Notes under the pieces: generated by a model
What the model was told of the DNA's origin: nothing
Database searches by the model: none
What the model saw: only the letters and a program-made list of their open reading frames with translations
In this document: positions 1 through 42,771 of the stretch, one piece after another
How the letters are laid out: every line of letters begins with the position of its first letter
How positions within the stretch are numbered: the stretch's first letter is position 1
Translations under genes and position numbers: made by a program
DNA from: a virus
Direction: 5' to 3' (one strand)
Virus record (IMG/VR): IMGVR_UViG_3300025413_000053
Span: 1 to 42,771 of that record
DNA length: 42,771 nucleotides

Positions 1-463
1 CTTGTAGAGTAATGTTAATTGGTTGCTGTATTTCAGTAGATGTTAAACTTACAACAAACGGAGTTCCAAATTGTCGTCCAGGCGCTCCAAAATTGTTTGG
101 AAGCTGTATCATTTTTATGTTGTTTTGATACAAATAGTCAACAGTTATGCTGTCTTTTGCAGTCAGTGGTGGAGTACCATTAGAAAGCCAACCTGACACT
201 GATACTGTATATGTTCCAGGATAGTTGTATATTTTTGTTATTTGTTGATTATTATACTGAACCGTGCCATCTCCAAGATCCCAAGCAAACTTAACAAACG
301 AAACGTTATTAGCTGTTAGTGTAGCATATGATAAATTTGCAAAAGCGGGACTGGTTATAAGAGAAGTTGGTAAAGCACTTAACTGTTTAAACGTCAGAGT
401 AAACGAATCCGAAAATACATGACCCGTTGTCTTTGGCGAAATTGTAAAAACAGAATTCGACAT
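1..463 (-). CDS. PKD-domain virion protein, 3' end cut by window edge
   Basis: This reading frame starts with ATG at 463 and stays open to base 1, so 154 codons are visible and the C-terminus is missing. The visible part has a PKD-like Ig fold: WDLGDG at residues 61-66 and YPGTYTVSVS at 81-90, the two hallmark strands of PKD domains. It starts 7 nt after the stop of the gp6-like gene on the same strand and is probably co-transcribed with it. PKD domains in phage virions usually mediate carbohydrate or protein contact on fibres or baseplates, so a baseplate-associated or receptor-contact structural role is inferred. No signal peptide is seen. Confidence 0.7.
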   Translation of the reverse strand, partial: MSNSVFTISPKTTGHVFSDSFTLTFKQLSALPTSLITSPAFANLSYATLTANNVSFVKFAWDLGDGTVQYNNQQITKIYNYPGTYTVSVSGWLSNGTPPLTAKDSITVDYLYQNNIKMIQLPNNFGAPGRQFGTPFVVSLTSTEIQQPINITLQ

Positions 464-470
464 ACAGGCG

Positions 471-2291
471 TTATGAAGTTACAACAGTAAGACTGTTTAT
501 GATATTTGCTAAGTTGTTAAAATAAAACACATCAAACATATTCATTTGAGTTGTGTTTGTTATATGTTTGATATCTAAATCGGGATATGTTGGATTCCAC
601 ATAAACAACGAAAGACCATCGTACGCAACACCACTTCCTAATGTCTTTACTGTTCTTAGTTTATGAACACCATCAACAGAAAGAATAGCTGTGTGAAGAT
701 TGTTGTAATCAAACATATTTCCTATCTGAGCATTTGATAAATTAAAAAACGAATTGAATATATTTTGAACTTCGTTGACAATTGAACTATCAGATCTGCT
801 TGTTGCATTGTTTCTAACAATTTGTAATGCAAAATATTGAGAGTTAATTGATTTTATTGTTCCATCTGCTTCTGGAACTCCAAAGCCTACTGCTTTGTAC
901 ACTGGATCTAAGAATGTGATTTCAGTTGATACGGTTTTTAGAGCATTTATATCTGTAAGAATTAGTTCTTTCTGAGCTGGTAACAAATACTTTAACGACG
1001 TTCCATAAGAGGCTTTAGGTAATGCACAAATATACAAATTGTTGAAATTGCACGCATTAGCATAAAGTACTTGATTAAGCAAAATTTGTTTAAACCCAGA
1101 AGCTTGAGCTTGTATATCATTAAAGTATTTTAGATATTTTCCTGTATAGTCCCAATTATTTAAAATAGCAACATCAGTAATAAAGTTTGCAAAATTAGTT
1201 GCAATGAAGTTTTTATAATCGCTTTGTGTAACTAAGCGATATTGACTCTTAAAGTTTGATGGAGCATTATTTCTGATGCTATCAATAGATTCTGGAGCTA
1301 CTGGAAGAGTAGCTCCAGCTGCATTATCAAATGCCATACTGTTAAACTGGCTTTGAGATATAACATTGTATAGTTCAGCACTAGTAACTGCAGGCCAGAT
1401 TTGTGCAAAAGTATTGGTGTTATAAATTACAGGAGCAGGCTTTGTAGTGCTAAGAGTATTAGGTCCAACGACTCCAGATGTACCAGATCCTTGAAGAGCA
1501 TATATAGAAATAAGATCTCCCGCTTGTAATTGTCTGCCATTTATACCATCTCCAAAAGTAAATTCATACGTTCCACTTTGGTTTAATCTTTTTTCGTATG
1601 AACGAGCATATGCTGTTTCTGTATACAAATTAGGTACGTTTGAATATTCATACCACGTACCTGAAGTTTTTTCATAAACGTACACATCAATATTAAAATG
1701 ATCAACGTTAGTGTTTGTTACATTTAGAGTAACAACTTCGTGTAAATCTCCAACAGCTGTATACAAAGGATTTTCTCTGTATATACCTTGATACAACAAA
1801 GTAGTATTTGATAGACCAGATAAAGCCGTCACAATATTGTTTGTGAGAATATTAAAAGAAATATCTTGATTAAACGAATAGGCAACAGAACCGATATTTA
1901 AATACGAATATCTTGGAATAGTATAAGAACCTGGAAGAAACGAATTTCCTTTTCCTAATGCAGATGCTTGAAACGTAAGAGTAGAAGTTTGATATCCAAT
2001 TGGCTTATAATCAAGAATCTTTACAATTCTGTTGATGTTTTCATATAATTGAGCTTCACTGAAAGTAGACTCAGTACTCGTTTTGTTTAGATAATACAAC
2101 AAACTATTATAAGCAAAAGATACAATATCGATAACAGAAGCTAAGTTTGAACCGATATAATTTTGATCTGTGAACAATCCTTTTGTGTTTAAGCGATCTA
2201 TAATCAGATTGCGTAATGCAATTGCATCAAAAGCTGCATAGCTATTTGGAGCTAATGGATATATGTTTTGGGCCGGAGGATTGTTGCTCAT
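471..2291 (-). CDS. Baseplate wedge protein, gp6 / baseplate-J-like
   Basis: 606 aa, close to the 660 aa of T4 gp6. The middle carries the baseplate-J signature: FGDGINGRQLQAGD near residues 245-258, followed by a G-rich strand (GSGTSGVVGPNTLS). A second signature, ESIDSIRNNAP then LVTQSDYKNFI near 335-365, matches the 'ESI..IR.NAP...AV...DY' segment of gpJ/gp6 proteins. In T4, gp6 dimers form the inner ring of the baseplate with gp25, gp53 and gp7. The start ATG overlaps the stop of the upstream gp25-like gene by one base (TAATG), which fits translational coupling and the 1:2 wedge core. Confidence 0.85.
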   Translation of the reverse strand: MSNNPPAQNIYPLAPNSYAAFDAIALRNLIIDRLNTKGLFTDQNYIGSNLASVIDIVSFAYNSLLYYLNKTSTESTFSEAQLYENINRIVKILDYKPIGYQTSTLTFQASALGKGNSFLPGSYTIPRYSYLNIGSVAYSFNQDISFNILTNNIVTALSGLSNTTLLYQGIYRENPLYTAVGDLHEVVTLNVTNTNVDHFNIDVYVYEKTSGTWYEYSNVPNLYTETAYARSYEKRLNQSGTYEFTFGDGINGRQLQAGDLISIYALQGSGTSGVVGPNTLSTTKPAPVIYNTNTFAQIWPAVTSAELYNVISQSQFNSMAFDNAAGATLPVAPESIDSIRNNAPSNFKSQYRLVTQSDYKNFIATNFANFITDVAILNNWDYTGKYLKYFNDIQAQASGFKQILLNQVLYANACNFNNLYICALPKASYGTSLKYLLPAQKELILTDINALKTVSTEITFLDPVYKAVGFGVPEADGTIKSINSQYFALQIVRNNATSRSDSSIVNEVQNIFNSFFNLSNAQIGNMFDYNNLHTAILSVDGVHKLRTVKTLGSGVAYDGLSLFMWNPTYPDLDIKHITNTTQMNMFDVFYFNNLANIINSLTVVTS

Positions 2292-2794
2292 TATTGTGTG
2301 ATTGGAGTACTAAGAAAAACGAATGATTGAGTTTTGATATCTAAAATGGTATTTATTGTTGTCGTGGAGTTAAAGATAGGGATTTGAACAATAATAGTTA
2401 TGTTGTAAGTGTTGTTATCAGTGTCAGGAATCACTTGTACATTGAGTAAATTAACTCTAGTTTCAAAATTATCAATTGAAGATACAATCAAATCTCCAAT
2501 AAGCTGAGCGTTAAAAGATGTAATTGGTTGAAATAAAAATTGTGTTAGATCCAAACCATACAAAGGAAATAAAAATCTCTGTCCAGGTTTTGTTGTTAAA
2601 AGGTTTCTGAGTGAGTTAAAAATAGCACTTTCGTCGTAATCCACTTTAATGTCATTTCTTTGTACTCTGTACCCAAGAGTTGTATCGTAACGACTATCTC
2701 TATCAAAATCCATATGCAAGTCTTGATATACAAACGGAAGATCGTTTCCATACTGTTGAGCTAACTGTTGGAGATTTGGTAACTTGATTGCCAC
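2291..2794 (-). CDS. Baseplate wedge protein, gp25-like (GPW/gp25 family)
   Basis: 167 aa, within the usual range for the gp25/gpW family (T4 gp25 is 132 aa). The segment TKPGQRFLFPLYGLDL near residues 88-103 is the family core (TxxGxR...P.YG..L). gp25 is part of the sheath-initiating wedge core. The start is GTG at 2794; the next possible start would remove family sequence. A late-type box (2800-2807) sits 5 nt upstream on the minus strand. The gene is the first of a minus-strand unit running to gp6-like and the PKD protein. Confidence 0.85.
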   Translation of the reverse strand: MAIKLPNLQQLAQQYGNDLPFVYQDLHMDFDRDSRYDTTLGYRVQRNDIKVDYDESAIFNSLRNLLTTKPGQRFLFPLYGLDLTQFLFQPITSFNAQLIGDLIVSSIDNFETRVNLLNVQVIPDTDNNTYNITIIVQIPIFNSTTTINTILDIKTQSFVFLSTPITQ

Positions 2795-2799
2795 AAAAT

Positions 2800-2807
2800 T
2801 ACTTATT
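2800..2807 (-). promoter_or_regulatory. Late-type promoter box AATAAGTA before gp25-like gene
   Basis: On the minus strand the box AATAAGTA ends 5 nt before the GTG start at 2794. T4 late promoters (TATAAATA) occupy about -13 to -6, so the predicted transcription start falls on the start codon. It is divergent from the box at 2845-2852. Confidence 0.55.
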
Positions 2808-2844
2808 ACACGGAAGTCTAAAGTCGAAAGTTTATGACTTTATA

Positions 2845-2852
2845 GATAAGTA
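2845..2852 (+). promoter_or_regulatory. Late-type promoter box GATAAGTA
   Basis: GATAAGTA ends 6 nt before the ATG at 2859. Together with the minus-strand box at 2800-2807 it forms a back-to-back late promoter pair in the 64-bp divergent gap. No Shine-Dalgarno is visible. Confidence 0.5.
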
Positions 2853-2858
2853 AAATCA

Positions 2859-3392
2859 ATGAGTAAATTTGATATACTTTTGGAAAAAGAATTGGAAAGG
2901 TTCCAACTTGGCGGAATAATCGTTGGCGATAGAGTTCGTTTTAAAGATGACGCTCTGAAGCACGACTATATCAAGAACAGAGGAAATTCATACATCGAAA
3001 TTATTAAAGCATGTATGCATCCTACCTTTGATCTTAACCTTAGAGTAGGAGCTGTTAAGAGCATTTATCCAACAACTACACAGAACTACGTAGGTGGTTC
3101 TGAAGCACCAGATGGTGTGTTTTTAGATATCTACATCGAATACGCTCCTGGCTTATATCGCAATCCTATGACTGTTCCTATTGAAGTCATTGATATGATT
3201 GATGATGGTAATAACAGAGGTCCAGTACCTGATAGTCTAGTCCGCAAGAACAAAGTTCACGGTCCAAAAGAAGTTGACACAGAACAGAACAACAATGCAA
3301 AGGGATTTGAAGTAAATCTCAAAAACAAAAATGTTGTTATTCCAGGTGGTAACAAATGGAACGATGAAAAGCCTGGCGGCGGGAATTTCTAA
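2859..3392 (+). CDS. Conserved-looking phage protein of unknown function
   Basis: 177 aa, start ATG at 2859 directly after a late-type box. The N-terminal 125 residues look folded (KFDILLEKELERFQLGGIIV, then a YIEYAPGLYRNPMTVPIEV segment), and the last 50 are polar, Asn/Lys-rich and probably disordered. No enzyme motif was found. Its late-type promoter suggests a virion or assembly role, but this is inference only. The end of the gene forms a perfect hairpin overlapping the stop codon (3383-3402). Confidence 0.7.
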   Translation: MSKFDILLEKELERFQLGGIIVGDRVRFKDDALKHDYIKNRGNSYIEIIKACMHPTFDLNLRVGAVKSIYPTTTQNYVGGSEAPDGVFLDIYIEYAPGLYRNPMTVPIEVIDMIDDGNNRGPVPDSLVRKNKVHGPKEVDTEQNNNAKGFEVNLKNKNVVIPGGNKWNDEKPGGGNF

Positions 3393-3402
3393 GTAGAAAT
3401 TC
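3383..3402 (+). other. Perfect 8-bp hairpin overlapping a stop codon
   Basis: GAATTTCT-AAGT-AGAAATTC is a perfect 8-bp stem with a 4-nt loop, and the TAA stop (3390-3392) lies at its apex. There is no T-tract, so it is not a standard intrinsic terminator. It may protect or process the 3' end. Confidence 0.4.
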
Positions 3403-3455
3403 ACGAAAACCACCCTACAATCACACTCACGCACAACCTATGTCTACTAATCAAA

Positions 3456-3623
3456 ATGAAAGATCTTATTAATACAATTCTAGTTCACGTTTTTTATGCT
3501 ATTGCAGATATCTCTTCAAAGCATTCAAATCGCTTTGCTTATAGAATCTATAAATGGTCAATAGATAATTCTCTGTACTTTGATGAAAAGCTAGATTACA
3601 AATTTTGGACAAACAACAAATAA
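3456..3623 (+). CDS. Small unknown protein upstream of nrdB
   Basis: 55 aa from ATG 3456. The sequence is aromatic-rich (HVFYAIADIS, RFAYRIYKW, DYKFW) and starts with a short hydrophobic helix. It ends 5 nt before the nrdB ATG and has codon use like its neighbours, which supports it being real. No family recognised. No clear promoter or ribosome binding site was seen. Confidence 0.5.
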   Translation: MKDLINTILVHVFYAIADISSKHSNRFAYRIYKWSIDNSLYFDEKLDYKFWTNNK

Positions 3624-3628
3624 ATTTT

Positions 3629-4603
3629 ATGAAAATATTCGAAGAGCAAATTAGCCGTAAACCTAACAACTACAAGTGGACAGACGAGTTCATTGAAGCC
3701 ATGCACAATGGATTTTGGACTGATAAAGAATTCTCTTTTAAGTCTGATGTTCAACAATTCAAAGTCAATCTAACAGAACAGGAAAGAGAGATCATCATTC
3801 GTACTCTTTCTGCGATTGGTCAGATTGAAATTGCAGTTAAAACATTCTGGGCAAAGCTTGGTGAAAACCTTCCTCAGCCTTGCTTTCAGGATCTTGGTTA
3901 TGTAATGGCTAACACAGAGGTTATTCACAACAATGCTTACGAAAGGCTTCTTGTTGTCCTTGGATTGGAAGATATTTTTGAAGAAAACCTCAAGCTTGAT
4001 TGGATCGAAGGTAGAGTCAAGTATCTCCGTAAGTATACTCATAAGTTCTACAAAGATTCAAAGAAGCAGTACCTTTATGCTATCATTCTCTTTACACTCT
4101 TTGTTGAAAACGTCTCGCTCTTTAGTCAATTCTATGTAATCAATTGGTTTGCACGCTTTAAGAATGTTCTTAAAGATACGGATCAACAAGTCAAATATAC
4201 ACGTAATGAAGAAAACATTCACGGTATTGTTGGTACAAAGATCATTAATACGATCAGAGAAGAATATCCCGAGCTCTTTGATAAGGAGCTCGAAGAACGT
4301 ATTCTCCACGAAGCTCAAGAAGCTTATAAGTCCGAAGCCAAGATTGTTGACTGGATGGTCAATGGAGTAAAGGAAGAAGGTTTGTCAGCTCCAGTTCTCA
4401 AAGAGTTCATCAAAGACAGAATCAATGAATCTCTCAAAGGAATTGGATTTCCAACAGCTTTTGAAGTTGATAAGCAAATTTTATCTAGTACAATGTGGTT
4501 TTCCGAAGAGTTATGGGGAAACAATATGTCCGACTTTTTTTCGAGTAGGCCAGTCGAGTACGCAAAAAAGAACCAATCGTTTTCTGAAGACGATTTGTTT
4601 TAA
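3629..4603 (+). CDS. nrdB: Ribonucleotide reductase class I, small (radical) subunit
   Basis: 324 aa from ATG 3629; an in-frame TTG at 3605 lies inside the preceding small ORF and was not chosen. The subunit generates the radical used by NrdA to make dNDPs. Metal-ligand candidates are E67 (QIEIAV), E97 and H100 (EVIH), E160 (VENVSL), and E195 with H198 (ENIH). Y104 is at the position of the E. coli radical Tyr122. The first ligand is Glu rather than the Asp of E. coli. The C-terminal tail SEDDLF is the typical NrdA-docking tail. Its partner nrdA lies downstream but is separated by a homing endonuclease gene. Confidence 0.95.
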   Translation: MKIFEEQISRKPNNYKWTDEFIEAMHNGFWTDKEFSFKSDVQQFKVNLTEQEREIIIRTLSAIGQIEIAVKTFWAKLGENLPQPCFQDLGYVMANTEVIHNNAYERLLVVLGLEDIFEENLKLDWIEGRVKYLRKYTHKFYKDSKKQYLYAIILFTLFVENVSLFSQFYVINWFARFKNVLKDTDQQVKYTRNEENIHGIVGTKIINTIREEYPELFDKELEERILHEAQEAYKSEAKIVDWMVNGVKEEGLSAPVLKEFIKDRINESLKGIGFPTAFEVDKQILSSTMWFSEELWGNNMSDFFSSRPVEYAKKNQSFSEDDLF

Positions 4604-4632
4604 AGATTCCTTATATTCTATAGGTCGTGTAG

Positions 4633-4640
4633 TATAAATA
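4633..4640 (+). promoter_or_regulatory. Exact T4 late promoter consensus TATAAATA
   Basis: TATAAATA matches the T4 late consensus perfectly and ends 5 nt before the ATG of the GIY-YIG gene at 4646. Several T4 homing endonuclease genes are also late-expressed. The sequence TATAGG just upstream (about 4618-4623) could be an early -10 box, but no convincing -35 was found. Confidence 0.7.
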
Positions 4641-4645
4641 AAGAT

Positions 4646-5362
4646 ATGAAAAAACCATATTTTTATATTATAAAATATATTCCTAGTCAGACATATTATG
4701 CAGGATGTAAGATAAATTTAAAAGCTGATTCCTCCAATTTTATGACAGAAAAAGGTTATCAAACTACATCGAAAGTCATTGAAGAACTAATCCAAAAAAA
4801 TGGATTACACACTTTTGAAATAATAAAAATAAAACACTTTGAAACGCCAGAAGAAGCACTATTGTATGAAACAAAGTTTTTATTAAAAGTAAATGCAGCA
4901 GAAAACGTAAGATTTTTTAATAAACACAACGGTGGTAAAAACTTTGTAAACAAAGGTGGATATAAACTATCAGAATCCACAAAACAAAAGATGAGAAAGC
5001 CAAAGACCAAAGAAACGATCGAAAAACAAAATCGAGAAAAGAGGACAAGGAACAAAGAAGTATATAAGAAAGCATATGCGACCAGAAAACAAAGATACTC
5101 TACATGGCATACAGCAGAACAAATAGAACAAATAAAGCAACGCAATGCTGTTTATTGGACAGACGAAAACAGAAAAACTCATTCCGAAAAAATGAAAGAG
5201 GTCCATAAGTTGAACCCTATAAGTGAAGAAACTAGACAAAAACATAGAGAGAAAAGTAAAGGAGCCAACAATGGAATGTTTGGTAAAAAACATAACCAAG
5301 AAACAAAAGAAAAAATGAAACTAGCATGGGCTAAAAGAAAACAAAGAAATATCCTTGAGTAA
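4646..5362 (+). CDS. GIY-YIG homing endonuclease with NUMOD3-like tail
   Basis: 238 aa. The N-terminal ~95 residues align with the I-TevI-type GIY-YIG nuclease: strand YFYIIKYI, then YYAG at 17-20 (the YIG half), catalytic Glu candidate E75 (LYETKFL), and N92 (FFNKHNGG). The rest is Lys/Arg-rich DNA-binding sequence with NUMOD3-like segments (LSESTKQKMRKP; ISEETRQKHREKS with NGMFGKKH). It sits alone between nrdB and nrdA and interrupts neither, as free-standing homing genes do, and has its own late promoter. Its likely target is the nrdA/nrdB region of endonuclease-free relatives. Confidence 0.85.
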   Translation: MKKPYFYIIKYIPSQTYYAGCKINLKADSSNFMTEKGYQTTSKVIEELIQKNGLHTFEIIKIKHFETPEEALLYETKFLLKVNAAENVRFFNKHNGGKNFVNKGGYKLSESTKQKMRKPKTKETIEKQNREKRTRNKEVYKKAYATRKQRYSTWHTAEQIEQIKQRNAVYWTDENRKTHSEKMKEVHKLNPISEETRQKHREKSKGANNGMFGKKHNQETKEKMKLAWAKRKQRNILE

Positions 5363-5379
5363 AGACAGATTTCAATTAT

Positions 5380-5387
5380 AATAAATA
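5380..5387 (+). promoter_or_regulatory. Late-type box AATAAATA before nrdA
   Basis: AATAAATA ends 7 nt before the nrdA ATG (5395). A late-type box for an early-function enzyme is unexpected. It may have been brought in or left exposed by insertion of the endonuclease gene that now separates nrdA from nrdB. Confidence 0.45.
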
Positions 5388-5394
5388 ACACAAC

Positions 5395-7044
5395 ATGACC
5401 GAACACATCCATTGGCTTAATAAAGATTCGAGGAAGTTCCTCGAACGTGGTTACCTTCTTGAAGGAGAAACTGCCGAACAACGTATCAGAGACATTGCAG
5501 ACTCAGCTGAAAAGCTTCTAAAGCTTGAAGGCTTTGCTGACAAGTTTGAAAGCTATGTTCATAAAGGTTTTTATAGTTTATCTAGTCCAGTGTGGAGTAA
5601 CTTTGGACGTACAAGAGGTCTTCCTATCTCTTGCTTTGGCAGCTACGTTGGAGACAACATGGATTCGATCCTTACAAAGGTCGCTGAAGTAGGAACAATG
5701 ACAAAGCACGGAGGAGGTACTTCAGCTTACTTTGGAGCAGTTCGTGGAAGAGGAACTCCAATTTCATCTGGTGGAGAATCAACTGGCTCTGTTCATTTTA
5801 TGGAGATGTTTGATAAGCTGATGAATGTCATCTCTCAAGGTAATGTTCGTCGTGGATCTTTTGCTGCCTATCTTCCTGTCGATCACCCTGATATTGAAGA
5901 ATTTCTTCAGATTCGTTCTGAAGGTAACGATATTCAGGATCTATCAATTGGTGTCTGTATTTCTGATGAGTGGATGAAGTCCATGATTGAAGGAGATAAG
6001 GATAAGAGAAAGATCTGGGGTCTAGTTATCAAGAAGCGTTTTGAGTCTGGCTATCCTTATCTCTTCTTTAGTGATAATGCTAACAATCAAGCTCCTCAGG
6101 TTTATAAAGATAAAGGTCTCAAGATTAACAATAGCAATCTTTGTTCAGAAATTTTCTTGAGTAATAGTGAAGATGAGTCATTTGTTTGTGATCTCTCTTC
6201 TCTCAACCTTGAACGCTGGGAAGAGTGGAAAGACACAGATGCAGTTGAAACACTTGTATACTTTCTTGATGCAGTAATGACAGAATTTATTAATAAGACA
6301 GAAGGAGCAAAATATATGGAAGCTCCTAGAAAGTTCGCTATTAACCAGAGAGCACTTGGTGTAGGTGTACTTGGATGGCATTCTCTTCTTCAATCTAAGA
6401 TGGTTGCTTTTGAATCAATGCAAGCAAAGTTGCTTAATGGAACTATCTGGAAGACTATCAGAGAACGAGCTGACAAGGCTTCTGAGGAACTTGCTAAGAT
6501 CTTTGGAGAACCACCGTTGCTCGAAGGATACGGACGTAGAAACACTACTACATTAGCAGTGGCTCCAACTACTTCCAGTGCTTTCATTCTTGGCCAAGTA
6601 TCTCCATCCATTGAGCCTGAGAATAGTTGCTACTACGTTAAGGCCTTAGCAAAAGGCAAGTTCACTTATAAGAATCCTTACCTCAAGAAACTTCTTAAAG
6701 AGAAAGGAAAAGACGATGATGATACATGGAAGGCAATTCTTGTATCGGGTGGCTCCGTACAACGTCTCGACTTTTTAGCCCAAGAAGAGAAAGACGTTTT
6801 CAAAACCTTTGGAGAAATCAGCCAGAAGGAAATTATCATTCAAGCTGCTGGTCGTCAAAAGTACATCGATCAGGGTCAGTCTTTGAATGTAATGATTCCA
6901 CACGAAACTAAACCCAAGGAAGTTAGTGAGCTTATGATTTTTGCGTGGGAGCAAGGAATTAAGAGTCTATATTATCAGAGAAGTTCTAATCCTGCTCAGG
7001 AACTTGCAAGATCAATTTTAAGTTGTGCAAGTTGTGAAGCCTAA
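5395..7044 (+). CDS. nrdA: Ribonucleotide reductase class I, large (catalytic) subunit
   Basis: 549 aa, shorter than E. coli NrdA (761 aa), and no N-terminal ATP-cone is present. Active-site residues are visible: C80 (PISCFG) and C265 (VCDLSSLNL) as the redox pair, and N248, C250 and E252 in NSNLCSE. The radical-transfer pair Y526-Y527 is in SLYYQR, and C544/C547 in the C-terminal CASC form the shuttle thiols. The reading frame is intact, with no intron or intein. Lack of the ATP-cone suggests loss of dATP overall-activity inhibition, useful for a phage building DNA. The order nrdB then nrdA is the reverse of most bacterial operons. Confidence 0.95.
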   Translation: MTEHIHWLNKDSRKFLERGYLLEGETAEQRIRDIADSAEKLLKLEGFADKFESYVHKGFYSLSSPVWSNFGRTRGLPISCFGSYVGDNMDSILTKVAEVGTMTKHGGGTSAYFGAVRGRGTPISSGGESTGSVHFMEMFDKLMNVISQGNVRRGSFAAYLPVDHPDIEEFLQIRSEGNDIQDLSIGVCISDEWMKSMIEGDKDKRKIWGLVIKKRFESGYPYLFFSDNANNQAPQVYKDKGLKINNSNLCSEIFLSNSEDESFVCDLSSLNLERWEEWKDTDAVETLVYFLDAVMTEFINKTEGAKYMEAPRKFAINQRALGVGVLGWHSLLQSKMVAFESMQAKLLNGTIWKTIRERADKASEELAKIFGEPPLLEGYGRRNTTTLAVAPTTSSAFILGQVSPSIEPENSCYYVKALAKGKFTYKNPYLKKLLKEKGKDDDDTWKAILVSGGSVQRLDFLAQEEKDVFKTFGEISQKEIIIQAAGRQKYIDQGQSLNVMIPHETKPKEVSELMIFAWEQGIKSLYYQRSSNPAQELARSILSCASCEA

Positions 7045-7076
7045 AACTCAAGTATCCCAGGATCAGAGTTTTGCTT

Positions 7077-7685
7077 ATGAATACCGTTGATCAAATCTCA
7101 AACAAACTATCTAGTTATAGGGACAAAAACAAAGAAGTTGCGTTAGCTAGAGAAAAAAAATATAGAAGCTCTCAGAGAGCTAAAGAGCTATCAGCAATAC
7201 GTTATAAACGTTGGAAAGAAAAGAATAAAGAAACTAACCTTTTGTATCAAAAACAATACGGAAAAGAAAATAGAACTAATCTTAGTTTATACCAAAAAGA
7301 ATATAGAGAAAAAAATAAAGAAATTTTACGAGTTTATAGAAGAAACTATAGACAAAATAGATTAAAAACCGATCAGTTATTTAAAATACAAGATAAATTT
7401 AGATTAGCAGTATTAAACGCTTTTAAACGAATAGGAAAAAATAAAACTTTTGAGACTCAAACTCTTTTAGGGTGTTCATTTCAAGAAGCCAAAGCTCACA
7501 TTGAATCTCTTTGGACAGAAGGAATGAATTGGGAAAACCATAGTATACACGGTTGGCATATAGATCACATTCGTCCTATTAGTTCATTCAAAGAACACGA
7601 ATTACATTTAATGAATCATATAACTAACTTGCAACCGTTATGGGCTGCTGAAAATTATACTAAAAGTGGAAAGTTTAATGAGTAG
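7077..7685 (+). CDS. HNH homing endonuclease
   Basis: 202 aa from ATG 7077, preferred over an in-frame TTG at 7071. The C-terminal HNH nuclease has GWHIDHIRPISSF (H161, D163, H164), N184 in TNLQPLW and N193 in AENYTKS. The N-terminal ~95 residues are Lys/Arg/Tyr-rich imperfect repeats (YKRWKEKNKE, YQKEYREKNKE), a common DNA-binding region of free-standing HNH enzymes. It starts 32 nt after the nrdA stop, so nrdA has a mobile nuclease on both sides. No introns are seen around it. Confidence 0.85.
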   Translation: MNTVDQISNKLSSYRDKNKEVALAREKKYRSSQRAKELSAIRYKRWKEKNKETNLLYQKQYGKENRTNLSLYQKEYREKNKEILRVYRRNYRQNRLKTDQLFKIQDKFRLAVLNAFKRIGKNKTFETQTLLGCSFQEAKAHIESLWTEGMNWENHSIHGWHIDHIRPISSFKEHELHLMNHITNLQPLWAAENYTKSGKFNE

Positions 7686-7702
7686 ACATTTCGTAAATGT
7701 CT
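7684..7702 (+). terminator. Weak hairpin after HNH gene
   Basis: AGACATTT-CGT-AAATGTCT is a perfect 8-bp stem beginning inside the HNH stop codon and followed by an A/T-rich stretch (ATTTAAAT). There is no proper T-run, so termination is uncertain. Confidence 0.3.
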
Positions 7703-7756
7703 ATTTAAATAATACAAGAAAGGAGCAGCGTACTTTAAACTACGCATTATACACAC

Positions 7757-7975
7757 ATGACACACAGCAAAAACGCTTACGAGATTCGTCTCGACGTGCT
7801 TCAAATGGCACACAACGATGCTTGGGGAAAGTTTCATTCTCTTAATCAAAAGAGAATTGGAGATACAAACCTGAGTATCGAAGAATATGAGCAGATTATT
7901 AAGGATACGTTTCCTAAGACATCTGACATTATTTCTAGAGCAGAAGAGCTTTATGCTTTCATAGATTCAAAGTAA
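7757..7975 (+). CDS. Small conserved-looking phage protein, unknown function
   Basis: 72 aa with a helical pattern (YEIRLDVLQMAHNDAW, then SIEEYEQIIKDTFP). It resembles small proteins often found in T4-like genomes, but no function can be assigned. The AAAGGAG-type site (about 7719-7725) lies 31 nt from the ATG, unusually far, with a small hairpin (GCGTA 7728-7732 with TACGC 7741-7745) between the two. A strong terminator follows at 7995. Confidence 0.65.
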   Translation: MTHSKNAYEIRLDVLQMAHNDAWGKFHSLNQKRIGDTNLSIEEYEQIIKDTFPKTSDIISRAEELYAFIDSK

Positions 7976-7994
7976 TCTTTTGCTAAAAAATCAC

Positions 7995-8027
7995 AAGCCT
8001 CAGAGGGAAACTTCTGAGGCTTTTTTT
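7995..8027 (+). terminator. Strong intrinsic terminator
   Basis: The stem AAGCCTCAGA (7995-8004) pairs perfectly with TCTGAGGCTT (8013-8022) around an 8-nt loop and is followed by a T-run (8021-8027). It closes the nrd unit ahead of hsp20. Confidence 0.9.
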
Positions 8028-8050
8028 GTAGACTAATTTATAAACTGTGG

Positions 8051-8058
8051 GATAAGTA
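8051..8058 (+). promoter_or_regulatory. Late-type box GATAAGTA upstream of hsp20
   Basis: GATAAGTA lies 75 nt before the hsp20 ATG, giving a predicted start near 8064 and a ~70-nt leader. The leader begins with one arm of the inverted repeat (8063-8078). Unlike most first genes here, hsp20 has a leader with a clear AAGGAG (8120-8125). Confidence 0.5.
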
Positions 8059-8062
8059 TATT

Positions 8063-8078
8063 TGCTCTGGTGCTCAAC
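8063..8078. repeat. Inverted repeat flanking hsp20, left arm
   Basis: TGCTCTGGTGCTCAAC is the reverse complement of 8637-8653 apart from a one-base bulge. It begins at the predicted 5' end of the hsp20 transcript. Confidence 0.7.
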
Positions 8079-8133
8079 CGAGATCGAGGCAAAACATATT
8101 AACAAACTCGCTTAACAATAAGGAGAACAAAAT

Positions 8134-8616
8134 ATGACAACAAACAACACATATACAGTAGGCAGGCTCATCCCTGCAACAGGAACTGGTTTACACCAAC
8201 TACCAGCCCTGTTTAATGACAGTTGGTTCAGTGATGTATTCAAGGATATAGATAAGGCATTCGATGTTCCGAATGCAGTTTATCCCTACAACATCGTAGC
8301 AGAAACAGACCCTGAAGGTACTCCTCGTGTTTATCACATTGAGGTAGCACTAGCAGGTGTAGGTAAAGAGAATATTAACGTCAACGTGAAGGAGAATAAA
8401 CTCGTCATTAACGTTAGTAAGGAAGAAGAAGAGTTTGATGAAACTGTTCAATTCCTCCGTAAGGGTATCAGTAAGAGGAAGGGACAATTGTCCTTCACAC
8501 TTAGCGAGCACTCGGATATCAAAAAAATCTCATCAACATACACGGACGGTTTATTGCGAGTCAAAGTCCCTGTAAAACAACCGGAGGTCTTAAACATAGA
8601 CGTTAAGGTTGACTAA
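8134..8616 (+). CDS. hsp20: Small heat-shock protein, Hsp20 / alpha-crystallin family
   Basis: 160 aa. An alpha-crystallin domain covers about residues 48-150: YPYNIVAETD, VALAGVGKENINVNVKENKL (strands 3-5), FLRKGISKRKGQ, and TYTDGLLRVKVPV with the conserved GLL strand. The flanking N-terminal arm and short C-terminal tail are normal for the family. Hsp20 is an ATP-independent holdase; T4-like phages of several hosts carry one, probably for virion assembly or host stress. It has a good AAGGAG site 8 nt before the ATG. It sits alone between a strong terminator and a new promoter, framed by an inverted repeat. Confidence 0.93.
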   Translation: MTTNNTYTVGRLIPATGTGLHQLPALFNDSWFSDVFKDIDKAFDVPNAVYPYNIVAETDPEGTPRVYHIEVALAGVGKENINVNVKENKLVINVSKEEEEFDETVQFLRKGISKRKGQLSFTLSEHSDIKKISSTYTDGLLRVKVPVKQPEVLNIDVKVD

Positions 8617-8629
8617 GAGTTTTTCTTAG
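8613..8629 (+). terminator. Small hairpin at hsp20 stop
   Basis: CTAAGA (8613-8618) pairs with TCTTAG (8624-8629) around a T-rich loop and overlaps the hsp20 stop codon. It lacks a T-run after the stem, so it is weak. Confidence 0.3.
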
Positions 8630-8636
8630 CTCTTGT

Positions 8637-8653
8637 GTTGAGCACCAGGAGCA
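8637..8653. repeat. Inverted repeat flanking hsp20, right arm
   Basis: GTTGAGCACCAGGAGCA pairs with 8063-8078, so the 5' leader and the 3' trailer of an hsp20 mRNA could anneal. It abuts the next late-type box (ATTAAATA, 8653-8660). Confidence 0.7.
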
Positions 8654-8660
8654 TTAAATA
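8653..8660 (+). promoter_or_regulatory. Late-type box ATTAAATA before nucleotidyltransferase-like gene
   Basis: The box ends 5 nt before the ATG at 8666, with no Shine-Dalgarno between. It fits the spacing seen across the window for predicted leaderless late genes. Confidence 0.5.
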
Positions 8661-8665
8661 CTTTT

Positions 8666-9718
8666 ATGTTTTCTTTTAAAAAGTACTATGAGGTTCTGTC
8701 AGAAGGAGGTTATGATTCTCCTCTGACTCAAAATACGGTCATCACACCCGAAGTTGTTAAAACGGTACTTCCAAAGGTATCAAATTTTATTGATCAATTT
8801 AATCAGTTTGCTAAAGAGAATAATATCTCGACAATTAAGATGGGAGCTCCTCTTGGAAGTACAGCCCACTACGAAAAAGATAAAGCAGACAAAACTTACG
8901 GAGACTTGGATTTGCAAGTTACCGTTCCAGCTGGAGATAATAAAACGTCTTCTTCATTGCAGACTTCCTGGTGGAAACTTATAGATGATTTCATTAAAGC
9001 TAAACAGCCACAAGGTATTGTAGCAAATAAGCCTGGACATCCTCTTTTTCAGATTGGAGAAAACGACTACGTACAAGTAGATTTAATCATTCATCCTGAA
9101 CCATTAGCTGAATGGGGCAAATGGAGAACGACTCCTCAGCAAGGACTGAAAGGTCTTTTGTATGGTAATATGTTCAGTGTTCTTGGAGAACTTCTCAATA
9201 TGAGTATTCAGCATGCTGGAGTTCAGTATAAACTCAAAGACAATAGTAGATTACCTTTTGGTTCTACGAGAGGAATCTACGAACTAAAAACAGTTACTAC
9301 AAACATTAAGACATTTATTCTTGATGTCTTTAAGCATGAAGCAGTTGTAAATCAAAAAGAAGAAGCAAAGCCTTCCAACGAATTAATTTCTAATCCTGGT
9401 GTACTCGCAAACAAGGCAGAAGAGGTTACGATTGATCATCTTGTAAAAGGACTTCACGGTCTAGTAACAAGTTTTGAACAGAACGATATGTTTGGTAAAG
9501 GTACACTTCAAGCATATCCAGACAAAGAAGCTTTCTTAAACAAGTTCTTTTCTCTTTACAAAGAGAAAGTTGATATCAATCTTGGAAGCTCAAAGAGAGA
9601 TAAAGCTTCTGAAGAAAAAGCTAACAAAGACAAACAAACAATTATGTCTGGTTTCAATCTTGTAAAAGATAAGCTACAAGATGTAGTAGGTCATGAGCTT
9701 CCTGGCTACAGCATATAA
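8666..9718 (+). CDS. Nucleotidyltransferase-fold protein
   Basis: 350 aa. The N-terminal half shows the polymerase-beta-type nucleotidyltransferase signature: GAPLGSTAHY with GS at 64-65, then YGDLDLQV giving D80 and D82, and a third carboxylate D139 in YVQVDLII. These three acids would bind two metals and transfer NMP to a substrate. The C-terminal ~130 residues are Lys/Glu-rich and helical with no recognised domain. The substrate is unknown; tRNA, protein (AMPylation) or small molecules are all possible. Its stop codon overlaps the late-type box of the next gene. Confidence 0.7.
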   Translation: MFSFKKYYEVLSEGGYDSPLTQNTVITPEVVKTVLPKVSNFIDQFNQFAKENNISTIKMGAPLGSTAHYEKDKADKTYGDLDLQVTVPAGDNKTSSSLQTSWWKLIDDFIKAKQPQGIVANKPGHPLFQIGENDYVQVDLIIHPEPLAEWGKWRTTPQQGLKGLLYGNMFSVLGELLNMSIQHAGVQYKLKDNSRLPFGSTRGIYELKTVTTNIKTFILDVFKHEAVVNQKEEAKPSNELISNPGVLANKAEEVTIDHLVKGLHGLVTSFEQNDMFGKGTLQAYPDKEAFLNKFFSLYKEKVDINLGSSKRDKASEEKANKDKQTIMSGFNLVKDKLQDVVGHELPGYSI

Positions 9719-9721
9719 TTA
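9714..9721 (+). promoter_or_regulatory. Late-type box TATAATTA overlapping upstream stop
   Basis: TATAATTA contains the TAA stop of the previous gene (9716-9718) and ends 5 nt before the GTG start at 9727. Confidence 0.45.
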
Positions 9722-9726
9722 ACTCT

Positions 9727-9927
9727 GTGAACTTCAAACAGTTTTTTCTAAACGAAGAAAAGAAATATAGTAAAGCTAAAGCTGAATATGTAGCTCATCC
9801 TGTTGATGGTCAAATTTGTAAGCATTGTACTATGTGGAGAGAGCCAAATAAGTGCACAGCAGTGAACGGTTATATCGATCCAAACGGTTGGTGCAAGTGG
9901 TACAAACGCTCGCATCACAAAGCCTAG
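9727..9927 (+). CDS. HiPIP-like four-cysteine mini-protein
   Basis: 66 aa with GTG start at 9727. The cysteine layout C31-x2-C34-x8-C43-x12-C56 with AVNGYIDPNGWCKWY closely follows high-potential iron-sulfur proteins (CxxC ... C ... VNGWC). It lacks a signal peptide and begins with a short MNFKQFF segment like other phage proteins. It may bind a [4Fe-4S] cluster or zinc. The role in the phage is unknown. The final HHK tail adds possible metal ligands. Confidence 0.6.
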   Translation: MNFKQFFLNEEKKYSKAKAEYVAHPVDGQICKHCTMWREPNKCTAVNGYIDPNGWCKWYKRSHHKA

Positions 9928-9950
9928 TACGTTCAAAACTCTGTTTTTTT

Positions 9951-9958
9951 GATAAGTA
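9951..9958 (+). promoter_or_regulatory. Late-type box GATAAGTA before methyltransferase
   Basis: GATAAGTA ends 5 nt before the ATG at 9964 and follows a T-run (9944-9950). No Shine-Dalgarno is present. Confidence 0.55.
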
Positions 9959-9963
9959 TTTGA

Positions 9964-10620
9964 ATGGAAAACACCACCTGGAATCTCTGGAGAGATTTCT
10001 GTAAACAAACAAATAGAGAATATCAGTGGGGTAACAAAGTCATTCATTTGTTAAATTCGTTAGAATTGTTACCTGCAAAAACTATCCTTGATGTAGGTTG
10101 TGGAACAGCTGAATTTACTTGCTGTTTCAAATCTCAATGTGAAACACTTTTAGCTTTGGATAATGACGATTATAGAACAGCTTGCGATTTACATTTTTAT
10201 AATACAGGTTTTGAAAATTACAGAGGACCATCTCCTGATATTATTTTCTTCAAGCAATCGTTTCATTTAATACCAGATGTATGGAAAGTTCTTGAGAAGT
10301 ATCCTCATTCAACAATTGTTATTCTTCAAGCTCCAAAACCTTCTTGGGAATCAAGCGAAGAGAGATGGAGTAATTCTCCTCTATGCATTAAAGCTATTGA
10401 AGATACATTTAAAGAGCTAGGTAGAGAAACTCATTCATACAAAGAAACTTTAGAGTTTCCTTTGAAAACTTCTTTTTATAAAGAACTAATACTAGGAGGT
10501 TTTACATCTCATCTGCGAAAATTTACTTTAGAACAGAGACTAGAAATTTGGGAGTCTTTTCATATAACTCACGACGAAATCTTGTATAAGGACGACTTAG
10601 GTATTCTAATAGTTAAATAA
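9964..10620 (+). CDS. Class I SAM-dependent methyltransferase-like protein
   Basis: 218 aa. Motif I is ILDVGCGTAEF at residues 41-51, the motif II acidic residue follows in LLALDND, and a motif IV-like strand PDIIFFKQSFHLIP comes next. This is the layout of class I methyltransferases of the UbiE/Methyltransf_11 kind. No DPPY/NPPY is seen, so it is unlikely to be a DNA N6-methylase. The C-terminal half (residues ~125-218) contributes substrate binding and is not recognised. The substrate is unknown. Confidence 0.75.
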   Translation: MENTTWNLWRDFCKQTNREYQWGNKVIHLLNSLELLPAKTILDVGCGTAEFTCCFKSQCETLLALDNDDYRTACDLHFYNTGFENYRGPSPDIIFFKQSFHLIPDVWKVLEKYPHSTIVILQAPKPSWESSEERWSNSPLCIKAIEDTFKELGRETHSYKETLEFPLKTSFYKELILGGFTSHLRKFTLEQRLEIWESFHITHDEILYKDDLGILIVK

Positions 10621-10652
10621 TACACCAATCAAAAGTCTTTATGGTTATTAAT

Positions 10653-10676
10653 AAAGTATTTTTAAATAAATACTTT
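10653..10676 (+). other. Hairpin covering a late-type box (AATAAATA at 10665-10672)
   Basis: AAAGTATTT (10653-10661) pairs perfectly with AAATACTTT (10668-10676), one base before the ATG at 10678. The right half holds the late-type box, 5 nt from the ATG. A read-through transcript would fold and hide the start, whereas a transcript begun at the box would not. Confidence 0.5.
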
Positions 10677-10677
10677 C

Positions 10678-10887
10678 ATGACGTCACCCGATCACAATAA
10701 AGAATGCTGGTCGGCTTTCTGTCCAAGCGAAGAAGTAGCTGAAAAAGAACTTCGAAAGGCGGTTGAGAGGCTTAGCAAAAAGAAATTAATAGTTAGTGCA
10801 AAAAAAGAAATGTTTGGGGAGCCAGGTCATACGTTTCATAATTTAACACCATACAGATTTACTATTATTACTGTACCGAAAGCATAA
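10678..10887 (+). CDS. Small protein of unknown function
   Basis: 69 aa. A charged helix (EEVAEKELRKAVERLSKKK) is followed by a beta-like stretch (YRFTIITVPKA). There is one Cys pair in ECWSAFC. No family recognised. Its start is tied to the late-type box in the preceding hairpin, and its stop codon lies within the next promoter box. Confidence 0.55.
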   Translation: MTSPDHNKECWSAFCPSEEVAEKELRKAVERLSKKKLIVSAKKEMFGEPGHTFHNLTPYRFTIITVPKA

Positions 10888-10890
10888 ATA
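10883..10890 (+). promoter_or_regulatory. Late-type box CATAAATA overlapping upstream stop
   Basis: CATAAATA includes the TAA of the upstream gene (10885-10887) and ends 7 nt before the ATG at 10898. Confidence 0.5.
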
Positions 10891-10897
10891 AGATTAT

Positions 10898-11173
10898 ATG
10901 TCTTTCACGTTTCTTCCATTATCAGCTCATGAAACAGCTGCACCAAGAGATCACTCGTTTGTTGAAGTAGATAGCACTCTTCCTCTATTTGCACAAGTAA
11001 CTTATCAGACAGGTACTTGGCAAATTCCTGAGTTTGATAATATAGCCATTACAAATGATGGTAATGGAAATCCTTTGCAATATGACTATTCTTTAAACGG
11101 AACAATTGTTGCAACTCTTTCTTGTACATACGATGGTAACAATTATCTGACAAACATTCAGCAGATATTATAA
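10898..11173 (+). CDS. Small virion-associated protein with shared N-terminal module
   Basis: 91 aa, beta-rich (FDNIAITNDGNGNPLQYDYS). The N-terminal stretch HETAAPRDHSFVEVD followed by PLFAQVTY resembles the module in the 13434 and 20073-23378 proteins (ET..SYI...NDQ.RP.FAK..Y). This suggests a common docking segment for attached virion proteins. The LNGTIVATLSCTYDGNNY segment looks like a small beta sandwich. It is co-transcribed with the Cys-rich LamG gene, 14 nt downstream. Confidence 0.55.
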   Translation: MSFTFLPLSAHETAAPRDHSFVEVDSTLPLFAQVTYQTGTWQIPEFDNIAITNDGNGNPLQYDYSLNGTIVATLSCTYDGNNYLTNIQQIL

Positions 11174-11187
11174 AGGAGATTGTGTAA

Positions 11188-12771
11188 ATGGACTGCACAG
11201 ATCCAAATAATATAACATGTGATTGTAGTCTATTAAATGATTTCGGTTACTGTAATGGGGAAGTTATACCAGATTCTTTTGGAGGCTTTTGTGAAAATGA
11301 TTGTATTACACTCGGCCCATTTTGTTGTTTTACTGGTACTAATGGTATTTGTCAAAATCAATATTCTCTATCGACTTATTGTTATCCAGAAATAGATCCT
11401 AACGGGACTCCTTGTACAGCAGAGGATCTAGATGTTCTTGGATATTGTTTTGGGGATTATCCTACCATAGACCGTTGTGGAAATATATATTCCCCAAGTA
11501 ATGAAGATGGAAATACTTTATATGATGATAACGGAAATAGTTGTGCATTACAAGGATCGGATTGTGCTGGTTATTGCTGCACTTATGGTTTAGGATGTTC
11601 AAACGGATCTGCTTGTAATAATGAACCCGTAACTGGTGGATTTGGTTCATGTGACGATGGAAGTTGCACATATTCAATAGATTCTTGTCATGATTGTTCT
11701 GGAAACTATATAGGTGGTAATGATAGCTGTGGTATCTGTGGCGGTAGTTGTTTTGGGGATTGTTGTGGTGGAACTTGTGGGATTGTTTTAAATACCGATT
11801 ATTTTGGAAACAATTGCTGTTCTAATGTTGAAGGTATAGACTTTTTTGGTAATAACCTCTGTGATGGATTTACAGGAACTTGTACAGATATAGCAAACGC
11901 TTGTGGTGAAGATCTTATTGGATGTTTATACAAAGACTATAATAACAATTGTACAAGTAGATCTTTAATTCTTTTTTATACAAATTTAAAAAACGGACTT
12001 TTAGCTTATTGGAAACTAGATGACTCTAGTTGGGCTGATTCATCACGAAATAACAACACATTAATAAATAATGGTGGAGTAACAACCACTACTGGTATAT
12101 TAAATGGAGGGGCATCTTTTGATGGTGATAATTCTAAATATTTATCTTTAAGCGGAAGTCAATTTAATTTTGGAACAAATGATTTTTCTATATCATTTTG
12201 GATTTATGACTATGGGACTTCAGCAACAAACCCAGCAGTCTTTTCAAATAAAATTGATCAATTCGATCCAGTAAATAGTACAGCAATTTGGGCAATAAAT
12301 GGACAACTTTCACTTTATACTAACGGAGCAAGTGTAGGTCAAATTATAGGTGGAACATATACATTAAATTCTTGGCATCATATATGTGTTAATGTTGCAA
12401 GTGGAATTATTAATTTTTACATTGATGGAGAACTTACTCACTCTCAAGGATTAGGAACTTTAATTAATTTTAGTTACGATGGGTTTTATATGGGAACGAG
12501 TTGGGACGGTACAAACGGAACATTTAATGGATTAGTAGATGAAGTTGCTATTTGGAATAGAAAAATAAAAAATGGAGATATTGTTAAACTATATAATAAT
12601 GGTCATGGATACGAAATACCTCTTAGTACTGGTAGTGCAATACAACCTTCTGTACTTGTTTCTTATAAGGTAGGGGCATTACCTATACCTTCTAATCTGA
12701 ATACACCGAGTATTAGAAATGTATTACTTGCAAAAAATACTAACTTTCCATTGATAATTCATGTAGGGTAG
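11188..12771 (+). CDS. Cys-rich adhesin-like protein with C-terminal LamG/jelly-roll domain
   Basis: 527 aa. Residues 1-265 contain about 36 cysteines in short Gly/Asn/Asp-rich turns, including CHDCSGNYIGG...CGICGG, a motif of secreted 'DCxGxCGG' repeats. Residues ~268-475 form a concanavalin/LamG-3 domain: LAYWKLDDSSWADSS, GGASFDG, FSISFWIY, WHHICVN, INFYIDGE and GLVDEVAIWNR. The last ~50 residues (VSYKVGALPIPS...) may attach it to the virion. LamG domains bind glycans, so a receptor-binding decoration or fibre tip is inferred. It has a strong AAAGGAG site (11172-11178), as expected for an internal cistron. The many cysteines imply disulfides formed after lysis, or metal binding. Confidence 0.75.
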   Translation: MDCTDPNNITCDCSLLNDFGYCNGEVIPDSFGGFCENDCITLGPFCCFTGTNGICQNQYSLSTYCYPEIDPNGTPCTAEDLDVLGYCFGDYPTIDRCGNIYSPSNEDGNTLYDDNGNSCALQGSDCAGYCCTYGLGCSNGSACNNEPVTGGFGSCDDGSCTYSIDSCHDCSGNYIGGNDSCGICGGSCFGDCCGGTCGIVLNTDYFGNNCCSNVEGIDFFGNNLCDGFTGTCTDIANACGEDLIGCLYKDYNNNCTSRSLILFYTNLKNGLLAYWKLDDSSWADSSRNNNTLINNGGVTTTTGILNGGASFDGDNSKYLSLSGSQFNFGTNDFSISFWIYDYGTSATNPAVFSNKIDQFDPVNSTAIWAINGQLSLYTNGASVGQIIGGTYTLNSWHHICVNVASGIINFYIDGELTHSQGLGTLINFSYDGFYMGTSWDGTNGTFNGLVDEVAIWNRKIKNGDIVKLYNNGHGYEIPLSTGSAIQPSVLVSYKVGALPIPSNLNTPSIRNVLLAKNTNFPLIIHVG

Positions 12772-12784
12772 GTAAAATAGTAAT

Positions 12785-13024
12785 ATGGAAGAACCAAACT
12801 TACCTACAAAAATAGCTAACTTGGGAAAAGCAATTATGGAAGAAACAAAAGCAATAGTCCAAGGTCAGGAGCCAGTTAGTGGAGATGAGCAAGTTAGAAG
12901 ACTTAACATCTGTATGGGCTGTGCTTATTATGATAATGGAAAGTGTTTAATTTGTGGTTGTAACATGAACGTTAAGACAGGTTTCCGTTCAGCTCATTGC
13001 CCTCATACTCCTCCTAAGTGGTAA
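12785..13024 (+). CDS. Small zinc-finger/ribbon protein
   Basis: 79 aa. Six cysteines are arranged C43xxC46...C54xxC57xC59...C72 with a final His-Pro-Trp region (CPHTPPKW), which fits a zinc-binding knuckle. The N-terminal 40 residues form a charged helix. Similar short CxxC...CGC proteins occur near fibre genes of many phages, but their role is unknown. It lies 13 nt after the LamG gene and is probably the last gene of that operon. Confidence 0.65.
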   Translation: MEEPNLPTKIANLGKAIMEETKAIVQGQEPVSGDEQVRRLNICMGCAYYDNGKCLICGCNMNVKTGFRSAHCPHTPPKW

Positions 13025-13163
13025 TTTTTAAAAAAGAGAATAAATAACTTTACCTTGATAAACAAATACCCAAAGCCTGTCCACAACTTGATAGTGTATA
13101 GATGGAGGGAATTGCTAAGAGATTCTGCGATTGACAGTACTCAATCAAACATAAAACAAAATT
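13025..13163 (+). promoter_or_regulatory. Late promoter and ~110-nt leader sharing an element with 16116-16135
   Basis: AATAAATA at 13039-13046 is followed by a long untranslated stretch to the ATG at 13164. The 20-nt segment 13042-13061 matches 16116-16135 at 18 of 20 positions, at the same place relative to a small well-expressed-looking gene. No Shine-Dalgarno is visible directly before the ATG. Confidence 0.5.
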
Positions 13164-13358
13164 ATGGCAATTCAACTTCAAACACAGCCCGTTACTGCTA
13201 ACGCGGCTCTTACAACCGAAGATGTTCACGCTATTGTTGCAGCTCTCAGCGGTGTTGTTACTCTCCCACAAGGTGAGTCCTTCTCCAATGTTCTAGCTCT
13301 CAATATTACTATCCAGCCTACTGGCACTGGTATTCTGAATGTTCGCTTCGCAAAGTAA
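13164..13358 (+). CDS. Small virion-like protein, probably highly expressed
   Basis: 64 aa, Ala/Val/Thr-rich and beta-prone (NVLALNITIQPTGTGILNVRF). Codons are richer in C/G than in its neighbours (GCC, CTC, ATC and CGC are frequent), as in abundant phage structural proteins. It is a single-gene unit with its own leader and a near-perfect terminator (13366). A minor capsid, decoration or fibre-linked protein is plausible. No family recognised. Confidence 0.6.
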   Translation: MAIQLQTQPVTANAALTTEDVHAIVAALSGVVTLPQGESFSNVLALNITIQPTGTGILNVRFAK

Positions 13359-13365
13359 GCAGGTT

Positions 13366-13413
13366 AAAACACTCCTTGAAGAAAATAAACACTTCAAGGA
13401 GTGTTTTGTTTTT
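13366..13413 (+). terminator. Very strong intrinsic terminator
   Basis: A 16-bp perfect stem, AAAACACTCCTTGAAG (13366-13381) with CTTCAAGGAGTGTTTT (13392-13407), has a 10-nt loop and a following T-rich tract. Confidence 0.92.
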
Positions 13414-13420
13414 AATTAAA

Positions 13421-13428
13421 GATAAATA
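13421..13428 (+). promoter_or_regulatory. Late-type box GATAAATA
   Basis: GATAAATA ends 5 nt before the ATG at 13434, immediately after the strong terminator, so this gene must be transcribed from here. Confidence 0.6.
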
Positions 13429-13433
13429 AGATT

Positions 13434-13928
13434 ATGACTTTGACACCCGATGTAGCCTCTCAACCTCCTAATTTTGGTGTGGGAGAAACATTTTCGTATA
13501 TTACAGTTGAAAATGATCAGAATAGACCTCTTTTTGCTAAAGTAGTTTATGCTTTAACTCCAGATATTAATGATCTTCTAACAGAACTTATTAACGTTAT
13601 CAGGCAAAAGGAAGACGATAATGGTTTTGTTTTTATTGATGATACAGAACTTCATACGGGATTTTATCAAACACTCGAAGTTGTTGCAGATTGTAAAATT
13701 GCTGGATTAACAGCTGACAATTGTTTTGTAGGAAATTTATCAGCATACGAACTCCCACAAGGCTTTAAAATTAACGGTCAGATCTATGATTTCCAACTTG
13801 CTTATGGTGCTGTAATGGCTTATAAGACTATTGATATTAATAGGTACGCAGACAGTATTTTGGATGCAGCAGGTCGCGCTCTAATAACAATTAAAAGAGG
13901 CGAAGGAATTGTATCAATTCCAGGTTAA
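13434..13928 (+). CDS. Virion protein with shared docking N-terminus
   Basis: 164 aa. Residues 14-39 (FGVGETFSYI, NDQNRPLFAKVVY) match the N-terminus of the 1101-aa fibre on the other strand (FGIAETYSYI, NDQGRPIFAKASY). The rest (ELINVIRQKEDDNGF; YAVMAYKTIDINRYAD-like helices) is not recognised. The shared segment suggests both attach to the same virion partner. It follows a terminator and has its own late-type box, and the repeat fibre gene lies 33 nt downstream with a second box. Confidence 0.6.
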   Translation: MTLTPDVASQPPNFGVGETFSYITVENDQNRPLFAKVVYALTPDINDLLTELINVIRQKEDDNGFVFIDDTELHTGFYQTLEVVADCKIAGLTADNCFVGNLSAYELPQGFKINGQIYDFQLAYGAVMAYKTIDINRYADSILDAAGRALITIKRGEGIVSIPG

Positions 13929-13944
13929 AAAACAAACAAAAAGC

Positions 13945-13952
13945 AATAAATA
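13945..13952 (+). promoter_or_regulatory. Late-type box AATAAATA before repeat fibre
   Basis: AATAAATA ends 9 nt before the ATG at 13962. Confidence 0.45.
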
Positions 13953-13961
13953 ATAACATAT

Positions 13962-15896
13962 ATGTCACTTACAACAAGAACTTTTAACGATTTCGATACA
14001 AACTCAACACCTCTTTCGGGAGATTACTTGGTTGGCGTCTGCTCAAATGGATCAGCTGAGTTTAAAACAACTGTCAGCGCTATCGGTCCTTTTGCTGAAG
14101 ACTCTTCTCATAATATTATTTCCAGAAGAGGAGATAACTCAGTTTCTCATACCGGTAATTCCACAATCGGTGGTGGTTGTCAAAACGCTATTAGTACATA
14201 TACCGGTATGTCCCAAGGTGATGTAATTGCTGGTGGTGCAAACAATTGCACCGATTACTATGGCGGTGGAGGTAATACTGTCAGTGGTGGTTATGCAAAC
14301 TGTATTGCAACTTTTGGTGGTGAAGGGGCTCCTACACTTTCTAACACAATTGGTGGCGGTGCAGGTAACTGTATTAGCACTTATTCTTTTGCAGGATTTA
14401 ATACAATTAGTGGTGGGGAAGGCAACTGTCTCACTGCTTATAGTGCATGCGGTAGTACAATTGCTGGTGGTGTTTATAACCACGCAAATAATTACGGTGT
14501 CAACGCAATCACAATTGGTGGAGGTGCTCATAATACAAACAGTGGCTATTATTGTTCAACAATTTCTGGTGGTGGATTTAATAAAGTTTACGACGGTTGT
14601 GCAACAATTGGTGGTGGTGCTGATAACTGCATTGAAGGTTACGCCGGTACAATTGCAGGTGGTAGAAACAACTATGTTAGCTATGGTCAGGCCGGTACAA
14701 TTGCTGGTGGACAAAACAACTGCGTCCACGGTGGCTCATCAACAGTAGGTGGTGGTCAGTACAACTTTGTTGGCGGTGAAGGTAGCAACAACGACGGTGG
14801 GGACTGCTGTATACACGCTGGTACAATCGCTGGTGGCGATCACAACCACGTCAGTGCTGATATTGCTACAATCGGTGGTGGCGAAGGTAACAGCGCTAGT
14901 GGGTATGCTTCAGTCGTTGGTGGTGGTCGTTGCAATCACACAAGAGATAGTGCTTACTCAGTAATTGGTGGCGGACAAAGCAACACAATTCACGTTAACA
15001 GCAACTCTTCAACAATTGGTGGTGGAAGTTCTAATCATATTTGCAATGGTGCTGATTGCGCAACAATCGGTGGTGGTTCTAATAATAATGCTTCTGGTGC
15101 TTATTCCTTCGTTGCTGGTGGTTCTAATAATAATGCTTCTGGATATACTTCAAACATAGCTGGTGGTAATAACAATAATGCTTCTGGTAACTATTCAGTT
15201 GTTTCTGGTGGTTATGGTAATACTGCTTCTGGATATACTTCAAACATAGCTGGTGGTAATGGTAATACTGCTTCTGGTGCTTATTCCTTCGTTGCTGGTG
15301 GTTCTAATAATACTGCTTCTGGATATACTTCAAACGTAGCTGGTGGTTGTGGTAATACTGCTTCTGGAGAGTATTCCAACGTAGCTGGTGGTTATCATAA
15401 TACAGCTTCTGGATATACTTCAAACGTAGCTGGTGGTTATTATAATACAGCTTCTGGATATACTTCAAACATAGCTGGTGGTTCTCATAATACTGCTGGA
15501 AATCAATATGACTCAATTGGTGGTGGTTGTAACAATTCAATAAACGTAGCAGTTATAACTAGTGCTTGTGGATATTCTCATATTGGTGGGGGAGCAAGTA
15601 ACTCAATTGATGGAGAATCTTCTGTAATTGGTGGTGGTAATAGTAATTGTATCTGTAGTGATTCTTATTATAGTTCAATTCTTGGTGGTCAAGGTAATTT
15701 AATAAACAGTATTAATAATTCTCACATTATTGGTTCTAATATTACTGCAACTACAACCGATACAACATATGTAAATAACCTAGAAGTAATACCAAACACA
15801 ATGGATGCTTCTTCTGTAATTTTAAGAAGTGCTAATGGATCTCGTTACAATGTATTTGTTACAAACTCTGGTACTCTTTCAAGTGTAGAAATTTAA
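13962..15896 (+). CDS. Tail fibre/adhesin with YadA-head-like beta-roll repeats
   Basis: 644 aa. After an ~45-residue N-terminus (DFDTNSTPLSGDYLVGVC) the protein is built of about 30 short repeats of the type 'I.GG..N...G..S', for example ASGYTSNVAGG and TIGGGADN. This is the pattern of YadA/Hia head left-handed beta-rolls, which trimerise. The C-terminus (SVILRSANGSRYNVFVTNSG) is a short cap found again in the relic at 15922-16047. Repeats in the last third are almost identical 45-bp DNA units, a likely site for copy-number variation. Function inferred: receptor-binding fibre. Confidence 0.75.
   Translation: MSLTTRTFNDFDTNSTPLSGDYLVGVCSNGSAEFKTTVSAIGPFAEDSSHNIISRRGDNSVSHTGNSTIGGGCQNAISTYTGMSQGDVIAGGANNCTDYYGGGGNTVSGGYANCIATFGGEGAPTLSNTIGGGAGNCISTYSFAGFNTISGGEGNCLTAYSACGSTIAGGVYNHANNYGVNAITIGGGAHNTNSGYYCSTISGGGFNKVYDGCATIGGGADNCIEGYAGTIAGGRNNYVSYGQAGTIAGGQNNCVHGGSSTVGGGQYNFVGGEGSNNDGGDCCIHAGTIAGGDHNHVSADIATIGGGEGNSASGYASVVGGGRCNHTRDSAYSVIGGGQSNTIHVNSNSSTIGGGSSNHICNGADCATIGGGSNNNASGAYSFVAGGSNNNASGYTSNIAGGNNNNASGNYSVVSGGYGNTASGYTSNIAGGNGNTASGAYSFVAGGSNNTASGYTSNVAGGCGNTASGEYSNVAGGYHNTASGYTSNVAGGYYNTASGYTSNIAGGSHNTAGNQYDSIGGGCNNSINVAVITSACGYSHIGGGASNSIDGESSVIGGGNSNCICSDSYYSSILGGQGNLINSINNSHIIGSNITATTTDTTYVNNLEVIPNTMDASSVILRSANGSRYNVFVTNSGTLSSVEI
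15065..15490 (+). repeat. Tandem 45-bp coding repeats in fibre gene
   Basis: About nine near-identical 15-codon units with core AGG.(N)NTASG.(Y)TSN(V/I). Nucleotide identity is far higher here than in the first part of the gene, which suggests recent duplication or conversion. Confidence 0.75.
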
Positions 15897-15921
15897 TAGA
15901 AATGGTATAGTTGTGGAGTAA

Positions 15922-16047
15922 AACGATCAAGAAGTTCTTCAAGCTCATAACGCTGGCGTTCAATACATCCGCATGAAGTCTCCTAACGGAACCGCTTACA
16001 TCGTAACAGTTTCAAACGCTGGAGCGCTAGTCGTAACAGCTGTATAA
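15922..16047 (+). pseudogene. Relic of a fibre C-terminal cap
   Basis: An open stretch after an in-frame stop (15919-15921) encodes ...VQYIRMKSPNGTAYIVTVSN...VTAV and a TAA at 16045. It mirrors the C-terminus of the intact fibre (VILRSANGSRYNVFVTNSG) in sequence and length but is in a different frame and has no start. A 24-aa product from an internal ATG (15982) is possible but unlikely. This looks like a displaced or alternative fibre tail left after recombination. Confidence 0.55.
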
Positions 16048-16066
16048 AACTACAAAAAAATAATCG

Positions 16067-16102
16067 AATATGCCCCTCTCGAAAGATTGAGGCATATTTT
16101 TT
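16067..16102 (+). terminator. Intrinsic terminator after fibre region
   Basis: AATATGCC(CC)TC pairs with GAGGCATATT (16089-16098) with a small bulge, followed by a T-run (16097-16102). Confidence 0.8.
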
Positions 16103-16211
16103 ATATAGAGGTGTAAAATAACATTACCTAGATAAGTAATCTTAGGTTTGCTCTCTCAAAGTTGAGAAGAGAATACAACAAACCATAAACATTCAACAAA
16201 TAAAAAATAAT
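16103..16211 (+). promoter_or_regulatory. Late-type promoter region and structured leader
   Basis: The element AAATAACATTACCTAGATAA (16116-16135) repeats that at 13042-13061. Downstream, CCTAGAT/ATCTTAGG (16127-16146) and TCTC/GAGA (about 16155-16170) can form hairpins before the ATG at 16212. There is no gene in this gap and no Shine-Dalgarno. Confidence 0.45.
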
Positions 16212-16448
16212 ATGTTAAACGTCGTAACACAACCTCAGCAAGTTGTTTCACTTTCCGGTGTAGAAATTCTCGCCGTTCGTGATTTGTTCGCTGAAAAGAC
16301 AATCATTGCACGTGTTAAGGGTCTTCCTCGTCCAGTAGTTCTCTGGAAGGGTGACGCTGAATACGCTGCTGCTGGTGTCTGGACAAATGAATCCGCTACT
16401 GCGCAAGCTGCTGCAGTTCTTTCATTATCCGCTGTTCCCTGGGCCTAA
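16212..16448 (+). CDS. Small Ala-rich protein, probably highly expressed
   Basis: 78 aa. An N-terminal beta-like part (VVTQPQQVVSLSGVEI) and an Ala-rich C-terminus (SATAQAAAVLSLSAVPWA) are visible. Like the 13164 protein it has C/G-rich codons, its own leader with the shared element, and a strong terminator, so it is probably an abundant virion component. No family recognised. Confidence 0.6.
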   Translation: MLNVVTQPQQVVSLSGVEILAVRDLFAEKTIIARVKGLPRPVVLWKGDAEYAAAGVWTNESATAQAAAVLSLSAVPWA

Positions 16449-16471
16449 TATCCTTCGGATATACAACATTA

Positions 16472-16498
16472 AAAGGGAGCTTCGGCTCCCTTTTTTTT
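16472..16498 (+). terminator. Strong UUCG-loop terminator
   Basis: AAAGGGAGC-TTCG-GCTCCCTTT is a 9-bp stem with a stable TTCG tetraloop, followed by eight T residues (16491-16498). Confidence 0.95.
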
Positions 16499-16503
16499 GT
16501 GTG

Positions 16504-16531
16504 TTGATAAACAAAAGCTATATACTATAAT
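16504..16531 (+). promoter_or_regulatory. Sigma70-type promoter of the glycosyltransferase operon
   Basis: TTGATA (16504-16509), a 16-bp spacer and TATAAT (16526-16531), directly after a terminator and 10 nt before the ATG at 16542. AAGGA lies in the short leader. This host-type promoter sits among late genes. Confidence 0.7.
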
Positions 16532-16541
16532 AAGGAATTAT

Positions 16542-17483
16542 ATGGGAGAAGAAAAGCTATACGTTGTAGTTCCGTATTTTAATCATACGAATGCATCAAT
16601 TAATAGAACTAATTTAGAGCTATGTTTGAAGAATCTTTATTTCTATCAACATGTTCGAGTTATTCTAGTAGAAGGTATTTGGAATAAAGAAGCTGAGCTC
16701 CCTAGCTTTAATGACCTAATTTATAGTCATCTCAAATTCGATTTACAAAGCCCCATATGGGTTAAAGAGAACTTGATTAATCTCGGACTTCAATCTGTAG
16801 AAGATTGGGAATACGCTTGTTGGCTAGATAAAGATATTCATTTTCTTAATCCTAATTGGGATATCGATACTATCAATAAACTAAAAGAGTATGACATTAT
16901 TCAGCCTTGGACTAGATTACAATTCTTAGATGACAACCATGAAGTAGATTTGATAGACAGGAACGGAGAAGGATCTGTATTTGTTAAGAACTATTATGAA
17001 TGTCCAGATCCTGATAAAGCAAGAGGCTTTCTATCATACGCAAAGGCAGCTGAATTAGGATATGGTCGTTCTGGTCATCCAGGCCACGCTTGGGCTATCA
17101 ACAGAAAGTTCTATGACAAGATAGGAGGGCTATTTGATAGATGTATTATTGGTGGAGGAGATAGTTTTTTGGTGGTAGCAATGGATGAAAAATTTTATAC
17201 GAATGGCTTGAAGCTACCTGAACTATATGGAGATTTTTTTCAAAAGTATGTTGATATATCAAGAGGCACAAAAGTTGGTTACATAAAAGGTTCTATAGTA
17301 CACTATAAACACGGAAAGCTTATTAATAGGAATTACTACGATCGTTATGATGTACTGTTTGACAACATTGATATAGAAAAAGATGTCATATACAATACTA
17401 ACGGAACAATAATGATTGGTAAGCCGGAGATTGAAAAGAAGATATTAGACTATTTCTACTCTAGAAAAGAACACGTTGCATGA
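16542..17483 (+). CDS. GT-A-like glycosyltransferase
   Basis: 313 aa from ATG 16542; an upstream TTG frame at 16497 lies in the terminator. KLYVVVPYFNH at 5-15 is the first Rossmann strand, WLDKDIHF at 94-101 supplies the DxD-type metal/nucleotide-sugar motif, and HPGHAWAINRKFYDKIGG followed by CIIGGGDS forms the acceptor/catalytic region. HYKHGK near the C-terminus is typical of related phage and viral sugar transferases. It would transfer a sugar from a nucleotide-sugar to an unknown acceptor. The stop overlaps the ATG of the ligase gene (ATGA), so the two are translationally coupled. Confidence 0.8.
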   Translation: MGEEKLYVVVPYFNHTNASINRTNLELCLKNLYFYQHVRVILVEGIWNKEAELPSFNDLIYSHLKFDLQSPIWVKENLINLGLQSVEDWEYACWLDKDIHFLNPNWDIDTINKLKEYDIIQPWTRLQFLDDNHEVDLIDRNGEGSVFVKNYYECPDPDKARGFLSYAKAAELGYGRSGHPGHAWAINRKFYDKIGGLFDRCIIGGGDSFLVVAMDEKFYTNGLKLPELYGDFFQKYVDISRGTKVGYIKGSIVHYKHGKLINRNYYDRYDVLFDNIDIEKDVIYNTNGTIMIGKPEIEKKILDYFYSRKEHVA

Positions 17484-18868
17484 ATCTAAGTTCAAACATA
17501 GAAGGCATACAATGGCCTTATATACAAACAGGGTATGCTGCAACATTAATGGCATTGCAAAGACAGTTCGAGGAAACTCAATGGCTGACCTCTGAAGAGC
17601 TTCTTAAAAATCAATTTAAACAGCTTACAGTTTTAGCTAATCATGCTATGACTGTTCCCTTTCATGCAAAGAACTTGAAAGAAGCTGGCTTTGTAGAAGG
17701 GCAACCAATGACACTAGACATATGGAATCGCTTGCCAACACTAAAGAGAGCTGATGTTAGAAATCTTAAAGAACAACTTCATGCTCCTTCTTATCCAAAG
17801 TCTTTTGGAGATAGTAATATGGCATATTCTGGAGGTTCAACAGGACAGCCAGTTGGTGTAAAGAAAAGTCGAATAGATGCTCTCATTTGGGAATCTTGTC
17901 ATATAAGAGAATTGATATGGAACAGAGCAGACACGAGTAAAGAAATAGCCAACTTTAGAGGACTTAGAAGAGAGTTTAGAGATCAAGTTTACAAGGAGCC
18001 AGACTCGATAATAGACAAATCAGGTATTGTACTGAAAAGTTGGAATCCTCCTGTTTCTTTTATAACACAAACTGGACGTATGGGACTTGTTGAGCCTAGT
18101 CTCCCTCTTCCTGAGCAAGCAGATTACGTCCTAAGGAGAAAACCATCGTACTTGCTTATGAGACCTGCTGGTCTAAGATTGCTTCTCTCTTACTTTAAAG
18201 AGAACAATATCAAACTAGATTTCATTCTGTCAGCTTGGACATTGAGCGAAGTTGTAGATAGTACTCTTCGAGATCTATGTTGGGAAGTATGTAACTGTCA
18301 TATATACAATAACTATACATCCAACGAAACAGGTTACATGGCACTACAATGTCCTGAAGGAATAAACTATCACACCATGGCTGAAGTTCATTATATTGAA
18401 GTAATAGATGAACAAGGTAATCATTGTAAGCCAGGAGAAATAGGAAAGGTCGTTGTTACTCCTCTCCATAACTTTGCTATGCCTCTTATTCGTTATGAGA
18501 TAGGAGACGAAGCTGAAGTAGGAGCTCCTTGCTCTTGTGGAAGAGGACTTCCATCTCTTACGAGAATTGTAGGTAGAACAGAAGACTACTTTTTAATAAA
18601 CGGAGAAAAGAAAAGAATGGATCTTGATCACTATAAGATTTGTGACATAGAAGCAGTAAGAGAATTTCAATTAATTCAAAAGACAAACGAAAGATTGGAA
18701 CTACATATGGTTGTAAGTCGACCGCTAAACGAAAAAGAACTAACTAGACTTACAACAGTAAAACAAAATTCTGTAGCAAGAGATCTTCAATGGGATCTTA
18801 TATACGTTGATCACATTAAAAGAACAGCTGCTGGTAAACTCCGTCAATTTATTTCAGAAATTATATGA
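17480..18868 (+). CDS. ANL-superfamily adenylating enzyme (PaaK/CapK-like)
   Basis: 462 aa, close to phenylacetate-CoA ligase length (~430-450). The phosphate loop SGGSTGQPVG is at 117-126. YNNYTSNETG near 272-281 is the A5-type motif, LIRYEIGDEAEV is the motif preceding the hinge, GRTEDYFLING follows, and the C-terminal AAGKLRQF (K453) supplies the A10 lysine. All catalytic elements appear present, so it should activate a carboxylate with ATP and perhaps pass it to a thiol or amine. CxCGRGLPS around 344-350 is typical of PaaK/CapK. Such an enzyme is unusual in a phage. Coupling to a glycosyltransferase suggests acylated-sugar chemistry. Confidence 0.8.
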   Translation: MNLSSNIEGIQWPYIQTGYAATLMALQRQFEETQWLTSEELLKNQFKQLTVLANHAMTVPFHAKNLKEAGFVEGQPMTLDIWNRLPTLKRADVRNLKEQLHAPSYPKSFGDSNMAYSGGSTGQPVGVKKSRIDALIWESCHIRELIWNRADTSKEIANFRGLRREFRDQVYKEPDSIIDKSGIVLKSWNPPVSFITQTGRMGLVEPSLPLPEQADYVLRRKPSYLLMRPAGLRLLLSYFKENNIKLDFILSAWTLSEVVDSTLRDLCWEVCNCHIYNNYTSNETGYMALQCPEGINYHTMAEVHYIEVIDEQGNHCKPGEIGKVVVTPLHNFAMPLIRYEIGDEAEVGAPCSCGRGLPSLTRIVGRTEDYFLINGEKKRMDLDHYKICDIEAVREFQLIQKTNERLELHMVVSRPLNEKELTRLTTVKQNSVARDLQWDLIYVDHIKRTAAGKLRQFISEII

Positions 18869-19050
18869 ACAACAAATCAAACTTCACAGACATAAGAATT
18901 GCTAATAGGGTTATCGACGAGTTTAGAGAACAGACACTCAGACAATCTGAAATAATCCATAAGCTTTCTAATGAGCTTTATATTCTTCAGCAAAAGAAAG
19001 ATCACTATGCTGATGTTATCTCAGAATTTAGAGATAAGATTACTTCTTAA
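18865..19050 (+). CDS. Small coiled-coil protein, third gene of the operon
   Basis: 61 aa, starting within the last codons of the ligase gene (ATGA overlap). The sequence is a heptad-rich helix (IIHKLSNELYILQQKKDHY). No family recognised. It may be an adaptor or regulator for the two enzymes, inferred only from coupling. Its 3' end overlaps the 3' end of the minus-strand gene at 19040 by 11 bp. Confidence 0.55.
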   Translation: MNNKSNFTDIRIANRVIDEFREQTLRQSEIIHKLSNELYILQQKKDHYADVISEFRDKITS

Positions 19051-19210
19051 ACAGATTAGTTAGAACGGTTTTAAAGAACCCAAGCTTCTCTTCTTGCTTA
19101 TCTTTAAAATCTTTTACAATGTCCTTAGAAGGAACAAAGTCTTTCAATTCAACATCTACAGTAAGATCTCTATAATTTCTTCTTTTTGCGTCTGAATACT
19201 TTGCACTCAT
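19040..19210 (-). CDS. Small basic protein of unknown function
   Basis: 56 aa, starting at 19210 with an ATGA overlap to the membrane protein gene upstream (stop TGA 19207-19209). The product is Lys-rich (AKRRNYRDLTVDVELKDFVP, then KDKQEEKLGFFKTVLTNLFKK with an amphipathic C-terminal helix). Translational coupling with the membrane gene supports it being real. No family recognised. Confidence 0.6.
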   Translation of the reverse strand: MSAKYSDAKRRNYRDLTVDVELKDFVPSKDIVKDFKDKQEEKLGFFKTVLTNLFKK

Positions 19211-20055
19211 GCTCTATAGTTAATTAAGCTTGAGATTTTCTTTCTGAGAGACTTCTTCGGTTTTTCTTCTACAACTTCTACTTCTCTTGGTTCAGTTTTA
19301 ATTCCCTCGGATTCGACGGGTTTAGTTTTCTCGATAAGAGAGTTATAAGCAAGTATGAGAGCAATAGCTAAAGGATCAAATACACAAACAATAGCGAGAG
19401 TGAACCATTTTACTACATCATCCATTGATACGTTAAATGCTTTTGCTACATACTTTAAAGTGCCTATATCGGTTTCTTTCGTGCTTTCTATCTTAGTATT
19501 GATAGAAGCTTCGCTCGTTTGTAAAAGCTGATTAGAGAGTTCATCAATCTTTGTTCTTGTTGCTGTAATTTCTTCTCCAGATCTTTTAATATCTTCGTAG
19601 ATAGGAGCAGCTGAACGTCTTGATAAATTAGGCAGTCTTAACTCTTGAGCTTTTCTTGCTTCATTCAGTGTCTTTATTCTATCATTAAGCTGATTAAGTT
19701 CATCTTGAATGAAAGCTTTCTTTGATTGAAGAGCTTCTTGCTTTGTATCTGTAATCTCAATCTTAACATGACTCTGTTGGTAAGCTCCTGTAAGAAAACC
19801 AAAGATACCAAGAGAAGTAATAGCCATAAGAACGACTACAGCTAGAGTAAGATAACACTTTAGGAGTATTCCACAGGTCTTCCAATAACGATGAAGAAAA
19901 GAAGCAGCAATAAGTTTTCCAGCTTCCAGTCCTCCAGCCATGACACAAACAGCTACGAAACGAGCTGCGTATAAAGTAGCTAAACCTTGTACAGAAAAGA
20001 AAGCAGCACAACCAGCTACTAGCAATGCAACCAAACCAATCAGTATTGTAAACAT
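19207..20055 (-). CDS. Phage membrane protein with coiled coil
   Basis: 282 aa. Predicted membrane helices lie at about residues 3-22, 30-50, 65-90 and 213-238. A long coiled coil (~100-200: KKAFIQDELNQLNDRIKTLNE, EEITATRTKIDELSNQLL) sits between helices 3 and 4, and the tail is Lys/Glu-rich. GGLEAGKLIAASFLHRYWK in the second helix region and AITSLGIFGFLTGAY in the third resemble a membrane protein recurrent in marine T4-like phages. Function is unknown; host-envelope insertion is inferred. Its ATG follows a late-type box by 5 nt. Confidence 0.7.
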   Translation of the reverse strand: MFTILIGLVALLVAGCAAFFSVQGLATLYAARFVAVCVMAGGLEAGKLIAASFLHRYWKTCGILLKCYLTLAVVVLMAITSLGIFGFLTGAYQQSHVKIEITDTKQEALQSKKAFIQDELNQLNDRIKTLNEARKAQELRLPNLSRRSAAPIYEDIKRSGEEITATRTKIDELSNQLLQTSEASINTKIESTKETDIGTLKYVAKAFNVSMDDVVKWFTLAIVCVFDPLAIALILAYNSLIEKTKPVESEGIKTEPREVEVVEEKPKKSLRKKISSLINYRA

Positions 20056-20060
20056 ACTAA

Positions 20061-20068
20061 TACTTATC
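20061..20068 (-). promoter_or_regulatory. Late-type box GATAAGTA before membrane protein
   Basis: On the minus strand GATAAGTA ends 5 nt before the ATG at 20055. It lies within the 17-nt gap after the fibre gene. Confidence 0.55.
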
Positions 20069-20072
20069 TTTT

Positions 20073-23000
20073 TTACAACGCTTCAATGAAGTTTACACCC
20101 GCAAATAAGGTTGAGTTATTCTGTGGAGCATCTCCAATCAAAGTAGCACACAATACAACAATATCAGGAGTTGTATTAGTTACATTTGTGCCCATATTTA
20201 AGAAGTTTAAAGATGTAGGTACTTCTATAGCTCCAACACCACCAGCAAAGTAACCACTGTACAGCTGCTGTCCACCACTTAGAGTAGCATTAGCTGCATA
20301 GGTATTTGATTGAGAGGCTTTGCCAACATTTGTAGCAGTTATTGTACCAGTAATAGTTGGATTAAGAACAAGCCTCCAATAGTAAGTTGGATAAGGATTT
20401 ACAGCATTATTTAAATTATTACCATTTTCAGTAAAGTTAATTGTCTGGAACTGAATATCTCCTCTTTGATAAGGTTGACCAGCTCTTAGACCAACCCCAA
20501 TTAATGGGCGCTCCGTTCCTGTTGTCTTATTAAAAACAACACCTGTATTATTAAATGCAGAAGTAAAGTTAGGGTTTTGTGAAGCCTCTGCTTCGATATC
20601 TATTGCTTCCGCTCCTAGTGTTAAAATTGGAAGAACAGTTTGCGTTTGAGTATTAAAGATTTCATACCTTAGAGGTGATGCTGTATCATTAACAAACTGA
20701 GTACCTAATGTTCCACCAGAACTATAAGTGTGAAGAAGAACAGGCCCTTGACTTGGTGAAGCAATAACAAATCTTACTCTACTTGTTCTTCCACCAATGT
20801 AATCAAACCAGAATGTCCACTCCATATTCCAAGGAGTTTGAGAAGTACTAATTGTTCTACCAGAAGGTAATGTACCAGGGTTGATAGTATATGTACCAGT
20901 AAGCTGAGTAGAAGAAGTACCAGCAACAAATGCTATACCATTATAAAGATTATTTGAAGCACCAGATACAGATATCTTACTTCCAACTTTATAGGTACTT
21001 GTTAGGTCAACACCATTAGTATCAAAAACAACATTATAGACATTTGGATAATTTGTTTGAGTAACTGTAGTAACTGAAACAGCAGATAGATTAACAGCAG
21101 TAACAGCTGGTGTAAAGAAGTTAAGACCAGAAGGTCCAGTTCCATCTAATTTATCATTACTGAAGTTAGCACTATTTGTTCTATCTTCAACTAATGTTCC
21201 ATCTGCTAATGTTCTACGAACAACAACATTAAAACTTGTTCCTGATAATTCAAAGAACATACCATCAGTACTATCATACTGACCCATTCTCTTTACAACA
21301 CTAGTTTGCGCACCAGACCAGTTTAAAGTAAAGAAGACTTGGTGACCAACACCAGGGCGATGTTTGAAGTATCTTCTAGTCTGACGAATAGCAGAACCAG
21401 TTGAACTTAAACCAGGAGTTAAAGTGATAGCAGCAATTCCTGGAACATAAACACTTTGTGCTGAAAGAGCAGTAAACTGTTCAGTAAATCTTAAGTCTCC
21501 ATCCTTATCTACAGATGCTTGATACCACCATTGATTGGTAGTATTTGCTGTACGAAGTCTTCCAAGAGGATCAAGTTGAAGGGAATCTGCATACTTTGTT
21601 AAAATAGGAGAAGCATTTGTATTAGGAACAATATCTACAAATCTTGGAGAAGAACTAACTGTTCCAGCATATGTATAAGCTGAAATAGTATTCAGTAAAG
21701 TGTTACTAGTCTGTAACTCAGTTGAAAGAGTATTAAGAAGAGTATTAGTAGTTACTTGATTAATACTTGTAGCAACATTTGATGTAAGAGAATTTAAAAG
21801 AGTGTTAGTGCTAGCTTGGTTTAATGCTGTAGCTTGATTGGCTGTAACACTATTAAGAAGAGTATTAGTAGTTACTTGATTATTAGCTGTAGCTACATTT
21901 GCTGTTAACGAATTGAGAAGAGTGTTTGTAACTGTCTGATTAACTGCAGTTGCAACATTAGCTGTAAGAGAGTTAAGAAGAGTATTAGTTGCTACCTGAT
22001 TAACAGCTGTTGCGTTATTAGAAGTTAATACTTTAGTTAAAGTAACTAACGTAGTTTCACTAGCAGTTAACGAATTGAGAAGAGTGTTAGTTACTGTTTG
22101 ATTTGTTGCAGTTGCAACATTAGCTGTGAGAGCGTTTAAAAGAGTATTAGTAGTGTTTTGGTTAGCAGCAGTTGCTACATTAGCTGTAAGAGTGTTAAGA
22201 AGAGTGTTTGTTACTGTTTGATTTGTTGCAGTGGCTACAGATGATGTGAGAGAGTTTAAAAGAGTGTTTGTATTAACTTGATTAACTGCTGTAGCAACAT
22301 TAGCTGTAAGAGTGTTAAGAAGAGTATTTGTATTAACTTGATTGACACTTGTAGCAACATTAGCTGTAAGTGAGTTTAATAAACTATTTGTATTAAGCTG
22401 ATTGACAGAAGTTGCATTGTTAGCTGTTAGCGAATTCAATAAGCTGTTTGTAGCATTTTGATTACTTGCAGTAGCTACATTGGCTGTAAGGCTATTGAGA
22501 AGAGTATTAGTTACTAATTGATTAGCACTCGTTGCATTGTTAGCTGTTAGAGACTTCTGTAATGTAATCTCTGTTGCTTGACTTGCTGTTAATGAGTTTA
22601 ATAGAGTGTTACCGGCTGTTGCTAAGCTAATTTCAGTAGCACCTTGTGTTGAAAGAGTATTGAGAAGAGTATTTGTAACAGTCTGATTAACACTCGTTGC
22701 ATTGTTAGCTGTAAGAGTATTGAGAAGAGTATTAGTTACTATTTGATTGTTAGCAGTAGCTATAGTAGAAGTTAATGAACCAATATATGTACTGAGGTTA
22801 TTAACAGTAACAGCTGTAACAGGGTTAAAGATTGTAGCACTTAAAGAACCACTTACTGGAATTGGACTACCGCTATCATTTGCAATTTCAATTGCAGTAA
22901 CAGGGTTAAGAATGGTAATTCCTGTTAATTGATTTGTAATAGATACAGCACTAACAGGGTTTAATACTTGAACTGCTGTTACAGGATTGACATTGTATAC

Positions 23001-23378
23001 ATTCAGAGCACTCGCTGCTGCGTTAACAGAAGCAAAATTGCCATTCTTATCGCCGATTGTTATATCATCAATAGTTGATTCAAAATCTTGTGTAAGTACT
23101 CGTACTGCTCCAGCTCCAGCATCTATTCCTTCAAGACCGATATTGGCAATACTTGCGTATAATCCGTTTGTGTGATCGAGAAGATGAACAGCTCCAATAT
23201 CTACATTACCAGCTGTAATAGAAACAACAAGATCGCTAAGATTTGTAATATAAGAAGCCTTAGCAAAGATTGGACGACCTTGATCGTTTGCAATAGGAAT
23301 ATAGGAATAAGTTTCGGCAATACCGAAACTATAAGGATCATAACCACCAGAGCTTAAATTAGGAACGAGAACAGCCAT
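20073..23378 (-). CDS. Long tail fibre with coiled-coil stalk
   Basis: 1101 aa. The N-terminus (FGIAETYSYI, NDQGRPIFAKASY, residues 18-43) is shared with the 13434 protein and probably docks to the virion. A 'NPVTAV' repeat zone (~130-190) precedes a stalk at ~205-560 made of about 17 repeats of a 20-residue unit (TNTLLNSLTANVATAVNQ.), which is heptad-like and probably a trimeric coiled coil. The C-terminal ~500 residues (WWYQASVDKDGDLRFTE, RRYFKHRPGVGHQVFF, DGMFFELSG, RRTLADGTLVEDR) form a globular beta-rich module like those on large-phage fibres. It follows the small terminase gene on the same strand. Confidence 0.75.
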   Translation of the reverse strand: MAVLVPNLSSGGYDPYSFGIAETYSYIPIANDQGRPIFAKASYITNLSDLVVSITAGNVDIGAVHLLDHTNGLYASIANIGLEGIDAGAGAVRVLTQDFESTIDDITIGDKNGNFASVNAAASALNVYNVNPVTAVQVLNPVSAVSITNQLTGITILNPVTAIEIANDSGSPIPVSGSLSATIFNPVTAVTVNNLSTYIGSLTSTIATANNQIVTNTLLNTLTANNATSVNQTVTNTLLNTLSTQGATEISLATAGNTLLNSLTASQATEITLQKSLTANNATSANQLVTNTLLNSLTANVATASNQNATNSLLNSLTANNATSVNQLNTNSLLNSLTANVATSVNQVNTNTLLNTLTANVATAVNQVNTNTLLNSLTSSVATATNQTVTNTLLNTLTANVATAANQNTTNTLLNALTANVATATNQTVTNTLLNSLTASETTLVTLTKVLTSNNATAVNQVATNTLLNSLTANVATAVNQTVTNTLLNSLTANVATANNQVTTNTLLNSVTANQATALNQASTNTLLNSLTSNVATSINQVTTNTLLNTLSTELQTSNTLLNTISAYTYAGTVSSSPRFVDIVPNTNASPILTKYADSLQLDPLGRLRTANTTNQWWYQASVDKDGDLRFTEQFTALSAQSVYVPGIAAITLTPGLSSTGSAIRQTRRYFKHRPGVGHQVFFTLNWSGAQTSVVKRMGQYDSTDGMFFELSGTSFNVVVRRTLADGTLVEDRTNSANFSNDKLDGTGPSGLNFFTPAVTAVNLSAVSVTTVTQTNYPNVYNVVFDTNGVDLTSTYKVGSKISVSGASNNLYNGIAFVAGTSSTQLTGTYTINPGTLPSGRTISTSQTPWNMEWTFWFDYIGGRTSRVRFVIASPSQGPVLLHTYSSGGTLGTQFVNDTASPLRYEIFNTQTQTVLPILTLGAEAIDIEAEASQNPNFTSAFNNTGVVFNKTTGTERPLIGVGLRAGQPYQRGDIQFQTINFTENGNNLNNAVNPYPTYYWRLVLNPTITGTITATNVGKASQSNTYAANATLSGGQQLYSGYFAGGVGAIEVPTSLNFLNMGTNVTNTTPDIVVLCATLIGDAPQNNSTLFAGVNFIEAL
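21690..22770 (-). repeat. 60-bp coding repeats of the fibre stalk
   Basis: About 17 degenerate 60-bp units encoding TNTLLN(S/T)LTANVAT..NQ. They are more diverged than the 45-bp repeats of the other fibre. Confidence 0.7.
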
Positions 23379-23388
23379 AATCTATTAT

Positions 23389-23856
23389 TTAAGCATTTTC
23401 TATCTCTATAACGTCAGAATTGCCGAATAGTTTCTTCATAATATCTTCTCTTGAGGCTACTAAAACATTCATATTGTTTGTGACACTATTGCTTCCTTTA
23501 AGTTGAGCTATTTCCTTTTTAGCTTCAATGTCCATCCTTTTCATCTTTTCATCTCTATCTGCCTTCTTGTCTATGAGAGTGGATTTGTGTAGAGTATCAA
23601 TAAGCTTTGAAGTTGCTGACATGACTTCAGCAAGTGCAGCAACATCATCAGGATTTTGATTTTGAACTACATACGATGACATATCCTGAGCAGTACCAAC
23701 ACCGACATCAATAAGAGCCTTTGATTGTTTAAGAACGTATTGCTTTAAAGAATCTTCTGTCAATTCATCTTCTTGAAATCTAGCTCTATCAGTGTTTGGT
23801 GCAGGAAGCTTAAACGAAGACAGCTCGTCTATCAGTGTACTAATATCATCACTCAT
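23389..23856 (-). CDS. Small terminase subunit, gp16-like (candidate)
   Basis: 155 aa, near the 164 aa of T4 gp16. The central part is helical (LKQYVLKQSKALIDVGVGT, DVAALAEVMSATSKLIDTLHK), as in gp16 family members, where it forms the coiled oligomerisation core. The C-terminal NNMNVLVASREDIMKKL resembles the gp16 tail (NIQNATVFMGSPTELMDEI). gp16 regulates the gp17 packaging motor at pac sites. No large terminase is in the window. It could instead be another oligomeric helical phage protein. Confidence 0.55.
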   Translation of the reverse strand: MSDDISTLIDELSSFKLPAPNTDRARFQEDELTEDSLKQYVLKQSKALIDVGVGTAQDMSSYVVQNQNPDDVAALAEVMSATSKLIDTLHKSTLIDKKADRDEKMKRMDIEAKKEIAQLKGSNSVTNNMNVLVASREDIMKKLFGNSDVIEIENA

Positions 23857-23910
23857 TTAAAGTAATTAAGCCTTGTTGATCTTTTTGTGCACTGTAGTAA
23901 GTTCTTCTAT

Positions 23911-24090
23911 ATGTCTATTATAGTGCAAACAAGTAGTGGAACCTTTGTTGTTCCGAATGAAAAAGAAGCAGCTCTTGTGTCATGGCTTCAGCAAAATGCT
24001 GCCTTAGTTGGTCAAAACGTTGTGAGAGAGCAAACATCAAATCCTCACATCCGCCAGTTGATTTCAGAAGACAAAGGGAGAGAGTTTTAA
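23911..24090 (+). CDS. Small protein upstream of dUTPase
   Basis: 59 aa from ATG 23911; a GTG start at 23887 would add 8 residues. A beta strand pair (SIIVQTSSGTFVVPN) is followed by a helix (EKEAALVSWLQQNAAL). It ends 1 nt before the dUTPase ATG, implying an operon with dut and the clamp loader. No family recognised. Confidence 0.6.
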   Translation: MSIIVQTSSGTFVVPNEKEAALVSWLQQNAALVGQNVVREQTSNPHIRQLISEDKGREF

Positions 24091-24091
24091 T

Positions 24092-24571
24092 ATGCAATTC
24101 GACGAACTAGTTAAAATTAAATTTGTAAAGACTCATCCTGATGCTAAGCTTCCAACAAAAGCTCATGCAGGAGATAATTGTTATGATCTTCATTGCTGCG
24201 AACGAACAGTAGTTCCAGCTTCAAAGGTTGTAGATGGAGTTTTTAAAGTAGGTCAGGCTCTCATTCCTGTAGGTTTGACTGTGGCTTATATTACTCCAGG
24301 ATTTGGCTTTGCTACTAAGAACAAGTCTGGTCTCTCATTTAAGCATCTTCTTCAACGAGTTGCTGGAGAGATGGATAATGGCTATAGAGGGGATGTGGGA
24401 GTTAAGCTTCTCAACTTCTCTGATAAGGACTACACGTTTGAAGTAGGAGATAAGGTCACTCAGTTTAAGATTGAAAAGATCTATCATACTGAGATCTCTT
24501 TTGCAAATGAAGTTGAAGAGGCTGTCGATGCACGTGGCGAAGGTGGATTTGGTTCTAGTGGAAAGCAATAA
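24092..24571 (+). CDS. dut: Trimeric dUTPase
   Basis: 159 aa, usual length. All five motifs are visible: AHAGDNCYDL (24-33), KSGLS (78-82, Lys replacing the usual Arg of RSG), GEMDNGYRGDV (92-102, catalytic Asp 95), GDKVTQFKIEKI (119-130) and the Gly-rich GEGGFGSSG at the end. It hydrolyses dUTP to dUMP and PPi, keeping uracil out of phage DNA and feeding dTMP synthesis. The stop overlaps the clamp-loader ATG (TAATG), so the two are coupled. Confidence 0.93.
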   Translation: MQFDELVKIKFVKTHPDAKLPTKAHAGDNCYDLHCCERTVVPASKVVDGVFKVGQALIPVGLTVAYITPGFGFATKNKSGLSFKHLLQRVAGEMDNGYRGDVGVKLLNFSDKDYTFEVGDKVTQFKIEKIYHTEISFANEVEEAVDARGEGGFGSSGKQ

Positions 24572-25506
24572 TGGATTTTAATCATCTATGGTGCGAAAAG
24601 TATCGTCCTAATAGTTTAGATACTATAGTCCTTTCTAAGGAAGATAGAGAACTATTTGAGTCGTTGCAGAGTAAGCAAGAGATTCCTCATCTCTTGTTTG
24701 CTGGCATTCAAGGTACTGGCAAGACTTCTCTTGCAAAGATTCTTGTTAACAAGAGTTTAGATTGTCAGTATCTATACATTAACGCATCAGATGAGAATGG
24801 TATTGATTCCGTGAGAGGAAAGATCATGGGCTTTGCTAAGACAAAGTCTTTTGATGGAAAGATTAAAGTCATTCTTCTTGATGAAGCTGATGCTCTCACA
24901 CTTGAAGGTCAGAAGGCTTTGAGAAATGTAATGGAAGAGTTTGCTTCAAACACCCGTTTCATACTTACGTGCAACTACCTTTTTAAGGTTATTCCTCCTC
25001 TTCAGTCTCGTTGCCAGATAGTCAACCTTATTCCCCCCATCGAAGGGGTTGTGCAGCGTGTAGTCGAAATCCTCAAGAAAGAAGAAGTAACAATACCTCA
25101 GGAACAAAAACCATTGTTGCTTGAACATATTCGTAAAAATTTACCCGATCTTCGTCGTATAGTGAACGATGTACAAAAGTACTCTGTAACTGGTACTCTT
25201 CAGATTAGAAATGAAGTCTCTACAGAATTTGCAGAAAGTATTCTCAAAGACATAATAGAAAACAAGGATCTTATGACAATAAGAAAGTATATCATTGAAA
25301 ACGAAAAGCAGTTTTCTAATGACTATCGAAATCTCTTGAAGGAGATATTCGAGGCAGTATTTAAATCTGATATTGCTCACGATTGTAAGACAAACTCTCT
25401 ACTGGTGATTGCTGAAGGATTATATCAAGACAGCATAATCGTCGATAAAGAAATTGGTTGTTTTGCAGTAATACTTAAGCTTTCAAGGGCTATTTTACAA
25501 CGTTGA
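24571..25506 (+). CDS. Sliding-clamp loader large subunit, gp44-like AAA+ ATPase
   Basis: 311 aa (T4 gp44 is 319 aa). Family features are WCEKYRP at the N-terminus, Walker A GIQGTGKT (45-52), Walker B with DEAD (104-107), sensor 1 ILTCN (131-135) and the SRC arginine-finger motif (146-148). It loads the clamp that in T4 also links replication to late transcription. No gp62 or clamp gene is in the window. Its last 12 bp overlap the convergent hub gene on the minus strand. Confidence 0.92.
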   Translation: MDFNHLWCEKYRPNSLDTIVLSKEDRELFESLQSKQEIPHLLFAGIQGTGKTSLAKILVNKSLDCQYLYINASDENGIDSVRGKIMGFAKTKSFDGKIKVILLDEADALTLEGQKALRNVMEEFASNTRFILTCNYLFKVIPPLQSRCQIVNLIPPIEGVVQRVVEILKKEEVTIPQEQKPLLLEHIRKNLPDLRRIVNDVQKYSVTGTLQIRNEVSTEFAESILKDIIENKDLMTIRKYIIENEKQFSNDYRNLLKEIFEAVFKSDIAHDCKTNSLLVIAEGLYQDSIIVDKEIGCFAVILKLSRAILQR

Positions 25507-27327
25507 ACCAAACGCTACGGAAGGAGCTGAGAATCTATGAAGCTTGATAGCATAGATTTGATTAACATATGCTCCTGCTTCAAATATGTGGTCTACTTTA
25601 ACGACAAAGTATTGTCCGTATAGTTTATTATTAAAATCGTTGTCTTCGGAACCACCAGCTTTATCAATACCGATGAATGTTCCAGACTTTCTTAAAGAAA
25701 GTCCAAGAGTCTTAAAGCATATACATGCATTTTGAAACACACCAGTATTAATAAGATTTAGTATACCATTTTTTTGTCTAGTCAAAGGACTATCTCCGTT
25801 TAAAGAAAATACAGGAAATAGATTTAATGATTTTTTTGTACTGTGTAGTGTAGGAAGAAACAATTGCTTAGAATCTCCTGTTTTATATAAATGATCAATA
25901 TACGCTGTAGCAATCGTGTTTTTAGCTGTAACGACATCATTGTTAGTAAACTGAGCATTAAACGTTCTGGTACCAATATTAACTGAATATACAGGGGAAG
26001 TAACTAAAGCTGTACTGTTGATATCTGCAGACATATCAACAAAACTAAAACTAACAATTTGACCGTATTTAGCTGTTTTTAAATCAACCGCATCATTGTT
26101 TGTGTTCTGCGAAAAAGGAGCTTTATACATCATACTAGTGGCTGGAGGTTTTTCGTCAGTTTGTGAAGTAGTAAAAAAGTGTTCAAGCTGTAAAGGTCCA
26201 GGAGAAGATTTATCATTTCCAGCTTTTTCAAAGAATTTAGAAAGAGGAGTAAGGCAGATTTGTTCGACATCTCCAGATGTTAAAGCTCTGTTTGTATGAA
26301 GCAAACACAAATCATTTATTCCTTGACCTATTGTAGTAGATCCAACATGGTGAGAATAGATATACTGTACATCATCGTTTGCATTCCAGTCAGCTGGAGA
26401 TGTGTAAAAGATTTTACTTGCTCCTTTGTCCCACGTATCTGGACTGTTTGATACAGCAAACTTTGGACAACCTGTTTTAAGAGTTGAGTCTGCTAAACCT
26501 TTGTTGAACACTTCGTTGAGTGCTTCTCCAGTAAACAACACTCTTGGAGTACCAGAAGCTCCATTATAACCATTATCTAAAGATTCATCTACTACAGCAC
26601 TCTTACTCAAAGCAGTAGAGTATTCAAGATTTGTAGTACGCAAGATTTGATATCTTACATCTCTGAAGTACATCTTGACACACTTCATGTATGACGACAA
26701 AGGTCCAGTTATGCCTGGTACTTTACCTGTAAAATCTTCTACTTCGTATATTGAAAATAGATACGACAAATACCATTTCGGATCGTTAGGATTAACATTT
26801 ATTTGTCCTTCGGTTGCGCTTTTATTTCCACCAGCTGTACTAGCCGTTTTTGGAACCATGCCGACTCTCAACAAATCATAACCATCTCCTCTGAATTGAT
26901 AGCTATTCAAAGCTACTCCGTTTTGTGCTGCTGCGCTTGTAATAGTATCAGCTGGATTGCCAGTCTTTGTTGCTTCAAACTTTGGAGCATTTTCAGGCAA
27001 ATACATAATAGAAATGCTACCATCTGCAACCCAGTCGTTGACAGTATCTGATATGTTTAAGTTTAAAACTGCAGAAGGATTAATAAAATATCTCTTCGTG
27101 TTATCATCGTTTGGTAATACTCCACTATTATCTAAATACAAATCGACATCGTAAAATAATTCATTGTATTTTTGTTGAAAATATCTACCTGAAGCAAATG
27201 TCCCTCCAAAGTTTTGAGCTTGTTCACTTTCTGTATTTGCTATAAGATCAGCAATAGATTGTCCCTTTGTAGAACCTGAAATCGTATCATTGAAAGGACT
27301 GTTTGCAAGAGCATTAAAGTCGAACAT
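25495..27327 (-). CDS. Baseplate hub protein, gp27-like (candidate)
   Basis: 610 aa. The C-terminal strands (NACICFKTLGLSLRKSGTF, YGQYFVVKVDHIFEAGAYVN, IYAIKLHRF) fit the gp27/gpD-type hub fold, where the protein forms the central trimer cap beneath the tail tube. The N-terminal half is mostly beta with long Asn/Ser-rich loops. It lies at the end of the tail operon, 2 nt after the gp53-like gene. Sequence similarity to T4 gp27 is not obvious, so the name rests on fold-like motifs and position. Confidence 0.5.
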   Translation of the reverse strand: MFDFNALANSPFNDTISGSTKGQSIADLIANTESEQAQNFGGTFASGRYFQQKYNELFYDVDLYLDNSGVLPNDDNTKRYFINPSAVLNLNISDTVNDWVADGSISIMYLPENAPKFEATKTGNPADTITSAAAQNGVALNSYQFRGDGYDLLRVGMVPKTASTAGGNKSATEGQINVNPNDPKWYLSYLFSIYEVEDFTGKVPGITGPLSSYMKCVKMYFRDVRYQILRTTNLEYSTALSKSAVVDESLDNGYNGASGTPRVLFTGEALNEVFNKGLADSTLKTGCPKFAVSNSPDTWDKGASKIFYTSPADWNANDDVQYIYSHHVGSTTIGQGINDLCLLHTNRALTSGDVEQICLTPLSKFFEKAGNDKSSPGPLQLEHFFTTSQTDEKPPATSMMYKAPFSQNTNNDAVDLKTAKYGQIVSFSFVDMSADINSTALVTSPVYSVNIGTRTFNAQFTNNDVVTAKNTIATAYIDHLYKTGDSKQLFLPTLHSTKKSLNLFPVFSLNGDSPLTRQKNGILNLINTGVFQNACICFKTLGLSLRKSGTFIGIDKAGGSEDNDFNNKLYGQYFVVKVDHIFEAGAYVNQIYAIKLHRFSAPSVAFGSTL

Positions 27328-27328
27328 A

Positions 27329-27676
27329 TTATTGCTTGTTTATTTGCGTTAAAACTTCTCTTACGATGTCTATTGTAGGAATGTTGATACTTGTTCCTGG
27401 AACTATATCAGCTGTAGGATCTTGAATATTGTTAGCAAGAAGTATTATCCACCAAAGATTTGGAGTACTGTATGCTTTATATGAAATATATGGCCATGTA
27501 TCCTGATACTCGACTGTGTAATTTTTAAAAAAGGTTGAAGGAAGATTAGATGGAAATGAAATCGTTTGAAGTAGATTGTAATAATACATACCATCAGCAT
27601 CAGTATAAACATTGAAAATAGTTTCCATATTTTCTAGTGTAAGCTTAGGTAGTGCTGATATTTGATTTTGTTTCAT
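27329..27676 (-). CDS. Baseplate wedge protein, gp53-like (LysM-type)
   Basis: 115 aa. Residues ~53-105 (YTVEYQDTWPYISYKAYS, NLWWIILLANNIQDP, PGTSINIPT) match the LysM-like half of gp53 (DxWxxISxKxYG...WWxIxxxNxIxxP...G). In T4, gp53 clamps neighbouring wedges to the hub. The protein is shorter than T4 gp53 (196 aa), lacking most of the N-terminal half. Position in the baseplate operon agrees. Confidence 0.7.
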   Translation of the reverse strand: MKQNQISALPKLTLENMETIFNVYTDADGMYYYNLLQTISFPSNLPSTFFKNYTVEYQDTWPYISYKAYSTPNLWWIILLANNIQDPTADIVPGTSINIPTIDIVREVLTQINKQ

Positions 27677-27692
27677 TAGTGAAAATAGTTTG

Positions 27693-28745
27693 TTATTTTA
27701 CGGTAACTCTACCAGCTGCCTGTCCAGTAAGTACTGCTTGAAATTGGTTTAAACTAGGCATTACCATTTCTTGTAGTGTAATGCTAATTTGATAAGCATC
27801 TGGCACGAGATAATTTTCATAAGCACGTATGTTACCTAAATTTGTTACTTCAAACTTAGTTACACAAGCAGCATGACAATAATATTGACCAGGAATATAA
27901 ATTCTATAATATACAGGAGGCATTCCAGTAACAAAGTCTCTTTTGAGGAAAAGATTTTGACTTGCAAAGATATACCAGAAGTCTCTATTCTTTGTCCAGT
28001 CTTGAGGTTTTATAGTATTATAAAGAGGAAACTCAATTGTAATTGATCTGTCACTGTGTTCTTTAAATTGACTAGGTCTATCTACAGCTCCAACTACTGG
28101 AGATGAAAGCTTTAATGCCATTCCTCCAGCATCTGCTGCTAAAGTACCAGCTGCAACAGCACCGCTAGCAATAGTTGAAACAACATTTCCTACCCTTCCT
28201 CCTATTCCTTTTCCTGCACGAGATAGACCACCCATAACAGATTTTAAACCTTCACCAATTCCGTCAACTTTTTGCCATTGAGGCGTACTCAATTCAAATT
28301 GAGATTTAGAAAAGTATGGAAGTCTATAAGTCCAGCCTGTTGGATTATCTGGCCAGATGTCATCATACACTTGAAGCATACTTTTAGTAGGGGCACTACC
28401 TAAGTTTTTTACCAAGTCTTTATACCCCTGAGCATAAAAACTTATATTTCTACGTAAGGTACTTTCGTCAGTTCTTTGTTCTTTTAAAATAATATAAGGA
28501 ACGTCATCTCTATTATCAACTTTTGAAAGAGTCCACGGAAACTTTTCAACAACATCAACACCTTGTGGACTTTGAGCACTATCAAAAACGTTAGGAAGAC
28601 TTCCTTGATTTTCAGCAATACCACCCATTGGCGTAGCTTTATGACCTCCAACACTTCCAATTCGAGCAGAACTATTAGGTGAAGATTTTGAAGCCTGAGC
28701 TTTTTCTTGTGTAAAATAATGGGATTGTCCTTGAGGTTCAGCCAT
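27693..28745 (-). CDS. Baseplate tail-tube protein, gp48-like
   Basis: 350 aa, as T4 gp48 (364 aa). The Ser/Gly-rich N-terminus, a small hydrophobic linker (~170-215), and the C-terminal YYRIYIPGQYYCHAACVTKFEVTNL plus PDAYQISITLQEMV segments parallel gp48 (CQIQSIRFDKTPNG, STFTLEITMREII). gp48 forms the first ring linking hub to tube. It is preceded by a weak late-type box (AATATATA, 28751-28758) 5 nt from the ATG and lies next to the tape measure, as in T4. Confidence 0.65.
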   Translation of the reverse strand: MAEPQGQSHYFTQEKAQASKSSPNSSARIGSVGGHKATPMGGIAENQGSLPNVFDSAQSPQGVDVVEKFPWTLSKVDNRDDVPYIILKEQRTDESTLRRNISFYAQGYKDLVKNLGSAPTKSMLQVYDDIWPDNPTGWTYRLPYFSKSQFELSTPQWQKVDGIGEGLKSVMGGLSRAGKGIGGRVGNVVSTIASGAVAAGTLAADAGGMALKLSSPVVGAVDRPSQFKEHSDRSITIEFPLYNTIKPQDWTKNRDFWYIFASQNLFLKRDFVTGMPPVYYRIYIPGQYYCHAACVTKFEVTNLGNIRAYENYLVPDAYQISITLQEMVMPSLNQFQAVLTGQAAGRVTVK

Positions 28746-28769
28746 AGTGTTATATATTATTTAAAAGGT

Positions 28770-31700
28770 TTATCGTAAAAGACCGGTATTCATTGTAGCA
28801 GGTGCTAAATAAGAGTTTGCCATAAAAGATCTAAAGTCTCTTATACTCGAATCTCCCATATTTGCTGCATCTGATGAAGTTATAGACAAACCTCCATTAC
28901 TTTGGTTGTTTATAACGGTTGTATCCCCTTTGTTGCCAGCTGCGGATACACCAAGTACTTCTAAAGCTTTTGCTAGTCTATTAAACCCTGTTACAAGGTT
29001 GTTTATATTTGTTGTTTGAGTATCAGAGTTTTGTGCAATCTTATCAAGATATTTGATAGACTCATCGGACGTTCCAACTGCTTGTGGAGTCACAGCAGGT
29101 GCTTCAGATTCTGCTGGTGCTACACTTGCTACTGGTGTACTCTCGTCTGATTCAACTTCAGGCTGAGCAGTTTGTTCTACAGACGGACTTTGAGCATTGT
29201 CTCCTTCAACAGTTGAAGGTGTAGCATTTTCGTCTTTAGCTGCATCTTCAGGTGCAGTTTCTGGCTTTGCAGCATCATTTAGCTTAGCTGTTGTGAGAGC
29301 TCCAGTAGGAGCAGCAGCTTTCGCTTCGGCTTTAGGTGTTACTGTAGAATTTGCATCGTCTTGTTTAGTATTTTCGCTATCAAGAGTAGTAGTTAAATCT
29401 TTAGGTAGAATTTTACTAAAGACATATTTGATGCCAGAATTTAAACTCTTCCACCATTCTTTTACTTTAGAGAATATAGAATCAGTGAGGTGTTTGAACA
29501 TATCTCCAAGCTTGAATGCGTTTTGTTTACCTTGTTTTACGAGGCCAGTTGATTCCGTATCTCCTAGTATTTCTCCAATAATATCAAACAAAGGATTTAC
29601 ATACATTAATTGCTTGAGACCTTTCATCCAACGACCTGCTTTAAATTCGTCAAATGCCTTAAAGAGAGGACCGATAATAGGCATCTTTCTGACATTATCC
29701 GTAAATTTCTTTGATAACCATTTGCCTAAATCTTTAACCCAACCTAATATCATTCCACCTTTACTCTTGCCACCACCAGAAGGAGTACCGCCTGCCTTAT
29801 AGTCAAGGAAAGCATTTAAACCGTCGATTGCATATGATATGAAAGAAGCTCCTGGAATTGGAAGTGCACTAACGATTGCAGATATTATTTCAAGTCCTCC
29901 ACCAACAATATCTCCCTGCATAAAGCGAGAAACAGCAAAACCTATACTAATCAGAGATCCCACAAACGGAACACCTTCTAGAGATTTTAATAAACCTCCA
30001 ACGACTCTTCCAAAAGTGCCTCTCAGCAATTTAGCTCCTACTTTAAGAGTTTCTTTTCCAGCTTGTTTTCCAAAGATGCCGCCAATAATTTTACCAAAAC
30101 TCTTAATAAGCTTTCTTGGTATACCAATAAGACCGTCTACAATTTTTACACCATACTTTTCTACAACTTTTCCAAACCAGCTTTCACCAGTAAGAAGAAC
30201 TTTAGATATAATTTTTGCGGCACCTTTGAAAGGTCCGTCTGTTTCAAGACCATATAAGAGAGCAGCTATACCAGCAAAACTTTGAAGAAATCTTAAACCC
30301 GTTTTCAAAGCTGATCTTAAAGCAGGACCTTTGAGAAATTTAAACAATGATGTTAAACCAGGTCCAACCATACCTTCATCAGATTTATCTCCACTACCTT
30401 TTAAAGCATCAGCTAAACTCTTCTTAAGAATTTCAGGAAGATGTTTTTGAATTTCTTCAAAACCGTGTTGAGTAAACCCATCAAACTTTACAAGCTGACT
30501 TTTATCGTTTTTAGTTTCAATGAAAGAAGTAGGTTTAGCTGCGATTTGAGCTTCTTTGTCTCTTTCTTCTTTCTTCTCTCTTTCAGGCTCGCTTTCTGCA
30601 TTACGCTTGTTTGCTTCTTCAAGCTTCTTGGCTAAGAATTCAAACGGACCTTTAAGCATTTCACCAAAACTCTTTTTCTCTTTTGGTTCTTTGTCTTTCT
30701 TGGTATCGGTATCTTCAGCTTTACGTTTAAATCTATTAAAGATTCCAGTCATCATTGACAACTTAGAATCAAACATTTCTTTGAGACCTTTAAGAGGACT
30801 CTCTTTTGCTTCAGGCTTTGCAGTATCTTTCTTTTCTTCAGACTTGCGTTGAAATCTTTGAAAGATGCCTGTCATCATTGATAACTTAGAGTTAAACAAT
30901 TCTCTTAAGCCTTTAAGAGGACTTTCTTTTACTTCAGCTTTAACCTCTTGCTTTTTATCTTCTTTTGGTTGCTTGAGCTTATTAAAATAGTTTTTTATAG
31001 AATTTAACTTCTCTTCAAACATTCCCTTCAATCCTTCAAGAGGCTTTTGATTTCTAAGAGATTGAATCCATGCGCCAACTGGACTAAAAGCGTTTGCTAT
31101 TGTATCTTTAAATCCTTGTTTAATAGACCTTCCAATAGATGTTAAAGACTGAACAGAAGATGCAAACTTGCTTACAATTTGCTTTTTAATGTCGTCAAAT
31201 GTCTTTGCTGGATTGAAATTCTTAAAAGGATTTTCGAATGTAGTAAGCTTTTGTTTCTCGAGTGTTCTGTATAATGTAGTAAAAGGACTAAGCACTTTAC
31301 CTATTCCAGCAGCAAGTCCTCTTTGAGCATTGTTGAACATTTCAAACGCTGAAACAACACCTTTATCAAAACTCTTTTTAATATCTCCTGCAATTATTCC
31401 AACAGCTGAAAATACAGTATCAAACTTTTTCTTTATGTCTGCTTGAAGTGTTGCGTTGAAAGTCTGTACACTTGTAAATACTGAAAGAACTTTATTGTAT
31501 ACAAGTTTGTCTAAACCTTTAAATGGATTTTCAAATTTAAATCTATTTAAAATGTCTTCCTTTTTAATATTTGCAAAAGGATTAGTAATAGTCGGCAGCT
31601 TGAAGTTCTTAAAAGGATTTTCCAACTTAGGAATTCGCTTTAATATTTCTTCTTTTAGTAGTCTAAAAGGAATCAAAGCTTCGCCTATTTCTTTAGCAAG

Positions 31701-32372
31701 TTGCTTCTTAACATTTTTACCTGCATCAGTAACAAATTTAAACGCTCCTTCAATTTTCTTTGAAGCTTCCTCTTTGATAGATTCAAACGAAATAGGCTTT
31801 TGTGTCGTAGTACCAACTGGCATCAACTTCTTGAAAGCTTCTTTAATTCTATCAGCAATGTTAGAACCTTCCTTCTTAGATTTAAACAAAGCTTGAATAG
31901 CTTCTAATTTCTTTTCAATCTTGTTAGGAAGATCTCCAAAAAACGTTTTAAGCAAACCAGGTGTTGCTGTTAAACCTTTAAATTGGTTAGCAAAACTAGG
32001 AGAAACAGTCTTAAAGAAGTTCTCGAAAGTAAATGCTTCAGCAAAATTAAAGCTAGGCTTTTTATCTTTTGAAGCTTCAGCTATTTCTACAAGTCTATTT
32101 ACACCTTCAGCAATTTTAGGAATGTTTGTAAGATAACTCTTTAACGACTCAGTTGGTTGCTGACGTGGCTGTTCAGAAGCTACTTTAGTAGTATCAGCTT
32201 TTTCTTCCGTCTTTTGTGGAATAGGAGCAGCAGACACCTTAGCGAGGAGTTTATCACTAAGGTTTTTAGATAACAATACAGCAAGACGCTGTACGAAATC
32301 GTCAGCTTTTATATTGAACTGATCAACTATTCTTTCTACTACTGAATCGATAATTTCGGAATTGGCCTCCAC
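28770..32372 (-). CDS. Tape-measure protein (gp29-like role)
   Basis: 1200 aa with a GTG start at 32372. The protein is Lys/Phe/Leu-rich with long helices, internal repeats (ENPFKNFKLP, ENPFKGLDKLV and FENPFKNFNPA at ~240-390; ESPLKGL..LF.SKLSMMTGIF twice at ~490-550), hydrophobic segments at ~690-850, and a low-complexity Ala/Glu/Pro C-terminal linker (~1000-1130). This is the pattern of tape measures, whose length sets tail length and whose hydrophobic part enters the host membrane. Its place between the gp26-like and gp48-like genes agrees. Confidence 0.75.
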   Translation of the reverse strand: MEANSEIIDSVVERIVDQFNIKADDFVQRLAVLLSKNLSDKLLAKVSAAPIPQKTEEKADTTKVASEQPRQQPTESLKSYLTNIPKIAEGVNRLVEIAEASKDKKPSFNFAEAFTFENFFKTVSPSFANQFKGLTATPGLLKTFFGDLPNKIEKKLEAIQALFKSKKEGSNIADRIKEAFKKLMPVGTTTQKPISFESIKEEASKKIEGAFKFVTDAGKNVKKQLAKEIGEALIPFRLLKEEILKRIPKLENPFKNFKLPTITNPFANIKKEDILNRFKFENPFKGLDKLVYNKVLSVFTSVQTFNATLQADIKKKFDTVFSAVGIIAGDIKKSFDKGVVSAFEMFNNAQRGLAAGIGKVLSPFTTLYRTLEKQKLTTFENPFKNFNPAKTFDDIKKQIVSKFASSVQSLTSIGRSIKQGFKDTIANAFSPVGAWIQSLRNQKPLEGLKGMFEEKLNSIKNYFNKLKQPKEDKKQEVKAEVKESPLKGLRELFNSKLSMMTGIFQRFQRKSEEKKDTAKPEAKESPLKGLKEMFDSKLSMMTGIFNRFKRKAEDTDTKKDKEPKEKKSFGEMLKGPFEFLAKKLEEANKRNAESEPEREKKEERDKEAQIAAKPTSFIETKNDKSQLVKFDGFTQHGFEEIQKHLPEILKKSLADALKGSGDKSDEGMVGPGLTSLFKFLKGPALRSALKTGLRFLQSFAGIAALLYGLETDGPFKGAAKIISKVLLTGESWFGKVVEKYGVKIVDGLIGIPRKLIKSFGKIIGGIFGKQAGKETLKVGAKLLRGTFGRVVGGLLKSLEGVPFVGSLISIGFAVSRFMQGDIVGGGLEIISAIVSALPIPGASFISYAIDGLNAFLDYKAGGTPSGGGKSKGGMILGWVKDLGKWLSKKFTDNVRKMPIIGPLFKAFDEFKAGRWMKGLKQLMYVNPLFDIIGEILGDTESTGLVKQGKQNAFKLGDMFKHLTDSIFSKVKEWWKSLNSGIKYVFSKILPKDLTTTLDSENTKQDDANSTVTPKAEAKAAAPTGALTTAKLNDAAKPETAPEDAAKDENATPSTVEGDNAQSPSVEQTAQPEVESDESTPVASVAPAESEAPAVTPQAVGTSDESIKYLDKIAQNSDTQTTNINNLVTGFNRLAKALEVLGVSAAGNKGDTTVINNQSNGGLSITSSDAANMGDSSIRDFRSFMANSYLAPATMNTGLLR

Positions 32373-32392
32373 GCCAATTACTTAATATGAAA

Positions 32393-33175
32393 TTAACGTA
32401 GAGAGAACAAAGAGCCGTCAATAGGAAGAGATAAACCTTCTTCAATAACAAGGTTATCTTCAATTAACTTCTTATACTGTTCAATGTATTGAATAACACT
32501 ACTAATAAGATAAGCTGGAAGAGTTTCAATAGTCTTTAGACGAGACTTAAATGTTACTGTAGAGAGATCTAGAGATCTGTCTCCAACAACGACATTATTA
32601 ACAGACTTTGCAATCTCGTTAATAAAGGTCTCTCCAAGAAGCTTTCGAAGCTGTTCTGGTGTCTGTACATCCAGTTCAGCATTCTTATAGATTTCATCAT
32701 TAAGTTGAGACTCTACAGCAATAGTAGGAACTCCATAAGTGATAGAGATAGTATTGTATGAAAGACTTCCGTTAGCAAAAGCTTGTGAGTTAGTTCCTAA
32801 TGTACTAACAAGTTTAGTAATAACATCTTGAATGTTAACAGTTACTGTAGTCTTATCTTCTTTAGTAAGAACAATAGTAGGAGAGATAGAAGCTACTCGT
32901 GTTCCAAGAACAAACAGTAAACGATCAATAACACTGAACTCATATCCAAAAGACTCTCCAGCATAAGACTCTTTCATAATACGAGCAACAGTACTATTAA
33001 AAATTGATTGAGTGAGAGGAGAATCAACAACCGATTTGATCAGATCTTTAAGATTATTAGTTGTAAGCTGACGAAACTTGTATGCCTTTCCATCAGAAAG
33101 AGTAATGTCAGAAGTTTCTGTAACAGAAACGGAGTTTAATAAATCGTAAAATTCTTTGTTTGGAGATTCGCTCAT
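32393..33175 (-). CDS. Baseplate hub-associated protein (gp26-like position)
   Basis: 260 aa from ATG 33175; a TTG at 33193 would add 6 residues but lies within the promoter box. The KFRQLTTNNLKDLIKSVV segment and helical C-terminus (YLISSVIQYIEQYKKLIED) resemble hub-assembly proteins, and the location between the tape measure and a second hub-like gene suggests gp26 or gp51. The late-type box AGTAAATA (33181-33188) lies 5 nt before the ATG. Assignment is by position more than by sequence. Confidence 0.4.
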   Translation of the reverse strand: MSESPNKEFYDLLNSVSVTETSDITLSDGKAYKFRQLTTNNLKDLIKSVVDSPLTQSIFNSTVARIMKESYAGESFGYEFSVIDRLLFVLGTRVASISPTIVLTKEDKTTVTVNIQDVITKLVSTLGTNSQAFANGSLSYNTISITYGVPTIAVESQLNDEIYKNAELDVQTPEQLRKLLGETFINEIAKSVNNVVVGDRSLDLSTVTFKSRLKTIETLPAYLISSVIQYIEQYKKLIEDNLVIEEGLSLPIDGSLFSLR

Positions 33176-33180
33176 AACTC

Positions 33181-33188
33181 TATTTACT
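33181..33188 (-). promoter_or_regulatory. Late-type box AGTAAATA
   Basis: On the minus strand AGTAAATA ends 5 nt before the ATG at 33175; no Shine-Dalgarno is seen. Confidence 0.45.
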
Positions 33189-33209
33189 CTCAAATTTTAT
33201 ATTTCTCAA

Positions 33210-34094
33210 CTAAAAATCATTAATTGCTTCTTCTCTTCCACCAATTACTTGTGAGTTGTTAGGTGTTTCATCACTTTGTCTCTGTTGAGCTTGAATTGCT
33301 TCTAGCTTTCTTACAAAGTACATATACTCACCAGGCGTACAACTTTCAATGTATGAGTTTTGCAAATGTCCTAAATATGCTAAATAGAACAAGTTATCAT
33401 AAAATACATCTAATGGTTCGTTGAATACTAACTTTGTAAACCAAAGAACTGATTCAGCTGAAGGTACGAAAGTAAAATTCTGTTCAACTATTCCGTATCT
33501 GTCAAGAAAGCTAAAGTTTTGTAATTCTTTTACAACACATTCAAAATGCTTTACTATATCAAGAGCAATCTTTGCTGGCAGTTTATCAACAAATAATTTA
33601 GCATCTGTATTGGTTTTAATTGATATTAGTTTATCTCCTATAGTTACTCCACCAACAAAATACAAATAATCTTCATCTGTCTTTTCTATAAGACGTTGAG
33701 TAGTTGGAGGTTCAAGATGTATATCAAAGTTTTCGTTTTCGATAGTTTTACTAATAATGCTCTTATCAATTACGTTTAGATCCTCTATGATCCAATCAAT
33801 ACGAAGTTCTAAAGATGTTTTAGCTTCTTCTTTTGTAAGATTAATCTTTGTTCTATCTCCAAAAGTATTAATCCTTAGTTGCAATATACAAGAAAGAAGT
33901 TCAACTACCGATAGTTCTTGAAAGAAAGAAATTGGCTCTCCAGTTAAACTAACAAGAATATCGTAGATAGTATCAAGAAAGCCTGGCAAATCTACTTCAT
34001 CACCATATGTAGACTTTAGTAAATCTTTATAAAGACTTACATTTAACTCTTTACATAAAACGACTTTATCGTTTGTTTTGAGCTTGAAGCGCAT
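33210..34094 (-). CDS. Baseplate hub assembly protein (gp26/gp51-like position)
   Basis: 294 aa. Helical, with VSLYKDLLKSTYGDEVDLPGF near the N-terminus, ELLSCILQLRINTFGD at ~65-80, and a C-terminal helix pair (YLAYLGHLQNSYI, TPGEYMYFVRKLEAI). No catalytic motif. It sits 1 nt after the gp54-like gene and before the other hub-associated gene, so it is placed in hub assembly. The family assignment is weak. Confidence 0.4.
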   Translation of the reverse strand: MRFKLKTNDKVVLCKELNVSLYKDLLKSTYGDEVDLPGFLDTIYDILVSLTGEPISFFQELSVVELLSCILQLRINTFGDRTKINLTKEEAKTSLELRIDWIIEDLNVIDKSIISKTIENENFDIHLEPPTTQRLIEKTDEDYLYFVGGVTIGDKLISIKTNTDAKLFVDKLPAKIALDIVKHFECVVKELQNFSFLDRYGIVEQNFTFVPSAESVLWFTKLVFNEPLDVFYDNLFYLAYLGHLQNSYIESCTPGEYMYFVRKLEAIQAQQRQSDETPNNSQVIGGREEAINDF

Positions 34095-34095
34095 G

Positions 34096-34788
34096 CTAAC
34101 TTACAAAAGGATTGCTAGACTTGGTGTCTACACTATAATAGTTATAGATAAAACTAGCTTGTCTCATTGGTGTTGTTGTCATTGGTGCGTAATTTAATTC
34201 TTCATTTGATACTGATATGCAACAAACATCATAAAATGTCATTGTCATAACTACTCCTGGAACAGCATCTGGATTGTCTTGGCTAGAATCGTATGGTGCT
34301 AACTTATAACAGTATGCATCGGTTCTGTATGAGTCTTTACCACCAGCCCATAAGCCAAATGTTCCAGTTGCAATGACCCATGGTCTTAAAAAATTATCAG
34401 CAAAAGATACGTTTGTATCAAGGAACGACATTTGCATTTCTGGTAATTGATTTCTACCCTGTCCTACATACGAACGTTGAAAAGCATTAGACATTATATT
34501 TCCTTCTGCATTAACTACAATAGACTCTCCTGGAATAGTAACAGCTTGAGCAAATATACATCCTTTATTACTTTGATAGTCATCTCCAAGAACAGCATCA
34601 GCAGCAGACTTAATCTGCCATTCTTTTCCTTCGTACTTTAAGGCTTTTTCAATAGATGGAAGAACTCTACCAGCCAAGTTATCAAAAGCAACTACCCATT
34701 GAGCTCCTCTCCAAACCGACCCAACAGGAGTCGATAGGATGTTATATAAGAAGTGAGGTATTCTCTCTTCGTAAATGTCAGATGCCAT
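34096..34788 (-). CDS. Tail-tube-fold protein, gp54-like (or tail tube)
   Basis: 230 aa. The order of strands fits the gp54/gp19 tube fold: QAVTIPGESIVVNAEG, PEMQMSFLDTNVSFADNFLRPWVI, GVVMTMTFYDVCCISVSNEELNYAP, SFIYNYYSVD. The last two match T4 gp54 (CIPISVSAPELSYD, FDVTFAYRVM). gp54 starts tail-tube polymerisation on the baseplate. The gp19 tube subunit has the same fold, so this cannot be excluded. It is coupled by TAATG to the gene upstream. Confidence 0.55.
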   Translation of the reverse strand: MASDIYEERIPHFLYNILSTPVGSVWRGAQWVVAFDNLAGRVLPSIEKALKYEGKEWQIKSAADAVLGDDYQSNKGCIFAQAVTIPGESIVVNAEGNIMSNAFQRSYVGQGRNQLPEMQMSFLDTNVSFADNFLRPWVIATGTFGLWAGGKDSYRTDAYCYKLAPYDSSQDNPDAVPGVVMTMTFYDVCCISVSNEELNYAPMTTTPMRQASFIYNYYSVDTKSSNPFVS

Positions 34789-35294
34789 TATTGTGTACCA
34801 GGCAGGGCGCTAGCTCCGCCTTGATCTCCCGGTTGTTCACTAGCAGGATTTTCTGGCGGTGTTGTCTGTACAGCCGCTTCAGGCGATGCAGCCTTAACCT
34901 GTAGAGTTTGAATATACTTTATAGCTTCATCAACTGGATCGGTGTACATCGAATCACTATATGTAACTGGAGCTCCTTCACCTTGTACAATTCCAATAGT
35001 TACAGGAGAATCATTTTCAGGATCAGAAGAATTATCTCCACCAGTAACTGTAATTTTAACGTTGTCTAGTCCACCAGTAATATAAAACTGTTTATTAGCT
35101 AATGCTTTTTTAGCAAATTCTGATACTTCTTTGTCTGTATTGAGATCTAAAAGATTAGCATTTTTAAGTTCTTGAACAAGTGCTCTGATGCTATCATATA
35201 ACTTTGAACCAGTGTAATCAACATCACTAATGTCAAGTGTCTCTCTCAAGGACCAGGAAATACTTTCATACAGACTATCAAACTTTTTGCTCAT
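34788..35294 (-). CDS. Unknown tail-cluster protein with Pro/Glu-rich tail
   Basis: 168 aa from ATG 35294, preferred over an upstream frame at 35330 because a late-type box (35300-35307) ends 5 nt before this ATG. The N-terminal 100 residues are helical (SLYESISWSLRETLDI, YDSIRALVQELKNANLLDL) with a beta section (ITGGLDNVKITVTGG), and the last 40 residues are Pro/Ala/Gln-rich and disordered. No family recognised. Probably a virion or assembly protein. Confidence 0.55.
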   Translation of the reverse strand: MSKKFDSLYESISWSLRETLDISDVDYTGSKLYDSIRALVQELKNANLLDLNTDKEVSEFAKKALANKQFYITGGLDNVKITVTGGDNSSDPENDSPVTIGIVQGEGAPVTYSDSMYTDPVDEAIKYIQTLQVKAASPEAAVQTTPPENPASEQPGDQGGASALPGTQ

Positions 35295-35299
35295 ACACT

Positions 35300-35307
35300 T
35301 ATTTATT
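35300..35307 (-). promoter_or_regulatory. Late-type box AATAAATA
   Basis: On the minus strand AATAAATA ends 5 nt before the ATG at 35294. Confidence 0.6.
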
Positions 35308-35341
35308 GCAACAGCACTAGAAAACCACACAAACTTTTTTT

Positions 35342-35364
35342 GTTGAGCTGTTTAATAGCTCAAC
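35342..35364. repeat. Hairpin between tail-cluster genes
   Basis: GTTGAGCT and AGCTCAAC form a perfect 8-bp stem around a 7-nt loop. The T-run lies on the side that does not suit the transcribed (minus) strand, so simple termination is not supported. Confidence 0.45.
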
Positions 35365-35366
35365 GA

Positions 35367-36209
35367 TTATTCGTTATGATAAATACAATAACAACCCTTA
35401 ACCGCTGTAAAGAGCTTTTCGATTGCTTGTTTTAGTTGCAGTTCTACTTTTGAAGCTTCTTCTTTAGTAGGAAGAGGGTTGAAAGTAATCTTCCCCGTTA
35501 TCATATATTGAGCAATTATTTCGTGTACAAACTCTTCAAACCCATTAACTGTTAAATCTCGTGCGGACTTGAAAGTGCCAACCTTTTGGTAGATAGGAGC
35601 TCTATTTAGTTTGACAAATTCCCCATGTGTTAACTTTGTTATATCAACACCATTGAATGTATCCCAATTCTTATCAACACTACTTAAATAATTTTTAATT
35701 ATATTCTCAATGTTTTTCATTAATTTATCACAAAAATTATATTTACCCTCTCCAGTAATTTTATTTTGAAAAGGGTAAAGAGAAGAACTAAAACAATGAG
35801 CAATTCTATGAGCCAACATCCACGGAGTTAATATATGTTGGGCCTTACTTCCTTCATTAGACATAAAAACAGTAATACTATTTTTGTCCTTATCAACAAG
35901 CTTTTTTACTTCGTCCCGATCTTTGTTAGTAATTTCATAATCTTGGAGAAAGATATTAAACTCGAAAGGAATTTTCGTGAAAATGTTTTTCTTTAAATAA
36001 TCTGCATATTTGTCAAATTTTGTGGTAAACATTTCTCTCTCGCCTCTACTGAGAGAATCTTCTTCCTCTTCGTTGTCGTCTTTTGTATAAACATACTTGT
36101 TTGGTGTTTTGCCTAATAAGGAAGAAGTTCTTTGGACGTTACTGATGGCCATTTCCTCAACTTTTTGGTAGGCCTCAAAAAGCAACTTTAAATCTTTATC
36201 TATTTTCAT
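35367..36209 (-). CDS. Unknown protein with HRIAH motif
   Basis: 280 aa from ATG 36209. The first half is charged; the central LTPWMLAHRIAHCFSS and later NGFEEFVHEIIAQYMITGKI hold paired His/Glu residues. The first resembles a degenerate HExxH-like helix (HRIAH), and the second could give a third ligand, so a metal-binding or pseudo-metallopeptidase fold is possible but unproven. It is the first gene of the minus-strand tail cluster with a late-type box (36217-36224) before its ATG. Confidence 0.5.
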   Translation of the reverse strand: MKIDKDLKLLFEAYQKVEEMAISNVQRTSSLLGKTPNKYVYTKDDNEEEEDSLSRGEREMFTTKFDKYADYLKKNIFTKIPFEFNIFLQDYEITNKDRDEVKKLVDKDKNSITVFMSNEGSKAQHILTPWMLAHRIAHCFSSSLYPFQNKITGEGKYNFCDKLMKNIENIIKNYLSSVDKNWDTFNGVDITKLTHGEFVKLNRAPIYQKVGTFKSARDLTVNGFEEFVHEIIAQYMITGKITFNPLPTKEEASKVELQLKQAIEKLFTAVKGCYCIYHNE

Positions 36210-36216
36210 CAAAAGT

Positions 36217-36224
36217 TATTTATT
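36217..36224 (-). promoter_or_regulatory. Late-type box AATAAATA at head of tail cluster
   Basis: On the minus strand AATAAATA ends 7 nt before the ATG at 36209. Confidence 0.5.
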
Positions 36225-36263
36225 TAAAAATTTATTTTTTCTCTACACTCAAAACTCGTTGTC

Positions 36264-36292
36264 TTGTCCAATGTCTTTGTCGAAGATATAGG
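36264..36292 (+). promoter_or_regulatory. TTGTCC-N17-TATAGG promoter (twin 1)
   Basis: TTGTCC (36264-36269), a 17-bp spacer and TATAGG (36287-36292). The stretch TCGAAGATATAGG is repeated before the RadA-like gene at the same spacing. The ATG at 36297 is only 4 nt after the -10, so the transcript would be leaderless or start just inside the gene. Confidence 0.5.
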
Positions 36293-36296
36293 TCCA

Positions 36297-36851
36297 ATGA
36301 AAAGAACACCATCTATCACATATCTAAAAAAGAATCTCAACTCAAACTTTATTAAAGAAGGACCTTTTTTCACTCTAAAAGTGAAGTCTTCTTCTAATGA
36401 TTTTGACAAGCTCTATATTGGAATGCATGAACCATACTCTGATGGTTGTGAAGATTGTCAGTATCTCGTCCATTTTGGAACAGAACAAAACATTCTAAAG
36501 GATCAGTATGGAATTGATGATATTAAAGATGTCGTAGCAATTGGAAATAGTATTGCTACTAAATCAGATTTAACTTTTAGCGATCTCGAGAAAGAAGTTG
36601 AAGCAATCAACAAAGCTCGATCACTCAAGACAAAGAAAAAGCTTCTCTCCAAAGAGAATAATGTGAAGCATACTATGTCGAATTATATCGATCAATATGT
36701 AGCACTTATTGATGGAGAGCGTTACTATGTAACAACTAACAAATACAATGGTAAATATACCAAATTCAGTGTTAAATATTTCAATAGTTACGAAGATGTT
36801 ACAGACAAAGTCGTCTTGAAGAAGATCAAAGATCTGATTGAATCTCGTTGA
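36297..36851 (+). CDS. Unknown early-region protein
   Basis: 184 aa from ATG 36297; an in-frame TTG at 36264 lies in the promoter and is rejected. A beta-rich N-terminal half (FFTLKVKSSSNDFDKLYIGM, CEDCQYLVHFG) is followed by a Lys-rich helix (INKARSLKTKKKLLSKE) and a C-terminal beta section (YVALIDGERYYVTTNKYNG). No family recognised. Its 3' end contains the CTGTCC of the next promoter. Confidence 0.55.
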   Translation: MKRTPSITYLKKNLNSNFIKEGPFFTLKVKSSSNDFDKLYIGMHEPYSDGCEDCQYLVHFGTEQNILKDQYGIDDIKDVVAIGNSIATKSDLTFSDLEKEVEAINKARSLKTKKKLLSKENNVKHTMSNYIDQYVALIDGERYYVTTNKYNGKYTKFSVKYFNSYEDVTDKVVLKKIKDLIESR

Positions 36852-36852
36852 G

Positions 36853-36881
36853 CTGTCCGTCAGTTCGATCGAAGATATAGG
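36853..36881 (+). promoter_or_regulatory. CTGTCC-N17-TATAGG promoter (twin 2)
   Basis: CTGTCC (36853-36858), a 17-bp spacer and TATAGG (36876-36881), 16 nt before the RadA-like ATG at 36898. Spacer end and -10 (TCGAAGATATAGG) match twin 1. Confidence 0.55.
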
Positions 36882-36897
36882 AACAATCAAACAACAC

Positions 36898-37797
36898 ATG
36901 AACGTACTGACCAACACCAATAATACCAACTTCACGCGAGCCTCTGACGTCAAGATTCCTGACGTCTATAACCGGAGGTTCAAGACTGGCAAAGACGATC
37001 TCGACTCCGTATTCGGTGGTCTTGGCTTTCTTCCTGGCATGGCCTTCACATTGGCTGCTGCTCCTGGTACTGGCAAGACTTCGATGCTCATTCAGATCCT
37101 TGAGCTCCTTGAGCGGACTGGTAAGAAGACTGCTTATATTTCTGGAGAAGAGGGCATTGAGCAGCTTGCATTTACTGCAAAGCGGCTTGGTGTGACTCAG
37201 GTTCCTCTTGCGAACATCACTGATATTGATACGATCTGTGACGAGATCAAGAAGAATAAGTTCGACTTTGTCGTCCTTGACAGCTTGCCTGCTCTGACGA
37301 CCAAGAAAGCTCTGAACAAGAAGCAGGTCGAAGAGTATGTCGCAACCAAGATCATCCAGACTGCCAAGGAGCAGGAGGTTGTGATTGGCACGATCTTGCA
37401 CTTCACGAAGACTGGAACCTACAAAGGCTCGACTCTTCTGCCTCACAGCGTTGATGCAAACCTTATCATGACTCGGAACAAGGAGGATGATGGTCTGCGT
37501 GACGTTGATGTGACGAAGAACCGGTTTGGTTCGACTGGCTTTGTGAGCTTTCCGATCACGGAGACTGGCTTCGACTTCCAAGCTGTCGAGACTGAGCGAC
37601 CAGGATCAAAGTCCAATAGTCCTTCCAAGAAGGACTTGGTCTTAGAAGCACTTGGTCAGCCTAAGACGATCCAGACTCTAGTCAACGACACTTCAATCAG
37701 CTCAGGCTACATGGGAGTGTTGCTCAGGGAGCTGACTCAGGAAGGTAAGATCAAGAAGAATGGCAAGGGAGTAGCAGCGATCTACTCTAAGAAATAG
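36898..37797 (+). CDS. RadA/Sms-like recombination ATPase
   Basis: 299 aa from ATG 36898. Walker A AAPGTGKTS (54-62), ISGEEGIEQ (81-89), Walker B FVVLDS (124-129) and the RadA signature KNRFG (207-211) are present. The N-terminal zinc finger and C-terminal Lon-like domain of bacterial RadA are absent; instead the last ~55 residues look like a winged helix (KKDLVLEALG...MGVLLRELTQEGKIKKNGKG). It probably promotes strand exchange or branch migration, a Sak4-like role. Base composition is about 50-55% GC in sampled lines against ~35% in the upstream gene, suggesting recent acquisition. Confidence 0.8.
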   Translation: MNVLTNTNNTNFTRASDVKIPDVYNRRFKTGKDDLDSVFGGLGFLPGMAFTLAAAPGTGKTSMLIQILELLERTGKKTAYISGEEGIEQLAFTAKRLGVTQVPLANITDIDTICDEIKKNKFDFVVLDSLPALTTKKALNKKQVEEYVATKIIQTAKEQEVVIGTILHFTKTGTYKGSTLLPHSVDANLIMTRNKEDDGLRDVDVTKNRFGSTGFVSFPITETGFDFQAVETERPGSKSNSPSKKDLVLEALGQPKTIQTLVNDTSISSGYMGVLLRELTQEGKIKKNGKGVAAIYSKK

Positions 37798-37808
37798 ATC
37801 GTATTTTC

Positions 37809-37816
37809 AATAAGTA
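37809..37816 (+). promoter_or_regulatory. Late-type box AATAAGTA
   Basis: AATAAGTA ends 6 nt before the ATG at 37823. Confidence 0.45.
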
Positions 37817-37822
37817 TTCACG

Positions 37823-38119
37823 ATGAAAACATTAAATCTCGTGAATACTTTTGAAATTCTTGCTACAGCTTCTGCAGTAGTACTCGAAGGAAGACTCATC
37901 ATTCCTTCACTTGTTGATCTTGAATATGAACCTGACAATGAGTTCTTAAAGCTTCAGTGGCATGAAGATGGTTTAGACTTTGAAGTTGCCTTTACAGAAG
38001 GCGACAATCAAGAAGTCACAGTTGAAGGTCCTGTACTGACTCTTACAAACAACGAAGGTGAAGAAGAGCAGATTGAACTTCTTACTGAAATTGATGTTGA
38101 AAGTCAATTGAATTACTAG
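37823..38119 (+). CDS. Small acidic protein, unknown function
   Basis: 98 aa, strongly acidic, beta-prone (GLDFEVAFTEGDNQEVTVEGPVLTL). Acidic small phage proteins sometimes mimic DNA, but no specific motif supports this. No family recognised. Its box-to-ATG spacing fits the late group. Confidence 0.55.
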   Translation: MKTLNLVNTFEILATASAVVLEGRLIIPSLVDLEYEPDNEFLKLQWHEDGLDFEVAFTEGDNQEVTVEGPVLTLTNNEGEEEQIELLTEIDVESQLNY

Positions 38120-38145
38120 TTGACAAATTGTTTGATTCGCGGAAG

Positions 38146-38703
38146 ATGTCTTTCATGAGAAATGCACCTTTCAATGTAAACGATAGATCTGTAGTATCTT
38201 TTGAACTCAAGTGGCCAGTTCGTAGACTGATTAGTCTTATTAAGCACAGCAAGTGGGGTAGTGCTATTGAGGATGTTCCTGGCCTCAAGAGACCAAGAAG
38301 TATTAAGTTTGGAGACTATTCAATACAAGTTCTCAAGCCTATTAGGAACGTAAAGAAAGTAAATACAAAGACTCTGATGCAACACTACCTGGATGGTCTT
38401 GAAGCTCTCAAGGACATCGAAGAAGGAAAGACAAAGATTAGTTTTGATCGTTCTTATAGCTTAAACGATGAGCAATATAATGGATGTCCGACTTTTGGAG
38501 AACTTTTCACAAAGATGTGTCAGTATGGAGAGATGTATCAAGATGTTGAACATACCGAAGACATGAGAAAGATTATAAGTGTTCTTGGAAAACTAGAAAG
38601 CTGTACGCAGACGCCAAATGTTCTAAAGCTGAAAGCAAGCCTCAAGCAAATTCTCGAAGACGAATACAATAAACAAAGTAGACCTGTCCAAGAGTTGAAG
38701 TGA
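38146..38703 (+). CDS. Unknown basic early-region protein
   Basis: 185 aa from ATG 38146; an upstream TTG at 38128 is possible. The N-terminus is basic (MRNAPFNVNDRSVVSFEL, VRRLISLIKHSKWG), and the C-terminal half is helical (FGELFTKMCQYGEMYQD, LKLKASLKQILEDEYNK). TTGACA at 38119-38124 could be a -35 but no -10 is clear. No family recognised. Confidence 0.55.
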   Translation: MSFMRNAPFNVNDRSVVSFELKWPVRRLISLIKHSKWGSAIEDVPGLKRPRSIKFGDYSIQVLKPIRNVKKVNTKTLMQHYLDGLEALKDIEEGKTKISFDRSYSLNDEQYNGCPTFGELFTKMCQYGEMYQDVEHTEDMRKIISVLGKLESCTQTPNVLKLKASLKQILEDEYNKQSRPVQELK

Positions 38704-38716
38704 TGGTATATGCACA

Positions 38717-38854
38717 ATGAAATGCATTCACTGCAATAAAAAAGTTTGGAGCCAGCAACAATATGGCACTGAAGACAAACCAGTCTGCTCCAAGTGCTAT
38801 GGAGATAACTTTAGAAAAGAACTAGAAGAAAAGCGCAAGCTACTCAAGAAATAA
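38717..38854 (+). CDS. Zinc-ribbon mini-protein
   Basis: 45 aa. Two CxxC knuckles (CIHC and CSKC) about 18 residues apart form a compact zinc ribbon, followed by a Lys/Glu helix (FRKELEEKRKLLKK). Small zinc proteins of this type in phages often bind nucleic acid or host polymerase; here the role is unknown. It ends 3 nt before the next ATG. Confidence 0.6.
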   Translation: MKCIHCNKKVWSQQQYGTEDKPVCSKCYGDNFRKELEEKRKLLKK

Positions 38855-38857
38855 TCT

Positions 38858-39025
38858 ATGGAAGAAACCAACACGTCAAAAGAAGCACAGGTCTTTGAAC
38901 TCTGCAAGGAGCTTGAAGATACTATGAAGGAAAAGAAGGCTCTTGTTAAGGGCTTTAACGAGGAGATCAAGAGGCTTAAGGCTGAGATCAAGGACCTCAT
39001 TGAACCTCCAGTAGACCTTCCCTAA
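38858..39025 (+). CDS. Small coiled-coil protein
   Basis: 55 aa, almost entirely a charged helix (FELCKELEDTMKEKKALVKG, EEIKRLKAEIKDLIE). It is closely spaced after the zinc-ribbon gene and before the tRNA, and its codon use favours AAG/GAG and CTC, similar to the preceding genes. No family recognised. Confidence 0.6.
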   Translation: MEETNTSKEAQVFELCKELEDTMKEKKALVKGFNEEIKRLKAEIKDLIEPPVDLP

Positions 39026-39036
39026 ATAAAATTTAC

Positions 39037-39109
39037 GGGCTTATAGCTCAAAGGTTAGAGCAGAGGCCTCATAAGCCTTTGGTTCCAGGTTCAAGTCCTG
39101 GTGGGCCCA
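39037..39109 (+). tRNA. tRNA with CAT anticodon, more like tRNA-Ile2 than tRNA-Met
   Basis: 73 nt cloverleaf: acceptor GGGCTTA/TGGGCCC (two G-T pairs), D arm GCTC/GAGC, anticodon arm GAGGC-CTCATAA-GCCTT with anticodon CAT at 39070-39072, and T arm CCAGG-TTCAAGT-CCTGG. The discriminator is A39109, and CCA is not encoded. D-loop length and the TTCAAGT loop match E. coli tRNA-Ile2 (lysidine, AUA-reading) better than elongator tRNA-Met. An AUA-reading tRNA suits this AT-rich genome but needs host TilS. Confidence 0.9.
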
Positions 39110-39124
39110 ATTACTTTAAAATAT

Positions 39125-39367
39125 ATGTCTGAAGAAAATACAAACATCCGGTCCGTACGTCTAATGAATAATCATAATACAAAAGATACTCCTCACTCAA
39201 TTGCTCTTTGGTGTTCTGATCAAGACGAGAAGATTAAAACACTTCAAGACATTTGCTTGGATAATCCTTTAGATCAAGAAGCTAGAAGTATCTTAATACG
39301 ATTAACTCAGATTCAAGAAGAACTAAAAGAGTTGTCTATCGATTGTACTAAACGACTCTTTGTCTAA
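39125..39367 (+). CDS. Small unknown protein after the tRNA
   Basis: 80 aa from ATG 39125 (an in-frame GTG at 39101 lies in the tRNA). The second half is helical (KIKTLQDICLDNPLDQEARS, LTQIQEELKELS). The stop lies 1 nt before the ATG of the next gene. No family recognised. Confidence 0.55.
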   Translation: MSEENTNIRSVRLMNNHNTKDTPHSIALWCSDQDEKIKTLQDICLDNPLDQEARSILIRLTQIQEELKELSIDCTKRLFV

Positions 39368-39368
39368 T

Positions 39369-39563
39369 ATGAAACTTGAACTTGAAACTAAACATGAACA
39401 GTCTTTAGCACAAACTCTTTTTCAATGTTTTGCAATAGTAATAAGTTTGGCGTTGATTGGCCTAGTAGCTTGCTTTATACTCATTCATACAACTAAGACA
39501 GTAATCCAAAACAATCGTCCAATACCAACTAGTTTACTTTATCATGGCAAAGCTACCAACTAA
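39369..39563 (+). CDS. Small single-pass membrane protein
   Basis: 64 aa from ATG 39369. A charged N-terminus is followed by one clear membrane helix at ~19-40 (FAIVISLALIGLVACFILI) and a short tail. No lipobox or signal-peptidase site is clear. It may act on the host envelope (for example superinfection exclusion or lysis control), but this is speculation. It overlaps the next gene by 20 nt. Confidence 0.6.
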   Translation: MKLELETKHEQSLAQTLFQCFAIVISLALIGLVACFILIHTTKTVIQNNRPIPTSLLYHGKATN

Positions 39564-39792
39564 ATACAAACCAAAAGCAAAGAAGGAAAGAGAATACATT
39601 AAGACTATCGTCTTCAAGTACGAACCTACTTTTGAAGAGCGAGAGTCAATTATTCAAAGAGCTATACTGTGTGAGCAAGCTGAACAAAAAGGAAAAGCTC
39701 TTCGTTGGATTATTATAGAAAAAGATATGACTTTAGTAAAAATTAAATACTTTTGCAAAGAGTCTAAAAAGAAATCGTTAAAGAATGATTGA
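39544..39792 (+). CDS. Small basic protein, unknown function
   Basis: 82 aa, Lys-rich (MAKLPTKYKPKAKKEREYIK, CKESKKKSLKND), with a helix-strand core (FEERESIIQRAILCEQAEQK, ALRWIIIEKDMTLVKIKYF). It overlaps genes on both sides, which is usual in this dense small-gene region. No family recognised. Confidence 0.5.
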   Translation: MAKLPTKYKPKAKKEREYIKTIVFKYEPTFEERESIIQRAILCEQAEQKGKALRWIIIEKDMTLVKIKYFCKESKKKSLKND

Positions 39793-40294
39793 CGAATACT
39801 ACGAAGGTAAAGGCTGTAAGTGTCATGCTCATTCTGAATGGGAATGTGCATGCCCTGATGTAGATTGGACTGATCCTGAAGTCTATAAATTGAGAGATGA
39901 AGTTAAAGAGCTTAAGAAGTGGAAAGAAGCTATTGAAGAGCAGCTTGAGATCTGTGGTTTGAATACTATAAACTATAAAGATCCAAAAGAAGCTCTGTAT
40001 CATCTTGTTCATTATCAGATGGAAGGAGCCTATAATGAGGGTGTGAGAGCAAGTGGATGGAAAGAGGCTGTTCTTGAAGAGCTCATAACCTGGCACATTT
40101 ATAGTAGGGAGCATGAGAATAACCCTAAGAAAGCTTTGCATGATTTGGCTGTAGTAAACTCTGATGTAGCAATTTATTTTCATGAGCAAAAGAAGTGGCA
40201 TAAGAAGCTAAAGAATAAAATTATTGAGATCTGGTATAGTACACCATTCCCTTATTGGCTTTATAAGATTGGAAAAATTCAGCCTCCTTTATAG
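39785..40294 (+). CDS. Unknown early-region protein with Cys/His N-terminus
   Basis: 169 aa. The N-terminal 25 residues contain CKCHAHSEWECAC, a possible metal site; the rest is helical and Trp/Lys-rich (KLRDEVKELKKWKEAIEEQL, WKEAVLEELITWHIY). It is the last gene before the first of the repeated sigma70-type promoters. No family recognised. Confidence 0.5.
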   Translation: MIDEYYEGKGCKCHAHSEWECACPDVDWTDPEVYKLRDEVKELKKWKEAIEEQLEICGLNTINYKDPKEALYHLVHYQMEGAYNEGVRASGWKEAVLEELITWHIYSREHENNPKKALHDLAVVNSDVAIYFHEQKKWHKKLKNKIIEIWYSTPFPYWLYKIGKIQPPL

Positions 40295-40323
40295 TTGACA
40301 CCTCCTCCTAAAGCATATAGAAT
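40295..40323 (+). promoter_or_regulatory. Repeated early promoter, copy 1
   Basis: TTGACA (40295-40300), a 17-bp spacer CCTCCTCCTAAAGCATA, and TAGAAT (40318-40323). It overlaps a late-type box AATAAGTA (40321-40328) and lies 11 nt before the ATG at 40335. Confidence 0.8.
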
Positions 40324-40334
40324 AAGTATCAATA

Positions 40335-41051
40335 ATGAAATTTGATGAGGCTATAGAATCATATTTGCCCAAGCAATGGTCTGATACATATCAACAGCTT
40401 ATAAAAGAAGCTCTCATTGTCTCACATGGTGTTGATCATCTTCTCAAAAGAATTTATACATCTGAACTAAAACCATATATACTAAAAAAGCAATTTGATC
40501 CAAACCCTCTGACAACTAATACAAAATATGGTAAACCTGTTGTTTTAAATCTTTATCTTAAACAAGGATATCCCAAACAAGTATTAGATAGTTTGCTTAG
40601 TTTTAGTGGTTATTTTATTGCAAAAGAGATAGAAGATAAAGAGGAAGGGTATGTTGATCTTTTAATTGAGCCAAATAAGCCATCAGAACTAAGTGAGAAA
40701 ACTCTTAGTAAGATACCATTCTTCTATCACATCACAACAGCTACAAATGCAGCTAAAATAAGAGAAATAGGTTTAAATCCTAAACTATCTCAGACAACAT
40801 TTAATCATCCAGGAGATAGAGTTTATCTATTTTATACAGAAGGGAATGGTCAGCTTATTGAAAGCTGGAAAAGAACACTAGCCAGAAGTAAGGGTTTAGA
40901 ACCAAAAGATATGATTGTACTGAAAATTAAAAAGGATACAACAACAAAATATTATTTGGATGAAAGTGCATCGAGTGTTCAATACAATTTACTAGCTTTG
41001 TTTACCTTTAAGAGTATTCATCCAAAGGACATTGAGATTACAAATCTGTGA
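40335..41051 (+). CDS. ADP-ribosyltransferase-fold candidate (Tpt1/DarT-like)
   Basis: 238 aa. The C-terminal half has an ART-like layout: FYHITTATNAAKIREIGLNP (first His strand and following helix), DRVYLFYTEGN, DMIVLKIKKD, and ALFTFKSIHPKDIEI. This resembles KptA/Tpt1 and DarT-like proteins (H.T....I...GL.P ... V.L ... I.P..I). The N-terminal ~120 residues are unrecognised. No definite catalytic Glu or second His was placed. It sits under a strong early promoter, so host takeover by ADP-ribosylation is a reasonable idea but unproven. Confidence 0.45.
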   Translation: MKFDEAIESYLPKQWSDTYQQLIKEALIVSHGVDHLLKRIYTSELKPYILKKQFDPNPLTTNTKYGKPVVLNLYLKQGYPKQVLDSLLSFSGYFIAKEIEDKEEGYVDLLIEPNKPSELSEKTLSKIPFFYHITTATNAAKIREIGLNPKLSQTTFNHPGDRVYLFYTEGNGQLIESWKRTLARSKGLEPKDMIVLKIKKDTTTKYYLDESASSVQYNLLALFTFKSIHPKDIEITNL

Positions 41052-41061
41052 AATTCTTCTC

Positions 41062-41089
41062 TTGACACCTCCTCCTAAAGCTATATAAT
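41062..41089 (+). promoter_or_regulatory. Repeated early promoter, copy 2
   Basis: TTGACA (41062-41067), a 16-bp spacer starting CCTCCTCCTAAAGC, and a perfect TATAAT (41084-41089), exactly 6 nt before the ATG at 41096. The predicted transcription start is the A of ATG. Confidence 0.85.
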
Positions 41090-41095
41090 AAGATT

Positions 41096-41347
41096 ATGTG
41101 TAATTGTGTAAGTCATCATTATTGGAAAGTCTTTTCAAAAAACAAAAAGCATATTAAGACTTATTGGTTGGATGACCCTCGTTTCTTTAAAGTAAAAGAT
41201 AAAGATTTTGTTTTAGAATATTTTTCTAAAAATGTCATTAAAATTTATAATATAATAAAACATACAGATTTAATTTATAAGAGTTGGATACCAGCATCTA
41301 CTAATGCATTAGATAGGTTTATGAATAAGCTTGATACCTCCTCCTAA
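41096..41347 (+). CDS. Small early protein ending in LDTSS
   Basis: 83 aa, basic and aromatic (YWKVFSKNKKHIKTYWLDDP), with a CNC at the N-terminus. The last residues LDTSS and the stop are encoded by copy 3 of the promoter repeat. No family recognised. Such tiny early genes behind strong promoters commonly inhibit host functions. Confidence 0.6.
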   Translation: MCNCVSHHYWKVFSKNKKHIKTYWLDDPRFFKVKDKDFVLEYFSKNVIKIYNIIKHTDLIYKSWIPASTNALDRFMNKLDTSS

Positions 41348-41359
41348 AGCATATAGAAT
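41331..41359 (+). promoter_or_regulatory. Repeated early promoter, copy 3 (within a CDS end)
   Basis: TTGATA (41331-41336), a 17-bp spacer and TAGAAT (41354-41359), 6 nt before the ATG at 41366. The -35 and spacer encode LDTSS-stop of the upstream gene. Confidence 0.8.
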
Positions 41360-41365
41360 AAAATT

Positions 41366-41608
41366 ATGAAATACAAATTAGACATACATAATGGATATCA
41401 TTCAGTATATGCATCTGTACTTGATGAAAATAATAATTGGGTGTGTCATTTGAATTTTAACAAACAACATATCGAAAGTTTGGATAATAGATATAATAAA
41501 GATGGTATGTCAGAAGCTTCTTCAGAATTAGATGTAACCATAAATCAAATATTGTTTAAGGTAAAAGATAAACTTGGTTTGGCTGAATCTCTTGACACCT
41601 CTTCCTAA
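41366..41608 (+). CDS. Small early protein ending in LDTSS
   Basis: 80 aa. MKYKLDIHNGYHSVYASVLD and WVCHLNFNKQHIESLDNRY suggest a small beta-alpha fold. It ends in LDTSS, encoded by promoter copy 4, as does its upstream neighbour, although the two proteins are otherwise unlike. No family recognised. Confidence 0.6.
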   Translation: MKYKLDIHNGYHSVYASVLDENNNWVCHLNFNKQHIESLDNRYNKDGMSEASSELDVTINQILFKVKDKLGLAESLDTSS

Positions 41609-41620
41609 AGCATATAGACT
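41592..41620 (+). promoter_or_regulatory. Repeated early promoter, copy 4 (within a CDS end)
   Basis: TTGACA (41592-41597), a 17-bp spacer (CTCTTCCTAAAGCATA core) and TAGACT (41615-41620), 6 nt before the ATG at 41627. Confidence 0.75.
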
Positions 41621-41626
41621 GTAATA

Positions 41627-41839
41627 ATGGACAACTACAAAATATCAATTGATAGGAATAACAATCTCATCAGTCTCATTTATTGGGATGGAGATAGTGC
41701 TTTGCCAGTTCCTAAAGATTCAAATGATCCAATGAAGGGCTTTGAAGGCAATGTTTTGAAGACAGCAATTAAGATTGAAGGATCAGTTAAGGGGAGTATT
41801 GATTCTCTTTTTGAGATGATTAAGAATCATATTTTATAA
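41627..41839 (+). CDS. Small early protein, unknown function
   Basis: 70 aa. Beta-like start (YKISIDRNNNLISLIYWDGD) and helical end (SVKGSIDSLFEMIKNHIL); the overall plan resembles the 41366 protein (short strands, then a C-terminal helix), so the two may be distant paralogues. Its stop codon lies in the TATAAT of the next promoter. Confidence 0.55.
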   Translation: MDNYKISIDRNNNLISLIYWDGDSALPVPKDSNDPMKGFEGNVLKTAIKIEGSVKGSIDSLFEMIKNHIL

Positions 41840-41840
41840 T
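41811..41840 (+). promoter_or_regulatory. Sigma70-type promoter before coiled-coil gene
   Basis: TTGAGA (41811-41816), an 18-bp spacer and TATAAT (41835-41840), 6 nt before the ATG at 41847. It lacks the CCTCCTCCTAAAGC core. The TAA of the upstream gene is inside the -10. Confidence 0.5.
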
Positions 41841-41846
41841 AAGATT

Positions 41847-42332
41847 ATGATTCACAATTTTATTAAAGAAGATCATAAACAGATCAAAGAAGATGTTCAA
41901 GAGATGAAGAGTTTTGTTGAACAGTTTGATGCTTTGAAACTAGAGAGAGATGCTCTGTGGGTCAAAACTCAAGAGGATGAGAGGGAGATTAATGATTTGA
42001 GAGATATTAATAAGCAGTTGAGACAATGGAAAGAAGAAGCTCTAAAGGTTATGAATCAGTGGAATGAAGTCTCTGATTATATTAATTTGAATGCTGAAGT
42101 AGAGGATCTTGGTAGGTTTGTTCCTCAGATCTGTTTGAAGTATCTTAAGGAGAGGGATGAATTAATTCTTCTAGAAGAATCAATAAAGGTGTTAACTGAT
42201 GAAAGAAATAGATGGCATGAATTGTTTGAAGAAGGTGTAAAGCAACAAAGAGAGGTTGAAGAACAAAGAGATAAAGCTTTGTTGATTGGCAACTCTATTC
42301 CAAACTCTTTATCTCAGGCTAGGAAAGGCTGA
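41847..42332 (+). CDS. Coiled-coil early protein
   Basis: 161 aa, nearly all helix with heptads (DHKQIKEDVQEMKSFVEQFD, EDEREINDLRDINKQLRQWK, LTDERNRWHELFEEGVKQ). No family recognised. The reading frame stops at 42332, but coding-like sequence continues in another frame to 42426, so the natural C-terminus may be different. Confidence 0.55.
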   Translation: MIHNFIKEDHKQIKEDVQEMKSFVEQFDALKLERDALWVKTQEDEREINDLRDINKQLRQWKEEALKVMNQWNEVSDYINLNAEVEDLGRFVPQICLKYLKERDELILLEESIKVLTDERNRWHELFEEGVKQQREVEEQRDKALLIGNSIPNSLSQARKG

Positions 42333-42426
42333 AGATGAACATTACAATACTCTGATGGTACAAGGAGCAGCAAAGTCTTTAGCAGAACTCAAAGGTCTAA
42401 AGTTCTTTGGAGAAGAAGAAGCTTGA
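42333..42426 (+). pseudogene. Possible out-of-frame remainder of the coiled-coil gene
   Basis: The frame shifted by one relative to the upstream gene reads on without a stop (KAEDEHYNTL, VQGAAKSLAELKGLKFFGEE) to TGA at 42424-42426, right before the next promoter. A frameshift mutation, or a separate 23-aa ORF from ATG 42355, would explain it. Confidence 0.35.
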
Positions 42427-42451
42427 AGTGTCCTAAAGATCTCTATAGACT
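42423..42451 (+). promoter_or_regulatory. Repeated early promoter, copy 5 (diverged)
   Basis: TTGAAG (42423-42428), a 17-bp spacer containing TCCTAAAG, and TAGACT (42446-42451), 9 nt before the ATG at 42461. The TCCTAAAG core and spacing link it to copies 1-4. Confidence 0.65.
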
Positions 42452-42460
42452 ATAAGAATC

Positions 42461-42643
42461 ATGAATAAAGAACATGAAGATGTGTTTAATGATGCTACTA
42501 CAAAGTTAGCAAAAAACATTCTACAACTATCAGATAAAACAATATACAATGTACCAGATGATATTTGGCAGAAGATTCAAGATATTAAAAATTATATGAT
42601 AATGAATAACTTTAAAACTCTTGGACCTATTAAATTAAGATAA
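42461..42643 (+). CDS. Small early protein, unknown function
   Basis: 60 aa, helical N-terminus (EDVFNDATTKLAKNILQLSD) then IWQKIQDIKNYMI. It is separated from the next gene by 2 nt. No family recognised. Confidence 0.5.
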   Translation: MNKEHEDVFNDATTKLAKNILQLSDKTIYNVPDDIWQKIQDIKNYMIMNNFKTLGPIKLR

Positions 42644-42645
42644 GA

Positions 42646-42771
42646 ATGAGAACAATCTATGTATCAGCTGAAGTAAAGATTTGGGTAGAGACTGAGATGG
42701 AGGTTGATGATAGTCTCAGTGATGGAGAGATTACTGATGAGGCTAATAAGCTCATTAAAGACATTGCAAGA
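42646..42771 (+). CDS. Partial protein at right window edge
   Basis: ATG at 42646, open to the end of the window (42 codons). Beta-like N-terminus (TIYVSAEVKIWVETEMEVDD) followed by an acidic helix. The start lies 2 nt after the upstream stop, which suggests co-transcription. Confidence 0.5.
   Translation, partial: MRTIYVSAEVKIWVETEMEVDDSLSDGEITDEANKLIKDIAR

Follow-up and report, generated by a model that had tools for sequence, protein, structure and literature searches.

The window, by which we mean the whole 42,771-nt stretch of DNA analysed here (IMG/VR record IMGVR_UViG_3300025413_000053), comes from an uncultured T4-like phage in which, with a probability that we put at roughly 85%, T4-type late promoters are fused to the coding sequence, most late mRNAs being predicted to be leaderless or near-leaderless and devoid of a Shine-Dalgarno sequence (SD). 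Directly visible in the DNA are the late boxes, their fixed spacing from the start codons, a gap shorter than that of T4, the scarcity of SDs, the recurrence of the layout in relatives and an excess of pyrimidines immediately before the codon. T4 serves as the model of late transcription in phages, and most of its leaders carry SDs. If the proposed reading is true, ribosome recruitment would have been rebuilt in a T4-like lineage while the late sigma box stayed, which bears on how infected cells tell phage from host messages, as well as on gene calling in viral metagenomes, where SD-based start models could misplace such starts. In the literature searched, much of it accessible as excerpts and the Syn9 transcriptome not among it, we found no report of promoter-start fusion, or of a gap-fixed, lineage-wide leaderless layout, in T4-like phages; in the accessible text of phage papers pairing 'leaderless' with T4-like or SAR11, the word appeared only in a reference title.

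Late boxes at gene starts in the window

The gap is defined as the number of nucleotides between the end of the late box and the start codon, and an exact box is NATAARTA. Exact boxes precede 14 starts in the window at gaps of 5 to 9, and one-mismatch boxes precede 6 more, giving 20 box-led starts. The earlier note had listed 16 starts with gaps of exactly 5 or of 6 to 7, and all of them read back with these distances, 12 behind exact and 4 behind one-mismatch boxes. Exact boxes lie at gap 5 from the ATGs at 4646 (TATAAATA, 4633..4640; homing endonuclease-like), 9964 (GATAAGTA, 9951..9958), 10678 (AATAAATA, 10665..10672) and 13434 (GATAAATA, 13421..13428) on the plus strand, and from GTG 2794 (AATAAGTA, 2800..2807; gp25-like baseplate wedge by PHROGs match), ATG 20055 (GATAAGTA, 20061..20068) and ATG 35294 (AATAAATA, 35300..35307) on the minus strand. 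One-mismatch boxes stand at the same distance from ATG 8666 (ATTAAATA, 8653..8660) and GTG 9727 (TATAATTA, 9714..9721) on the plus strand, and from ATG 28745 (AATATATA, 28751..28758) and ATG 33175 (AGTAAATA, 33181..33188) on the minus strand. The remaining boxes of the earlier note, all exact, have gap 6 to the plus-strand ATGs at 2859 (GATAAGTA, 2845..2852) and 37823 (AATAAGTA, 37809..37816), or gap 7 to ATG 5395 (+; AATAAATA, 5380..5387; ribonucleotide reductase (RNR) large subunit), ATG 10898 (+; CATAAATA, 10883..10890) and ATG 36209 (-; AATAAATA, 36217..36224). Absent from that list were two exact boxes on the plus strand, AATAAATA at 13945..13952 (gap 9 to ATG 13962) and the late-type AATAAGTA at 40321..40328 (gap 6 to ATG 40335), and two variants on the minus strand, CTTAAATA (TTAAATA) at 23386..23393 (gap 7 to ATG 23378) and ATTAAGTA (TTAAGTA) at 32379..32386 (gap 6 to GTG 32372). 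TATAAT is also present at start 9727 (+), at gap 7, and the box at 40321..40328 (+) overlaps a sigma70-like TTGACA...TAGAAT with gap 11 to ATG 40335.

An 8-bp TATAAATA-like box is the hallmark of the T4-type late promoter, and the window has both this box and its placement before late (virion) genes, namely the gp25-like wedge gene at 2794 and, behind a variant box, the gene at 23378, whose product matches a virion structural protein; boxes also precede the RNR gene at 5395 and the homing endonuclease gene at 4646. T4 core genes recognised through PHROGs comprise gp25- and gp6-type wedge proteins, the clamp loader gp44, RNR and dUTPase. Seventeen of the 20 box-led starts follow a same-strand gene at a distance of 8-75 nt, which makes the layout nearer to one promoter per gene than to one per operon.

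The box word as such is not frequent: counted on both strands, the window has 21 exact copies, whereas 200 dinucleotide shuffles average 28.0, and 4 of the 21 lie wholly within called ORFs. Among 51 window starts, an exact box stands at gap 5-7 in 13, at gap 0-4 in none and at gap 8-50 in one, as against a mean of 0.10 and a maximum of 2 at gap 5-7 in 2,000 dinucleotide shuffles of the 60-nt upstream regions. An equal frequency of the box at random positions, which the earlier note had named as an outcome that would refute the claim, is thus not what the shuffles give. When 33175, 35294 and 36209 are left out, at which the ATG of the earlier note was adopted inside a longer ORF, the count at gap 5-7 is 11 of 48 starts. 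Letter-ordering controls, which include out-of-register copies of the box, point the same way, with ATAAATA, one of 21 orderings of its letters, at gap 5 in 4 cases and none of the others exceeding 1 (average 0.1); at gap 5-7, ATAAATA occurs 7 times and the best other ordering 4 times.

The short gap in uncultured and cultured relatives

Across the window and 77 further loci, some of them near copies, 317 exact boxes are followed by an ATG ORF at no more than 60 nt; of these boxes, 51, 56 and 33 have gaps of 5, 6 and 7, and 12 have a gap between 0 and 4. With the looser word [ATC]TAARTA, 65 of the 78 loci carry a box at gap 5-7, a raw count with no chance level, and 13 do not. In a search that covered ATG and GTG, the codons at gap 5 were ATG in 90 cases and GTG in 12. 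In the clade contig G002, 24 boxes stand at this gap of 5, compared with a mean of 1.6 and a maximum of 9 for other letter orderings. ATAAATA at gap exactly 5 was not found in G009, and G011 had one case versus two in the reversed control. The cultured SAR11 phages HTVC008M and Mosig, for both of which strain HTCC1062 is the recorded host, have a sharp 5-nt gap peak, so the layout is testable in culture. In HTVC008M, ATAAATA stands at gap 5 nine times (other orderings reach 1 at most), and the 8 gap-5 starts within its first 98 kb are each annotated as a CDS start in GenBank. Melnitz, considered below with these two, is an OM43 phage.

Some genes or subclades may use a short leader of 3-9 nt alongside promoter-start fusion, and such a leader could even be the usual arrangement, the coincidence of +1 with the codon being one extreme. 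Gaps run from 5 to 14 in G001 and G008, so that leaders of several bases would be common in these two; many boxes in G001, G008 and G010 lie at gaps 8-14, and 13962 in the window has gap 9. Measured against the best other letter ordering, where some orderings amount to an out-of-register box, the gap 5-7 counts are 13 versus 17 in G008 and 7 versus 7 in G010, and gap 5 alone gives 5 versus 7 in G001. As a general account, we nevertheless regard the short leader as unlikely, since a gap of exactly 5 is more frequent than any other in the window, G002, G003, G005 and HTVC008M, and HTVC008M, Mosig and Melnitz together have 18 ATAAATA at gap 5 versus 1 at gaps 6-7.

Comparison with T4, cyanophages and known leaderless genes

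In T4 the late box occupies positions -13 to -6, as the earlier note held and as the available part of PMC1524935 states, so that with a gap of 5 nt the start codon comes to lie at +1; according to an excerpt of PMC2988020, about one helical turn separates the box from the transcription start downstream. T4 late promoters (gp55/gp33/gp45) have the same NATAARTA box before virion genes, and a gp55 homologue is present in 5 of 11 clade contigs (G001, G002, G009, G010 and, weakly, G008). No gp55 was found among the 40 proteins scanned in the window, itself a fragment, or in the fragments G003-G007 and G011, near twin G007 included. The distance to the codon differs: in T4, RB49, KVP40 and Syn9 (these phages, P-SSM2 and S-PM2 being analysed on 60-98 kb each), ATAAATA is 10-39 nt from the codon, whereas in the window it is 5-7 nt away. 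The T4 stretch has 22 ATAAATA boxes with an ATG ORF at most 60 nt away, all at gaps of 12 or more, and 2 of 142 boxes of the looser [ATC]TAARTA word have gap 5. The late promoters of the T4-like cyanophages S-PM2, Syn9 and P-SSM2 (NATAAATA) have, according to the accessible text of PMC2984593, a degenerate first base, as in the window clade, but their gaps are long, with gap 5 once each in the P-SSM2 and S-PM2 stretches and never in that of Syn9.

A scan for ATAAATA-N5..7-ATG, counting the pattern only, gave the following matches versus a reversed control: 27 versus 19 in Salicola phage SCTP-2, 14 versus 5 in Agrobacterium phage Atu_ph07, 4 versus 4 in Pseudoalteromonas phage XG4, 4 versus 0 in Rhodothermus phage RM378, 1 versus 0 in Caulobacter phage Cr30 and 0 versus 1 in Sinorhizobium phage phiM12. 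Under the ORF rule, seven 20-kb pieces of Atu_ph07, chosen for their matches, yielded none at gap 5 and a single case at gap 7. Positions 9500-14000 of the window had no DNA similarity to named phages. The gp44 tree has no T4 row and no Melnitz row, gp44 not having been found in the pieces analysed.

The leaderless gene of phage lambda is cI, and the late transcripts of Thermus phages are leaderless. In the excerpts available, leaderless initiation is described for phage lambda (PMC3160421) and phage transcripts are said to be often leaderless (PMC5312081); these known messages do not involve the T4 late box. For the TA-led genes of Deinococcus-Thermus and Actinobacteria, the same part of PMC3160421 describes a -10 element some 10-12 nt upstream of the codon and no SD, and that of PMC12340547 gives about 6-7 bp from the -10 to the start codon in D. 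radiodurans. Promoter -10 elements at roughly 10-12 nt from the codon likewise occur in the window, but the bacterial genes rely on host sigma in cellular genomes, whereas the window combines a phage late-sigma box with sigma70-like early promoters.

Early promoters and Shine-Dalgarno sequences

At 41.1-41.9 kb, four starts, not mentioned in the earlier note, have sigma70-like -35/-10 promoters with exactly 6 nt between the end of the -10 and the ATG: TTGACA-16-TATAAT (41062..41089, ATG 41096), TTGATA-17-TAGAAT (41331..41359, ATG 41366), TTGACA-17-TAGACT (41592..41620, ATG 41627) and TTGAGA-18-TATAAT (41811..41840, ATG 41847), all on the plus strand. This would put +1 at or beside the codon in early genes too. 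A stricter sigma70-like scan passes three of the four and adds 12785; it misses 41592..41620 because the -10 there has two mismatches. The proposal that late first genes are leaderless or near-leaderless thus stands as the best-supported reading, although its restriction to late genes gives way to these four promoters, and its restriction to first genes to the 17 box-led starts behind a same-strand gene.

For the SD and -1 base counts, gene starts were uncurated leftmost-ATG ORFs of at least 90 aa. In seven clade genomes, SD-like tetramers occur at 1 of 125 short-box genes, in keeping with the SD-less character of TA-led genes, and at 48 of 818 genes overall, as against 53 of 101 in T4; T4 has one at 15 of 18 long-box genes, the window lineage being almost without SDs. 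The starts listed in the earlier note generally lack an SD, as had been proposed, with the qualification that 8666 has AGGAG 14 nt upstream; this lies upstream of the box and hence outside the predicted transcript. Also borne out were AAAGGAG at internal cistron 11188 (11172..11178, +) and AAGGAG in the leader of hsp20 (ATG 8134, +), a leader put at ~70 nt, the box (GATAAGTA, 8051..8058) being 75 nt before the ATG. SD and box class are significantly associated in HTVC008M (p 0.024) and Mosig (p 0.019), and not within any single clade genome (p 0.14 to 1), because SDs are rare throughout. By the rules used, 11 of 37 window genes of at least 90 aa have no promoter word, SD or coupling.

These data also bear on the idea that the messages are leadered read-through products, translated by SD-independent initiation in an A/T-rich region, with the box serving transcription timing only. 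The closeness of 17 of the 20 box-led genes to an upstream gene and the 36% GC of the window would suit it, as would the cyanophages, whose long-box late genes are also mostly without SD (present at 1 of 7 in Syn9 and 1 of 7 in P-SSM2). We judge it distinctly unlikely, however, since A/T richness is insufficient to explain 4 boxes at gap 5 in the window and 24 in G002, where other orderings average 0.1 and 1.6, and since SDs are used where a short-gap box is absent, as at 8134 and 11188 and in G001, where SD tetramers at a distance of 7-9 nt from the start occur at 26 of 109 genes close behind another gene versus 4 of 117 with free upstream DNA.

Start codons and the preceding base

The base at -1 is a pyrimidine at 87 of 102 gap-5 starts versus 382 of 691 elsewhere (p 2e-9; rows not independent, genes being shared among genomes), which fits transcription initiation at the codon. 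HTVC008M, Mosig and Melnitz have a pyrimidine at 17 of 18 versus 250 of 511 (p 1e-4). Taken singly, the excess is significant in G002 and G005, barely so in G010, and not significant in G007, G003, G001 and G008; T4-type phages have none at the matching position (0.49). The sixth base after long-gap boxes is a purine in 72% (T4, RB49, KVP40), 79% (cyanophages) and 88% (HTVC008M, Mosig, Melnitz) of cases; in the SAR11/OM43 phages and the cyanophages +7 and +8 are purine-rich too, so that +6 is not uniquely marked.

Several start positions are kept in homologues. For gp25, 78 matches, partly redundant through overlapping loci, include 51 whose alignment begins within the first 12 residues; an exact box stands close to the corresponding start in 17 of these 51, and in G003 and locus L004 both the GTG and the gap-5 box are kept at about 50% identity. 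Homologues of the 20055 protein in G001 and G003 have the same start residue behind boxes at gaps 8 and 7, the L003 homologue of 33175 begins MSE behind CTAAATA, and for 35294 the box gap is 5 in the L004 homologue and 6 in that of L003. Six of the 20 box-led window proteins lack a homologue in the compared loci, and 3 more lack an alignment near the start. That the boxes are real and the named starts wrong, the true ones being internal and preceded by an ordinary SD-bearing leader, is very improbable: the starts are predicted from sequence, three lie inside longer ORFs, three are GTG (2794, 9727, 32372) and those nine proteins offer no aligned start, but the gp25 homologues align from the start, the depositors of HTVC008M picked the same starts, and the pyrimidine excess is tied to the named codons.

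Proposed mechanism, wider picture and host

Under promoter-start fusion, host RNA polymerase with a gp55-like sigma would recognise the boxes and start 6 nt after them, as in T4, and most late mRNAs would begin at the start codon or one to two bases before it. Ribosomes, probably as 70S particles in line with reports on other leaderless mRNAs, would then start on the 5'-terminal AUG or GUG, and early genes may share the layout with sigma70. More tentatively, an SD-less late gene might be poorly translated from read-through, in which case promoter choice would also gate translation. We give even odds to the wider picture of a T4-like lineage largely without SDs, leaderless by default in early and late genes alike, with one promoter per gene and promoter choice also deciding translation; the SAR11 phages, and perhaps Melnitz, would be mixed, with the same 5-nt placement either acquired independently or lost from the related cyanophages.

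As for the host, no psbA-type gene was found in 21 records; an S21 protein is present in 5 of the 21 and in none of the fragments nearest the window. We take a Bacteroidota host to be unlikely, given the TTGACA/TATAAT promoters and apparent SDs. The window RNR has three matches on genome contigs, from Prevotellaceae (56%), a Lokiarchaeota MAG (74%) and Saprospiraceae (45%), which give no basis for naming a host. The Lokiarchaeota MAG contig with the 74% match is possibly phage.

Late promoter boxes stand at a short, fixed distance from start codons

An earlier note on the window had listed 16 starts preceded by a T4-type late promoter box (NATAARTA or a variant) at a gap of 5 to 7 nt, and had read most late first genes as leaderless or near-leaderless. 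Box and gap are present at all 16, with the exact word at 12 and a one-base mismatch at 4, and additional box-led starts lie at 40335, 13962, 23378 (-) and 32372 (-). The exact box is also in excess over shuffled upstream regions: 13 of 51 starts have it at gap 5-7, whereas 2,000 shuffles average 0.10 and never exceed 2, and the count is 11 of 48 once three starts shifted to the ATG preferred in the note are excluded. Over the two strands, the window contains 21 exact boxes versus a shuffle mean of 28.0. The word ATAAATA is found at gap 5 (n = 4), 7 (n = 3) and 9 (n = 1). The contrast cases were also as described, with AAGGAG and a box 75 nt upstream at hsp20, and AAAGGAG at 11188.

Viral contigs yielded 78 loci of relatives. 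For gp25, the alignment begins within the first 12 residues in 51 of 78 hits, and in 17 of these 51 an exact box (gap 4-11) lies close to the homologous start; for the protein starting at 2859, 71 of 72 hits align from the start and 21 have an exact box, the hits being partly redundant because the loci overlap. A GTG start and gap-5 box are retained for gp25 at about 50% identity in contig G003 and locus L004. Among the relatives' loci, 6 of the 20 box-led proteins (8666, 9964, 10898, 36209, 37823 and 40335) have no homologue hit, and three (13962, 28745 and 32372) have hits none of which aligns near the start. Since TTAAATA or CTAAATA occupies the box position in several relatives, NTAARTA is preferable as the consensus; TTAAATA is one of the most enriched 7-mers at gap 5-7.

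The 64-base gap between divergent genes at 2795-2858 contains two late boxes facing outward, each with a short gap. At 3605-7685, a homing-endonuclease-like gene (4646) with a late box of its own separates the genes for the two subunits of ribonucleotide reductase; an endonuclease VII-like gene comes next. The box-led proteins 13434 and 23378 (-) have N-terminal stretches that look alike by eye, with a weaker likeness in 10898, which suggests a repeated attachment domain.

The start codon as the predicted transcript start

The T4 late box is placed at -13 to -6 relative to the transcript start (PMC1524935). A gap of 5 would thus put the first start-codon base at +1, and gaps of 6-7 would leave 1 or 2 bases, an argument of the earlier note that depends on T4 geometry applying in the window phage too. 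At long-leader boxes, a purine occupies the sixth position downstream of the box in 72% of cases in T4, RB49 and KVP40, in 79% in cyanophages and in 88% in the SAR11 phages HTVC008M and Mosig, both recorded from strain HTCC1062, and the OM43 phage Melnitz, as expected of +1; in the latter two groups, purine richness extends to the following bases too. At gap-5 starts, this sixth position is where the ATG or GTG begins.

The base before the start is a pyrimidine at 87 of 102 gap-5 starts versus 382 of 691 other starts in seven genomes of the window's clade (p 2e-9, with genes common to several relatives as non-independent rows). For HTVC008M, Mosig and Melnitz, the figures are 17 of 18 versus 250 of 511 (p 1e-4). 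Genome by genome, the excess is significant in G002, G005 and G010 (barely), and is not significant in G007, G003, G001 or G008 taken alone. T4-type phages lack the preference at the matching position (0.49). With a purine before the codon, the polymerase could initiate a base too soon and so lengthen the leader by one; we infer that a purine would be avoided there only when the start codon has to supply +1.

The sequence itself shows the boxes, their spacing and the scarcity of Shine-Dalgarno motifs. We put the probability that these late genes are transcribed and translated from leaderless or near-leaderless messages at about 0.85. Leaderless genes are already known (PMC3160421, PMC12340547), and phage transcripts have been described as often leaderless (PMC5312081). 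The T4 late promoter is likewise familiar; a T4-like lineage in which both are combined as a general layout was not found in the literature searched, mostly outside subscription papers.

Ribosome-binding sites

Shine-Dalgarno (SD)-like tetramers at the usual distance are scarce in the clade, being present at 48 of 818 called genes (G007, G002, G001, G008, G003, G005 and G010); where an exact box stands 5-9 nt upstream, the count is 1 of 125 genes. The T4 stretches have them at 53 of 101 genes and HTVC008M at 69 of 158, with gp18 and gp23 of HTVC008M as examples of genes with a predicted leader and an SD. Cyanophage long-box genes also mostly do without them (1/7 in Syn9, 1/7 in P-SSM2, 4/10 in S-PM2), so the absence of an SD is by itself no proof of a leaderless message. 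In G001, the tetramers cluster 7-9 nt before genes that closely follow another gene, with 26 hits for 109 such genes versus 4 for the 117 genes whose upstream DNA is free; a single gene may contribute two hits. From this distribution, the ribosomes concerned are probably able to use SDs, while promoter-led genes manage without. Genes for ribosomal protein S21 in HTVC008M, Mosig and Melnitz (records W01, W05 and W14), G001 and G010 are of interest because S21 has bearing on translation initiation.

Distribution of the layout among T4-like phages

The window, a viral record of 42,771 bases, comes from a phage that is T4-like but distant from named phages, with PHROGs matches to gp25-like and gp6-type baseplate proteins, ribonucleotide reductase, homing endonuclease, Hsp20, dUTPase and the clamp loader gp44, and with a gp44 at most 36.5% identical to those of the best 25 named records. 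Its near twin G007 (53.7 kb; locus L002) shares its gp44 and its box-led genes. A tRNA-Met (CAT) gene at 39037-39109 (mapped from L095:2593-2665) is present in G007, and a scan of ten G002 pieces gave 14 tRNA genes.

One rule was applied to all phages, pairing an ATAAATA box with the first ATG that opens a frame of at least 60 aa no more than 60 nt away. None of 22 such boxes in T4 has a gap below 12, none in Syn9 one below 10, and none in the RB49 and KVP40 parts one below 20. A single box of the P-SSM2 stretch sits at gap 5, and two boxes of the S-PM2 part have short gaps (5 and 2), the others being long. With the looser word [ATC]TAARTA, 2 of 142 T4 boxes lie at gap 5. The 203.8-kb relative G002 has 64 boxes, 24 at gap 5, 9 at gap 6 and 4 at gap 7, whereas other letter orderings average 1.6 at gap 5 and never exceed 9 there. 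Boxes at gap 5 and at gap 12-36 number 3 and 17 in Melnitz, 6 and 19 in Mosig, and 9 and 6 in HTVC008M; all eight gap-5 starts in the first 98 kb of HTVC008M are CDS starts chosen by the depositors, and they include those of gp25 (at 31132), gp48 (at 19456), the DNA end protector and a putative tape measure. Thus, the short-gap layout is mixed in SAR11 phages and most common in the window's clade.

In a midpoint-rooted gp44 tree of 23 rows, from which T4 and Melnitz are absent, HTVC008M and Mosig cluster with the cyanophages P-SSM2 and Syn9 and are split from the window's clade at 100/100. The short gap is present on either side of this split and nearly missing in the cyanophage members, so it was either gained twice or lost in cyanophages.

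Some relatives have no clear pattern. Of the 78 loci, 65 have one or more [ATC]TAARTA boxes at gap 5-7 and 13 have none, a count that carries no chance level. ATAAATA at gap exactly 5 occurs 0 times in G009 and once in G011, not above the reversed control. Gaps range from 5 to 14 in G001 and G008, and the gap 5-7 count versus other word orderings is below in G008 (13 vs 17), tied in G010 (7 vs 7) and above in G001 (20 vs 15), where gap 5 alone is below (5 vs 7).

Early promoters

At 41096, 41366, 41627 and 41847, exactly 6 nt separate the ATG from the end of a -35/-10 pair. Summed over seven clade genomes, an ATG follows at gap 5-7 for 27 of 290 strict pairs; the controls gave 0 of 251 when the -35 was reversed and 9 of 244 when the -10 was scrambled. 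In G003, this holds for 0 of 17 strict pairs. The short-gap evidence for early genes is thinner than that for the late class.

Between 40290 and 41630, CCTCCTCCTAAAGC or a near copy forms the common -35/-10 spacer of four early promoters (before 40335, 41096, 41366 and 41627). Its CCTCC core resembles an anti-Shine-Dalgarno and lies outside the predicted transcripts, so the spacer may be a regulator site. Within 16470-16542, a hairpin and T run resembling a terminator end directly upstream of the listed TTG start 16497; the true start may instead be the ATG at 16542, downstream of a TTGATA/TATAAT promoter at gap 10.

Follow-up and report, generated by a model that had tools for sequence, protein, structure and literature searches.

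A promoter-bearing 'moron' in the genome of a T4-like phage may encode a two-enzyme glycan-acylation step, with a glycan on a fibre-like virion protein as the likeliest acceptor, a reading to which we assign a probability of roughly one half. The moron consists of genes for a glycosyltransferase (GT), an adenylate-forming ligase and a protein of 61 amino acids. It lies in a linear IMG/VR virus record of 42,771 bp (IMGVR_UViG_3300025413_000053), which as a whole is called the window below. PHROG scans of the window identified T4-like genes for a baseplate wedge protein, ribonucleotide reductase and a clamp loader. Since a second contig, IMGVR_3300025417_000028 (G003, 53,651 bp), covers 41.7 kb of the window at 99.9% identity, the two records represent one population. 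The cassette and its upstream context comprise the following features.

13962..15896, + strand: fibre-like protein with beta-roll repeats (IGGG/NTASG); upstream context and candidate target, outside the cassette
16212..16448, + strand: UP78, a small protein of 78 aa, upstream of the trio in the window
16471..16494, + strand: intrinsic terminator, GGGAGC-UUCG-GCUCCC and U-run; 10-bp stem, UUCG loop, -15.1 kcal/mol
16504..16531, + strand: sigma-70-type promoter TTGATA-N16-TATAAT, 11/12
16542..17483, + strand: GT-A glycosyltransferase of 313 aa; DxD at D96/D98, GGGD207, H257
17480..18868, + strand: PaaK/NatL2-type adenylate-forming ligase of 462 aa; catalytic K453, putative zinc ligands C291/H298/C351/C353
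18865..19050, + strand: charged protein of 61 aa, probably coiled-coil; kept in the related contig G001, absent from G002

Layout and genomic setting of the cassette

The first-pass annotation had described three genes joined by ATGA-type overlaps and read from a host-type promoter directly after a UUCG terminator, in the middle of late virion genes, and each element of this description was confirmed. The overlaps lie at 17480-17483 (GT and ligase) and 18865-18868 (ligase and 61-aa protein), the 11/12 promoter follows the terminator, and the flanking genes encode the fibre-like beta-roll protein on one side and a structural protein of the virion (PHROG 1645) on the other. The cassette therefore has its own promoter and terminator amid unrelated late genes, as expected of a moron. 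The terminator is located upstream, insulating the cassette against the preceding genes, and none was found at the cassette end. On the + strand of the window, five sigma-70 sites scoring at least 11/12 were observed against 0.96 expected, and none of 400 simulated 48-bp gaps held such a promoter. Besides the cassette promoter, three of these sites fall among small genes at 40.3-41.8 kb; a tRNA-Met (CAT) gene at 39037-39109 is located near this region of small genes and near-consensus promoters. The GT start was assigned to the ATG at 16542, with AAGGA at 16532; a TTG at 16497 was rejected as the start because it sits inside the terminator and promoter region. No nucleotide-sugar or acyl-precursor genes are present within the cassette, and inspection of the open reading frames (ORFs), together with PHROG scans of the main ORFs, identified neither a flagellin gene nor sugar biosynthesis genes in the window. 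The beta-roll protein, a fibre or adhesin by appearance, has a weak match to the Pfam family LbR_Ice_bind, and its homologue in G001 (680 aa) is encoded immediately upstream of the G001 GT. Gene neighbourhood, shared by G001 and the window, makes this protein the favoured carrier of the proposed glycan.

Early expression, as suggested by the host-type promoter, is a poorer fit to a late role in modifying virions. In the main rival explanation, the same chemistry would be performed on a host surface polysaccharide or LPS, with early expression altering the receptor and excluding superinfecting phages. The cassette's sigma-70 promoter resembles the promoters found in G001 and before the small non-structural genes at 40.3-41.8 kb, which agrees with such a role, as does the location of bacterial relatives of the ligase in polysaccharide-type loci, which contain GTs, a flippase-like gene and a TupA-like ATP-grasp. 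However, no lysogeny genes were recognised in the phage, the cassette is placed between virion genes and adjoins a fibre-like gene, and some related phage GTs likewise cluster with fibre-like genes. We consider a host-surface target possible but rather unlikely.

The encoded proteins

The GT matched no named family in Pfam, PHROGs or NCBIfam. It belongs to an unnamed, mostly viral family with at least 141 matching stretches in IMG/VR; among cultured phages, a relative was found only in Xanthomonas phage XaC1 (30% identity). Structure prediction, which the first-pass annotation had proposed for both enzymes, gave an AF2 model of the GT with a mean pLDDT of 91, and Foldseek matched this model to chondroitin polymerase, the fucosyltransferase WrtF and beta4GalT1. 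By its predicted structure the protein is a GT-A enzyme in which the DxD motif and metal-binding residues are present. The invariant positions in an alignment of 19 rows include E44, W73, K75, E76, D96, D98, G181, W184, D207 and H257. Substitution analysis indicates that purifying selection acts on all three cassette proteins, with a dN/dS of 0.19 for the GT. Several related phage GTs adjoin genes that were named by inspection as fibre-like or as sulfotransferase-, methyltransferase- or other GT-like.

The ligase is, as far as motifs and model can tell, an apparently intact adenylating enzyme of the PaaK/NatL2 type, and its activity is predicted accordingly. The ANL motifs listed for it in the first-pass annotation (SGGSTGQP, TSNETG, the hinge region, here GRxxD, and K453) are conserved in its relatives, together with RYEIGD, and the ATP/AMP-binding set (A3 SGGSTG, A5 E283, A7 D343, hinge GR-x-x-D and Lys453) is invariant or near-invariant across 18 rows. 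The best curated family is DVU_1553 (NF045666, 6e-31), where the ligase scores 107.6 of the 300 bits required, followed by the NCBIfam models for FlxY, PaaK and BagE/FevW. The score for phenylacetate-CoA ligase PaaK (TIGR02155) is 40.4 bits against a cut-off of 646.3, and the ligase falls below every NCBIfam equivalog cut-off, including those of TIGR02155 and NF041878. To our knowledge, members of the DVU_1553 family have not been found paired with a GT.

An AlphaFold2 model of the ligase built from 18 aligned sequences (pLDDT 87.4) is PaaK-like. Its nearest Foldseek matches are PaaK1, BT_0428, NatL2, AjiA1 and ClxA (E-values down to 5e-28), and a profile search with the ligase recovers these same structures from sequence. 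The best structural matches, PaaK and BT_0428 (PDB 2y27 and 4r1l; TM mostly 0.7-0.8), share the motif set of the phage enzyme but only 17-21% of its residues, and their pathway context is absent from the phage. NatL2, AjiA1 and ClxA (PDB 6siw, 6wuq and 9s3l) share the ANL fold (TM ~0.6), the ATP motifs and the C-terminal catalytic Lys at ~20% identity; unlike them, the present ligase is phage-borne and in an operon with a GT. NatL2 is a PaaK-family enzyme whose product is an ester and not a thioester of CoA, and it has the zinc ligands C248/H254/C308/C310 (PMC7204872). These correspond, in the same Cys3His order, to C291/H298/C351/C353 of the phage ligase, which may thus form a zinc site. The dN/dS of the ligase is 0.16.

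The gene for the 61-aa protein is real, since its product is 91% identical over 57 aa in G001 with a dN/dS of ~0.045. It is inessential to the GT-ligase pair, as one relative (G002) does without it.

Distribution in phages and bacteria

A search for the same trio in other phages, also proposed in the first-pass annotation, recovered all three genes in contig 3300032236_001514 (G001; identities of 68% for the GT, 79% for the ligase and 91% for the 61-aa protein). In contig 3300032223_002232 (G002, 169,763 bp) it recovered the ligase and a GT cut by the contig end, without the 61-aa gene. GT and ligase are thus adjacent in three phage populations, beyond which no further close trio was found in IMG/VR. 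The two findings that the annotation had named as fatal to its proposal, a ligase without ATP binding and a trio never conserved together, were not encountered. In G001 an identical GGGAGC-TTCG-GCTCCC terminator directly precedes the GT and is followed by an 11/12 promoter, TTGACA-N16-TAAAAT. Because terminator and promoter are kept while the gene upstream differs (the beta-roll fibre in G001, UP78 in the window), the regulatory region accompanies the cassette. UP78 itself is upstream of the cassette in the window and downstream of it in G001 and G002.

More distantly, viral contigs L028 and L081 encode a GT of the same family whose immediate upstream neighbour is a ligase, shorter and diverged, so the pair is kept in diverged phages whichever gene comes first. 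In both contigs the ligase is preceded by a methyltransferase-like protein of 149 aa, which also accompanies a ligase, without a GT, in phage contig L091. A methyltransferase-like gene directly 5' of the ligase was likewise observed in a Verrucomicrobium (L182 3527-4378), and the weak homology of its product to that of phage L028 (2423-2869; BLASTP 3e-5) suggests a second conserved partner of the ligase. Human-gut records labelled as phage were rejected as phage relatives of the ligase, their surroundings resembling bacterial polysaccharide loci.

For GT and ligase alike, the nearest cellular relatives are encoded on one and the same contig of a Spartobacteria metagenome-assembled genome, CAIKYN010000142 (29.9 kb, GC ~54%), which was found with a mixed profile; scanning bacteria with phage-only patterns gave no hit. 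This contig holds six ligases, three intact GTs and one broken, stop-containing GT copy (L096 3202-3863), and one of its GTs overlaps a ligase by ATGA. It also encodes a TupA-like ATP-grasp, an AroE-like protein, a radical SAM enzyme, methyltransferases and a sulfotransferase that is 66% identical to one of phage G002. In the trees of ligase and GT alike, the phage copies group with those of Spartobacteria (supports 100/100 and 100/98), which argues that the pair is old; the grouping of the phage ligases with one of the six Spartobacteria paralogues has a support of only 90/84. The ligase was not found in the other searched genomes of the same family as the Spartobacteria genome. Across wider samples of Verrucomicrobiota the ligase is rare and has no GT nearby wherever its surroundings were read. 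Of 388 genomes, six contain the GT, and at least two of these copies are in prophage-like regions. One Verrucomicrobiota relative pairs a DVU_1553-type ligase with a DVU_1556-like methyltransferase. Lone Verrucomicrobiota ligases were also seen convergent with a gene for a small secreted-looking protein (L177 3779-4324, L182 5860-6546 and L181 2205-2735); two of these three proteins are PEP-CTERM-like.

Functional coupling of GT and ligase is not obligatory, since the ligase occurs without a GT nearby and the GT is mostly without a ligase in the ~70 viral loci. The two genes might accordingly be functionally unrelated, the ligase serving as an auxiliary-metabolism aryl- or acyl-CoA ligase and the GT acting separately, brought together by chance or co-transfer. 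It fits this explanation that the ligase follows a methyltransferase-like gene both in one Verrucomicrobium and in another lineage of phages. We nevertheless judge it unlikely, as the pair is found in diverged phages in either order and in the Spartobacteria cluster, and the two trees agree.

Proposed function and relation to known systems

The acylated or amide-linked sugar pathway proposed in the first-pass annotation finds partial support, in the conserved GT-ligase unit. Encoded on one transcription unit and kept together, the two enzymes are most simply read as performing acyl- or amide-sugar chemistry. The ligase would convert a small carboxylic acid and ATP into an acyl-AMP and transfer the acyl moiety, with or without CoA as an intermediate carrier, to an amine or hydroxyl on a sugar. 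Before or after its acylation, this sugar would be attached to the growing glycan by the GT-A enzyme. The 61-aa protein could act as a scaffold or as an optional partner. The acceptor glycan would most likely be carried by the phage's fibre-like virion protein, with a host surface glycan in second place. A further-reaching reading, possible but rather unlikely, is a mobile phage cassette dedicated to acyl- or aminoacyl-sugar ligation and kin to the amplified bacterial cluster, which would place an acylated or amide-linked sugar on the phage's own fibres, a virion glycan modification chemically undescribed before.

The cassette might instead produce a small, diffusible acylated or amide-linked saccharide, similar to a natural product, during infection. 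The nearest solved relatives of the ligase do include the natural-product ligases NatL2, AjiA1 and ClxA, and the Spartobacteria contig, with its six ligases, AroE-like protein, radical SAM enzyme and methyltransferases, resembles a biosynthetic cluster. The phage cassette, however, comprises two enzymes only and no export or resistance gene was recognised, making this very improbable. Least likely of all is the DNA target that the first-pass annotation had entertained, in which the pair would equip a modified base with an acylated sugar. Hypermodification of DNA by phage GTs is known from other systems (cited in PMC12619734), but no match to the thymidylate synthase/dCMP-hydroxymethylase family PF00303 was found in the three related records (G001, G002 and G003, each incomplete), which disfavours such a target, the cassette is away from replication genes, and the predicted GT fold is nearest to glycan-building GT-A enzymes.

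Bacterial precedents for combining such enzymes in protein glycosylation exist. In Aeromonas and Enterobacteriaceae, islands for flagellin glycosylation combine GTs with LuxE/AMP-dependent acyl ligases, whose putative role is to add an acyl component to protein-linked glycans (PMC7874193, PMC4875605). These islands are likened to the phage cassette by gene content, and differ from it in being bacterial, in comprising many genes and in having flagellin as the target. Virion glycosylation and glyco-morons are known from phages, and the systems discussed in PMC12619734 resemble the present cassette in their phage-encoded GT, tail or fibre neighbourhood and self-contained accessory gene. Unlike the present cassette, they are presented in the passages considered without mention of an adenylating ligase. 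The first-pass annotation knew of no described phage system with this pairing; its statement is uncontradicted in the open-access literature covered, which yielded no description of a phage GT together with a PaaK-like ligase, but the bacterial islands are analogous. With glyco-morons and islands of LuxE/AMP-ligases and GTs already known, the combination of a phage GT and a PaaK-like ligase is a new variant. GTs are common in phages, and one partnered by an adenylate-forming ligase would extend the glycans that phages make to acyl chemistry. Reconstitution of the small phage pair needs two proteins, and the six ligases and three intact GTs of the Spartobacteria contig are natural variants for probing the use of acids and sugars.

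Further genes of the related phages were noted in passing. By inspection, G002 (L137-L145) contains two arrays of GT- and methyltransferase-like genes, at ~15-24 kb and 104-111 kb, which together with a sulfotransferase at 77.5 kb form an unusually large glycan-modifying repertoire for a T4-like record. Both G002 (L087 2279-3274; PF00709, 5e-81) and G001 (L146 19756-20769) encode a phage adenylosuccinate synthetase, which keeps the GDEGKGK motif as PurA does.
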